From: Lachnospiraceae bacterium
Lineage (GTDB): Bacteria > Bacillota > Clostridia > Lachnospirales > Lachnospiraceae
Reading direction: 5' to 3'
Assembly: GCA_017551165.1 (NCBI GenBank)
Contig: JAFZMO010000053.1
Span: 1 to 41,530 of the forward strand
Length of the DNA: 41,530 bases
Of this stretch, positions 1-41,530 are shown one piece after another. Numbering within the stretch: position 1 is the stretch's first letter; each line of letters starts with the position of its first letter. The notes under the pieces were generated by a model. It searched no databases. It was not told the origin of the DNA and was given only the letters and a program-made list of their open reading frames with translations. A program made the translations under genes and the position numbers.

Positions 1-1509
1 GCATTTCGGTTGTCGGATCTTACCCGGTTTGACGGGATTGTCATCCAGTGTCACGACAACCCGGACGCCGACGCGCTGGCGAGCGGCTACGCGCTTCGGT
101 GGTATCTTGAGAGGAAGGGGATCGCTGCGAGGTTTGTCTACGGCGGAGCGAACGTGATCACGAAGAGCAATCTCGTGCTGATGAACGAGGACCTCGGGAT
201 CAACTGTGAGCATGTCGAAAGCCTGGACGATCCGGAGCTTCTGATCACCGTGGACTGCCAGTACGGTGAGAGCAACGTCACCGCATTTTCCGCGAAAACG
301 GTTGCCGTCATCGACCATCACCAGATCTCCTCTGAGCTCCCCGCGATGAGCGAGGTGAGGAGCAACTACGGCTCGTGCTCGACCGTGATGTTCGAGCTGC
401 TCCGCGCGGAGGGCATCGACATCAACGAGGACAAAAACATCGCGACCGCGCTGTATTACGGGCTGATGACGGACACGGGTGACTTCACGGAGATCTCGCA
501 CCCGAGCGACCGCGACCTTCGGGATCTGGCGGCCTTCAACAAGGCGCTGATCACGCTCTTCCGCAACTCCAACCTCTCGATTGAGGAGCTGCGTATCGCG
601 GGCGACGCGTTGAAAAATACGACCGTGAACGAGGAGCGCTTCTACGGGATCGTCGAGGCGGGTCTGTGCGACTCCAACATCCTCGGGATCATCAGCGACA
701 TGTTTTTGGAGGTCGACGGCGTCCACAGCTGCGTCGTCTACAACATTTTGCCCTCGGGCGTAAAATACTCCGTGCGCAGTTGCGTGAAGGAGGTCAAGGC
801 CAACGAGCTGGCGTCCTTCCTCGCCGAGAACCTCGGCGGTGGCGGCGGACATCTGGTCAAGGCGGGCGGATTTCTGAAGAAGGATCTGATCGTGAAGGCC
901 GGCGTGCGCTACGAGAAGGACGATATCAGCCGGTTTATCGCGGCGAGAATGAATGAGTATTTCGACACCTCGGTGATCCTGTACGCGGGCGAGTACCGCG
1001 CCGATCTTTCCGAGTATTCCCGCTATCGCAAGAAGATGTTCCACGTCGGCTTCGTGCAGGCCGCAGACCTTGCAGCGCCGGGCAGGGAGGTCGCGATCCG
1101 CACGCTGGAGGGCGATATCGACATGACCATCGAGGAGGATACGTACATCATCCTCAATGTCAACGGCGAGATCTACCCGATCCAGAGGGCGAAGTTCGAG
1201 CGGTCCTACCGCGTCGCCGACGAGCCTTACGTCTACCCCGGCGAGTATCCGCCCAACGTCATCGACAACGCGACGGGGGAACGGATCCCGTTGCTGCCGT
1301 TCGCGAAGAGCTGCATCTCGGTGGGTGGCGACGGCATCTATGCGAAGGAGATCACGGGCCGCGTGAAGGTGTTCACCATGTGGGACCGCGACAAATACTA
1401 TCTCGGACGGACGGGCGACTACCTTGCCGTGCGCGTGGACGATCCGTCGGACGTCTACGTCATCGAGGGCGGAATCTTCGCAAAGACCTACGAAAAATGT
1501 GAGGAATAA
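1..1509 (+). CDS. DHH/DHHA1 family phosphoesterase, 5' end outside window
   Basis: The frame is open from the first base. A TTG at 10 could be a start, but the true start probably lies a few codons upstream. The N-terminal DHH domain shows HDNPDADALASG (about residues 15-26), an IDHHQ motif near 100 and MTDTGDF near 155; the DHHA1 part carries GGGGGHLVKAGGF near 280. This is the NrnA/oligoribonuclease-cyclic-dinucleotide phosphodiesterase architecture, Mn-dependent in known members. Unlike the roughly 320-residue NrnA, it continues for about 170 residues in a domain I do not recognise (from YAGEYRADLSEY to the end). The substrate (nanoRNA, pGpG, pAp or cyclic dinucleotide) cannot be read from sequence. 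The TIR gene begins three bases after the stop codon, so the two are almost certainly co-transcribed and probably work together. Confident on the family, not on the substrate. Confidence 0.85.
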   Translation, partial: AFRLSDLTRFDGIVIQCHDNPDADALASGYALRWYLERKGIAARFVYGGANVITKSNLVLMNEDLGINCEHVESLDDPELLITVDCQYGESNVTAFSAKTVAVIDHHQISSELPAMSEVRSNYGSCSTVMFELLRAEGIDINEDKNIATALYYGLMTDTGDFTEISHPSDRDLRDLAAFNKALITLFRNSNLSIEELRIAGDALKNTTVNEERFYGIVEAGLCDSNILGIISDMFLEVDGVHSCVVYNILPSGVKYSVRSCVKEVKANELASFLAENLGGGGGHLVKAGGFLKKDLIVKAGVRYEKDDISRFIAARMNEYFDTSVILYAGEYRADLSEYSRYRKKMFHVGFVQAADLAAPGREVAIRTLEGDIDMTIEEDTYIILNVNGEIYPIQRAKFERSYRVADEPYVYPGEYPPNVIDNATGERIPLLPFAKSCISVGGDGIYAKEITGRVKVFTMWDRDKYYLGRTGDYLAVRVDDPSDVYVIEGGIFAKTYEKCEE

Positions 1510-1512
1510 CCG

Positions 1513-4500
1513 ATGAGATACGATGCGTTCATCAGCTATCGGCACGCGCCGCTCGACATGGAGTTCGCGAAGAAAGTCCACACGGGACTCGAGACGTACC
1601 ATGTGCCTGCGGCGGTACAGAAGAAGACGGGCAAAAAGAAGATACAGCGAGTGTTCCGCGACCAGGAGGAACTGCCGATCGGAAGCGACTTAAACGACAA
1701 CATCGCGTCGGCGCTGCGCGAGTCGGAGTACCTGATCGTGATCTGCTCGCCGGAGACGCCGGGCTCGTACTGGGTCTCCAAGGAGATCGAGACATTTATC
1801 GAAATGCATGACCGTCAGCACGTGCTCGCGATCCTGGTGGACGGCGAGCCGGAGCAGAGCTTTCCGCCCATGCTGCTGGTCGACGAGAGCGGGAATACCG
1901 TGGAGCCACTGGCGGCGGACGTGAGGGGCACAACGCCCGCGGAGCGGAACCGGAAGTTCAAGACGGAGCTTCTCCGCCTTGCCGCGCCGATCCTCGGCTG
2001 CACGTACGATGACCTGCGCCAGCGTCACCGCGAGCGCATTTTGAAACGAAACCTTATGGTCGCCGGCGTTGCCGCCGGCATCATTGCCGTCGCGGGCGCC
2101 GCATTCGGCGTCTACAACGCGCGCGTCGCCGACCGCATGAAGAAGCTGGCCGACGAGAAGGCGGTGCTTGCGGAGGAGAAGTCCGTGCTCGCGGACGACA
2201 AGACCAAGCTGGCCGATGAGAAGACGAAACTGGCGGACGAGATGTCGATCCTCGCGGAGGAGAAGACGCGTCTCGCCGATGAGATCCTCGCCGAATACCG
2301 CGAGAAGCAGGTGAACCAGTCCCGCTTCTACGCCGAGGAAGCGATGCTCCAGCTCGCGGAAGGGTTCCGCGAGGATGCCGTGCTCATCGCCTCTGCGGGA
2401 CTCCCGTCGGAGAAGGATGACCGACCGTTCGTGGCGGAGGCGGAGTATGCGCTGGCCGCTGCGCTCCACGTGTATGACTGCGGGAACAGGCTCGCGTACG
2501 ACCGCGTGCTCAAGCACGAGCTGACCGTGAGTGACATGACGCTTGACAAGAGCTTGCGGTATCTGACCTCGTTTGACGACGGGAACAACGTGTACGTCTG
2601 GAACAGCGACACGGGGGAGCTTCTGTGTAAGATCCCGCCCGCGGTGGAAGGCAACAGGACTGTCCATGTTCTCACTGCGTTTGCGGATGCGAACGGCATC
2701 GTGATCGTGTATGCTGACGGCATGGTCCTGTACGACTACGCGGGAACGGTGAAGAATCGCCTCGATGATGTCGGAACCATCTACGGGTGCGCATTTTACG
2801 ATCAATACGACATGGTGATCTGCTACAGCCTGTCTGAGATCCGTATCATCGCCCTGTCCGACTTCACGGTGAAGACGGTGCTCCGCAACACGGAGGACCG
2901 GAACTTCCAGGGGGAGTACGGCCTCTCGAAGGACGGGCGGTATTTTGCGATGGCCCACAAGCCGGAGGCGGGGAAACCGGCGCTTGTCACGATCTATGAC
3001 CTGAGCGACAATTCCTCCGCTGCGGTGGAGGCCTCGGAGGAGTACATCTTCGCGCTCACGTTGACGGAAGCCGGCAATCTTGCGACCGTCAGCACAAACT
3101 ACGATTTCATATTCGGGAACATAACGGCGCTGACGCTCGATGTGGCCCGCCTCGCAGACGGGGAGCGGCTGTATGACAAGGAGATCCCGCTGAATATACG
3201 GAACGGGAACGCATTCCGCACGCTGATCTCGTCGCACTCGTACCAGGGGAAACAGGATGTCGTGATCGCGATCGACAGCGACGTCTACTCCTTCGACGAG
3301 GTGAGCGGCGATCTGAAAGCGCAGATCGCGATGCCCGGGATGACGGTCACATTGGACCTCGTGAGCAACTCGAGCACCGCGTACATCGGCTGCCGCAACG
3401 GAGAGATCATCCCCGTCAACACCGACACGGGAAGAGTGTATTCCGACAACACGGTGACAACGGTTTCCACGGGCGCGTTCATGGAGGACATGAAGATCTT
3501 AAACGGCGGCATCGTGTTCCGTATCCCGATCTCGAACAACCTTGCGGTGATGCGGTATCATATGGCGTCCGACCTGAAGAAGCTGCCCGACCTGCAGGTC
3601 GTTTCCTGCGGTTACGCGGTTGCACCGGATTCGGACTATTATGTCCTGATCGATGATCGCTATCTCCGAACGTTCTATTTCTACGACCGGAACGGGGATC
3701 TTCTCTACACCGACGGTGACGCAACGGCGCCGATCGGAACAGGATTTTTCGAAAAATACTTTGTCATCGCCAGATTCGGTACCGTGAACCTTATCGATCC
3801 GAAGGCCGGGACCATCCGATCCCTTCACTATGAGGATCTCGGGGCTTCTCCGTCGTACACCGGCGCCTGCGTGTCAGCGGACGGACAGCTGCTGGCCCTG
3901 TACGGCTCGTACGGCGTCGCGGTCATCGACCTTCGGGAGGAGCGATGCATCTACGCGGAGAGCAGCCTCTCCAACGCCGGCGCTGTCGCGTTCTGCGGAG
4001 ACAGCGGAAAGATCCTGGTCTCCGAGTACGGGGAGGCGCCCGTCATCATCGACCTTGCAACAGGCACGATGACGAAACCGGGTGACTCAGCGCTGAGCCG
4101 GTTTGCCGAGGGGAAGAATCTGAGTTATCTCGCCTGCTCCGACGACGGTGCCTACGCGGCGATCTCGTGCCGGGACGGCAACGTGCGCATTCTCGCGCTC
4201 TCCACGGGGGAGACGGTGCTCACGATCCCGCTGTCGGTGCATTCGGTGTGCTTCCTCGGGTTCACGAAGGACGGAAAGCACATCATTTTGGAGGGCGATG
4301 ACTACCAGGCGAAGATCTACAACATTGCCGACGGCACCTGTGTGAACAGTATTGACGTCCCGACGAAGATCGCCTACATGATCGAGGACGGAGAGATCAT
4401 CGCGCTCTGCGACAACTACACGGTGAGCCTGGTCGACGCGAAGAGCTTCGGCCGTCTTGCGTACGTGCCGGACGCGATCACGTATCTTGCAGGGCCGAGA

Positions 4501-4638
4501 GAGTTCCTGCTGGCCGACGGCACCGGCGCATGGTTCGCACCGTACAAGGATTACAAGGCACTGCTTGCCGAGGCGCAGAAGCAGTTCCCGGGCGCGGAGC
4601 TCACCGCCGAGAAGAAGGTCGAATACAATATTGATTGA
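1513..4638 (+). CDS. TIR domain protein with TM, heptad coiled coil and beta-propeller-like C-terminus
   Basis: 1041 residues. Residues 1-150 form a bacterial TIR domain: YDAFISYRHAPLD at the start, RVFRDQEELP near 46-55, LIVICSP near 74-80 and WVSKEIETF near 87-95, where Glu91 sits at the usual NADase catalytic position. A single membrane segment lies at about 181-203, followed by seven near-perfect heptads (KLADEK-type, about 211-258) predicting a coiled coil, then about 750 residues of WD40/beta-propeller-like strands with repeated SxDGxYxA and YD/WN elements. The TIR end is likely cytoplasmic; with one segment the propeller would be extracytoplasmic if inserted conventionally. Such proteins are known or suspected NAD+-consuming sensors, and the propeller would be the sensing or scaffold part. 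A GAGG ribosome site overlaps the end of the upstream DHH gene. An active enzyme is inference. Confidence 0.85.
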   Translation: MRYDAFISYRHAPLDMEFAKKVHTGLETYHVPAAVQKKTGKKKIQRVFRDQEELPIGSDLNDNIASALRESEYLIVICSPETPGSYWVSKEIETFIEMHDRQHVLAILVDGEPEQSFPPMLLVDESGNTVEPLAADVRGTTPAERNRKFKTELLRLAAPILGCTYDDLRQRHRERILKRNLMVAGVAAGIIAVAGAAFGVYNARVADRMKKLADEKAVLAEEKSVLADDKTKLADEKTKLADEMSILAEEKTRLADEILAEYREKQVNQSRFYAEEAMLQLAEGFREDAVLIASAGLPSEKDDRPFVAEAEYALAAALHVYDCGNRLAYDRVLKHELTVSDMTLDKSLRYLTSFDDGNNVYVWNSDTGELLCKIPPAVEGNRTVHVLTAFADANGIVIVYADGMVLYDYAGTVKNRLDDVGTIYGCAFYDQYDMVICYSLSEIRIIALSDFTVKTVLRNTEDRNFQGEYGLSKDGRYFAMAHKPEAGKPALVTIYDLSDNSSAAVEASEEYIFALTLTEAGNLATVSTNYDFIFGNITALTLDVARLADGERLYDKEIPLNIRNGNAFRTLISSHSYQGKQDVVIAIDSDVYSFDEVSGDLKAQIAMPGMTVTLDLVSNSSTAYIGCRNGEIIPVNTDTGRVYSDNTVTTVSTGAFMEDMKILNGGIVFRIPISNNLAVMRYHMASDLKKLPDLQVVSCGYAVAPDSDYYVLIDDRYLRTFYFYDRNGDLLYTDGDATAPIGTGFFEKYFVIARFGTVNLIDPKAGTIRSLHYEDLGASPSYTGACVSADGQLLALYGSYGVAVIDLREERCIYAESSLSNAGAVAFCGDSGKILVSEYGEAPVIIDLATGTMTKPGDSALSRFAEGKNLSYLACSDDGAYAAISCRDGNVRILALSTGETVLTIPLSVHSVCFLGFTKDGKHIILEGDDYQAKIYNIADGTCVNSIDVPTKIAYMIEDGEIIALCDNYTVSLVDAKSFGRLAYVPDAITYLAGPREFLLADGTGAWFAPYKDYKALLAEAQKQFPGAELTAEKKVEYNID
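2143..2289 (+). repeat. 21-bp tandem repeats coding seven heptads
   Basis: Seven consecutive 21-base units inside the TIR gene encode variants of (K/V/I/R)LA(D/E)(E/D)K(T/S/A). Leu-Ala every seven residues predicts a left-handed coiled coil just after the membrane segment. The units differ mostly at synonymous or conservative positions, so this is a coding minisatellite that could change length by whole heptads. Confidence 0.8.
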
Positions 4639-4653
4639 GATAAGGGGGACACT

Positions 4654-5259
4654 ATGGGAAGTTATTCCGGGATCCATCGTTTCCATGAACGGGGAACGAA
4701 GGCCAATGTAAACAACGTCAGTGCGTTCGGCATGCCGGTGTACTCACTGTACACGTCGAAGAAGGTGTTCACGCTGCATCACCGCATCACGATCACCGAC
4801 GATGACGGTGCCGTGATCTATACGGTGGAGACACATTTTCCGTCTCTTCACGACCGCACGGACATCCGCGATGAGAACGGACGCGTGATCGCGCAGATCA
4901 CCAGAAAGTTTTTTTCGCTCCACAAGCGGCATTTCATCACGATGTTCGATGGTTTCATCTTCGAGATGTCGAACGAGCTGTTCCACATCATCTCGGATGT
5001 CACCAACATCGAGGGACTCGGCTGGCAGCTCCGCGGCAATGTCCTCGGGCTGAACTTCGAACTCTACGATGAGAGGGGGAACATCGCTGCGGTCGTCGGT
5101 CAGAAAATGTTCTCGATCCACGACAAGTACTGCATCGACATCTACCGGCCGGACATGGAGATGGTCATCGTCGCGATCCTGATCACGCTGGAGCACATGA
5201 TGCACGACCGCTCGGGAAGCGGCGGCAGCGGCGGCAGCGGCGGAGGCTCGGGCGGCTGA
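4654..5259 (+). CDS. LURP-one-related (LOR/YxjI-type) protein
   Basis: 201 residues, 15 bases after the TIR gene, with a GGGGG ribosome site. The protein consists of repeated beta-hairpin modules of the kind KVFTLHHRITITDDDG, KFFSLHKRHFITMFDG and KMFSIHDKYCIDIY, the hallmark of the LOR/Tubby-like C-terminal fold (YxjI/DUF567 family). A hydrophobic helix MVIVAILITLEHMM near residues 168-182 fits the central hydrophobic helix of that fold. The last about 16 residues are a Gly/Ser tail with no obvious role. LOR proteins are thought to bind membrane lipid or nucleic acid; no enzyme activity is established. Its place behind a TIR membrane protein suggests a membrane-associated partner in the same system (inference). 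Confidence 0.75.
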   Translation: MGSYSGIHRFHERGTKANVNNVSAFGMPVYSLYTSKKVFTLHHRITITDDDGAVIYTVETHFPSLHDRTDIRDENGRVIAQITRKFFSLHKRHFITMFDGFIFEMSNELFHIISDVTNIEGLGWQLRGNVLGLNFELYDERGNIAAVVGQKMFSIHDKYCIDIYRPDMEMVIVAILITLEHMMHDRSGSGGSGGSGGGSGG

Positions 5260-5271
5260 GACAAAACAAAA

Positions 5272-5313
5272 GGTGACAGGGAGTGACAGCTCTTTTGTCA
5301 TTCCCCTGTCACC
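5272..5313. repeat. GTGACA/TGTCAC hairpin repeat, copy 1
   Basis: An inverted repeat runs from GGTGACAGGG to CCCCTGTCACC with an inner GTGACA/TTGTCA pair. It shares the arms and the internal CTCTTTTGTCA/GTTCTTTTTGTCA segment with the copies at 30279-30314 and 31591-31619. There is no T-run after it, so it is not a standard terminator. It looks like a small dispersed palindromic element. Confidence 0.7.
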
Positions 5314-5323
5314 ATATTCACGT

Positions 5324-5351
5324 TTAACATCGATTTAACATAACGATAACG
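5324..5351 (+). promoter_or_regulatory. Pho-box-like direct repeats before the phosphate transporter
   Basis: TTAACA occurs at 5324-5329 and again exactly 11 bases on at 5335-5340, with a degenerate third copy (ATAACG) at 5346-5351. Firmicute PhoP boxes are TT(A/C/T)ACA-type repeats at 11-base periodicity. A TACACT -10 candidate follows at 5372-5377, placing the repeats at about -60 to -33. Placement before a Na+/phosphate cotransporter makes PhoP-type control the simplest reading. Confidence 0.6.
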
Positions 5352-5460
5352 GTCTTTTCACTTTCTTCCGATACACTGTCGGCGTACGAATAGATGAAAT
5401 GAAACCTGCAGTGCGTAGCAGAAGAACGCATCCGAGGATGATGCGCGAAGGAGAATGAAT

Positions 5461-7272
5461 ATGACCGGTATCAGATTGATGACGTTAATGGCGACGACTG
5501 CCGCGGGCAACGGGATGAGTATGATGAACATCGCAGAGCTCGTGGGCGGTCTTGTTTTTTTTATGTTCGGCATGCGTGTCATGTCACAGGCACTTGAGAA
5601 AATGGCCGGCGGCCGGCTCGAGCGAATGCTCAAGCAGACGTCCGCCAACCCGATCGTGAGCATCGCGCTCGGCGCAGGTATCACGATCGCGATGCAGTCC
5701 TCCTCGGCGACGACCGTCATGCTGGTCGGTCTCGTCAACTCCGGTATCATGCAGTTCGGACAGACGCTCGCCGTCATCTTCGGCGCGAACATCGGAACGA
5801 CATTTACCGGATGGCTCTTAACACTCGGCTCGATCTCATCGGGCACCTGGTGGCTCACACTGCTCAAGCCGGAGTTCTTCTCGCCGTTCTTGGCGCTGAT
5901 CGGCATCGGCTTTATCATGTTTTCCAAGAAGGACAAATTCAAGAGCATCGGAACCGTGTTCGTCGGATTTGCCATCCTGATGAAGGGTATGAGCATGATG
6001 TCGGAGGCGGTCAGCCCGCTGCGCGACGTGCCCGAGTTCCGCGAGTTGATGACCAAGTTTAACAACCCGATCTTCGGTGTGCTGATGGGCTTGCTGATCA
6101 CGGCCGTGATCCAGTCCTCCGCGGCGACCATCGGTATTTTGATCGCCATCTCCGAGGGCGGTATCCTGACGTTCGCCATGGCGATCCCGATCATCATGGG
6201 CTTGAACATCGGTACCTGCGCGACGTCCCTCATTTCCTGTATCGGAACGAACTACAAGGCAAAGCGCGTGGCGACGGTGCACGTGATGATCAAGATCCTC
6301 GGCACCGCGATCTGGCTGTCGGTATTCTGCCTGATCAGCGCGATCAACCCGCCGGCATTTCTGTCGAGTTCGATCGGCAGCGTCGGCATCGCCATCGTGC
6401 ACACCGCGTTCAACATCCTGACCACGATCGTGCTGCTGCCGTTCTCCAAGGGCCTCACCCGCCTGACGGAGCGCATCATCAAGCAGCCGAAGGAAGAGTC
6501 GGAGATGCAGCAGAACCTCAGCTTCCTCGATGTCCGTGTCCTTCGTTCCCCGTCCGTGGCTGTCGCCGAGTGTAACAACCTGACGAAGAAGATGGCTGAG
6601 CTCGCGTGCCAGAACCTCTACGACGCGATGAGCCTGTTCGACAATTACACGGATGAGCGCGTGGCCGAGGTGCTTCGCGTGGAAAATGAGCTCGACATGT
6701 ACGAGGACAAGCTCGGCAGCTACCTGGTCAACCTCTCCTCGAAGACCGTCTCGGATCACGACGGACGCATCATTTCGAAAATGCTCCACACGATCGGCGA
6801 TTTCGAGCGCCTGGGCGACCACGCAGTCAACCTCTACAAGGCAGCGGAGGAGATCCGCGAGAAGCGCCTGAGCTTCACGGAGGAGGCGACCGCAGAGCTT
6901 CGCGTGCTCACGAGCGCCATCGACGAGATCCTCTCGATGACGACCGAGTGCTACACGAAGGACGACCTCGAGTTTGCATTCCGCGTCGAGCCTCTTGAGC
7001 AGGTCATCGACAAGCTCACCGGCACGATCAAGACCAACCACATCACGCGTCTGCAGCGCGGCGGCTGCTCGATCGAGATGGGCTTCATCCTCTCGGACAT
7101 CCTCAACAACTACGAGCGTATTTCCGACCACTGCAGCAACATCGCCGTTGCGGTGATCGAGGTTGAGCGAGGCGGATTTGACACGCACGAGTACCTGAGC
7201 GGCATCAAGTTCGGCAACATGGAATTCAACCAGATTTACGACACCTTCGACCAGAAGTATTCGCTGGAATAG
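5461..7272 (+). CDS. Na+/phosphate cotransporter (NptA/PNaS) with C-terminal PhoU domain
   Basis: 603 residues from ATG 5461; the ATG at 5455 is also in frame but directly abuts the AAGGAGA ribosome site, so 5461 with about six bases of spacing is preferred. The N-terminal half has two inverted Na_Pi_cotrans repeats, each with the diagnostic Gln-Ser-Ser motif: QSSSATTVML near residue 79 and QSSAATIGIL near 218. Several hydrophobic helices follow, ending about residue 310. From about 345 to 590 comes a helical PhoU-like domain (ERLGDHAVNL and ERISDHCSNIAV repeats). The protein takes up phosphate with sodium across the membrane, and the PhoU part probably senses supply. A Pho-box-like repeat precedes it and an intrinsic terminator follows at 7299-7330, so it is likely monocistronic. 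Confidence 0.92.
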   Translation: MTGIRLMTLMATTAAGNGMSMMNIAELVGGLVFFMFGMRVMSQALEKMAGGRLERMLKQTSANPIVSIALGAGITIAMQSSSATTVMLVGLVNSGIMQFGQTLAVIFGANIGTTFTGWLLTLGSISSGTWWLTLLKPEFFSPFLALIGIGFIMFSKKDKFKSIGTVFVGFAILMKGMSMMSEAVSPLRDVPEFRELMTKFNNPIFGVLMGLLITAVIQSSAATIGILIAISEGGILTFAMAIPIIMGLNIGTCATSLISCIGTNYKAKRVATVHVMIKILGTAIWLSVFCLISAINPPAFLSSSIGSVGIAIVHTAFNILTTIVLLPFSKGLTRLTERIIKQPKEESEMQQNLSFLDVRVLRSPSVAVAECNNLTKKMAELACQNLYDAMSLFDNYTDERVAEVLRVENELDMYEDKLGSYLVNLSSKTVSDHDGRIISKMLHTIGDFERLGDHAVNLYKAAEEIREKRLSFTEEATAELRVLTSAIDEILSMTTECYTKDDLEFAFRVEPLEQVIDKLTGTIKTNHITRLQRGGCSIEMGFILSDILNNYERISDHCSNIAVAVIEVERGGFDTHEYLSGIKFGNMEFNQIYDTFDQKYSLE

Positions 7273-7298
7273 TATAATAGTAGAAAAATGATCTGACA

Positions 7299-7330
7299 TC
7301 GGCGCACGGAGAGCTCCTGCGCCGATTTTT
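7299..7330 (+). terminator. Intrinsic terminator of the phosphate transporter gene
   Basis: Stem TCGGCGCA (7299-7306) pairs with TGCGCCGA (7318-7325), with further GGAG/CTCC pairing inside, followed by TTTTT at 7326-7330. Confidence 0.85.
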
Positions 7331-7331
7331 C

Positions 7332-7374
7332 TTGACAATATGGTAAATATACATTACCATATTGCGAAAGGAGA
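7332..7374 (+). promoter_or_regulatory. Promoter overlapped by a perfect 10+10 palindromic operator
   Basis: TTGACA at 7332-7337 and TACCAT at 7355-7360 are spaced 17 bases. The perfect inverted repeat AATATGGTAA (7337-7346) / TTACCATATT (7354-7363), spacer 7, covers the spacer and the -10. A repressor bound here would occlude polymerase. The symmetry suits a TetR- or MarR-type dimer; the regulator is not encoded in the neighbouring genes. AAAGGAGA at 7367-7374 is the ribosome site for the next ORF. Confidence 0.7.
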
Positions 7375-7383
7375 TTTTGCACA

Positions 7384-7563
7384 ATGACAAAGCATGTTAT
7401 TACTGAGAAGTTTTTGGAGAAGTGCCCGAACTGCGGTGCTGCAGAGTGCTCGGCACGGGCGTTGCGCTCAGCGAACAGTAAGGGCGGAGCTGTCCTTGAT
7501 TTTTCAGAGCATCTGCGATATACTGTCAACTGCAGTCAGACAACCGCGGGGCGGGTCGATTGA
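7384..7563 (+). CDS. Small CxxC protein, unrecognised (59 aa)
   Basis: An ATG with a strong AAAGGAGA site, directly downstream of the operator-controlled promoter, opens a 59-codon frame starting MTKHVITEKFLEKCPNCGAA. It has one CPNC knuckle, two further Cys (CSAR and NCSQ) and no membrane segment. I do not recognise a family. It could be a genuine small metal- or redox-binding protein, a leader peptide, or the surviving N-terminus of a decayed gene. The next gene starts 35 bases on in another frame. The well-formed promoter and ribosome site argue that it is translated; nothing more can be claimed. Confidence 0.45.
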   Translation: MTKHVITEKFLEKCPNCGAAECSARALRSANSKGGAVLDFSEHLRYTVNCSQTTAGRVD

Positions 7564-7598
7564 TCCGTCCCGTAAACTATGTTACGGGAGATATTGAG

Positions 7599-7892
7599 AT
7601 GGAACCGATTCACAGCATCGACGCGGAGGACGATCCCTTCGCATATCGCTACGACACACAGCTTCTGATCGATCGCCGGGACAAGGATCTCGACGAGGAT
7701 GAGATCGCGGACTACATCAAGTCGCATTTTGAGGGCAACTCGCTGATCGCAGCGGGCGATGAGGACCTGATCAAGATCCATTTTCACACGAATGAGCCCT
7801 GGAAGATCCTGGAGTACTGCAACACGGTCGGTGAGATCTACGACATCGTCGTGGAGGACATGGTACGCCAATCAAACGGGCTGCACGGCTGA
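7599..7892 (+). CDS. Stand-alone FakA/DAK-phosphatase-like C-terminal domain
   Basis: 97 residues from ATG 7599, which has a GGGAG ribosome site at the right distance. The body, YDTQLLID near residue 18, then NSLIAAGDEDLIKIHFHTNEP near 46-66 and GEIYDIVVEDM near 75-85, matches the C-terminal DegV/FakA-like region of DAK2-type fatty acid kinases, where GDSLVVVGDDxxxKVHVHTN is typical. The kinase (DAK2) part, about 400 residues, is absent, so this is either a recognised stand-alone small protein or a remnant of a broken gene. The reading frame is intact and well preserved, which favours a functional small protein. TatD begins eight bases after its stop. Confidence 0.6.
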   Translation: MEPIHSIDAEDDPFAYRYDTQLLIDRRDKDLDEDEIADYIKSHFEGNSLIAAGDEDLIKIHFHTNEPWKILEYCNTVGEIYDIVVEDMVRQSNGLHG

Positions 7893-7900
7893 GGATACAG

Positions 7901-8746
7901 ATGATTTTCGACACGCATGCACACTATGATGACGATTGGTTTGACGAGGACCGGGAAGCGCTGCTTCGCGGTCTTTCTTCACGCGGGATCGGCACCGTGG
8001 TCAATGTCGGAGCCTCCATGCGCGGCTCGCGGGCTTCCGTGGCGCTTGCACGGGAGTGGGAGTTTGTGTATGCGAGCGTCGGGGTGCACCCGGACGATGC
8101 GCCGAAGATGACCGATGCGGACATCGAGGAACTCCGGTCGCTGGCGGCGGATCCGAAGGTCGTCGCGATCGGCGAGATCGGCTTGGACTACGGCCATGAG
8201 GACGAGCTCACCGACGAGGAGCGCGACGCACAGCGCGCGGCACAGGCTTACTGGTTCCGAAGACAGCTGGCGCTGGCAGCGGAGCTCTCGCTCCCGGTGA
8301 TCATCCACTCGCGCGGCGCGGAGGCGGACACGCTCGCGATCATGCGCGAGTACGCGGAGACGTTCGCGGGCGGCAGGAACAATTCGGAAAATGTGACCGG
8401 CCAGGGCGCCGAGAACTGCCCCGGCGGCATCATCCACTGCTTCAGCGGCTCCCCCGAGACGGCGGCAGAGTACCGCAAGCTCGGATTTCACATCGGCGTC
8501 GGCGGTGTGCTGACCTTCAAGAACGCGAGACGCCTGCCCGACGTGGTAGCGGCGGCACCGCTTTCGCAGATCGTGCTTGAGACCGATGCGCCCTACATGG
8601 CGCCAGTGCCGTTCCGCGGCAAGCGCAACGACTCGGGATATCTCCCGTACGTCGTCACGAAGCTCGCGGAGATCAAGGGCATCGGAGAGGACGAGGTCAT
8701 CCGCGCGACGGAGGCCAACGCGAGAGAGCTGTTCGGGATCGGCTGA
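7901..8746 (+). CDS. tatD: TatD family metal-dependent hydrolase
   Basis: 281 residues. Metal ligands of the TatD barrel are visible: FDTHAHYDD (His6, His8), AIGEIGLDY near 92, IIHSRGA near 132, GIIHCFSGS near 175 and LETDAPYMAP near 228. Members are Mg/Mn-dependent deoxyribonucleases or 3'-5' exonucleases, and the function here is inferred from the family. There is a small loop insertion before GGIIHCF (around 155-172), encoded partly by a CGGAAAAT word at 8385. In many Firmicutes the order is tatD-rnmV-rsmA; here rnmV is missing and rsmA follows directly. Confidence 0.9.
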   Translation: MIFDTHAHYDDDWFDEDREALLRGLSSRGIGTVVNVGASMRGSRASVALAREWEFVYASVGVHPDDAPKMTDADIEELRSLAADPKVVAIGEIGLDYGHEDELTDEERDAQRAAQAYWFRRQLALAAELSLPVIIHSRGAEADTLAIMREYAETFAGGRNNSENVTGQGAENCPGGIIHCFSGSPETAAEYRKLGFHIGVGGVLTFKNARRLPDVVAAAPLSQIVLETDAPYMAPVPFRGKRNDSGYLPYVVTKLAEIKGIGEDEVIRATEANARELFGIG

Positions 8747-8776
8747 GAGCAGATCATTTTTCGAAAACTGTGGAAT

Positions 8777-8794
8777 CGGCGTTTCGAAACGCCG
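8777..8794. promoter_or_regulatory. 18-bp perfect palindrome before rsmA
   Basis: CGGCGTTTCGAAACGCCG is fully self-complementary and lies 12 bases before the rsmA start, next to an ATTTTTCG word at 8756. It lacks a T-run. It could be a hairpin limiting rsmA translation or a protein-binding site. Confidence 0.4.
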
Positions 8795-8806
8795 GAAAGG
8801 GGAAAT

Positions 8807-9673
8807 ATGGCGTATCTGAGTGATCCGAAGGAGACCGTTGCGGTCCTGAAGCGATACGGGTTTGCATTCCAGAAGAAGTTCGGGCAGAATTTTCTGATCG
8901 ACGCGCACGTGCTCGACAAGATCATCGACGCGGCGGGCGTGACGAAGGACGACACGGTGCTGGAGATCGGGCCGGGCATCGGCACGATGACGCAGGTGCT
9001 GTGCGAGCGCGCGAAGGAAGTCATCGCGGTGGAGATTGACCGGAATCTGATCCCCATTCTGACGGAGGACACGTGCCGCATGTACGACAACCTCACGGTC
9101 ATCAACGGGGATATCCTCAAGACCGACGTCGAGGCGCTCGTGCGGGAGCGCGGGGGCAGACCGATCAAGGTCGTGGCCAATCTTCCCTATTACATAACGA
9201 CGCCGATCGTCATGGGGCTGTTTGAGAAGCATATCCCCGTGGAAAATATCACCGTCATGGTGCAGAGGGAGGTCGCCGAGCGCATGCAGGCGGGCCCCGG
9301 CAGCAAGGACTACGGCGCGCTGTCGCTTGCGGTGCAGTATTACGCGGAGGCGTACATTGCGGCGTATGTGCCGCAGAACTGCTTCATGCCGCGCCCGAAC
9401 GTGGGATCGGCGGTGATCCGGCTGACGCTCCGCAAGGAGCCGCCGGTCAAGGTGAAGAGTGAGGAGAGATTGTTCGCGGTGATCCGTGCCGCGTTTGCAC
9501 AGCGTCGCAAGACGCTCGTGAACAGTCTGGCAGGCAGCGGGGAACTGGCCTGCACGAAGGAGGAGGCGGTCGCCGCGCTGCGGGCCGCGGGACTCCCGGA
9601 AACAGTGCGCGGGGAGGCTCTTACACTCGCGCAATTGGCCGCGCTTTCGGACGTATTTGAAAAACCCTATTGA
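8807..9673 (+). CDS. rsmA: 16S rRNA dimethyladenosine transferase RsmA/KsgA
   Basis: 288 residues, the usual length. It begins with the family hallmark KKFGQNFLID (near residues 22-31), then the SAM site LEIGPGIGTMTQVL near 47-60, the acidic VEIDRN near 75, NGDILKTD near 101 and the catalytic NLPYYITTP near 124-132. The C-terminal part has AFAQRRKTLVNSL. It dimethylates two adjacent adenines at the 3' end of 16S rRNA during 30S assembly. The ribosome site is GGGG before ATG 8807. It is probably co-transcribed with tatD. The promoter of the following lipoprotein starts inside its stop codon. Confidence 0.95.
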   Translation: MAYLSDPKETVAVLKRYGFAFQKKFGQNFLIDAHVLDKIIDAAGVTKDDTVLEIGPGIGTMTQVLCERAKEVIAVEIDRNLIPILTEDTCRMYDNLTVINGDILKTDVEALVRERGGRPIKVVANLPYYITTPIVMGLFEKHIPVENITVMVQREVAERMQAGPGSKDYGALSLAVQYYAEAYIAAYVPQNCFMPRPNVGSAVIRLTLRKEPPVKVKSEERLFAVIRAAFAQRRKTLVNSLAGSGELACTKEEAVAALRAAGLPETVRGEALTLAQLAALSDVFEKPY

Positions 9674-9698
9674 TTTTTCAGAAGGTTTGCGGTAGAAT
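9670..9698 (+). promoter_or_regulatory. Promoter of the 9768 lipoprotein gene
   Basis: TTGATT (9670-9675), 17-base spacer, TAGAAT (9693-9698). The -35 overlaps the rsmA stop codon. Confidence 0.65.
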
Positions 9699-9767
9699 AA
9701 GTCCGTGGGAACGGTAAATGTAGTTTCCCTGCACAATATAGGTAATGGCAAAATGGAGGAAACTGTA

Positions 9768-11522
9768 ATGAAGAAATTAATTGCATTGCTTATGGTCCTC
9801 TGCCTCTCGTTCACCATGCTCGCCGGCTGCGGCAGCAAGGACGAGGAGGAGGACAAGAAGCCTAAGATCGTCAAGGGCGACATGTTTGACATGCTCGAGG
9901 CGATGGCAAACACCAAGTCCGGTGTTACCAAGGCGGATTTTGATATGTCGTACGACGGACAGAGCATCAAGGGCTCGATCACGTGCGCTATGGATTCCGA
10001 GAAGCAGCTCGGCAGCTTCGGATTCAATGTATCGATGGATGTAGCCGGCAAGAAGATTGATGTTGCTATTGACAACATCTGTGTTGTTGCTGACAACAAT
10101 CTGTATCTGAACCTCAAGGGCATCGCTGAGGCAGGCCTCAAGGTTCTCAGCAGCGCGGGCAGCGATGACATGGTTAAGTCGATCAGCGATTCGATCGATC
10201 TCAGCAAGCTCGGCTGGTTCAAGTTCCCGCTTCCGGATGATCTTCCGAAGGGTGACGAGAATTTCCAGAAGAAGTGCATCGACTCGATGGTAGGTCTCTT
10301 CGAGAACATGCTCAAGAACACGAAGATGGACGGCGAGGACGGCGATTACACCGCAACGCTGAAGACGAAGGAAGACTACGCTCAGGTTGTTACCGCGATC
10401 CGCGACTTCTTCAAGGCTGACTTCAAGGGTCTTGCCGAGTCCGCTGTGAACTCGACCAAGAACATGAAGTTCGACGTTAACAAGTATTTCGACAAGCTCG
10501 TTTCCGAGTACAAGAACGACATCCTCGAGGTTGGCAAGGCTTACGGCCTCACCGAGGAGTATGTTGACCAGATGATCCAGTCCGTCAAGGGCCAGGATCT
10601 CAACAAGATGCTGGATCAGTATCGTGAGCAGGCTGAGGGCGCTTCGAGCGAGATCATCAGCGATGAGGAGATCAACAAGCTTGCTACCGAGCTGGATGGT
10701 GTTATCGACAAGATCAAGAATTTTGAGGGCGAGGTTCCGTTGGAGTCCGTGATCCGCGTATCGGCTGACAAGGACGGTTACACTGCAGACCTCAAGATGA
10801 ATGCAGAGGATAAGGACAGCGGCAAGAAGGTGAACCTTTCGATCAAGTTCTCGGTAGAGCCCGGTGACTGCGGCGTTAAGGCTCCGAGCGACCTCATGAG
10901 CGTGAAGCAGATCGCAGACATTGCCACTCCTTTCCTGACGATGGTCAATGTCAATAAGCCTACTCCTACGGACGGTCCCGAGCCGATCGACACGCCTACT
11001 CCTACGCAGGCGCCGATTGACACTCCTACCCCGGAGCCGACGGACGTACCGGTAGATACTCCTACTCCGGAGCCTACGGATGCACCGGTTGACACTCCTA
11101 CTCCGGAGCCGACTGCGGAGCCTACTCAGGCACCGACCGGTGACGTTGCTACCAAGTTCGAGAACGGCCAGGCTGTGATCGCACTCGGCAACGGCAAGGC
11201 TCTGTACTGCAACATCGCAGGCGACTGGGAGCCGGTTACGACTGAGAACAACGCACTCGTTCTCATGCAGGGCTACACGGATGTGCTCAGCATGACGACC
11301 ACCTACATCGGAACCCTTTCGGATGAGCAGTTCAAGTCCCAGATCGGTATGGTTTACAAGGTACTGTCCGACTACGGCGACTGGATGATCGTTGAGGCTA
11401 TGGAAGGTGTTGCTGCAGGCGTTCTGAAGTGCGATGACTACCTCTTCGTAGCGACCAACCTCGGCGACGAGGCTGCAACCAAGGCTTTGGTTGACAAGAT
11501 CACGAACGTTTCGATCAAGTAA
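9768..11522 (+). CDS. Large lipoprotein with Pro/Thr-rich linker, function unknown
   Basis: 584 residues from ATG 9768, with TGGAGGA at 9754-9760; longer in-frame starts lack a site. The signal peptide starts MKKLIALLMVLC and ends in lipobox LAGC, so it is a lipid-anchored surface protein. Residues about 25-400 are a long, charged, mixed alpha/beta region I cannot assign. About 405-470 is a PTPEPTD-type linker with five or so repeats, typical of surface spacers in this lineage. The last about 115 residues form a separate small domain (from ATKFENGQAVIALGNGK). Codon use shifts to GTT/GCT-rich codons unlike the GC3-rich neighbours, as in pckA and the BMP gene, which suggests high expression. 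A terminator follows at 11543-11572. Confidence 0.8.
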   Translation: MKKLIALLMVLCLSFTMLAGCGSKDEEEDKKPKIVKGDMFDMLEAMANTKSGVTKADFDMSYDGQSIKGSITCAMDSEKQLGSFGFNVSMDVAGKKIDVAIDNICVVADNNLYLNLKGIAEAGLKVLSSAGSDDMVKSISDSIDLSKLGWFKFPLPDDLPKGDENFQKKCIDSMVGLFENMLKNTKMDGEDGDYTATLKTKEDYAQVVTAIRDFFKADFKGLAESAVNSTKNMKFDVNKYFDKLVSEYKNDILEVGKAYGLTEEYVDQMIQSVKGQDLNKMLDQYREQAEGASSEIISDEEINKLATELDGVIDKIKNFEGEVPLESVIRVSADKDGYTADLKMNAEDKDSGKKVNLSIKFSVEPGDCGVKAPSDLMSVKQIADIATPFLTMVNVNKPTPTDGPEPIDTPTPTQAPIDTPTPEPTDVPVDTPTPEPTDAPVDTPTPEPTAEPTQAPTGDVATKFENGQAVIALGNGKALYCNIAGDWEPVTTENNALVLMQGYTDVLSMTTTYIGTLSDEQFKSQIGMVYKVLSDYGDWMIVEAMEGVAAGVLKCDDYLFVATNLGDEAATKALVDKITNVSIK

Positions 11523-11542
11523 TTGAATATGTGAGATCATGA

Positions 11543-11572
11543 AGAGCGTCGGCTTAGGCCGGCGCTCTTTTT
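11543..11572 (+). terminator. Intrinsic terminator after the lipoprotein gene
   Basis: AGAGCGTCGGC pairs with GCCGGCGCTCT around a TTAG loop (one T-G pair), followed by TTTTT. Confidence 0.88.
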
Positions 11573-11955
11573 GCGTGTTCGTGCATTTTCCGCTTGCAGA
11601 CACGAGGAGAAAGTCGTAAGATACAATCGACGGAATGTTTTATCCGGATTGTATTAAATGCAGTTTCCCTGCGGGTTGCAGTCACCATAGTGATTCCCTG
11701 CGGGTTGAGACGCACGGTCATCGAGCACGTCGCGATGCCCCACGCTTATGTTCTCCCGGGTCTTCGTCAGTGTCGGTTGTCTTGCGGCGCTGGCGCGTAT
11801 CGCCCCCCACGGTACGGAGCCGGGATTGATTTCGAGCGGCGAGGGAACGGCAGTAGCTCTGGCTGCGGCAGCGCACAGGAACGCCTGTGCCCCCGTGATC
11901 GTCCCCGGACCGTTCCGATCTTGGGCAACGCCCATCAATGGGAGGTTTTTTTCGT
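11573..11955 (+). other. 383-base gap with several hairpins and a direct repeat, possible leader RNA
   Basis: No convincing gene. Visible structure: hairpin ATACAATC (11621-11628)/GATTGTAT (11647-11654) with inner CGGA/TCCG pairing; the 14-mer TTCCCTGCGGGTTG twice, at 11665-11678 and 11694-11707; a perfect hairpin GCACAGG-AACG-CCTGTGC at 11873-11890; and two mutually exclusive short stems GGGC/GCCC (11923-11933) and CCCA/TGGG (11931-11942), the latter followed by AGG and seven T. The downstream GGAGG (11941-11945) is embedded in the last stem. This resembles an attenuator or riboswitch leader, but no known class was recognised. Confidence 0.4.
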
Positions 11956-13923
11956 ATGGAAAAAAACAATGAGCGGGCTATGAACCGCACAAAACGAAAC
12001 ATGCGGACCAAGCGAAACCTCAGCAGGATCAAGGACTACGCTCCGCAGGGAGTGGTCGCATTCCTCGTCTTGGCCGCACTGATGCTCTTGCTGTTCTGTC
12101 TGTTGAACCTGTCGATCTTCGGCAACTTCATCAAGAGCGTGTTCCGCGCACTCGGCCCCGCAGTGGCCGGCTTCATCTTCGCATTCATCATGTCGCCGCT
12201 CGTGCGGTTCATCGAGACGAAGCTTGTTGCGTTCGCGATCTCACGCAACCGGGAGAAGGAGAACAACGAAGAATGGATGGCCAAGATCCGTAAGCGCGCA
12301 CGCCGCATCAGTATCCTGCTGACGCTGGTGACGCTGCTGTCGATCATCACGCTTCTTTTAGTCGCCATCATCCCGGAACTCGCCAAGAGCTTGAAGGACC
12401 TGGCACTGAACCTGGCCAAATATCTGGAGCAGCTGCAGGGAACCATCGATTCCTACCTGCTTCGCAACCCTCGTGTGGCGGAGGTGTTTGATCCGGTTGT
12501 CAAGAAGTTCTCCGATTCGGAGAAACTGGCGGACACCATCACCAAGTATTTTAATATCGACATGGCCGGCGACACGGCAAAATTCGTGTTCAAGAGCACG
12601 TGGACCGTCGTCCGTATCCTCTACATCTGGCTGGTCGGCACGATCGTCAGCGTCTATCTGCTGGCGAGCAAGGAATACTACATCGGTCTGTGCAAGAAGC
12701 TCTTCTTTGCGATCCTTCCGAAGCGCACTTCGAAAAATGCGATCCAAACGCTGCACAAGGCCAACATCATCTACTCGGCAGCGATCCTCGGCAAGCTGGT
12801 TGACTCCCTGATCATCGGCATGCTCTGCTTCATCGGCACCCTGATCATGGGAATCTGGTTCCCCGCGATCGGCAGGTACAAGGTGCTTGTGAGTGTGATC
12901 GTCGGCGTGACGAACGTGATCCCGTTCTTCGGGCCGTTCCTCGGCGGAATCCCGTGTTCGCTGCTGATCTTCTCCATCAAGCCTCTCGAAGGTCTGGTGT
13001 TTGCACTGTTCGTCGTCGCACTGCAGCAGTTTGACGGCAACTTCCTCGATCCGCATATCGTCGGCAAGAAGGTCGGCCTTCGTCCTCTGTATGTGCTCTG
13101 CGCATGTATGCTCTGCGGCGGCTTGTTCGGCATCCCCGGCCTGATCGTGGCGACGCCGACCTGTGCGCTTGTGTACTATCTCGTAAAATCCTACCTGGAA
13201 GTCCGTCTGGAGAGCAAGAACCTTCCGACCGAGACGAAGGAATATGTAACGCACCCGAGCGCGGTGATCGCAAACCGTGCCATGAGCGTGGATGTGCTGA
13301 CCGAGCGACTTGTCGCGGAGTCCGATGCGCTTGACGCGGAGCAGGCACAGGAGCTCGCCAAGATGGAGAGCGCTGCGGCGCTCGCAGCGGCGACCGGCAG
13401 CAAGCGGAAGCGCCGCCGTCATCGCTCCGGCACGAGCACGCTCTTCTCGGAGCGTGAGAATGACATGGAAGAAACCGATGAGCTCGATCTGTCGGCATAC
13501 GATGACCTCGAGTCCGGCGTGGCACGTGAGAAGCGCCTGCAGCGCGAGTGGCTGATGTCCAGCGGCGAGGAGGATGTGAACGAGAACGGCATCGCCGATG
13601 AGCTGGAGCGCGCGCATGAGGCGGAGGGCAGAAAGAAGCCGTCGCTCGCCCGCACGCTGATCCGCCGCATGATCGATGAGGCGGAGGAGGACTGGGATGA
13701 GTTGGGCAACCGTCCGCTGCCCGGTTCCAAGCGCCGGAAGCAGGAGGCCTTAAAGACGCAGGAGGAAGAGGACAACACGTCCGATGACGAGTCGGTTGAT
13801 GCCGATGATGAGACGTTGACCGGTGCTGATGAGGAGGCGTTTGCGGACGCTGAGGAGGAAGCCTTCGAGGAGGACGAAACGGACGATCCCGAGGACGACA
13901 ATATGGACGAAAAAACAGAGTGA
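11956..13923 (+). CDS. AI-2E family membrane protein with long acidic cytoplasmic tail
   Basis: 655 residues from ATG 11956, ten bases after GGAGG. Residues 1-430 follow the AI-2E/PF01594 family: N-terminal hydrophobic pair from about 32 and 65, a soluble helical insert around 140-220, and the conserved VTNVIPFFGPFLGGIP motif near 320-335 before GNFLDPHIVGKKVGL near 366-380. Family members have been linked to AI-2 export, Na+/H+ exchange or permease roles; the substrate here is unknown. The tail from about 430 to the end (over 220 residues) is unusual: a basic patch KRKRRRHR, then blocks very rich in Glu/Asp, with no recognisable domain. A structured leader precedes it. Confidence 0.85.
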   Translation: MEKNNERAMNRTKRNMRTKRNLSRIKDYAPQGVVAFLVLAALMLLLFCLLNLSIFGNFIKSVFRALGPAVAGFIFAFIMSPLVRFIETKLVAFAISRNREKENNEEWMAKIRKRARRISILLTLVTLLSIITLLLVAIIPELAKSLKDLALNLAKYLEQLQGTIDSYLLRNPRVAEVFDPVVKKFSDSEKLADTITKYFNIDMAGDTAKFVFKSTWTVVRILYIWLVGTIVSVYLLASKEYYIGLCKKLFFAILPKRTSKNAIQTLHKANIIYSAAILGKLVDSLIIGMLCFIGTLIMGIWFPAIGRYKVLVSVIVGVTNVIPFFGPFLGGIPCSLLIFSIKPLEGLVFALFVVALQQFDGNFLDPHIVGKKVGLRPLYVLCACMLCGGLFGIPGLIVATPTCALVYYLVKSYLEVRLESKNLPTETKEYVTHPSAVIANRAMSVDVLTERLVAESDALDAEQAQELAKMESAAALAAATGSKRKRRRHRSGTSTLFSERENDMEETDELDLSAYDDLESGVAREKRLQREWLMSSGEEDVNENGIADELERAHEAEGRKKPSLARTLIRRMIDEAEEDWDELGNRPLPGSKRRKQEALKTQEEEDNTSDDESVDADDETLTGADEEAFADAEEEAFEEDETDDPEDDNMDEKTE

Positions 13924-13952
13924 AAATGCTGCTTTTTCCACGGGCTATCCCC

Positions 13953-14017
13953 TTGATTTTCCGATTCAATGAGACTATAATCTATGCATAGTTGTGAAAT
14001 TTCACATAGCAAAGGAG
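13953..14017 (+). promoter_or_regulatory. Promoter, palindromic operator and RBS of the BMP operon
   Basis: TTGATT (13953-13958), 17 bases, TATAAT (13976-13981). The -35 runs into ATTTTCCG. A perfect 14-base palindrome TGTGAAATTTCACA occupies 13993-14006, about +5 to +18, where a bound repressor would block initiation. AAAGGAG at 14011-14017 is the ribosome site. Confidence 0.7.
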
Positions 14018-14025
14018 TATACAGA

Positions 14026-15219
14026 ATGAAGAAGATTATTTTACTGATTCTGTGCGTTGCGACGGTACTCAGCCTTGCTGCATGCGGCAAGGAGGAAAAG
14101 GAGCAGATCAAGATCGGTCTGATCTGCCTGCATGATGAGAACTCGACCTACGACAAGAACTTCATCGACGCGATGAAGCAGATGCAGAAGGATCTCGGCC
14201 TCTCCGACAGCCAGATCATCATCAAGACGAACGTCGGTGAGAACGAAGAGTGCAAGAATGCGTGCAAGGACCTTGTTGACCATGGTTGCACGATCATCTT
14301 CGCTGACTCGTTCGGTCATGAGGACTTCATGATCGAGGCTGCGAAGGAGTTCAAGGATGTACAGTTCTGCCATGCGACCGGTGTTAAGGCGCATACGGAG
14401 AACCTTCCGAACTACCACAACGCATTTGCCAGCATCTACGAGGGCAGATATGCGGCAGGTGTTGCTGCAGGTCTCAAGCTCAACCAGATGATCGAGGAAG
14501 GCAAGATCACTGCTGAGCAGGCTGTTATGGGTTATGTCGGCGCGTTCACCTACGCTGAGGTTATCTCCGGTTTCACCTCGTTCTATCTCGGAGCGAAGTC
14601 GGTTTGCCCGTCCGTTACGATGAAGGTTCAGTTCACCGGTTCCTGGTATGATGAGACCGGTGAGAAGGAAGCTGCCAACGCTCTGATCAACCAGGGTTGT
14701 GTCCTGATCAGCCAGCATGCGGACTCCATGGGTGCTCCTACCGCCTGCGAGACGGCCGGCGTTCCGAACGTTTCCTACAACGGAAGCACCGTGTCTGCCT
14801 GCCCGAACACGTTCATCGTATCTTCCCGCATCAACTGGGCTCCGTACTATACGTTCGTAGTTAACTGCGTGAAGGAAGGCAAGGAGATCCCTTACGACTG
14901 GTGCGGCGGTTTCTCGGAAGGTTCCGTAGAGCTCTCCGCAGTCAACGACAAGGCAGCTGCTCCCGGAACGAAGGAGAAGGTTGACGCTGTTGTTGCTGAC
15001 CTCAAGGCCGGCAAGATCAAGGTGTTCGACACCAGCACATTCACCGTTGACGGCAAGAAGTTGGATTCCTATGTTGCTGACCTGAACTTCGATAAGAACT
15101 ACGAGGGTGACACCGAGATCGTTTCTGACGGATATGTTCATGAGTCCGAGAAGCGCAGCGCGCCCGGATTCCAGCTCAAGATCGACGGTATCGAGTACCT
15201 GAACGAGAAGTACGATTGA
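14026..15219 (+). CDS. BMP family nucleoside-type substrate-binding lipoprotein
   Basis: 397 residues; signal peptide MKKIILLILCVATVLS with lipobox LAAC. The mature part matches the Bmp/PnrA family: KIGLICLHDENSTYDKNF near 30-47, IIFADSFGHEDFM near 95, QFCHATGV near 118, GRYAAGVAAG near 143 and GVPNVSYNG near 250. Members bind purine or pyrimidine nucleosides outside the membrane for an ABC importer. The gene is followed by the ATPase-permease fusion and a second permease, completing a YufNOPQ-like system. Codon use is of the highly expressed type, as expected for a binding protein needed in excess over the membrane parts; a hairpin at 15251-15287 probably lowers read-through. Confidence 0.9.
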   Translation: MKKIILLILCVATVLSLAACGKEEKEQIKIGLICLHDENSTYDKNFIDAMKQMQKDLGLSDSQIIIKTNVGENEECKNACKDLVDHGCTIIFADSFGHEDFMIEAAKEFKDVQFCHATGVKAHTENLPNYHNAFASIYEGRYAAGVAAGLKLNQMIEEGKITAEQAVMGYVGAFTYAEVISGFTSFYLGAKSVCPSVTMKVQFTGSWYDETGEKEAANALINQGCVLISQHADSMGAPTACETAGVPNVSYNGSTVSACPNTFIVSSRINWAPYYTFVVNCVKEGKEIPYDWCGGFSEGSVELSAVNDKAAAPGTKEKVDAVVADLKAGKIKVFDTSTFTVDGKKLDSYVADLNFDKNYEGDTEIVSDGYVHESEKRSAPGFQLKIDGIEYLNEKYD

Positions 15220-15250
15220 TCCACAATTGATAGCGATCTGAATCGGTAAC

Positions 15251-15287
15251 AATTCCTTTCGGCGGGGCCGTAGCGCCCCGCTGAATT
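15251..15287 (+). terminator. Intercistronic hairpin between binding protein and ATPase
   Basis: GCGGGGC (15262-15268) pairs with GCCCCGC (15275-15281), flanked by AATTC/GAATT outer pairing, followed only by GG and TTTT. It is probably a partial terminator or mRNA-end stabiliser setting expression ratios. Confidence 0.55.
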
Positions 15288-15305
15288 GGTTTTAGGAGGA
15301 AACGC

Positions 15306-18149
15306 GTGAGCACACACGGCATACCCGCAGTAGAGTTGCGGGGCATAACGAAGACCTTCGGCAGCGTGGTCGCCAACGAGGACGTCTCCTTCCGGGTGGA
15401 ACGGGGAGAGATCCTCGCCATTCTCGGAGAGAACGGCAGCGGCAAGACGACGCTGATGAATATGATCGCCGGCATTTACTATCCGGACAAGGGTTCGATC
15501 TTCGTCAACGGAGAGCAGGTTAACATCGGCTCCCCGCGCGACGCATTTGCCCACGGGATCGGCATGATCCACCAGCATTTCAAGTTGGTGGACCTTTTCA
15601 CGGCGACGGAAAATATAGTCCTCGGCCTCAAGGACGAGGGCCGCTTTAATCTGCGCGCGTACGCGGAACGCGTGCGCGAGATCAGCGAGCGCTACGGCTT
15701 CGACATCGATCCGAACAAGAAGATCTACGACATGTCGGTGTCGGAGAAGCAGACCGTGGAGATCATCAAGGTGCTGTACCGCGGGGCGGACATCCTGATC
15801 CTTGATGAGCCGACGGCCGTGCTGACGCCGCAGGAGACGGAGAAGCTGTTCGCCGTGCTGCGACGCATGCGCGATGACGGAAAGTCCATCATTATCATCA
15901 CGCACAAGCTGAACGAGGTTATGGCGCTGTCACAGAAGGTTGCCGTGCTCTGCAAGGGCCGCTACGTCGGCACCGTGGAGACGAAGGACACCAGCATCTC
16001 GGAGCTTACGGAGATGATGGTCGGCAAGAAGATCAGCCTGAACATCAACCGCAGCGAGGTCAAGGACGCTGTGGACCGCCTGTGCGTCAGCAATCTCAAT
16101 CTCGTCAACCGCGAGGGTGTACAGATCCTTCGGAACATCAACTTCACGGCGCGCGGCGGTGAGATCTTAGGTATCGCCGGTATCGCCGGCAGCGGCCAGA
16201 GAGAGCTGCTCGAGGCGATCGCAGGACTCCAGAAGGTCAGCGAGGGCTCGATCCTCTACAACAATCCGAAGAGCGGCGAGGCGGAGGAGCTCATCGGCAA
16301 GGATCCGAAGAAGATCCGTGAGCTTGGCGTCCGGCTGTCGTTCGTTCCCGAGGACCGTCTCGGCATGGGCCTCGTGGGAAATATGGACATCATCGACAAC
16401 ATGATGCTCCGCAGCTACAACAAGGGCTCGAGCGTTCTGTTGAACCGCAACGACCCGCGTGCGCTCGCGGAGACGATCATCAATGATCTCGAGGTTGTCA
16501 CGCCGAACGCGAAGACGCCGGTGCGTCGTCTGTCCGGCGGTAACGTGCAGAAGGTGCTCGTCGGACGTGAGATCGCGTCCGCACCCAAGGTGCTGATGGC
16601 GGCATATCCGGTCCGCGGACTCGACATCAACTCCTCCTTTACGATCTACAATCTGTTAAATGAGCAGAAGGAGCGCGGCACGGCGGTCATCTTCGTCGGT
16701 GAGGACCTCGACGTTCTGCTCGAGCTGTGCGACCGCATCATGGTCATCGCGTCCGGAGAGGTCGTCGACATCGTCGACGCCAAGAAGACGACGAAGGAAG
16801 CGATCGGCCTTGCGATGACGCACAGCAATACAAGCTCGATCAGTCTCGACGAGGGTGAGGTTGTGAAGACCGATGCCGAGGCGGAAACCGCGGCGTACGG
16901 TGCCGAGGTCGAGAAGGTTGAGGCTGAGAAGGTTAGCGCAGAGGCTGAGAAGGTCGAGACTGGGACTGCAAAGGTCGAGGCCGAGGCTGAGAAAGTTGAA
17001 ACTGAGAATTCGGAAAATGTTCCCGAGGAACAACACATTTCCCACAAGGTCAAGGAACCGCTCTTCCATGTCGTGAAGAAGGACGCCATGCCGTGGCCGA
17101 AGGTCTGGCTTGTGCGCATCCTCTCGGTTGTCGTCGGTATCGTGCTGTGCGGCGTGATCGCGCTGATCATCGGCGTTTCGCCGCTTGACCTGTACTCGAC
17201 GATGTTTGACGGCGCGTTCGGTACGGAGAACCGTATCTGGGCGCTGCTGCAGGAGACGGTGCTGTTGCTCGGTATCGCGGTTGCACTGACGCCGGCGTTT
17301 AAGATGCGGTTCTGGAACATCGGCGGCGAGGGTCAGGTGCTGATCGGCGGTTTCGCCACGGCAGCCTGCATGATCCTCTTCGGGGAGAAGCTTCCGTCTG
17401 CGGTGCTCATCCTTGTGATGCTGGTCGCAAGTGTATTGGCAGGCGCGATATGGGCTTTCCTTCCCGCTTTTTTCAAAGCACACTGGAATACGAACGAGAC
17501 GCTGTTCACGTTGATGATGAACTACATCGCGATGCAGATCGTTTCGTACTTCGAATACATCTGGTCGGTGCCGAAGGGCTCCGGACACATCGGCGTCATC
17601 AACGCGAAGACGAAGACCGGATGGCTTCCGGTCTTCGGCGGGTACGATTACCTGCTGAACATCATCATCGTGTTGCTCATGACGGTCATCATTTACATCT
17701 ATCTTCGCTATGCGAAGCACGGCTATGAGCTCACGGTTGTCGGCGAGAGCGAGAACACAGCGCGCTACATCGGCGTCAACGTGAAGAAGGTTATCATCCG
17801 CACGATGATCCTCTCCGGCGCGATCTGCGGTATCATGGGTCTGTTGATCGTCGGCGGCACCAACCACACCGTGGCGAGCAACACCGTAAAGAACCGCGGA
17901 TTTACCGCGATCATGGTATCGTGGCTGGCACACTTCAATCCGCTCTACATGATCGTGACCTCGCTGTTGATCGCATTCATGTCGCGAGGCGCGAAGGAGA
18001 TGGCCTCCATGCTGCGCATGAACGAGGCGTTTGCGGATATCCTGATCGGTATCATCATTTTCTGTATCATCGGAAGTGAATTCTTCCTCAACTACAAAGT
18101 GGTGTTCCGCCGGCGGAAGAAGGACGCGAAAGGAGGGCTTGACGCATGA
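15306..18149 (+). CDS. Fused nucleoside-type ABC importer: tandem ATPase plus permease
   Basis: 947 residues from GTG 15306 with an AGGAGGA site. Residues about 5-240 are the first ATPase (Walker A GENGSGKTT near 40-48, signature MSVSEKQ, Walker B ILILDEPTAVL). About 250-505 is the second, with altered Walker A (GIAGSGQRE), LSGGNVQK and a PVRGLD motif in place of the acidic Walker B end, as normal for RbsA/YufO-type ATPases. A 60-residue Glu/Lys/Ala/Val repeat linker (about 520-580) leads into a YufP-like permease (about 593-940; GEGQVLIGGF and GESENTARYIGV visible). In most genomes these are separate genes; here one frame runs through with no disruption. With the BMP lipoprotein and the next permease it should import nucleosides. 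Confidence 0.9.
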   Translation: MSTHGIPAVELRGITKTFGSVVANEDVSFRVERGEILAILGENGSGKTTLMNMIAGIYYPDKGSIFVNGEQVNIGSPRDAFAHGIGMIHQHFKLVDLFTATENIVLGLKDEGRFNLRAYAERVREISERYGFDIDPNKKIYDMSVSEKQTVEIIKVLYRGADILILDEPTAVLTPQETEKLFAVLRRMRDDGKSIIIITHKLNEVMALSQKVAVLCKGRYVGTVETKDTSISELTEMMVGKKISLNINRSEVKDAVDRLCVSNLNLVNREGVQILRNINFTARGGEILGIAGIAGSGQRELLEAIAGLQKVSEGSILYNNPKSGEAEELIGKDPKKIRELGVRLSFVPEDRLGMGLVGNMDIIDNMMLRSYNKGSSVLLNRNDPRALAETIINDLEVVTPNAKTPVRRLSGGNVQKVLVGREIASAPKVLMAAYPVRGLDINSSFTIYNLLNEQKERGTAVIFVGEDLDVLLELCDRIMVIASGEVVDIVDAKKTTKEAIGLAMTHSNTSSISLDEGEVVKTDAEAETAAYGAEVEKVEAEKVSAEAEKVETGTAKVEAEAEKVETENSENVPEEQHISHKVKEPLFHVVKKDAMPWPKVWLVRILSVVVGIVLCGVIALIIGVSPLDLYSTMFDGAFGTENRIWALLQETVLLLGIAVALTPAFKMRFWNIGGEGQVLIGGFATAACMILFGEKLPSAVLILVMLVASVLAGAIWAFLPAFFKAHWNTNETLFTLMMNYIAMQIVSYFEYIWSVPKGSGHIGVINAKTKTGWLPVFGGYDYLLNIIIVLLMTVIIYIYLRYAKHGYELTVVGESENTARYIGVNVKKVIIRTMILSGAICGIMGLLIVGGTNHTVASNTVKNRGFTAIMVSWLAHFNPLYMIVTSLLIAFMSRGAKEMASMLRMNEAFADILIGIIIFCIIGSEFFLNYKVVFRRRKKDAKGGLDA

Positions 18150-19165
18150 TTTTCTTTGAATTTGTCAGAAGAGCGATCATCCAGGGCATCCCTCTGTTGT
18201 TCGGTTCAAGCGGCGAGATCCTCACCGAGAAATCCGGCCACCTGAACCTCGGTATCCCGGGCATCATGTATGTGAGTGCCATGAGCGGTTTCATCGGAGC
18301 ATTTTTCTATGAGACCGGCACGGACAACTTCAACGGGACCGTGGCGGTGCTGATCGCCCTGGGCGGATCGATCCTCGGCGCGCTGTTTATGGGCCTGATC
18401 TACTGCTTCCTCACGGTCACGCTCCGTGCGAACCAGAACGTGACGGGCCTTGCGCTCACGACGTTCGGCGTCGGCTTCGGCAACTTCTTCGGCGGTTCTC
18501 TGATCCGTTTTGCGAAGTCCGAGGTTGCGTCCGTAACGATCTCGAAGACGAGCCTGGCGTTCAGCAAGCGCCTGAATCTGGAAAATACTCCCGCCTGGTT
18601 CCGGGACACGATCGGCACGATGTTTTTGTCGTACAGCTTCCTTGCGTACCTCGCGGTCATCATCGCGATCATCATGGCGTTCGTGCTCCGCAAGACGCGC
18701 ATCGGTCTTCACCTGCGCGCAGTCGGTGAGAACCCGGCGACCGCGGATGCAGCCGGCATCCATGTCAACCGCTACAAGTACATTGCGACCTGCCTCGGCA
18801 GCGTGATCGCGGGCTTCGGCGGTCTGTACTACATCATGGACTACGCCTCCGGCGTGTGGTCCAACAACGGCTTCGGCGACCGCGGTTGGCTTGCCATCGC
18901 GCTCGTTATCTTCGCGATCTGGCGACCGACGTTTGCGATCGCGGGATCGTTCCTGTTCGGCGGCCTCTACATCTGCCACTTCTACATCCACAAGCTGGAT
19001 GCGATCTTCCCGTGGATCAAGGTGACGATGGCCACGCAGGAGCTGATCAAGATGACGCCCTACGTTGTTACGGTCATCATCCTGATCCTGATCAGCATGC
19101 GGCGCAAGAAGGAGACGCAGCCGCCCGCACACCTGGGTCTGCCGTACTTCCGCGAGGAGCGCTGA
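18146..19165 (+). CDS. Nucleoside-type ABC transporter permease (YufQ-like)
   Basis: 339 residues; its ATG overlaps the preceding stop (ATGA), with AGGAGGG upstream. About ten hydrophobic helices. Family marks: GEILTEKSGHLNLGIPGIM near 22-40, VGENPATADAAGIHVNRYKY near 193-212 and RGWLAIALVIFAIWRP near 250-265, all typical of the BPD_transp_2/YufQ branch. It pairs with the permease half of the upstream fusion to form the membrane channel of the importer. Last gene of the operon; a terminator follows at 19211-19256. Confidence 0.92.
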   Translation: MIFFEFVRRAIIQGIPLLFGSSGEILTEKSGHLNLGIPGIMYVSAMSGFIGAFFYETGTDNFNGTVAVLIALGGSILGALFMGLIYCFLTVTLRANQNVTGLALTTFGVGFGNFFGGSLIRFAKSEVASVTISKTSLAFSKRLNLENTPAWFRDTIGTMFLSYSFLAYLAVIIAIIMAFVLRKTRIGLHLRAVGENPATADAAGIHVNRYKYIATCLGSVIAGFGGLYYIMDYASGVWSNNGFGDRGWLAIALVIFAIWRPTFAIAGSFLFGGLYICHFYIHKLDAIFPWIKVTMATQELIKMTPYVVTVIILILISMRRKKETQPPAHLGLPYFREER

Positions 19166-19210
19166 TCGCGCAGACTTGGGGCCGACGCCCGATACAGACA
19201 CATATGCAAA

Positions 19211-19256
19211 ACAAAAACCGGACAGGGGATGCGTTCCTCTGTCCGGTATTATTTTT
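19211..19256. terminator. Bidirectional terminator between converging genes
   Basis: ACCGGACAG (19217-19225) pairs with CTGTCCGGT (19239-19247); A-rich on the left (ACAAAAA) and ATTATTTTT on the right, so it can serve both the importer operon and the minus-strand activase gene. Confidence 0.85.
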
Positions 19257-19288
19257 CGAAAAATGATGTGCGGCTGCGTCAGCAACGC

Positions 19289-19987
19289 TCATTCCATGCC
19301 GCGGATGTCGACGAGCGGGATCATCTTGGCGAGCATTTCCTTCCATGCGACGAGCTCTGCGGCTTCGGGCGCGTGGAAACGATCCTTGACCATGACCTGG
19401 TCGCTGTCGCGGTAGGGCTGCAGGTAGTAGTGGCGTGCGCCGGCGATCCACTGGCCGATGCGCTCCATCGAGGCCGTGTCGTGCAGCTCCTTGGAGACGG
19501 TCGTGCGGAATTCGTAGTGGATGCCGCTGCTCATCAGCAGCTTGACGGAGGCCTCCACGGCGTCGGTGCGGAACTCGGGGATCCCGATGGTCTCGCCGTA
19601 GCGCTCCTTGCAGTTTTTGATGTCCATCGCGACGTAGTCGAGCTGGTTCGTGCGGAGCAGGCGCTCCAGTACCGCAGGCGACTGGCCGTTGGTGTCGAGC
19701 TTGACCTTGAAGCCGAGCGCGCGGATCTTGCCGATGAACTCCGGAAGGTCCGGCTGGAGAGTCGGCTCGCCGCCGGTGATGGCAACGCCCTCCAAGACGT
19801 GGGCGCGCAGCCGGAGGAACTTGAAGATCTCGTCCTCGGAGATCATCGGGACCTTCTCCGGGCAGAGGACCAACTCGCTGTTGTGGCAGTAGGGACACCG
19901 GAAATTGCAGCCGCCCGTGAACACTGTGGCAGCCGTATGTCCGGGGTAATCAAGAAGCGTAAGCTTTTGTAAACCGTGGATCTGCAT
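19289..19987 (-). CDS. Radical SAM, anaerobic ribonucleotide reductase activating protein (NrdG2-like)
   Basis: 232 residues, start at 19987 behind GGAGGG (an in-frame upstream ATG has no site). The sequence starts MQIHGLQKLTLLDYPGH and has the radical SAM cluster motif GCNFRCPYCHN near residues 27-37, then ITGGEPTLQ near 70-78 and LDTNGQ near 99. This is the TIGR02495 type of activase, which makes a glycyl radical on a class III ribonucleotide reductase, or in some genomes another glycyl radical enzyme. No nrdD is in the window, so the partner is unknown. It has its own promoter at 20065-20093. Confidence 0.82.
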   Translation of the reverse strand: MQIHGLQKLTLLDYPGHTAATVFTGGCNFRCPYCHNSELVLCPEKVPMISEDEIFKFLRLRAHVLEGVAITGGEPTLQPDLPEFIGKIRALGFKVKLDTNGQSPAVLERLLRTNQLDYVAMDIKNCKERYGETIGIPEFRTDAVEASVKLLMSSGIHYEFRTTVSKELHDTASMERIGQWIAGARHYYLQPYRDSDQVMVKDRFHAPEAAELVAWKEMLAKMIPLVDIRGME

Positions 19988-20064
19988 AGAGCCCTCCCTG
20001 TTAGCCCGCGGCTCGTCGGGGCGGATGACTGTCCGCGTCGCCGGCGGGATATTGTTCAATCTTC

Positions 20065-20093
20065 ATTGTACACCGAAAGGGCGAAAATGTCCA
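20065..20093 (-). promoter_or_regulatory. Promoter of the radical SAM activase gene
   Basis: Read on the minus strand: TGGACA (20093-20088), 17 bases, TACAAT (20070-20065). ATTTTCG immediately follows the -35. Confidence 0.6.
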
Positions 20094-20126
20094 CGATTCC
20101 CCGCTTCTTTCCCGGGCGTCATTTGC

Positions 20127-20145
20127 ATGTCGTGGGGCACGACAT
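20127..20145. other. Perfect hairpin just after tadA
   Basis: ATGTCGTG-GGG-CACGACAT directly abuts the tadA stop codon. There is no T-run, so it is a candidate mRNA 3'-end stem rather than a classic terminator. Confidence 0.45.
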
Positions 20146-20646
20146 TTACTCGGAAATCTGCAAGGTTTTGTTCCCGCGCTCCCGGGCGCGCATGTCGCGA
20201 AAGAAATCGGTGAGCAGTGCGCTGCACTCCTCGGTGCAGACACCGTCAACGATCTCCACCTGATGGTTGAACTCCTTCATCTGCAGAAGGTTGAGAATGG
20301 AACCTGCGCAGCCGGCCTTCGGGTTCGGCGCACCGACAACAACGCGGTCGATGCGGGACTGCACCAGAGCTCCGGAGCACATCTGGCACGGCTCGAGCGT
20401 GACGTACATCGTGCAACCCTCGAGGCGCCAGTCGCCGAGCTTGCGGCAGGCCTGCCGGATCGCGATGATCTCGGCGTGTGCGAGCGTCGAATGGCTCGTG
20501 AGACGGCGGTTGAAGCCGCGGCCGATGATCTTGTCGTCGCAGACGATGACGCAGCCGATCGGCACCTCGCCGAGCTCCATGGCGCGCTTCGCCTGATGGA
20601 TCGCCTTGCGCATGTAATAGAGATGATCGCGTGTGGATTTCACCAT
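20146..20646 (-). CDS. tadA: tRNA-specific adenosine deaminase TadA
   Basis: 166 residues from 20646, with an AAGGAG site about 11 bases upstream on the minus strand. Zinc deaminase signatures: LAHAEIIAI near 56-64 (His-Ala-Glu) and TLEPCQMCSGAL near 87-98 (PCxxC). It continues with GAPNPKAGCAGS near 115, typical of TadA rather than cytidine deaminase. It converts A34 to inosine in tRNA-Arg(ACG). Its likely promoter is at 20701-20729 on the minus strand, divergent from the GGDEF gene. Confidence 0.93.
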   Translation of the reverse strand: MVKSTRDHLYYMRKAIHQAKRAMELGEVPIGCVIVCDDKIIGRGFNRRLTSHSTLAHAEIIAIRQACRKLGDWRLEGCTMYVTLEPCQMCSGALVQSRIDRVVVGAPNPKAGCAGSILNLLQMKEFNHQVEIVDGVCTEECSALLTDFFRDMRARERGNKTLQISE

Positions 20647-20700
20647 GACCGGAGACACTCCTTCCTCCCAAAACACTCATGTCAAGCGTAATTTTACACA

Positions 20701-20729
20701 AGTATAGCATTGAACAAATAAAATGTATA
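20701..20729 (-). promoter_or_regulatory. Probable tadA promoter
   Basis: Minus strand: TATACA (20729-20724), 17 bases, TATACT (20706-20701) with an upstream TGC making an extended -10. The adjoining sequence is very A+T-rich compared with the genes. Confidence 0.5.
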
Positions 20730-20768
20730 GAATTATTGCAAAAAACGTAAATAATTCGCAATATATCG

Positions 20769-20919
20769 TTGAAAAAAGCCTAAAAAAAGTGTAAAATGTC
20801 CAGTGTAGCGATTTTTCGCTTTGGAAAATGTTACGGGACGTAGAATTTTCGGTCCCGAAATTGCGTAATAGCCGCTAATTTGGGGCGGCGGAGGGCTGCG
20901 CTGCGCAGCCGGAGGAGAC
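20769..20919 (+). promoter_or_regulatory. Promoter and hairpin-rich leader of the GGDEF gene
   Basis: TTGAAA (20769-20774), 17 bases, TAAAAT (20792-20797). The leader of about 110 bases holds three stems: AGCGA/TCGCT (around 20807-20820), CGGGAC (20834-20839)/GTCCCG (20852-20857), and GGCTGCG-CTG-CGCAGCC (20894-20910) ending directly at the GGAGGAG ribosome site. The last stem could gate translation. It does not show the conserved core of known c-di-GMP riboswitches. Confidence 0.55.
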
Positions 20920-22878
20920 ATGAACGCAGGAAAACACAAGAGGATCGGTGTGTTAATCTCGAAACCGACGACCGAGTATCAGCACGACCTTCTCTGCAGC
21001 ATTGAAGAGAGGGCGGCTGCGTATGGCTATTACACGTTGGTTTATTCTATTTTCGGCGGATACGGGAAGAATGAACAGTTTGTGCGCGGCGAGCGGATGC
21101 TGGCCGACCTCCCGGATTACCGAAATCTTGACGGTATTCTTCTTTGCATGGACACATTTACCGACGACACGGTAGTCAACCGGCTGCTGGAGCGCGTGCG
21201 GACGAGGGCGACCTGCCCTGTTGTTTGTGTGCGCAGACAGTACGACGGCTATCACAGCGTGCTCGTCGACGACCTCAACTCGATGGAGGGCATCGTCGAC
21301 CATCTCGTTCAGGAGCACAACTACCGCGATTTCTGCTACGTCAGCGGACCGAAGGCCCATCCGGACGCGATGAAACGCCTGGACTGCTTCCGTCGGATGA
21401 TGGCCAAGTATGAGATCCCCCTTACGGATGATGACATATTCTACGGCGATTTCTGGCGCAACCAGGGCGAGGCGGCGGTGGCCGAGCTTCTCGACATCCG
21501 CACCCAATACCCCGACGTGATCGTGTGCGCGAACGACTACATGGCGATGGCCGTGTGCAACGCGCTCTCGGACCGCGGCATCAAGGTGCCGGAGGAGATC
21601 GCAGTCACGGGCTTCGACGACGTGCGGGAGGCGGAGGCGCAGATCCCGGCGCTCACGTCGGTGCGCGTGGACGTCGCCAACATGGGCAGGAAGTCGGTCG
21701 ACATGCTGGTCGGCCTGATACGCAACGAGACCGTTCCGGAGATCGATTACGTCACAACGTCGGTGGTGTGCCGCGAGTCCTGCGGATGCCACACCGCCAA
21801 CAAGGAAGACAACGCCGCGGCTGCGGTGCGCAAGTACTTCGACGCGTCGCGCACGGCGGAACACTACAACATGCAGACCGTTTTCATGAGCATCGATGTG
21901 GAAAATGCCGACAGCATGGACGATCTGAACGAAGGCATCTACACGTATATCTTCAACAACGAGAATTTCCGTGATTTCTTCCTCGTGCTGAACGACCTCG
22001 ACTGGGCGGCAGCGGAGCCGGAAGACATGCGGACGTTTACCGATAAGGTTCACCTGCGCACGGCCATTCAGGAGACGATCCTCCTTGGACACGTGGATCA
22101 GGTGTTTGCGCGGGAGGACATCCTTCCCGATGAGTACGTCTATGACGCGCCGTGCGGGTACTATATCGTGCCGCTGCATTTCCAGGAGCTGTGCTACGGC
22201 TACGCGATGATCAACTTCCATGATCACGAGGCGCCGCGCCCGTTCTTCCAGTACATCATCACGATCATCAGCAACGTCCTCGAGCGGCTCCGCATCAACG
22301 CGCGCATGAAGCGCCTGGTGGACAAGCTCTCGAGCCTGTACGTGAGCGACGTGCTGACGGGACTCAAGAACCGCTACGGCTTCGAGGAGGATTCGCAGCG
22401 GATGTACGAGCAGGTGAAGGGCACCGGCAGGTCGTTTGCGATCATCTCGATCGACATGGACGGCCTCAAGGGCATCAACGACAACTACGGGCACGCGCAG
22501 GGCGACGTCGCGCTCCGTGCGATCGCCAACTCGATGTACGCGGCGTGCTTCGCGAACGAGCAGTGCTACCGCGTCGGCGGCGACGAGTTCCAGGTGCTCG
22601 CGACAGACTACTCCGAGGACGACGTGAAGCGGTTCTACGAGCGCTTCGAGGGCTTCCTGGAGGACTACAACAACCGTTCCAAGCGGCCGTATCTGGTGCT
22701 TGCAAGCTACGGGCACTCCATCTGCATCGGCAACGAGAGCCGCGAGCTCGGCGAGTGGATGACCCTTAGCGACGACCGCATGTATGAGAATAAATCGGAA
22801 AATAAAAAGCACCGCAGTCTGTTCCGCGAGGACGCAGCCGCGGGGGCGAAGGAGACGAAGAGTGGCGGAGATGATTGA
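20920..22878 (+). CDS. LacI-type sugar-sensor domain fused to GGDEF diguanylate cyclase
   Basis: 652 residues. Residues about 7-285 are a periplasmic-binding-protein-like domain of the LacI/GalR effector type (RIGVLISKPTTEYQHDLL start, DGILLCMD near 73, DVIVCANDYMAMAV near 200, VTGFDDVREAE near 227), but without the LacI DNA-binding helix-turn-helix and without a signal peptide or membrane segment, so it acts in the cytoplasm. A linker region of about 300-470, possibly GAF-like, leads to a GGDEF domain from DVLTGLKNRYGF (about 477), with an intact RVGGDEF near 550. No RxxD inhibitory site stands five residues before it. It should make c-di-GMP in response to a small ligand. The galactokinase gene overlaps its end by 17 bases, which points to galactose or a relative as the ligand (inference). 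Confidence 0.88.
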   Translation: MNAGKHKRIGVLISKPTTEYQHDLLCSIEERAAAYGYYTLVYSIFGGYGKNEQFVRGERMLADLPDYRNLDGILLCMDTFTDDTVVNRLLERVRTRATCPVVCVRRQYDGYHSVLVDDLNSMEGIVDHLVQEHNYRDFCYVSGPKAHPDAMKRLDCFRRMMAKYEIPLTDDDIFYGDFWRNQGEAAVAELLDIRTQYPDVIVCANDYMAMAVCNALSDRGIKVPEEIAVTGFDDVREAEAQIPALTSVRVDVANMGRKSVDMLVGLIRNETVPEIDYVTTSVVCRESCGCHTANKEDNAAAAVRKYFDASRTAEHYNMQTVFMSIDVENADSMDDLNEGIYTYIFNNENFRDFFLVLNDLDWAAAEPEDMRTFTDKVHLRTAIQETILLGHVDQVFAREDILPDEYVYDAPCGYYIVPLHFQELCYGYAMINFHDHEAPRPFFQYIITIISNVLERLRINARMKRLVDKLSSLYVSDVLTGLKNRYGFEEDSQRMYEQVKGTGRSFAIISIDMDGLKGINDNYGHAQGDVALRAIANSMYAACFANEQCYRVGGDEFQVLATDYSEDDVKRFYERFEGFLEDYNNRSKRPYLVLASYGHSICIGNESRELGEWMTLSDDRMYENKSENKKHRSLFREDAAAGAKETKSGGDD

Positions 22879-24034
22879 TTCGTTGCGGGAGGCATTTGCC
22901 GCACAGTTTGGTGAGGGCGGCGACATCCGCACGTATTTCGCGCCGGGGCGCGTCAATTTGATCGGGGAGCACACCGACTACAACGGCGGACACGTATTTC
23001 CGTGCGCGCTGACGATCGGCACCTACGCGGTGGCGAGAAAGCGTGAGGATCGGATGCTCCGCATGTACTCGGAGAATTTTCCAAACGAGGGTGTGATCAC
23101 GTGCCCGCTGGACGGGCTTACCTACCGCGCGGAGGACGCGTGGGCGAACTACCCCAAGGGCGTCATCAGGACGGCGGCGGACCGCGGGTATGCGGCGGAC
23201 GCCGGGTTTGACATCCTGTACTACGGGACGATCCCGAACTCGTCGGGGCTGTCCTCGTCGGCGTCGATCGAGGTGCTGACGGGCGAGGTCCTGCGGGACC
23301 TGTTCGGGTTTGACTACGACAATATCGCGAACGCGAAGATCGGGCAGGAGGCGGAAAATTCGTTCATCGGCGTCAACTGCGGCATCATGGACCAGTTCGC
23401 GATCGCCATGGGAAGAAAGGACTGCGCGATCTTCCTCGACACGGCGACACTCGAGTATGAGTACGCGCCGATCGCGATGGACGGCGCGCGGATCGTCATC
23501 ATGAACACCAACCACAAGCGCGGCTTAGGGGAGTCGAAGTACAACGAGCGGCGCGCGGAGTGCGAGCAGGCGCTCGCGGAGCTGCAGAGCGTGGTTTCCG
23601 TCGGGTCGCTCGGCGAGCTGACCGAGGAGATGTTCGAAAAGTGCGAGAGCGCGATCGGCTCGGAGGTGCGGCGGAGAAGAGCGCGGCACGCGGTGACCGA
23701 GAACGCCAGAACAATACGGGCGGTCGCGGCGCTGCGGGACGGCGATCTCGCGGAGTTCGGGCGGCTGATGAACGCTTCGCACATCTCGCTGCGGGATGAC
23801 TACGAGGTGACCGGGCACGAGCTCGACACGCTGGTTGAAGCCGCGTGGGAGGTGCCGGGAGTGATCGGCGCCAGGATGACCGGCGCGGGCTTCGGCGGCT
23901 GTGCGGTGTGCATCGTGCGCGAGGAGAGCGTGGACGCGCTGATCAAGGCGGTGTGCGAGCGTTATGAGAGTAAGATCGGATACCCCGCAACCTGCTATGT
24001 CGCGGAGATCGGAGACGGACCGCGGCGGATCTGA
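22862..24034 (+). CDS. galK: Galactokinase
   Basis: 390 residues from GTG 22862 (AGGAGA at 22850-22855); the start overlaps the GGDEF gene's last 17 bases. The ATG at 22871 has no properly spaced site. GHMP kinase motifs: galactokinase signature GRVNLIGEHTDYNGG near 27-41, ATP loop GLSSSASIEVLTGE near 125-138 and MTGAGFGGCAV near 340. It phosphorylates alpha-D-galactose at C1, the first step of the Leloir pathway. galT and galE are not in the window. Coupling to a c-di-GMP gene instead of other gal genes is unusual. Confidence 0.93.
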   Translation: MAEMIDSLREAFAAQFGEGGDIRTYFAPGRVNLIGEHTDYNGGHVFPCALTIGTYAVARKREDRMLRMYSENFPNEGVITCPLDGLTYRAEDAWANYPKGVIRTAADRGYAADAGFDILYYGTIPNSSGLSSSASIEVLTGEVLRDLFGFDYDNIANAKIGQEAENSFIGVNCGIMDQFAIAMGRKDCAIFLDTATLEYEYAPIAMDGARIVIMNTNHKRGLGESKYNERRAECEQALAELQSVVSVGSLGELTEEMFEKCESAIGSEVRRRRARHAVTENARTIRAVAALRDGDLAEFGRLMNASHISLRDDYEVTGHELDTLVEAAWEVPGVIGARMTGAGFGGCAVCIVREESVDALIKAVCERYESKIGYPATCYVAEIGDGPRRI

Positions 24035-24052
24035 GGAACATTTTCCGAAAGA

Positions 24053-24082
24053 TTGATTTGAATAAATTGAGCTTTTTACGAT
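24053..24082 (+). promoter_or_regulatory. Possible promoter before the HTH-EAL gene
   Basis: TTGATT (24053-24058), 18 bases, TACGAT (24077-24082). A CGGAAAAT word (as ATTTTCCG) lies just upstream at 24040. Confidence 0.4.
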
Positions 24083-24126
24083 AGATTGAGTTATTGAGAA
24101 ATGAGAGACATGAGGAGGAGACCAAG

Positions 24127-26889
24127 ATGAGACTGGAGGACAACGAGCGCAAGAAAATGCTTTCGATCTTCGCCAAAAACCTGCCGACGTACCGCAAGAA
24201 CATGAAGCTGTCGCAGGAAGAGTTCGGCGAGACGATCGGCATCACGAGACAGACGGTCAGCTCGATCGAGCGTGGGGCCTATCCGTTGACGTGGGCAATT
24301 TTCCTGTCCTGTCTGTTCATCTGCACCGGCCAGCCGCGTGCGAGAAAACTGATCCTGAATTCGTATGCCGGTGAGCCGGTATTGCTCGGATTTTTGAACG
24401 AGCTTGTCGGTGACAAGGGCAACGTCTCGGCGGAGGGCAACGGTGCGACCGCGCGCCAGGTGTACTACGGCACCTGCACGATCAAGGACGACGGCCAGTA
24501 CTCCATCGTGGACTGCGACGCCGGCGTGAGCGAGATGCTCGGACTTCCGACCGACGCGGGGCGCGCTTCCCGCAGCGGAAGCTACCTCGACTACGTCTAT
24601 CCGGACGACCGCGAGGCGATCCGCCGCATCCTCGACGAGAAGATCCGCAAGCAGATGGTTGTCTGCATCGAGCACAGGCTTCTTACGGCCGAGGGCCGCA
24701 TCGTTCCGGTGCAGTGCTTCGTTCGCCGTCAGAAGAAGATGATGAAGAACGGTCTGTTCGACATCACCATCACGCAGATCACGGGCGAGATGCTCCGCAA
24801 GCGCCAGGTTTCCGGCCTTCTCGAGACGCTTCCCGTGGGTGTTGCGGTGTTCGAGTACCAGGGCCGCATCGCGCGCGACAACGTTCCCGAGATCGTGTAC
24901 GCGAACGACGTGTTCTACCAGATCATCGGACACACGAAGGAGCAGTTCACACAGATCCACGACAATTTCCTGCCGGCAGTCGTGTCGGCGGATGACAATA
25001 AGACCGTGATGCGCCTGTTTGACACGCGCCAGGAGGAAAATTCCGTCACGGCAGCGGAGTTCCGCGTAAACCGCTTCGACGGAGGCGTGGCGTGGGTTCA
25101 CTGCAACGCGCTCGTCGTATGGCGCGCGGATGACGGACACTCCCTGATCAGCTGTGTCTTCACCGACATCACGCAGCGCATCAACGCCGAGCTGAGCATG
25201 AAGCATCAGCTCGACCGCTACCGCCAGCTCGAGGATGTCTCCGACGACATCCAGTTCGGTTACGACGTGGCGGAGGACCGCCTGAGCGTGCCGACCCGCG
25301 TCAGCGAGCAGTTCGGCTACGACGGTGTGATCTCGAACGTGCTTGCCAACAACCTTCCGGCGGAGTTCTGCCATCCCGAGGACTACGAGGGATTCATGCA
25401 GGTGTACCGCAATGCGTACGAGGGTATCAACGGCAAGGGCGAGTTCCGGATCAAGCTTGACAACAAGGAATACAAGTGGTGCAAGGTCAACATGATCGGA
25501 ATCAAGGATGCGAACGGCACGGTGATCTACATTTACGGCCGTCTGACCGTCATTGACGAGGAGCGCCGCCGCCAGAAGGAGCGCACCAACGACCGCATGA
25601 TCATCAACCGCCTCAACTCGACGGACCGCCTGACCAACCTGTACAACCGCACCGCGTTCCGCGGCCGCGTGCAGGAGGTTCTCGCCGATCCCGAGATGGA
25701 TCCGGTGCACGCTATCATTTACTGTGACATCAACGATTTCTCGTATATCAACGAAAAATTCGGCTATCCCGCAGGCGACCGCATCCTGAAGGATTTCGGT
25801 TCGATGTTCCTGCGCAAGGGCAAGAGATGCTTTGCCTGCCGCATCCACTCCGACTATTTCCTGATCTATGTGAACGGGCAGACGGAGGACCAGGTGATCG
25901 CGAAGCTCAAGAGCTGGTCGAAGGTGTTTGTGGAGCACCAGTCGAAGGTGTACCCGGGCATCGACATTCAGCTGACGAGCGGCGTGTACTTCCTGCGCCG
26001 CGGCGAGCATGACATCGCGCTCGCGATGGACAACGCGAACCTTGCGAGAAAGCAGGCGAAGGCGGAGCAGAACAGTCTCTACTGCATCTGCACCGACGAG
26101 CTCCGCGCGAAGCGCTCCTACGAGCAGACGATCGCCGGCGAGATCCAGACCGCGATCCGTGACAACAAGATCGAGGTGTTCCTCCTTCCGAAGTTCTCCC
26201 TCGAGGGCCGCAAGGTCATCGGCGCGGAGGCTCTCGCGAGATGGGTCAACGAGGACGGCTCGTACCGTTCGCCCGCGGACTTCATCCCGATCCTGGAGAA
26301 GACCGGCCACATCGCCGACCTCGACTTCTGTATCTACACCAACGTCCTGCAGACGCTGCGCAGCTGGAAGAAGAAGGGCATCCCGATGGTTCCGATCTCG
26401 GTGAACTTCTCCAAGCACAACGCAAGCTTCGCCAAATTCGACGAGCGCATCAGCCGCCTCGCCGAACAGTACGGCGTCGACGGCCGCTTCCTCGAGCTCG
26501 AGGTCAACGAGGCCATGCTCGCGGACGAGGCGAATGCCTCGAGCAGCATCAAGGACCTGCAGCGCAGAGGCTTCACGATCACGCTCGACGACTTCGGCTC
26601 CGGCAACGAGTCGCTGTCCATGCTGATCACCGCACCGGTTGACCACGTGAAGATCAGCCGCAACTTCTTAAAGAACATCGGTACCTCGCACACGGAGCAG
26701 GAGTACGTGCGCTGCATGTGCGACCTGATCGCATCCGTCCACAAGGAGGCGGTGTTCGAGGGAGTGGAGACCGAGAGTCAGGCGGAGTTCCTGAGAAGCT
26801 GCGGTTTCACGACAGCGCAGGGCTACCTTTTCGAGCGCCCGATGCCGATCGCGGAGTTCGAGAAGAAATATCTGGAAAAGCGCCAGTAA
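24127..26889 (+). CDS. HTH-PAS-degenerate GGDEF-EAL protein, predicted c-di-GMP phosphodiesterase
   Basis: 920 residues from ATG 24127 behind GAGGAGGAG. An XRE-type helix-turn-helix at about 14-60 (NMKLSQEEFGETIGITRQTV) is followed by a PAS-like region near 110-215, clear PAS/PAC units near 228-365 and 370-480, a GGDEF-fold domain near 495-665 whose active site reads SDYF instead of GGDEF, and an EAL domain near 670-915. EAL residues look complete: GAEALARW, ISVNFS, LELEVNE, DDFGSG, the VKIS lysine, EGVET and QGY. It should therefore hydrolyse c-di-GMP but not make it. There is no membrane segment. The DNA-binding head on an EAL protein suggests a second-messenger-tuned regulator, opposing the cyclase encoded upstream. 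Confidence 0.85.
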   Translation: MRLEDNERKKMLSIFAKNLPTYRKNMKLSQEEFGETIGITRQTVSSIERGAYPLTWAIFLSCLFICTGQPRARKLILNSYAGEPVLLGFLNELVGDKGNVSAEGNGATARQVYYGTCTIKDDGQYSIVDCDAGVSEMLGLPTDAGRASRSGSYLDYVYPDDREAIRRILDEKIRKQMVVCIEHRLLTAEGRIVPVQCFVRRQKKMMKNGLFDITITQITGEMLRKRQVSGLLETLPVGVAVFEYQGRIARDNVPEIVYANDVFYQIIGHTKEQFTQIHDNFLPAVVSADDNKTVMRLFDTRQEENSVTAAEFRVNRFDGGVAWVHCNALVVWRADDGHSLISCVFTDITQRINAELSMKHQLDRYRQLEDVSDDIQFGYDVAEDRLSVPTRVSEQFGYDGVISNVLANNLPAEFCHPEDYEGFMQVYRNAYEGINGKGEFRIKLDNKEYKWCKVNMIGIKDANGTVIYIYGRLTVIDEERRRQKERTNDRMIINRLNSTDRLTNLYNRTAFRGRVQEVLADPEMDPVHAIIYCDINDFSYINEKFGYPAGDRILKDFGSMFLRKGKRCFACRIHSDYFLIYVNGQTEDQVIAKLKSWSKVFVEHQSKVYPGIDIQLTSGVYFLRRGEHDIALAMDNANLARKQAKAEQNSLYCICTDELRAKRSYEQTIAGEIQTAIRDNKIEVFLLPKFSLEGRKVIGAEALARWVNEDGSYRSPADFIPILEKTGHIADLDFCIYTNVLQTLRSWKKKGIPMVPISVNFSKHNASFAKFDERISRLAEQYGVDGRFLELEVNEAMLADEANASSSIKDLQRRGFTITLDDFGSGNESLSMLITAPVDHVKISRNFLKNIGTSHTEQEYVRCMCDLIASVHKEAVFEGVETESQAEFLRSCGFTTAQGYLFERPMPIAEFEKKYLEKRQ

Positions 26890-26901
26890 GCGATTTATGC
26901 C

Positions 26902-26932
26902 TTGACATTTTCCGAAAAAAGTGTAGTCTAAT
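26902..26932 (+). promoter_or_regulatory. Promoter of asnS
   Basis: TTGACA (26902-26907) overlaps ATTTTCCG. The -10 is either TAGTCT (26924-26929, spacer 16) or TCTAAT (26927-26932, spacer 19). The 5' leader is too short for a T-box. Confidence 0.55.
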
Positions 26933-26986
26933 GCGTATATATCGAAAAGAAAGAGGTGCGGACTACCGCACGAAGAGGACAAAACC

Positions 26987-28378
26987 ATGGATCTGATCAC
27001 TGTAAAAGAGCTGTTTAAGCAGCGCGAGGACTATTTCGGCAAGACGGTCTCCGTCGGAGGCTGGGTAAGAAGTAATCGTGACTCGAAGAATTTCGGATTC
27101 CTGGTGATTAATGACGGTACGTATTTTGAGACGCTCCAGGTTGTGTACACGGACGCGCTTGCAAACTTCGAGGAGATCACGCACTTCGGCGCCGGCGCTG
27201 CGGTGATCGTGACCGGTACGCTGGTTGCAACGCCCGATGCGAAGCAGCCGTTCGAAATCCAGGCGACGGAGGTTGCGCTCGAGGGTGCTTCCGACCCGAC
27301 CTACCCGATGCAGAAGAAGCGTCACACATTGGAATATCTGCGTACGATGACGCATCTTCGTCCCCGCACGAACACCTTCCAGGCCGTGTTCCGCGTTCGT
27401 TCGCTCGCGGCTTACGCCATCCACAAGTTCTTCCAGGATCGCGGCTTTGTGTATGTACACACCCCGCTCATCACCGGCAGCGACTGTGAGGGCGCCGGCG
27501 AGATGTTCCAGGTGACGACGATGGATCTTGCGAACGTTCCGATGACCGAGGACGGCAAGGTTGATTACTCGAAGGATTTTTTCAACAAGCCCACGAACCT
27601 GACCGTGAGCGGCCAGCTCAACGGAGAGACGTTCGCGATGGCGTTCCGCAACATCTACACGTTCGGACCGACCTTCCGCGCAGAGAACTCGAACACCACG
27701 CGCCACGCGGCGGAGTTCTGGATGATCGAGCCGGAGATCGCATTTGCCGACCTCAAGGATGACTGCGACCTCGCCGAGGCGATGTTGAAGTACATCATCA
27801 ACTATGTTTTGGAAAATGCTCCCGAGGAGATGCAGTTCTTCAACAGCTTCGTGGACAAGGGCCTGATCGAGCGTCTGACGCACGTCGCAAACTCCGATTT
27901 CGGCCGCGTGACCTACACCGACGCGATCAAGCTTCTCGAGGAGAACAACGATAAGTTCGAATACAAGGTATACTGGGGCTGCGATCTGCAGACCGAGCAT
28001 GAGCGCTACCTCACCGAACAGATCTTCAAGAAGCCGGTCTTCGTCACCGACTATCCGAAGGAGATCAAGGCGTTCTACATGAAGCTCAACCCGGACGGAA
28101 AGACGGTGGCAGCGGCAGACTGCCTCGTTCCCGGCATCGGCGAGATCATCGGTGGTTCCCAGCGTGAGGACGACTACGACAAGCTTGTTACGCGCATCGA
28201 GGAGCTCGGCATGAAGAAGGAGGACTACGGCTTCTACCTCGACCTCCGCAAGTACGGCTCCGCACGCCACGCCGGCTTCGGCCTCGGCTTCGAGCGCTGC
28301 ATCATGTACCTCACGGGCATGGGCAACATCCGAGACGTAATTCCGTTCCCGAGAACGGTTAACAACTGCGACCTGTGA
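26987..28378 (+). CDS. asnS: Asparagine-tRNA ligase
   Basis: 463 residues, standard length. The N-terminal OB anticodon-binding fold starts [23 protein letters not shown]; the class II catalytic core has [49 protein letters not shown] (motif 2) and [11 protein letters not shown] (motif 3). [15 protein letters not shown] and the Asn/Asp-type core with no GAD domain place it as AsnRS rather than AspRS. It charges tRNA-Asn with asparagine. It is followed by an unusual hairpin cluster rather than a plain terminator. Confidence 0.95.
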
Positions 28379-28602
28379 TAAGGTAACTGAAAGAGACCCG
28401 GCACGATTAACGAGTTTCGATTTGAAAACGTGGTTTCAAATCGAAATGAGTTGATCGGGCAGTGGGCGGTTACGAAGTTACCGCCCACCCCACATTCGCA
28501 AAAAAGCGATTCCTTGTGAATCCTTTCAAAGCGCTTTTTTGCGAATTGCGAGTCGATGTAGATATTTCGCGGCCCCCCGGGCCGCCCCACAAGGATGAAA
28601 CC
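28379..28602. repeat. Intergenic cluster of four large inverted repeats
   Basis: Four stems in a row: TTTCGATTTGAAA (28415-28427)/TTTCAAATCGAAA (28434-28446), 13 perfect pairs; GTGGGCGGT (28462-28470)/ACCGCCCAC (28480-28488); a 15-base perfect pair at 28494-28508/28532-28546 (ATTCGCAAAAAAGCG) with a nested GATTC/GAATC in its loop; and GCGGCCC-CCC-GGGCCGC at 28569-28585. An open frame from 28462 reads through the stems into the permease gene but has no ribosome site. It resembles a mosaic dispersed repeat; one member is followed by a T-poor stretch, so termination is uncertain. Confidence 0.65.
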
Positions 28603-29442
28603 ATGATAGAAACACTACAGGAATACCTGTCGTACGAATTTGTGCGATATGCGCTTTTTGTCGCGGTTATGATCTCCTTAAGCTCCGCGCTTTTGGGGGT
28701 CATTCTTGTGTTGAAACGATTTTCCTTCATCGGCGACGGTCTGTCGCATGTCGCGTTCGGCGCGATCGCGATCGCCTCGGTGATGAAACTGACCAACAAC
28801 CTCGTGTTTGTATTTCCCGTCACGATCGCGGCGGCGATCATCCTTCTGTGGACCGGCAAGAACAAGAAGATCAACGGCGATGCGGCTATCGCGATGATCT
28901 CGGTCGGCGCTCTCGCCGTCGGTTACCTGATGATGAACGTGTTCAAGACGTCCGCCAACATCTCGGGCGATGTGTGCAGCACGCTGTTCGGCTCGACGTC
29001 CCTGCTGACGCTTCGGGAGTCGGACGTGTGGCTCTGCCTTGTGATGTCCGTGGTGGTCATCGTTGTTTTCGCCGCGTACTATCACCGCATCTTCGCCGTG
29101 ACGTTCGATGAGACCTTTGCGCACGCCTCCGGCCTTCGCACCGGGGCGTACAATCTGCTGGTTGCAGCGGTTACGGCTGTCATCATCGTGCTTGCGATGA
29201 ACCTGGTCGGCTCGCTCCTCGCGTCGGCGCTGATCATTTTCCCGGCGCTCTCGGCGATGCGCGTCTTCCGAAGCTTCCGCGGCGTGACCGTGTGCTCCGC
29301 CATCCTGGCTGTTGTCAGCTCGGTGCTCGGCACCTTCATCTCCATCCTTGCGGAGACGCCCGTCGGCTCCACCATCGTGGTCCTCGACATCATCGTCTTT
29401 ATCGGTTTCGCGGTTGCCGGACGAGTCACCGGACGCGGCTGA
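28603..29442 (+). CDS. ABC-3 family Zn/Mn-type permease
   Basis: 279 residues, ATG 28603 after AAGGA. Seven or eight hydrophobic helices; typical ZnuB/MntB features are LLGVILVLKRFSFIGDGLSHVAFG near 28-51, FAVTFDETFAHASGLR near 164-179 and NLVGSLLASALIIFPALSA near 202-220. It should be the membrane subunit of a divalent metal (Zn or Mn) importer. Neither the ATPase nor the binding lipoprotein is nearby, so the rest of the complex must be encoded elsewhere. A bidirectional terminator follows. Confidence 0.88.
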   Translation: MIETLQEYLSYEFVRYALFVAVMISLSSALLGVILVLKRFSFIGDGLSHVAFGAIAIASVMKLTNNLVFVFPVTIAAAIILLWTGKNKKINGDAAIAMISVGALAVGYLMMNVFKTSANISGDVCSTLFGSTSLLTLRESDVWLCLVMSVVVIVVFAAYYHRIFAVTFDETFAHASGLRTGAYNLLVAAVTAVIIVLAMNLVGSLLASALIIFPALSAMRVFRSFRGVTVCSAILAVVSSVLGTFISILAETPVGSTIVVLDIIVFIGFAVAGRVTGRG

Positions 29443-29472
29443 TATCATTTTCCGAATAAAACACAGAAAAAT

Positions 29473-29513
29473 GCCCACCAGAGCGCAACTGCTGCACGGT
29501 GGGCTTGTTTGTT
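29473..29513. terminator. Bidirectional terminator between permease and queT
   Basis: GCCCACC (29473-29479) pairs with GGTGGGC (29498-29504), followed by TTGTTTGTT on the plus strand and ATTTTT on the minus strand. Confidence 0.75.
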
Positions 29514-29536
29514 GTAACTGTACCTGCGATCCGGCG

Positions 29537-30160
29537 TCAGGCCTCTGCGGCCTCCGATGCGGAAACTTCGATGACCTTCTTCCCCGGTACGGAAGTCGCA
29601 TCGTCGGCGAACAGCAGCTTGCGCGTTCCGCGGTTGCGGAGCAGTGCAAAGAGCAGGATCCCGCCGAACACACCGCAGGCGATGATCTCTCCGGCAGCTA
29701 CCGTAGCCGTCAGGAACCAGTAAGCGTCGTCGAAACCGTAGGCGAACTTGAGGATCGGAGGGATGATCACAGCGTTGGAGATGATCGGGGGAAGCGAGAA
29801 CATGACCGTCAGCGCGACCACGCGAAGCGCGGGGCGCTCACCGAGCGGTTTTCTCGCAATCTTGCGAACGGCGCGACCGATCAGGAAGGTGCCGACAGCA
29901 CCGATCAGGGTTGCGATCGGACCGAGGGCGATGTCCCAGGGGTTTCCTCCGGCGATGATATTCGTGAGCAGGCAGCCGATGTACAAGCCGGGGATGCTCT
30001 CCGCCATAAACGCGGGAAGGATCGTGAGCGCTTCGGAAAATCGGCACTGGATCACGTTGTCACCGGCGAGACCAACTCGTTCCGAGAGCAGGGAAAGACC
30101 GAAGTACAGAGCGGCGATCAGGGCCGCCTTCGTCAGAAAAAGAGCAGAATAGCGTTTCAT
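29537..30160 (-). CDS. queT: QueT family preQ0/preQ1 transporter (ECF S component)
   Basis: 207 residues. Sequence marks of QueT: CRFSEALTILPAFM near 39-52 and IPGLYIGCLLTNIIAGGNPWD near 56-76, with five or six hydrophobic helices and a short charged tail. QueT-type S components take up queuosine precursors with an ECF energising module encoded elsewhere. A preQ1-I-like riboswitch and GGAGG site directly precede the ATG, which independently supports the call. The promoter is at 30246-30275 on the minus strand. Confidence 0.88.
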   Translation of the reverse strand: MKRYSALFLTKAALIAALYFGLSLLSERVGLAGDNVIQCRFSEALTILPAFMAESIPGLYIGCLLTNIIAGGNPWDIALGPIATLIGAVGTFLIGRAVRKIARKPLGERPALRVVALTVMFSLPPIISNAVIIPPILKFAYGFDDAYWFLTATVAAGEIIACGVFGGILLFALLRNRGTRKLLFADDATSVPGKKVIEVSASEAAEA

Positions 30161-30170
30161 ACAGAAACCT

Positions 30171-30210
30171 CCATAGTTTTGTTTTAGGTGAGGATGGTTT
30201 CGAACTCACC
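30171..30210 (-). ncRNA. PreQ1-I-like riboswitch before queT
   Basis: On the minus strand, stem GGTGAG (30210-30205) pairs with CTCACC (30192-30187), the loop begins TTCGAAACCATC, and an A-rich tail TAAAACAAAACTA follows. This is the small H-type pseudoknot arrangement of preQ1 class I (conserved TTC in the loop and AAAAAACTA-type tail). The tail leads straight into GGAGG, so ligand binding would hide the ribosome site. The gene controlled is a queuosine precursor transporter. Confidence 0.75.
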
Positions 30211-30245
30211 GTTGTTTGGTTGTGCGGCTCGCAAGCCGCCTGCAG

Positions 30246-30275
30246 AGCATACCACAGGTGCCGTTCCTTTGTCAA
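30246..30275 (-). promoter_or_regulatory. queT promoter
   Basis: Minus strand: TTGACA (30275-30270), 18 bases, TATGCT (30251-30246) with TGG making an extended -10. A GCGGCT/AGCCGC stem at 30223-30238 lies between promoter and riboswitch. Confidence 0.65.
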
Positions 30276-30278
30276 CGG

Positions 30279-30314
30279 AAATGTGACACGGGGACAGTTC
30301 TTTTTGTCACATTT
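30279..30314. repeat. GTGACA/TGTCAC hairpin repeat, copy 2
   Basis: Perfect arms AAATGTGACA (30279-30288) and TGTCACATTT (30305-30314) enclose CGGGGACAGTTCTTTT. The core is the same as copy 3 in opposite orientation; the pair flanks the gene at 30384-31577. Confidence 0.75.
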
Positions 30315-30326
30315 GTGTGGTATAAT
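30298..30326 (+). promoter_or_regulatory. Extended -10 promoter of the 30384 gene
   Basis: TATAAT at 30321-30326 is preceded by TGG (extended -10). Only a weak TTCTTT stands at the -35 distance (30298-30303), inside repeat copy 2, so the repeat may supply promoter sequence. Confidence 0.55.
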
Positions 30327-30383
30327 GAACTAATGCGGAAGGGGCCGCAGAGTTGAAAAACATGATCTGGGGGATTTACAACA

Positions 30384-31577
30384 ATGAAAGAGAATATGAA
30401 AACGAAGGAGAAGACGGACCGGCCGTTGCAGGATCGCCGATATTCGGCGGTCAATCTGTTGCTGTTTGTGTTCATGCTCATTTTCCTGTTTCTGGCGACA
30501 GTGTCGGATCTGCTGGGGAGTCGAACATGGCCGCATGTGCGAGAGGCGAGGGTTGCCATCACCAATCCGAGCGGGGAAACGTGTCACGTGGCGGTGCTCA
30601 CCTCGGAACAGGAGGGCCTTTGGATGTTCGGCGAGTATGAGGAGGTGGGCAGAAATGATGACCTCTACTGGCAGGCAGTCCGGATGCTCGCGATCGACGG
30701 CGGAATGACGGAGAACGAGGCGGACCGGCTGGTCGAGCAGAAGAAACAGGAGCTGCAGATCAACTCGCAGGATTACCGGTACGAGATGTACCGGGAGCTG
30801 ATGGAGAGATTTTCCGCGTTGATGGCGGAGAGGGCCGGGACATCCATGCTGGGAGCTGTCGTGCACTCGGCGACGGGCACGAAGACCGCAGGGTACCCGG
30901 AGTATGAGGTTTGGAAGAAGATCAGGGAATACACCGATGCCGACGGGTACCGGTTCATTCACCAGGTTACGTGGAAGGCAGGGCCCGGGGAAACGGCCAT
31001 CGAGTTGAAGGATGAAGATCTTCCGAAACACTTCAAGCTCTTCCTGTACTGGCCGGAGAGAGGGACGGTGTTGGTCTCCGAGGTGATGGAACCTGACCAC
31101 TATGTCAATGCGATCGATGTCTCTGTGGGGCTTTCCGGGAGTGAGGGAATCCTGACCGTGACGGACCAAAGCCGGAGCGAGACTGTGCCGTGGTGGATCG
31201 TTGTTGCGGCGGTTGCCTTGTTCGCGGGCTGCGAGATCCTTGTCGCATGGGCGATCGGTGCGCGGGAGAGACGGCAGTTGCTGCTGATCGCATGCGTCAC
31301 CATCGTGCTGCATGCGCTCCTGTTTACGTTTCTTGTGCTCACGCACAACGCGTACCGGATCGACGGGGCACTCCGATGGAGAGTGGTGCCTGTCGTCGCG
31401 TTTAAGGTGATCGCGTTCCCGATCATAGAGGCGTTGATCTACATGGGCTTCCTGCGCGAGAAGGGAAAGCGGCTGGAGCCTCCGATAAAGTATATCGACC
31501 TTGCGGCGCTGATCAGCTGGCTCCCGATGCTCCTGCTGATGCTGGTTGCCGAGGTGATCAGCATTTTCCGTGGATGA
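30384..31577 (+). CDS. Unknown membrane protein with extracytoplasmic domain (paralogue A)
   Basis: 397 residues, ATG 30384 behind GGGGG. One N-terminal membrane helix (about 22-45), an outside domain of about 220 residues (about 46-268), then four helices (about 272-293, 302-326, 335-355, 368-392). No family recognised. It is clearly a paralogue of the protein at 33495-34655: shared landmarks are WPHVREARVAITNPSGE/WPVTREARITITDNTGE, DADGYRFIHQV/DSDGYRFVHQV, LYWPERG/VYWPESG and AGCEILVAWAIGA/VGCEVLFAWLLGA. A solute-binding lipoprotein lies between them. Inverted copies of a small hairpin repeat flank this copy. Possibly a membrane sensor or permease-like partner of the lipoprotein, but nothing in the sequence fixes a function. 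Confidence 0.7.
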   Translation: MKENMKTKEKTDRPLQDRRYSAVNLLLFVFMLIFLFLATVSDLLGSRTWPHVREARVAITNPSGETCHVAVLTSEQEGLWMFGEYEEVGRNDDLYWQAVRMLAIDGGMTENEADRLVEQKKQELQINSQDYRYEMYRELMERFSALMAERAGTSMLGAVVHSATGTKTAGYPEYEVWKKIREYTDADGYRFIHQVTWKAGPGETAIELKDEDLPKHFKLFLYWPERGTVLVSEVMEPDHYVNAIDVSVGLSGSEGILTVTDQSRSETVPWWIVVAAVALFAGCEILVAWAIGARERRQLLLIACVTIVLHALLFTFLVLTHNAYRIDGALRWRVVPVVAFKVIAFPIIEALIYMGFLREKGKRLEPPIKYIDLAALISWLPMLLLMLVAEVISIFRG

Positions 31578-31590
31578 CGAAGAAAAAGCC

Positions 31591-31619
31591 GGTGACAAAA
31601 GAACCGTCCCTCTGTCACA
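31591..31619. repeat. GTGACA/TGTCAC hairpin repeat, copy 3
   Basis: GGTGACA (31591-31597) ... TGTCACA (31613-31619) with internal AAAGAACCGTCCCTC. The reverse complement nearly matches copy 2 (GACGGTTCTTTT against GACAGTTCTTTT), so copies 2 and 3 are inverted to each other. Confidence 0.75.
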
Positions 31620-31632
31620 AAGGTAAAAGGCA

Positions 31633-31661
31633 TTGACATTTTTCCGAAAATGTGTTATAAC
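31633..31661 (+). promoter_or_regulatory. Promoter of the solute-binding lipoprotein gene
   Basis: TTGACA (31633-31638), 17 bases, TATAAC (31656-31661). The spacer holds TTTTTCCGAAAAT, a variant of the dispersed word. Confidence 0.7.
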
Positions 31662-31718
31662 AATCCTAATCGCGCGGGGGGACGCGTGGGGAATAAACTG
31701 TATGACGAGGGGGACAAA

Positions 31719-33458
31719 ATGAAAAAGAAATCAATTATGGTATTGGTCGCGGTGCTGGTCGTGCTGCTTCTGGCGGCCTGCGGCAAGAATGAAACGGAGG
31801 AGCGCGGCAAGGGCAACGAGACGCAAAGCGACAACAACGCGAACGTGACGCTCAAGGTGGCCTCGCCGACCGCGACACCGGCGGTGAAGGTGAATACGCC
31901 GGAGGAGGACCGGACGATCGTTGCAAAGATCTTCGGCGAGGCGGAGAAGGTTGCTGCCGATGTGCAGTGGGACCTCTATCCGGGAACGGAGTTTCGGTGC
32001 AACATCGACAACGGAAGCATCACGCTGGAGATCCGTGCGTTCGGTACGGACACGGAGCAGGCGGTGAGCGAGTGGTACGGAAAGAGCGGCGTGGAGAACA
32101 CACAAAACAACAAGATGCTCTCGTCCGAGAAGGCGGTCGGCTGGAAGGGCTCCTATGAGGGCACATTTACGGACGACGGCACGATGTATTGGAAGGCCGT
32201 CGGGATCGATCCCGCTGCGGATGCGGTGCTGTTCCCCGAGGGAGTCCGCCGATTCGACGGTGAGTTTGTGACGATCTGGCACACGGCGACGGACATGGAT
32301 TACCGTGAGGAGCCTCTCCGAAAAGCGGTCGCGGACTTCAACAGCAAGCACAGTGATATCCTGCTGATCCCGAGAGGATTCGCAAACCCGTATGACCTGG
32401 ACGATGCGCTCCGAAGAGCGGGGGAGAGCGATATGCTTCCGGACATTTTCGAAAAGACGTACGGATGGAGCTTCCTCACCGAGCTGGAGCAGGGCTGGAT
32501 CCACAATCTCGATGATGTTTACGATCACTATAAGAACGATCTTCCCGAGGCGATCGCCGACAGCGTGAGGATCGGCGACAAGATGTATTCCATACCGTAT
32601 GTGTGCGATTGCGTCGTGCTCTATGCGAACATGAAGCTGCTGCGCGAGGCAGGGTATACCGAGATCCCGGCGACCTTCGAAGAGCTCGAGGCCTGCTGCG
32701 AAAAGCTGGTCAAGGCCGGCGTGACGCCGTTCCTCGTGGAGACCGATGAGAACTATTTCTGGAGCACGGTGGATTTCTTTGAGACGTTTTTGCAGAAGAC
32801 GATCGGTCCCGAGAAGATGGAAGCTATATTCCGCGGGCTCGGCAGCTGGGAGGATCCGGAGCTCTTGAGCGCGGTTAACCGGTTCCGGGGAATGATCGAT
32901 CAAGGCTATATCTGCTTAAACACCGGCCTGAAGATCGGAGATGACGGCGTGGTCAGCGGAAACGCGACCGAAGCGTTCACGAACGGCAAATGCGCATTTA
33001 TGGTAACGGGTTCGTGGTATGCCACGGACATGGACAGACTCAACGAGGATCTCACCGAGGAGTTTGCGCTCGCGCAGTTCCCGGTCGTCAATCCGGAGGT
33101 CGCCAAGCTCAACCAGTATGTTGCATATCTGAACTACGGGTTCTGCGTCGCGGAGAAGGGTGATCGCTCGAACACAACGGCAGAGACGGCGTTTGCGTTC
33201 ACAAAGACGCTGGTCGGATATCTGTACGCAGACAACGCCTTCTATCCGTTGTGGCGCGGGGAGATCGTCAGCCCTTACGTCGGACCGATCACGCGGAGCA
33301 TGTCGGACAGCATTCTGAGCGCAGATCATCTGACCCGGAGCGGAAGCGTCCTTGTCGATCCTGCAGTGCTGGGTTCGTACTTCAATGCCCTGCGTCGAAT
33401 GGTCGATGAGGGCCTGAGCGGAGAGGACTTCATCAAGGCGGTTCTGACGGTATATTGA
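31719..33458 (+). CDS. Extracellular solute-binding lipoprotein (family 1, sugar-type)
   Basis: 579 residues from ATG 31719 with a GAGGGGG site. The signal peptide has lipobox LLAAC. Residues about 45-185 are an extra N-terminal domain I do not recognise (ends near FDGEFVTIWH). From about 190 it follows the MalE-like family: FNSKHSDILLIPRG near 210, MLPDIFE near 240, DKMYSIPYVCDCVVLYANMKLLREAGY near 287-313, AFTNGKCAFMVTGSW near 420 and a C-terminal AFAFTKTLVGYL. The protein should bind a sugar or oligosaccharide outside the cell. No ABC permease or ATPase accompanies it; instead two paralogous unknown membrane proteins flank it, so it may serve sensing rather than import (inference). Confidence 0.85.
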   Translation: MKKKSIMVLVAVLVVLLLAACGKNETEERGKGNETQSDNNANVTLKVASPTATPAVKVNTPEEDRTIVAKIFGEAEKVAADVQWDLYPGTEFRCNIDNGSITLEIRAFGTDTEQAVSEWYGKSGVENTQNNKMLSSEKAVGWKGSYEGTFTDDGTMYWKAVGIDPAADAVLFPEGVRRFDGEFVTIWHTATDMDYREEPLRKAVADFNSKHSDILLIPRGFANPYDLDDALRRAGESDMLPDIFEKTYGWSFLTELEQGWIHNLDDVYDHYKNDLPEAIADSVRIGDKMYSIPYVCDCVVLYANMKLLREAGYTEIPATFEELEACCEKLVKAGVTPFLVETDENYFWSTVDFFETFLQKTIGPEKMEAIFRGLGSWEDPELLSAVNRFRGMIDQGYICLNTGLKIGDDGVVSGNATEAFTNGKCAFMVTGSWYATDMDRLNEDLTEEFALAQFPVVNPEVAKLNQYVAYLNYGFCVAEKGDRSNTTAETAFAFTKTLVGYLYADNAFYPLWRGEIVSPYVGPITRSMSDSILSADHLTRSGSVLVDPAVLGSYFNALRRMVDEGLSGEDFIKAVLTVY

Positions 33459-33494
33459 TCTTGCGATATCGGAAATGGGGACGGAGCTTTTGAG

Positions 33495-34655
33495 ATGGAA
33501 GAGCAATCGAAAGAAAAAGTGGGGCTTCAGATTGACGACAGGAAGTATCTGCTGGCCAATCTTCTGCTCGGCGCGTTTGTGCTAGTCATTCTGTTCTTCG
33601 CCGTGATCGGCATGTTAGTCTGGCCGGTTACGCGAGAGGCAAGGATCACGATAACCGACAACACGGGGGAAGAATGCTACGTTGCCCTGCTCTCCAAGGA
33701 CACGGAGAATTACGGGGTGTACGGGAAGCATATCGACTTCAGCAGGCAGGATGATGTCTACTGGGAGGTGATCCGGGCGTTTGCCGAGGATCACGGAATG
33801 TCCGAACAGGAGGCTGCAGAGTACGCGCAGAACAAAAAGGATGAGCTTGCACTCGGAGACGGGCAGTACGCGTTTGAAAAATACCGCGAGCTGATGGAGG
33901 CATTTTCCAACTACGAGCGAGGCAAGGCGACGCACATTCTGGGGGCGATCCTGTACGGCTTCGTCGACGGAAACGCGAAGGATTACCCACCCTACGAGAT
34001 ATGGAAGGGAATCATCGCATACAAGGACAGCGACGGATACCGCTTCGTTCACCAGGTCGCCGGGAAAGCACCCCGCGGCGGGACGGTTTTCACCCTGAAG
34101 GAGTGGGACCTGCCGGAGGAGTTCAAGTTCCTGGTCTACTGGCCGGAGAGCGGCAGATATGCGGTGTCCGACGTTTGGCAGCGCACGCACGTCATCAATG
34201 AATACCGCATTTCGGCAGACACGCTGGAGGTGGAGGATTGCAGCAACAGGGAGACAATCCCGGTCTGGCTTGTTCTCCTTGCGGTGATTGCCGTGGTCGG
34301 CTGCGAGGTGCTGTTCGCATGGTTGCTCGGGGCGAAGGAGAAAACACAGCTGGTCACGATCGCCGTTGTCAGTACCATGCTGCATGTGATCGTGTTTGCC
34401 GTGGTCGCACTGACGGGGCAGGCGCTCATCGTCGACGGAAGTATTGCATGTAACGATCTGCTGCTCTGGCTGTTGCTGTTCGTTGTGATCCCGGTCATCG
34501 AGATGCCGATCTATGTGCATTGGTTGCGGCCGAAGGGCAGATCCACCCGGCTCAAATACAAGTACTGCGAGTTTACGCTGTTCATCAACTGGGCGGTGCT
34601 GGCCGTATGTCTGGGGATCTTCATCCCGTGGCAGTTCTTGACGGGAACGCTTTGA
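33495..34655 (+). CDS. Unknown membrane protein with extracytoplasmic domain (paralogue B)
   Basis: 386 residues, ATG 33495 after GGAG, 36 bases behind the lipoprotein gene and probably in its operon. Same plan as the protein at 30384-31577: one N-terminal helix (about 21-43), an outside domain of about 210 residues, four C-terminal helices (about 255-277, 284-308, 320-342, 356-380). The outside domain has an EKYRELMEAFS helix and a SDGYRFVHQV strand shared with the paralogue. No family recognised. A terminator at 34683-34720 ends the transcript. Confidence 0.72.
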   Translation: MEEQSKEKVGLQIDDRKYLLANLLLGAFVLVILFFAVIGMLVWPVTREARITITDNTGEECYVALLSKDTENYGVYGKHIDFSRQDDVYWEVIRAFAEDHGMSEQEAAEYAQNKKDELALGDGQYAFEKYRELMEAFSNYERGKATHILGAILYGFVDGNAKDYPPYEIWKGIIAYKDSDGYRFVHQVAGKAPRGGTVFTLKEWDLPEEFKFLVYWPESGRYAVSDVWQRTHVINEYRISADTLEVEDCSNRETIPVWLVLLAVIAVVGCEVLFAWLLGAKEKTQLVTIAVVSTMLHVIVFAVVALTGQALIVDGSIACNDLLLWLLLFVVIPVIEMPIYVHWLRPKGRSTRLKYKYCEFTLFINWAVLAVCLGIFIPWQFLTGTL

Positions 34656-34682
34656 CCGCGGACCCTTATGACGGAAAATGAA

Positions 34683-34725
34683 AACTCCGGGCGTTTCACT
34701 GGGAAACGTCCGGAGTTTCTTGTTC
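34683..34725. terminator. Terminator between converging genes
   Basis: AACTCCGG (34683-34690) pairs with CCGGAGTT (34710-34717), with CGTTTC/GAAACG inside, followed by a T-rich stretch on the plus strand. On the minus strand it covers the stop codon of the metallophosphoesterase and runs into GTTTTCATTTT. Confidence 0.8.
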
Positions 34726-35364
34726 TTTCTTCCGGCGTGCGCGCCGGTGTTTTTTCTGCGGTTTGGGCGGGTCGGGAATCTCCAGCACGAACGACTCGTA
34801 CACATTGAGAATGGTTGTGGGACCGTATTGGATCGGTCCTTTTTTCTTGTAGGAATAGTTGGCGTGCACATGCCCGTGGATGTGGTACGCGGGGTGGTAG
34901 CGGTCGAGAAGCTTCACGAACGCATCGAAGCCGGTGTGTGTGAGATCCTCGCAGTCGCCGAGCCCCTTGGCCGGGGAGTGCGTCACGAGAAGGTCGAAGC
35001 CGCCGTTGCGCCAGATGCGGTAGCGGAGCGCGCGGGCGCGCGACGCCATTTCCCGATCGGTGTACTGGTTGATGCCGGGGCGGTAGCGCATGGAGCCGCC
35101 AAGCCCCACGATCCGCAGCCCGCGGAAGTGGTACATACGCCCGTCGATGCACGTGCAGCCCTCCGGCGGCGTCTGCTCGTAGCAGTCGTCGTGGTTGCCG
35201 TGGACATAGAGCACCGGCGCCTTCGTGAACGTCGCGAGGAAGGAGAGATACTGCGGCGCGAGGTCCCCGCACGAGATGATGAGGTCGTACGGGTCGAGTT
35301 TGCCGGGCTCATAGAAATCCCAGAGAGCTTTCGATTCGTGGTCGGAGACAATGAGGATTTTCAT
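34696..35364 (-). CDS. Calcineurin-like metallophosphoesterase
   Basis: 222 residues. Metal motifs: SDHES at 7-11 (in place of the common DxH), SCGDLAP near 31, YVHGNHDD near 53-60, VTHSPAKG near 127 and IHGHVHANYS near 163-172. LRIVGLGGSMRYRPG near 83-97 is typical of a clostridial subfamily of unknown substrate. The C-terminus is a basic tail with KKHRRARRKK. The first motif variant is normal for the subfamily. It may be the last gene of the birA transcript, 53 bases after the ParB-BMP gene, or independent. Phosphodiesterase chemistry is likely, the substrate unknown. Confidence 0.85.
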   Translation of the reverse strand: MKILIVSDHESKALWDFYEPGKLDPYDLIISCGDLAPQYLSFLATFTKAPVLYVHGNHDDCYEQTPPEGCTCIDGRMYHFRGLRIVGLGGSMRYRPGINQYTDREMASRARALRYRIWRNGGFDLLVTHSPAKGLGDCEDLTHTGFDAFVKLLDRYHPAYHIHGHVHANYSYKKKGPIQYGPTTILNVYESFVLEIPDPPKPQKKHRRARRKKEQETPDVSQ

Positions 35365-35417
35365 GCGGGCGGGATCCTTTCGGGGGTATAGTGGATCGTA
35401 TCACAGGTCGGTCAAAG

Positions 35418-37445
35418 TCATTGTAAGGATTCGGGCTCGACACCCTCCCGGAAATCGGGGACGTCCTCCGTGTCGTGCACCGGGCCGTCGGGAACGGTCT
35501 CGGGCTGCGGAACAGGGCTCGAGTCGCTTAAGTGCGTGTCGGCCTCCGGGCGGAAGATACCCTGCGCCTCGATGAAGGCGCGGTACTCGTCGCGGATGTC
35601 GTCGATCGCGGGCAGGAAGCCGTGGACGTTGTAGAGGAGCTTGTCCATCTTGAGGATCTCCTCGGGCGAGAGACCGTCTCCGGCCTCCAGCTGCGTTCCG
35701 TCCTGGAACTTCAGTAATTCGGAAAATGGATTGAACCCGCCGGTGGTGAGCGAGTTGCGAAGGATCTTCAAAAGCAGCTTCGTGCCGGTCGGGATGCGGT
35801 CGGAGTAGATCACGTCGATCGCCTCCGCGGACATGCCCCACCAGTAGTTGAGCGCGCGGTTGCCGGCTTCCTCCTCCTCATCCTTCCAGTTTCCGTTGAG
35901 GATGGAGCGGAGGATGTCCTCGTACATTTTCCCCCAATGCCATACCGGGAGCGCATAGTTCTTTGCGACGTCCTCGCCGTTGCGGCGGAACAGACCGAAC
36001 TCGCGCGACATGCTCGCCGGCGCGTTAAGGTCGCGGCTCGAGATCAGGGTGATGCCCTTCTCGCGGAAGCGCTCCTTCGGCTCGTTGCCCTTGACGGTCG
36101 ACCACTCGAGGTAGACCTCGGCCTTCGGATTGACCATGCGCGCGCCGAGCGCGAACGCGTTGATGCTCGCGGTGACGCCGAAGATCGGGTAGTCCGCGAC
36201 GTAGCCGATGCGGTCGTCGGTGGCGAGAGCGCCGGCGAGGGCACCGATCATGAATTTGGCTTCATACATACGCAGGTAGTAGGAGCGCACGTGGCGCGAC
36301 GAGAGGTTCAGCGAGCAGTTGAGGACCTTCACGTCCGGGTGCTCGACGGCGACCTTCGCACACGCCGGAAAATACTGCGGCGACGTCGTGAAGAGCACGT
36401 TGTAGCCGTCCGCGATCAGCTGCTCCATCGTCTCCACGGCGTTGGCGGTCGTCACACCGAACACAGCGTCGGTGTTAATGCGCTTGCCGAAGATGCCGTC
36501 GACGTACTCGCGGCCCATCTCATGCGCGTAGGTCCAGGCGCTGATCTCCTTCGGCTTCTCGTACACCCAGGCCGCCGCGTAGGTCTTCGGGGACATGAGC
36601 ATCGAGAAGGTGTGCTTCTTCGGCTCGGTGATCGGGTTTAGGGAGATCGAGATCGTGCGGTGATGGCTGTACAGCTCGAACTCGTTCCAGATCTTGCCGA
36701 TGTTGTCGCGGAACTCTGCCGCGAGCGCCTCCTTCGCCTCCTCGTAGCCGAAGATGCTCAGGTACACGAGGAACGCGTCCGACGTCGTGAGCGAGAGCTT
36801 GTTGCCGCCGCGCGCGAGAAATTCCTTGCTGAACGCGATGTAGGCGGAGCGGAAGTCCGCTTTCATCGTCTCGTCCCACGGCTGCTCCGTGTTGTTGTAG
36901 GTCGCTTTCATCAGAAGCGAGTAGCTGCCCTCCTTCGAGAAGGAGAGGTAGTTGATCTGTGTCTTTTCATAGAAGTCCAGGAATTCGTAGTACATCTGGA
37001 CTTCCTTGGCGTCGGTCCGCTTCGGGATGATGCGCGTCACGTAACCCTCGATGGTCACGGCGCCCATGCACAGCGAGACGCTCACGCGCTTGTTGCCCTC
37101 CTGGACGTAGTACTTGTCCAGAAATTCGTAAGCGATGATGGGGTCGCGCATGCCCTCGGCCTCCATCGACTCATAGAGGTTGGCCCACTTCATGGCGAAC
37201 TCGGAGTCCTTGTCCAAAAGCGGCATGAAGTTGCGCGCGAACGCGCCGCTTCGGCCCTCGTTGTACGTGCCGGCGATCTTCTCGATCGGGATGTCCGTCA
37301 GACCGAGCTTGACGCGGCTGTCGACCTCGAAGCGCTCGAGCATGTCGTCCAGGCACACCAGGTACGGGTGGATGCCCTTGGACACGCAGTAGTCGTACTC
37401 CTTCTCACCGGCCTTCTTGGCCTTGATGTATTCTTCAATGTTCAT
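35418..37445 (-). CDS. ParB/sulfiredoxin-like domain fused to cytoplasmic BMP-type binding domain
   Basis: 675 residues; the ATG overlaps the birA stop (4 bases). No signal peptide, lipobox or membrane helix, so cytoplasmic. Residues about 50-135 look like a ParB/Srx-fold nucleotide-binding domain: IPIEKIAGTYNEGRS near 52-66 and YYVQEGNKRVSVSLCMGA near 112-129, where GNKR sits at the ParB G-x-x-R phosphate site. A helical middle follows (140-275). From about 280 to 560 comes a Bmp/PnrA-like domain (FGVTTANAVETMEQLIADGYNV, GALAGALATDDRIGYV, SINAFALGARMVNPKA), the family of the secreted lipoprotein at 14026. The C-terminus is acidic and Pro-rich. A nucleoside-binding intracellular sensor is plausible, but the role is unknown. 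Confidence 0.75.
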   Translation of the reverse strand: MNIEEYIKAKKAGEKEYDYCVSKGIHPYLVCLDDMLERFEVDSRVKLGLTDIPIEKIAGTYNEGRSGAFARNFMPLLDKDSEFAMKWANLYESMEAEGMRDPIIAYEFLDKYYVQEGNKRVSVSLCMGAVTIEGYVTRIIPKRTDAKEVQMYYEFLDFYEKTQINYLSFSKEGSYSLLMKATYNNTEQPWDETMKADFRSAYIAFSKEFLARGGNKLSLTTSDAFLVYLSIFGYEEAKEALAAEFRDNIGKIWNEFELYSHHRTISISLNPITEPKKHTFSMLMSPKTYAAAWVYEKPKEISAWTYAHEMGREYVDGIFGKRINTDAVFGVTTANAVETMEQLIADGYNVLFTTSPQYFPACAKVAVEHPDVKVLNCSLNLSSRHVRSYYLRMYEAKFMIGALAGALATDDRIGYVADYPIFGVTASINAFALGARMVNPKAEVYLEWSTVKGNEPKERFREKGITLISSRDLNAPASMSREFGLFRRNGEDVAKNYALPVWHWGKMYEDILRSILNGNWKDEEEEAGNRALNYWWGMSAEAIDVIYSDRIPTGTKLLLKILRNSLTTGGFNPFSELLKFQDGTQLEAGDGLSPEEILKMDKLLYNVHGFLPAIDDIRDEYRAFIEAQGIFRPEADTHLSDSSPVPQPETVPDGPVHDTEDVPDFREGVEPESLQ

Positions 37446-38317
37446 GGTTCGTTCCTTTCTGTCTCACGCTGCACCCCATGGTCCGGAGCATCGAGCCGCA
37501 CGGTGACGTCGCCGCAGCAGATCGCCTCCCGTGTTCCGTCCGGATAAGTGACCAGAAGACGTCCCTCGGCGTCGATCGCATCGGCGCGTGCGGGAACCGC
37601 GGTCTCCGGCCGCGTGATGTCGGCGAGGATGCGGATGTCCCTGCCGAACAGGTAGTCCGACGCACGGTAGCGCGCCATGTACGACAGCGCGTTTTCGTCG
37701 GAAAATGAGCCCGTCCTCGCGGCAGTGACGGTCTCGTCATAGTATCGCAAGAGCCGGTTGGCAGCGGCGGCGAGCAGACGCTCGGCGAGCTCCTTGGGCG
37801 CCCCGCCGTGCGGGTAGAGCGCGCCGGCAACGCCTGCGGCCGAACCTGTGAAACCGCCCTTAGGCGCCTCCAGATTGATCCCGATGCCGAGCGCGGTGTA
37901 CGCCAGGCGGTCGGAGCCCGGCGCAAGCGCGGACTCCGCAAGGATGCCGCAGATCTTGCGATCGTTATAATACAGGTCGTTGACCCATTTGATGTCCGGG
38001 ACGAGCCCGGTTACCTCCTCGACGGCCTCCGCCACGGCAACGGCCGCAAAGACCGTGATGCGCGTGCTCTGCGCAAGCGACATGTCCGGTCGCAGCAGAA
38101 GCGTAAAATACAGCCCCGTCCCCCGCGGGGATTCGAACGACCGCCCGAGTCTGCCCCGTCCCTGTGTCTGTTCCGAGGCAACCATCAGTGTGCCCTCGGG
38201 CGCCCCCTGCGCGCCGAGCTCCTTGACCAGAAGGTTGGTGGACGTCACGGAATCCCGCGCGATCAGAGAGATCCGCCCGGGCGCGTCAAGCAGGTTGTAA
38301 AACTTGTTCCGATCCAT
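37442..38317 (-). CDS. birA: Biotin-[acetyl-CoA-carboxylase] ligase
   Basis: 291 residues from 38317; AAGGAGG lies 11 bases upstream on the minus strand, so the longer frame to 38359 is not used. Motifs: TSTNLLVKEL near 25-34, EQTQGRGRLGRSF near 49-61 (biotinyl-AMP loop), IKWVNDLYYNDRKICGIL near 108-125 and LGIGINLE near 142. No N-terminal winged helix, so a monofunctional enzyme and not a biotin-operon repressor. It attaches biotin to carboxylase carrier domains. The gene leads a minus-strand unit with the ParB-BMP gene; an operator-like palindrome overlaps its ribosome site. Confidence 0.9.
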   Translation of the reverse strand: MDRNKFYNLLDAPGRISLIARDSVTSTNLLVKELGAQGAPEGTLMVASEQTQGRGRLGRSFESPRGTGLYFTLLLRPDMSLAQSTRITVFAAVAVAEAVEEVTGLVPDIKWVNDLYYNDRKICGILAESALAPGSDRLAYTALGIGINLEAPKGGFTGSAAGVAGALYPHGGAPKELAERLLAAAANRLLRYYDETVTAARTGSFSDENALSYMARYRASDYLFGRDIRILADITRPETAVPARADAIDAEGRLLVTYPDGTREAICCGDVTVRLDAPDHGVQRETERNEP

Positions 38318-38333
38318 GACAGTCGAAGCCTCC

Positions 38334-38352
38334 TTCGGAAAATGAGTCCGAA
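38334..38352. promoter_or_regulatory. Operator-like palindrome in the birA leader
   Basis: TTCGGAAAATGAGTCCGAA: TTCGGA/TCCGAA arms with a 7-base spacer, touching the birA AAGGAGG. It shares the 15-base core CGGAAAATGAGTCCG with the site at 38443-38459. Confidence 0.55.
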
Positions 38353-38391
38353 ATGACATTTTTCAAGGCAAAATGCAGTGCGTTCGGGCAA

Positions 38392-38420
38392 AGTATAGCA
38401 CACCGCGGCACAAAAGTAAA
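38392..38420 (-). promoter_or_regulatory. Probable birA promoter
   Basis: Minus strand: TTTACT (38420-38415), 17 bases, TATACT (38397-38392) with TGC giving an extended -10. Confidence 0.5.
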
Positions 38421-38436
38421 ATCCTGCGAAAACCCA

Positions 38437-38465
38437 TTGACGGCGGAAAATGAGTCCGCTACAAT
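38437..38465 (+). promoter_or_regulatory. GH5 gene promoter with operator filling the spacer
   Basis: TTGACG (38437-38442), a spacer of exactly 17 bases that is the imperfect palindrome GCGGAAAATGAGTCCGC (38443-38459), then TACAAT (38460-38465). A repressor on this site would directly block polymerase. Confidence 0.7.
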
Positions 38466-38502
38466 GGAAAGAGCCTACAACATTTGGCTTTGGAGGAATG
38501 TT

Positions 38503-40578
38503 ATGATTCGAGAATTCAATTACACGCGCAGAAGAAGCGTGTGGGCGGCGATCATCGTGTGCATCGCGATGTTCGCAGCGCTCGGCTCCGCAGCTGCGGG
38601 AAGCGGTGCGGGGACGGTAACGGCGTCGAGAGCGGCTGCCACGGAGGAGCTGACCGGCAAGACGGCGGCGGAGATCGTCTCCATGATGGGGATCGGCTGG
38701 AACATTGGCAACACGTTTGATGCGACCGGCGGCGTCGGTGCATCGCACGAGACCAACTGGGGCAACCCGGCGGTCACGAAGGAGCTGATCCACGCGGTGA
38801 AGGAGGCGGGCTTCAGCGTTATCCGCATCCCGATCACCTGGGAGCAGGAGATCAAGAAACAGGACAATTACAAGATCTACGAGTCGTTCCTTGCCCGTGT
38901 CAAGGAAGTCGTTGACTGGTGCTACGAGGAGGACCTCTTCGTCATCATCAACGTGCACCACGAGACCTGGGTCAATCGGAAGGACCTGGATAAGAGCTAC
39001 CGCGAGGTGGGAACAGAGCTGGCGGCGGTCTGGGCGCAGATCGCAGAGTATTTTGCGGACTATGACCAGCACCTTATCTTCGAGGGCATGAACGAGCCCC
39101 GCATGGCGGGTTCTGCGATCGAGTGGACCGGCAAGAAGGAGGCGTATCAGGCGATCAACTACCTGCTGCAGGTGTTTGCGCAGACCATCCGAGAGAACGG
39201 CAAGGGCCACAACGGGGAGCGCTGTCTGATGATCCCCGGCTACGCGGCTTCGAGCTCGACCAACATCATGGATGCGGTGTCCCTTCCCTCGTACGAGGGC
39301 AAGGTGGTGAACAACCTGATCGCGTCCGTTCACATGTACGCGCCGTACAACTTCTGCCTGCAGGATACGCAGAAGACGTTCGGCGACTCGGATGCGGCCT
39401 CGGTGGAGGCGATCTTCAAGGCGATCCGCAGCGTATTTTCCGACAACGGGATCCCTGTCATCATCGGTGAGACGAGCGCGACCGAGAAGGGCAACACGGA
39501 GGAGCGTGTCAAATGGGCGGAGTGCATGGGGCGCCTGTCTCAGGCGTACAACATGCCGATCGTCATCTGGGACAACGGTAGCGACTCGAAGGTCGGCGGT
39601 GAGAGCCACGCGTACATCAACCGCAGGACCTGCGAGTGGAACTATCCGACGGTTGTGAAGGGCCTGTTCGACGGTGCGAAGAGCGTTGAGCGCGGAAGCG
39701 CCCTGAAGCCGGCTGACGGCGGAGAGGGCGGCAGCGGCGAGATCTCCGGAACCTCGATCTGGAGCAACGCGGACGGTCTCAAGGCGTCCAAGGAGTGGGA
39801 TTCCACCTACATCTCGATGGGCGCGAAGGCGACCTGGTTCGGCGAGGGCCGTTCCGTCGCCATCGTATACACCGGCACGGGTGAGCCGAAGCTGATCCTC
39901 GACAGCGAGACGAAGCAGAAGTGGTGGATCCCCGTGGATCCCACGAGACGCGAGACGAGCGGTGACAAGAAGGTCGTCTGGTACGACTACGAGACGCTCA
40001 TGTCGACGCTCGCAGCCAACGGGATCACCGACCCGACAGACCTGCGCAACTTCATGATCGTTGCGGTTCCCGCAGACGGCAAGGAGCTCGACGTCACGAC
40101 ATACAATATCATTGTGACCGGTCAGGCCAAGGTGACATACATGGTCAACGGTCAGCGCTACTCGAGCGGAAGCGAGCTTCCGGAGGAGCCGAAGCTCAAG
40201 GACTGGGTGTTCGTGGGCTGGTACCTCTCGAAGACGTACGACGGGCAGTTCACGAAGGACACGGTGCTGAGCGGCGATGCGATCGTGTATGCGATGCTCC
40301 GCCTGAAGACGGACGAGGAGATCGCGGCGGAGATCACGCCGACGCCCGAGCCGACGGCAACGCCGGTACCGACGGCGACCGCGGAGCCTACCGCGGCTCC
40401 GACCGAGAGCACGGAACCCACGGCAACGCCGGTTCCCGCAGAGACCGATGACAACTCGCCCAAGGACAGTCATCCGTCCTCGAAGGGCTGGGTGATCATA
40501 CTGATCGTCGGTCTTGCGGCGATGGTGGTGATCTGCGCGGTGATCATGCGAGCAGCCAACAAGCCCAAGGAGAAGTGA
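38503..40578 (+). CDS. Membrane-anchored GH5 endo-beta-glucanase
   Basis: 691 residues from ATG 38503, six bases after GGAGG. N-terminal signal/anchor near 12-32. The GH5 catalytic domain spans about 45-400: MGIGWNIGNTFDA near 64-76, HHETW near 149, acid/base IFEGMNEPRM near 190 (Glu of NEP) and nucleophile VIIGETSAT near 322. The sequence suits subfamily 4-type endoglucanase/xyloglucanase enzymes. Then a carbohydrate-binding-like module (about 420-545), an InlB-type repeat (MVNGQRYSSGS to YDGQFTKD, about 547-600), a TPTPEPTATPVPT linker and a C-terminal membrane helix with a basic tail. The enzyme is thus held at the cell surface and cuts beta-glucans outside. The promoter carries an operator at 38443-38459. 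Confidence 0.92.
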   Translation: MIREFNYTRRRSVWAAIIVCIAMFAALGSAAAGSGAGTVTASRAAATEELTGKTAAEIVSMMGIGWNIGNTFDATGGVGASHETNWGNPAVTKELIHAVKEAGFSVIRIPITWEQEIKKQDNYKIYESFLARVKEVVDWCYEEDLFVIINVHHETWVNRKDLDKSYREVGTELAAVWAQIAEYFADYDQHLIFEGMNEPRMAGSAIEWTGKKEAYQAINYLLQVFAQTIRENGKGHNGERCLMIPGYAASSSTNIMDAVSLPSYEGKVVNNLIASVHMYAPYNFCLQDTQKTFGDSDAASVEAIFKAIRSVFSDNGIPVIIGETSATEKGNTEERVKWAECMGRLSQAYNMPIVIWDNGSDSKVGGESHAYINRRTCEWNYPTVVKGLFDGAKSVERGSALKPADGGEGGSGEISGTSIWSNADGLKASKEWDSTYISMGAKATWFGEGRSVAIVYTGTGEPKLILDSETKQKWWIPVDPTRRETSGDKKVVWYDYETLMSTLAANGITDPTDLRNFMIVAVPADGKELDVTTYNIIVTGQAKVTYMVNGQRYSSGSELPEEPKLKDWVFVGWYLSKTYDGQFTKDTVLSGDAIVYAMLRLKTDEEIAAEITPTPEPTATPVPTATAEPTAAPTESTEPTATPVPAETDDNSPKDSHPSSKGWVIILIVGLAAMVVICAVIMRAANKPKEK

Positions 40579-40630
40579 TCGCGGAGCGGGTTCATTTTCC
40601 GAAACATGAGAACAACAAAAGGAACGATCC

Positions 40631-40666
40631 GGAGGAGTCGATGGTTACACATCGGCTCCTTCTTTC
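40631..40666 (+). terminator. Terminator after the GH5 gene
   Basis: GGAGGAGTCGATG (40631-40643) pairs with CATCGGCTCCTTC (40650-40662), 13 pairs including two G-T, loop GTTACA, then TTTC. Confidence 0.7.
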
Positions 40667-40714
40667 GGGACAAAATTCGGCAGTTTTGACACCGCGGAGT
40701 TTTCACGGAAACTG

Positions 40715-40744
40715 TTGACTTTGAAATGCGAGATAGTGTATAAT
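40715..40744 (+). promoter_or_regulatory. pckA promoter
   Basis: TTGACT (40715-40720), 18 bases, TATAAT (40739-40744). The leader of about 90 bases contains a small AAGACC/GGTCTT stem before the ribosome site. Confidence 0.75.
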
Positions 40745-40841
40745 GATTTTGATTGGGCTTGAACCGATCCGAGGGCATTTTGCGCTTGTACAAAAAGACC
40801 GTTCGAGGGTCTTATAAGATAATAAGAAAGAGGTGCACAGC

Positions 40842-41530
40842 ATGGCAAACATTGATTTGACGAAGTATGGCATCACCGGAACGAAGGAGATCGTTTACAA
40901 TCCTTCTTACGAGTTGTTGTACGAGGAAGAGACCAAGAAGGATCTCACCGGCTATGAGGTTGGTGTTGACACCGAGCTTGGCGCGGTTAACGTAATGACC
41001 GGTATCTACACCGGACGTTCGCCTAAGGACAAGTACATCGTTATGGATGAGAATTCCAAGGACACCGTTTGGTGGACGAGCGATGAGTATAAGAACGACA
41101 ACCATCCGATGAGCGAGGAAGTTTGGGCTATCGTTAAGGATATCGCCAAGAAGGAGCTCAGCAACAAGAAGCTGTTCGTTGTAGATGCTTTCTGCGGCGC
41201 CAACAAGGATACCCGCATGGCAGTTCGCTTCGTTGTAGAGGTTGCTTGGCAGGCACACTTCATCAAGAATATGTTCATCCAGCCTACCGAGGAAGAGCTT
41301 GCGGCTTTCGAGCCTGACTTCGTTGTTTACAACGCTTCCAAGGCTAAGGTTGAGAACTACAAGGAGCTCGGCCTCAACTCCGAGACCTGTGTTGCTTTCA
41401 ACACGACGTCTCGCGAGCAGGTGATCATCAACACCTGGTACGGCGGCGAGATGAAGAAGGGTATGTTCTCCATGATGAACTACTACCTTCCTCTCAAGGG
41501 CATCGCTTCGATGCACTGCTCCGCGAACAC
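40842..41530 (+). CDS. pckA: Phosphoenolpyruvate carboxykinase (ATP), N-terminal part
   Basis: 229 codons from ATG 40842 run off the window end. Matches the ATP-type enzyme: [19 protein letters not shown] at the start, [15 protein letters not shown] near 50-64, [11 protein letters not shown] near 107, [14 protein letters not shown]-like [21 protein letters not shown] near 187-207 and the lysine-bearing end [14 protein letters not shown], which in the whole protein precedes the kinase P-loop. In anaerobes of this type it usually fixes CO2 onto PEP to give oxaloacetate and ATP. Codon use (GTT, GCT, AAG) is of the highly expressed type and differs from most genes in the window. Confidence 0.93.

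Follow-up and report, generated by a model that had tools for sequence, protein, structure and literature searches.

The window, that is the whole stretch of 41,530 nucleotides analysed here, carries a short word, CGGAAAAT, that is dispersed over both strands, within genes as well as between them. All 23 sites that the sequence-only reading had listed by eye are exact matches: 12 of 12 starts on the plus strand and 11 of 11 sites written as ATTTTCCG. The nine sites of the sister form CGAAAAAT were recovered at the same starts as before, five on the plus and four on the minus strand (Table 1). The G+C content, which had been put at roughly 57%, was measured as 58.2%. The earlier expectation of about one copy was slightly low, as an order-3 Markov model predicts 2.8, but the excess of the 23 observed copies is real. 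An order-6 model gives about 10 per strand and is uninformative because it includes the word's own 7-mers. Counting both strands, GGAAAATG and CGGAAAAT are the two commonest 8-mers of the window with 23 copies each, and the called coding sequences (CDS) contain 14 copies of CGGAAAAT where 1.5 were expected (100 codon-preserving shuffles, maximum 5). The Rfam scan of the window gave no match, and PADLOC returned two weak matches for four window proteins.

Table 1. Sites of the word, its sister form and their dyads in the window
Feature	Position	Strand	Match
CGGAAAAT site, then G	285..292	-	exact match
CGAAAAAT variant site	1491..1498	+	exact match
Dyad ATTTTTCGAAAAAT, two variant sites, common central CG	3744..3757		sequence match
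CGGAAAAT site, then G	4835..4842	-	exact match
CGGAAAAT site, full TTCGGAAAATG	8385..8392	+	exact match
CGAAAAAT variant site	8756..8763	-	exact match
CGGAAAAT site, then G, intergenic	11585..11592	-	exact match
CGAAAAAT variant site	12731..12738	+	exact match
CGGAAAAT site, intergenic	13956..13963	-	exact match
CGGAAAAT site	15607..15614	+	exact match
CGGAAAAT site, full TTCGGAAAATG	17011..17018	+	exact match
Dyad ATTTTTCGAAAAAT, two variant sites, common central CG	19251..19264		sequence match
CGAAAAAT variant site	20811..20818	-	exact match
CGGAAAAT site	22796..22803	+	exact match
CGGAAAAT site	23352..23359	+	exact match
CGGAAAAT site, full TTCGGAAAATG, intergenic	24040..24047	-	exact match
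CGAAAAAT variant site	25752..25759	+	exact match
CGGAAAAT site, full TTCGGAAAATG, intergenic	26907..26914	-	exact match
CGGAAAAT site, full TTCGGAAAATG, between convergent genes	29447..29454	-	exact match
CGGAAAAT site	30034..30041	+	exact match
CGGAAAAT site	30809..30816	-	exact match
CGGAAAAT site, then G	31563..31570	-	exact match
CGGAAAAT site, then G, between convergent genes	34672..34679	+	exact match
CGGAAAAT site, full TTCGGAAAATG	35720..35727	+	exact match
CGGAAAAT site	36366..36373	+	exact match
CGGAAAAT site, then G	37699..37706	+	exact match
CGGAAAAT site, full TTCGGAAAATG, divergent intergenic	38336..38343	+	exact match
CGGAAAAT site, then G, divergent intergenic	38444..38451	+	exact match
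CGGAAAAT site	39435..39442	-	exact match
CGGAAAAT site, full TTCGGAAAATG, intergenic	40594..40601	-	exact match

The dispersed word is a real, over-represented feature of the genome. Across the 2.54 Mb genome of the host, a Lachnospiraceae species (G000), we counted 808 copies of CGGAAAATG compared to only 4 of the reversed control, and the balanced orientation described for the window holds for the whole genome (382 and 426 copies by strand). For the codon-null tests about 370 kb of the genome was sampled. In this sample CGGAAAATG ranked first among all 8-mers when the null kept codons and their junctions, with 74 copies in CDS against 5.3 for the synonymous shuffle or 5.7 for the junction-preserving one. 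The coding copies split into 38 sense and 36 antisense and use all codon phases. That selection acts on the DNA and not on the protein is thus well supported, by a 14-fold excess over the synonymous-codon null and by equal sense and antisense counts. The variant CGAAAAAT is 8-fold enriched in CDS (34 sense, 37 antisense). Loss of the excess under codon-aware nulls and strict strand bias, the two outcomes named beforehand as contrary to the claim, were not seen for CGGAAAAT(G) or CGAAAAAT in these ~370 kb. That the coding copies use otherwise rare codons was largely right, with GAA accounting for 17% of Glu, AAT for 25% of Asn and TTT for 33% of Phe; TCC, however, makes up 26% of Ser and is not rare. 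Two variants absent from the earlier list, CGTAAAAT and CGCAAAAT, are also in excess, but their copies within genes are largely antisense (44 of 47 and 49 of 61, respectively), which makes them weaker evidence. Their excess may in part arise at the protein level, and the form AGGAAAATG of another genome, G089, superficially resembles a Shine-Dalgarno sequence plus ATG. Both points would suit an artefact, be it of codon usage or composition, of terminators or translation starts, or of repeats, to which we nevertheless assign almost no credence: the codon-preserving nulls rule out codon usage and composition for CGGAAAAT(G) in G000, the equality of antisense and sense a translation-start signal, and the control count and the use of all codon phases point the same way.

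We found 74 of 118 word sites of the 370-kb sample inside genes. The intergenic density is up to ~3x the coding density, and these intergenic densities are upper bounds because some AT-rich gene clusters escaped our home-made gene caller. As most sites lie in CDS on both strands, a site for terminators only or regulators only is ruled out. Spacing of CGGAAAAT is near-Poisson, with a mean of 5.69 and a variance of 6.87 over 32 bins of 10 kb. Replication direction was approximated by the majority gene strand and by the G-rich strand, relative to which CGGAAAAT divides 98:98 and 106:109, respectively. Chi and KOPS are likewise short genome words, though strand-biased ones, and Chi-type signals are oriented with replication. 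The absence of any such bias rules out Chi and KOPS here and makes it quite improbable that AddAB or another repair enzyme reads the word as a Chi-like hot-spot of recombination or as a signal for biased gene conversion, even if the high genome-wide copy number and the lack of a protein-level reason would fit such a signal and the spread would be consistent with conversion.

The extended form of the word is the T-rich TTCGGAAAATG, and the flank information comes mainly from the upstream T-rich stretch. Outside a span from roughly -6 to +8 relative to the core there is little information and no longer repeat unit in common, which rules out a longer mobile repeat and again argues against a repeat artefact. 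In the substitution tables G2 and the AAT at positions 6-8 form the shared, mostly strict part of the words. The word contains no stop codon in any of the six frames. Dyads of the form ATTTTNCGNAAAAT, in which two sites share the CG, occur 15 times in about 370 kb against 0.04 expected and take up 30 of the 446 CGNAAAAT half-sites; the word itself is not its own reverse complement. Among close word pairs 17 of 18 are inverted, an arrangement that in uptake sequences often acts as a terminator, and the gene caller places 11 of the 18 within CDS. A methyltransferase or defence system might mark self at the word, the excess resulting from protection or from mutation bias at the methylated site. 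We think this very unlikely, as restriction targets are usually avoided and not enriched. The cyanobacterial HIP1 is likewise a dispersed, over-represented 8-mer found genome-wide and linked to methyltransferases, but it is a palindrome (PMC4390886, accessible text), which the present word is not, its dyads notwithstanding.

Copy numbers vary within the host genus, of which we counted 22 genomes. Eleven are word-rich (181-408 copies per Mb), eight are intermediate (96-162 per Mb) and three are near background (G212, G217 and G203). For seven of the intermediate genomes we analysed 196 kb of sequence from the pilus and comEA loci: the coding excess of CGGAAAAT is absent (14 vs 14.25), and GGAAAATG is about twofold enriched (24 vs 11.75). 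Between species 76 of 380 word sites are kept (20%) compared to 8% for control 8-mers, a 2.5-fold difference, and turnover is evident. These figures also bear on the possibility that a nucleoid-associated or cell-cycle protein binds at the word, whose hundreds of copies would then help to fold or tether the chromosome and which would have drifted together with the protein in relatives. Strand symmetry, near-Poisson spacing, the higher intergenic density and the shared-CG dyads would all fit such a site. However, most word sites lie in genes and only the above 20% are common between species. The site-specific organisers parS, Noc, SlmA and MatP moreover have tens of palindromic sites, against about 800 non-palindromic ones here. 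On balance we regard a nucleoid-protein site as unlikely.

Related words on the frame GGNNAATG were found in three other genera, represented by G073, G089 and G154. Their mutual likeness is partly selected because the genera were picked for raised counts, G073 and G089 for CGGAAAATG and G154 for GGGCAATG. For G073 we observed 81 copies of GGGCAATG (6.8 expected), 89 of GGTCAATG (10.1), 60 of GGCCAATG (4.6) and 54 of GGACAATG (7.3), and for G089 86 copies of GGAAAATG (18.9) and 51 of GGGAAATG (11.1). In both genomes the excess survives the codon null and is seen in either orientation. G154 has 39 copies of GGGCAATG in 120 kb (2.0 expected) and 562 genome-wide against 22 for the control. The G073 pattern recurs in a syntenic relative, UBA1201. 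In G111 GGGCAATG is raised (532 vs 71 for the control in 4.9 Mb), yet no comparable word was found in 80 kb, and there was no GGNNAATG word in 40 kb from each of five pilus-bearing genera, all with 35-42% G+C. As a measure of kinship, the AsnRS of G073 is 80% identical; no full match to AsnRS came from G089 or G154. Two of the five pilus-bearing genera showed other frequent words in their 40 kb, CCACCAGC in G160 (12 vs 0.6) and GCATTTGCA in G171 (11 vs 1.3), where local repeats are possible.

The host genome encodes an uptake machine, namely ComEC, ComEA and a full-length type IV pilus PilB; its pilus contig stops after pilB. The pilB-pilT-pilC-pilin operon is present in all 16 congeners analysed. 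The three word-poor congeners retain ComEA and the pilus operon; G212 and G217 have an intact ComEC, whereas that of G203 is read in two overlapping frames. For the word-bearing G154, a genome 87% complete, no pilus-type PilB was found. PilB in three of the four word-bearing genera is no association because 93 of 200 family genomes give a strong PilB match (E below 1e-95). The machinery does not predict the word, as it is also present in word-poor congeners, and pili occur in genera with no GGNNAATG word in the 40 kb sampled from each. The candidate minor pilin did not separate word-rich from word-poor species, and Pfam detected only the generic N-methyl pilin motif on the pilins. In G208 and G210 the minor pilin escaped the gene caller, and our regular expression for ComEA matched only 4 of 20 loci. 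Scarcity in recently acquired DNA is a mark of uptake sequences; one AT-rich polysaccharide cluster is not depleted of the word, with 3 copies in 8.5 kb, which is near average, and none of nine proteins scanned from this cluster and the longest word-free run was a mobile-element protein.

Likeness to a DNA uptake sequence, proposed from the window's site density, has gained strength from the words in three further genera, the ComEA, ComEC and pilus genes and the density differences within the genus. According to the accessible parts of PMC3630211 and PMC12616744, the DNA uptake sequences (DUS) of Neisseriaceae are short words that number hundreds to thousands per genome and lie in genes as well as between them; they come in dialects with a conserved inner core, form inverted and dyad pairs and are tied to pilus-linked uptake. 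Dyads like those found here are described for some Neisseriaceae (PMC3630211). The present word shares several of these features: 808 copies of CGGAAAATG here and up to 1060 in the congener G210, both strands and both compartments beyond what codons explain (CGGAAAAT(G)), and dialects with a common inner core in the host genus, G073, G089 and G154, genera chosen for raised counts. In contrast, its sequence is unrelated, its host belongs to a Gram-positive family and it is stop-free, whereas all DUS dialects but one have UGA in one frame (PMC3630211, accessible part). The uptake signal sequences (USS) of Pasteurellaceae are similar in having a 9-nt core, a genome-wide distribution and inverted pairs, and a FimT/PpdA-type minor pilin is their proposed receptor (PMC12616744, accessible part), but their core differs and their downstream AT-rich blocks are not seen for the present word.

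We therefore read the word as a putative DNA uptake sequence, a self-mark for transformation through the type IV pilus and ComEA-ComEC, with a probability of slightly below 60%. It would act as a strand-indifferent self-mark dispersed over the genome and preferred by a surface DNA receptor of the pilus/ComEA-ComEC system, perhaps the pilus minor pilin or ComEA. Directed by the word, same-species fragments would be preferentially taken up and recombined, and this would spread and restore the word through the genome, so that uptake bias may maintain it. The wider proposal is evenly poised: a third, independently evolved and first Gram-positive uptake sequence system in Lachnospiraceae, comprising four dialects or more (CGGAAAATG, GGNCAATG, GGNAAATG and GGGCAATG) and a co-evolving pilus/ComEA receptor, by which gut commensals not known to transform would be sexually isolated by DNA dialect.

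The statement that none is established in Clostridia agrees with the literature searched, which left most subscription journals outside and yielded no uptake sequence for Clostridia; within the same bounds, the putative uptake sequence is best read as the first from a Gram-positive lineage. Two Gram-negative families are described as having uptake sequences (PMC5031613), and a paper on the pilus of Clostridioides difficile states that conditions for natural competence of this species are not reported (PMC9556784), both according to the accessible text of these sources. If the uptake reading is true, natural transformation would be common enough in gut Lachnospiraceae commensals to shape whole genomes, and the word would offer a sequence tag for DNA delivery into these bacteria. 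It would also provide a third, independent case for testing why uptake sequences evolve, with related species that possess the word, lack it or carry a changed form of it while the machinery is kept.

Direct matching on the window sequence confirmed every site coordinate of the sequence-only reading. The core word CGGAAAAT has 12 plus-strand and 11 minus-strand copies, where 2.8 are expected from an order-3 Markov model fitted to the window, and the variant CGAAAAAT has 5 and 4, respectively. In the called genes of the window we counted 14 CGGAAAAT compared to 1.5 under a codon- and junction-preserving shuffle (maximum of 5 in 100 shuffles). For the AsnRS encoded in the window, the nearest named relatives come from Lachnospiraceae MAGs at no more than 84%, with records very close to the source genome G000 possibly excluded. 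The window also encodes a 1041-aa protein (1513-4638) whose N-terminal part weakly matches a family of TIR-domain anti-phage reverse transcriptases (23 bits against a cut-off of 600, E 3e-5); its PADLOC match is also weak.

Dyads of the variant word and their positions
Feature	Position	Sequence
dyad ATTTTTCGAAAAAT made of two CGAAAAAT	3744-3757	window
dyad ATTTTTCGAAAAAT made of two CGAAAAAT	19251-19264	window

The G000 assembly (2.54 Mb, 160 contigs, 91% complete) contains the window as contig C26. Across this assembly the degenerate form CGGAAAATG was found 382 and 426 times on the two strands, and the pattern read backwards 2 and 2 times. A sample of 21 sequences (373 kb: the window plus 20 stretches, of which one consists entirely of N) holds 118 CGGAAAATG sites compared to 7.9 under an order-3 model, which places GGAAAATG and CGGAAAAT at the top of all 8-mers. 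The sites are divided into 74 coding, 43 intergenic and one at an edge, and every codon phase is used. The proposed excess of the word was upheld under a codon-aware null, as the 74 coding sites (38 sense, 36 antisense) compare to 5.3 under synonymous-codon shuffles. With a junction-preserving null all 20 of the highest 8-mers are overlaps or variants of the motif, and the best unrelated 8-mer, CCGCTGCC, reaches a z of 8.9 versus 35.8 for CGGAAAAT. The balanced orientation described from the window also extends to the sample: CGGAAAAT splits 98:98 by majority gene strand over 17 stretches and 106:109 by G-rich strand over 19, with no bias in either case. Spacing was near random (32 bins of 10 kb, mean 5.69, variance 6.87). 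One stretch, L004, carries at 1130-9596 an exopolysaccharide cluster (EpsG, Polysacc_synt, glycosyltransferase, DegT aminotransferase) with three words inside; at 41% G+C within a ~56% G+C sample, this AT-rich cluster was possibly acquired.

Most of the information at the G000 sites lies within about -6 to +8 around GGAAAAT, with a T-rich stretch upstream, C at -1 and G favoured 3' of the T. In the substitution table of CGGAAAATG, A5, A6, A7 and T8 are strict and G2 is almost strict (A at position 2 reaches 2.7-fold expectation). Position 1 tolerates T (10-fold) and to a lesser degree A or G, and constraint is low at position 3 (15-fold for G, 9-fold for T, 6.5-fold for A and 3.6-fold for C). 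Substitutions at positions 6 and 8 go down to 0.3-0.5 of expectation; such one-mismatch near-misses are scarcer in the sample than expected (e.g. CGGAAGATG, 6 versus 15.1), as if converted to the word. In genes the A form is balanced (34 sense, 37 antisense) and the T and C forms are skewed (3:44 and 12:49), so the R of the sequence-only reading is the safe description of the variable position, with N a possibility. Neither the word nor its complement contains a stop codon in any frame. Overlapping dyads ATTTTNCGNAAAAT occur 15 times in the sample compared to 0.04 expected. Adjacent NGGAAAAT pairs at most 30 nt apart number 18 compared to 11.6 by chance; 17 of these are inverted and 11 lie in called CDS.

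Across 22 genomes of the genus g1, G000 included, word counts range from 63 to 1060 and controls from 1 to 34. By density 11 genomes are word-rich (181-408 per Mb), 8 intermediate (96-162) and 3 word-poor (28-46: G203, G217, G212). The word-poor three have a distinct upstream neighbour of comEA in common, which suggests that they form one clade. In coding sequence the nine word-rich genomes sampled (221 kb) gave 37 GGAAAATG versus 8.5 and 41 CGGAAAAT versus 12.3, and the word-poor three (pooled stretches, 370 kb) 29 versus 20 and 47 versus 33.8. For seven intermediate genomes (196 kb, like the rich sample from pilus and comEA loci only) we observed 24 versus 11.8 and 14 versus 14.3, and on this sample the group is therefore weakly enriched at best. 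Overlapping words, among them CCCGCTGAGG, TGAGGCAATG and CAATGGATGG, are each repeated 8-14 times within 40-120 kb of G217 (L134, L136), pointing to a longer dispersed repeat; the repeated pieces TCCTATGAAA and ATCGCACTGC in G212 (L127-L132) likewise point to a dispersed repeat. In the family sample of 200 genomes, two from outside g1 approach it for CGGAAAATG, G073 (401) and G089 (337); none of the remaining 196 outside g1 exceeds about 71 per Mb. No other genome in a class sample of 291 exceeded about 56 per Mb, compared to 318 in G000.

G073 and G089, chosen for their raised CGGAAAATG counts, carry words that survive the codon null and are enriched in both orientations. The top k-mer family of G073 is GGNCAATG; the 292 kb sampled from this genome hold 81 GGGCAATG (6.8 expected), 89 GGTCAATG (10.1), 60 GGCCAATG (4.6), 54 GGACAATG (7.3) and 85 GGAAAATG (19.1). 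For G089 (165 kb) the counts were 86 GGAAAATG (18.9), 51 GGGAAATG (11.1) and 27 GGTAAATG (7.8). The G073 word is largely strict at positions 2-3 (GG) and 6-8 (AAT), free at 1 and 4, and has C with some A at 5; G-N3-AAT is the part common to the dialect words. In the 200 family genomes GGGCAATG is frequent in G073 (636, control 28), G154 (562, 22) and G111 (532, 71). Fetched stretches bear this out for G154 (39 versus 2.0 in 120 kb) and did not confirm an excess in G111. In G154 (L183-L188), CAATGCCG/CGGCATTG are strongly over-represented too (36 versus 4.3), perhaps as a second or overlapping dialect. Lachnospiraceae UBA1201 (L032), a named relative of which some 7 kb align with G073 at 82-88%, carries these words too, with 7 GGGCAATG versus 0.3 and 6 GGTCAATG versus 0.5 in 21 kb. 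Of 80 named loci, 65 span at least 10 kb, and L032 is the sole strong case among these. No comparable word was seen in stretches of G185, G178, G212 and G217 or in five pilus-bearing genera (40 kb each).

ComEA was found in all 22 g1 genomes (21 above cut-off) and above cut-off in 11 of 11 others tried; ComEC matched in 12 of 12 genomes searched and exceeded the cut-off in nine, including G000. At the 20 loci fetched (mostly L203-L219) the usual order is comEA, response regulator, histidine kinase, small putative lipoprotein and comEC, the three middle roles being assigned by the look of the sequence. The two-component pair is missing between comEA and comEC in G204, G209 and G218 (L220-L222), and the loci of G202 and G216 run off their contigs. 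Of the word-poor genomes, G212 and G217 have an intact ComEC; in G203 it is split into two overlapping frames (L215, 5264-7512), which may reflect either a genuine disruption or a misassembly.

A search of 11 genomes gave full-length PilB in G000 (C153, a contig ending inside the next ATPase gene), G189, G212, G073 and G089, a partial PilB in G207 and none in G215, G154, G178, G111 and G185; 93 of 200 family genomes have a strong match. All 16 congener operons analysed, word-poor group included, contain pilB, pilT, pilC and pilins (G213, a 3-kb contig, was left out), where names other than PilB and PilC are presumed from gene position. G202 has two unlike type IV pilus operons in one assembly (L238, L239). 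In 13 of the 16 operons (11 by gene caller, two by frame listing) two larger pilin-like proteins flank a small minor pilin. The pI of this small pilin ranges from 6.7 to 9.9; it is at most 7.7 in G201 and G208, both word-rich, and 8.4-9.0 in word-poor genomes, and therefore charge does not single the pilin out. By analogy with FimT and PpdA/ComN, as treated in PMC12616744, this pilin is a candidate receptor.

Conservation of the word between related genomes was followed along comEA-comEC in ten word-rich genomes with a mean identity of 64%; there CGGAAAAT was kept in place in 76 of 380 ordered comparisons (20%) compared to 8% of 108,786 for control 8-mers, a description and not a test as ordered pairs are non-independent. 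PMC5031613 names Pasteurellaceae and Neisseriaceae as the families with sequence-specific uptake (further background: PMC1852404, PMC3630211, PMC6370729, PMC9556784). In the literature searched, which includes few subscription journals, we recognised no report that describes a word of this type for Lachnospiraceae or for Clostridia at large.

Uptake machinery alone does not predict the presence of the word. A switchable receptor specificity fits this mismatch, yet is not supported by it. The word could also be a site for a nucleoid or other DNA-binding protein, the main rival, which we consider unlikely. Like the uptake sequences of Neisseriaceae (DUS) and Pasteurellaceae (USS), the word is present in hundreds of copies, blind to strand and gene and codon-neutral, comes in dialects with a constant core, is paired as inverted repeats, and has sites that turn over yet stay above background. 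By this analogy uptake bias is the most likely cause of the pattern (probability roughly 0.58) and would maintain the word.
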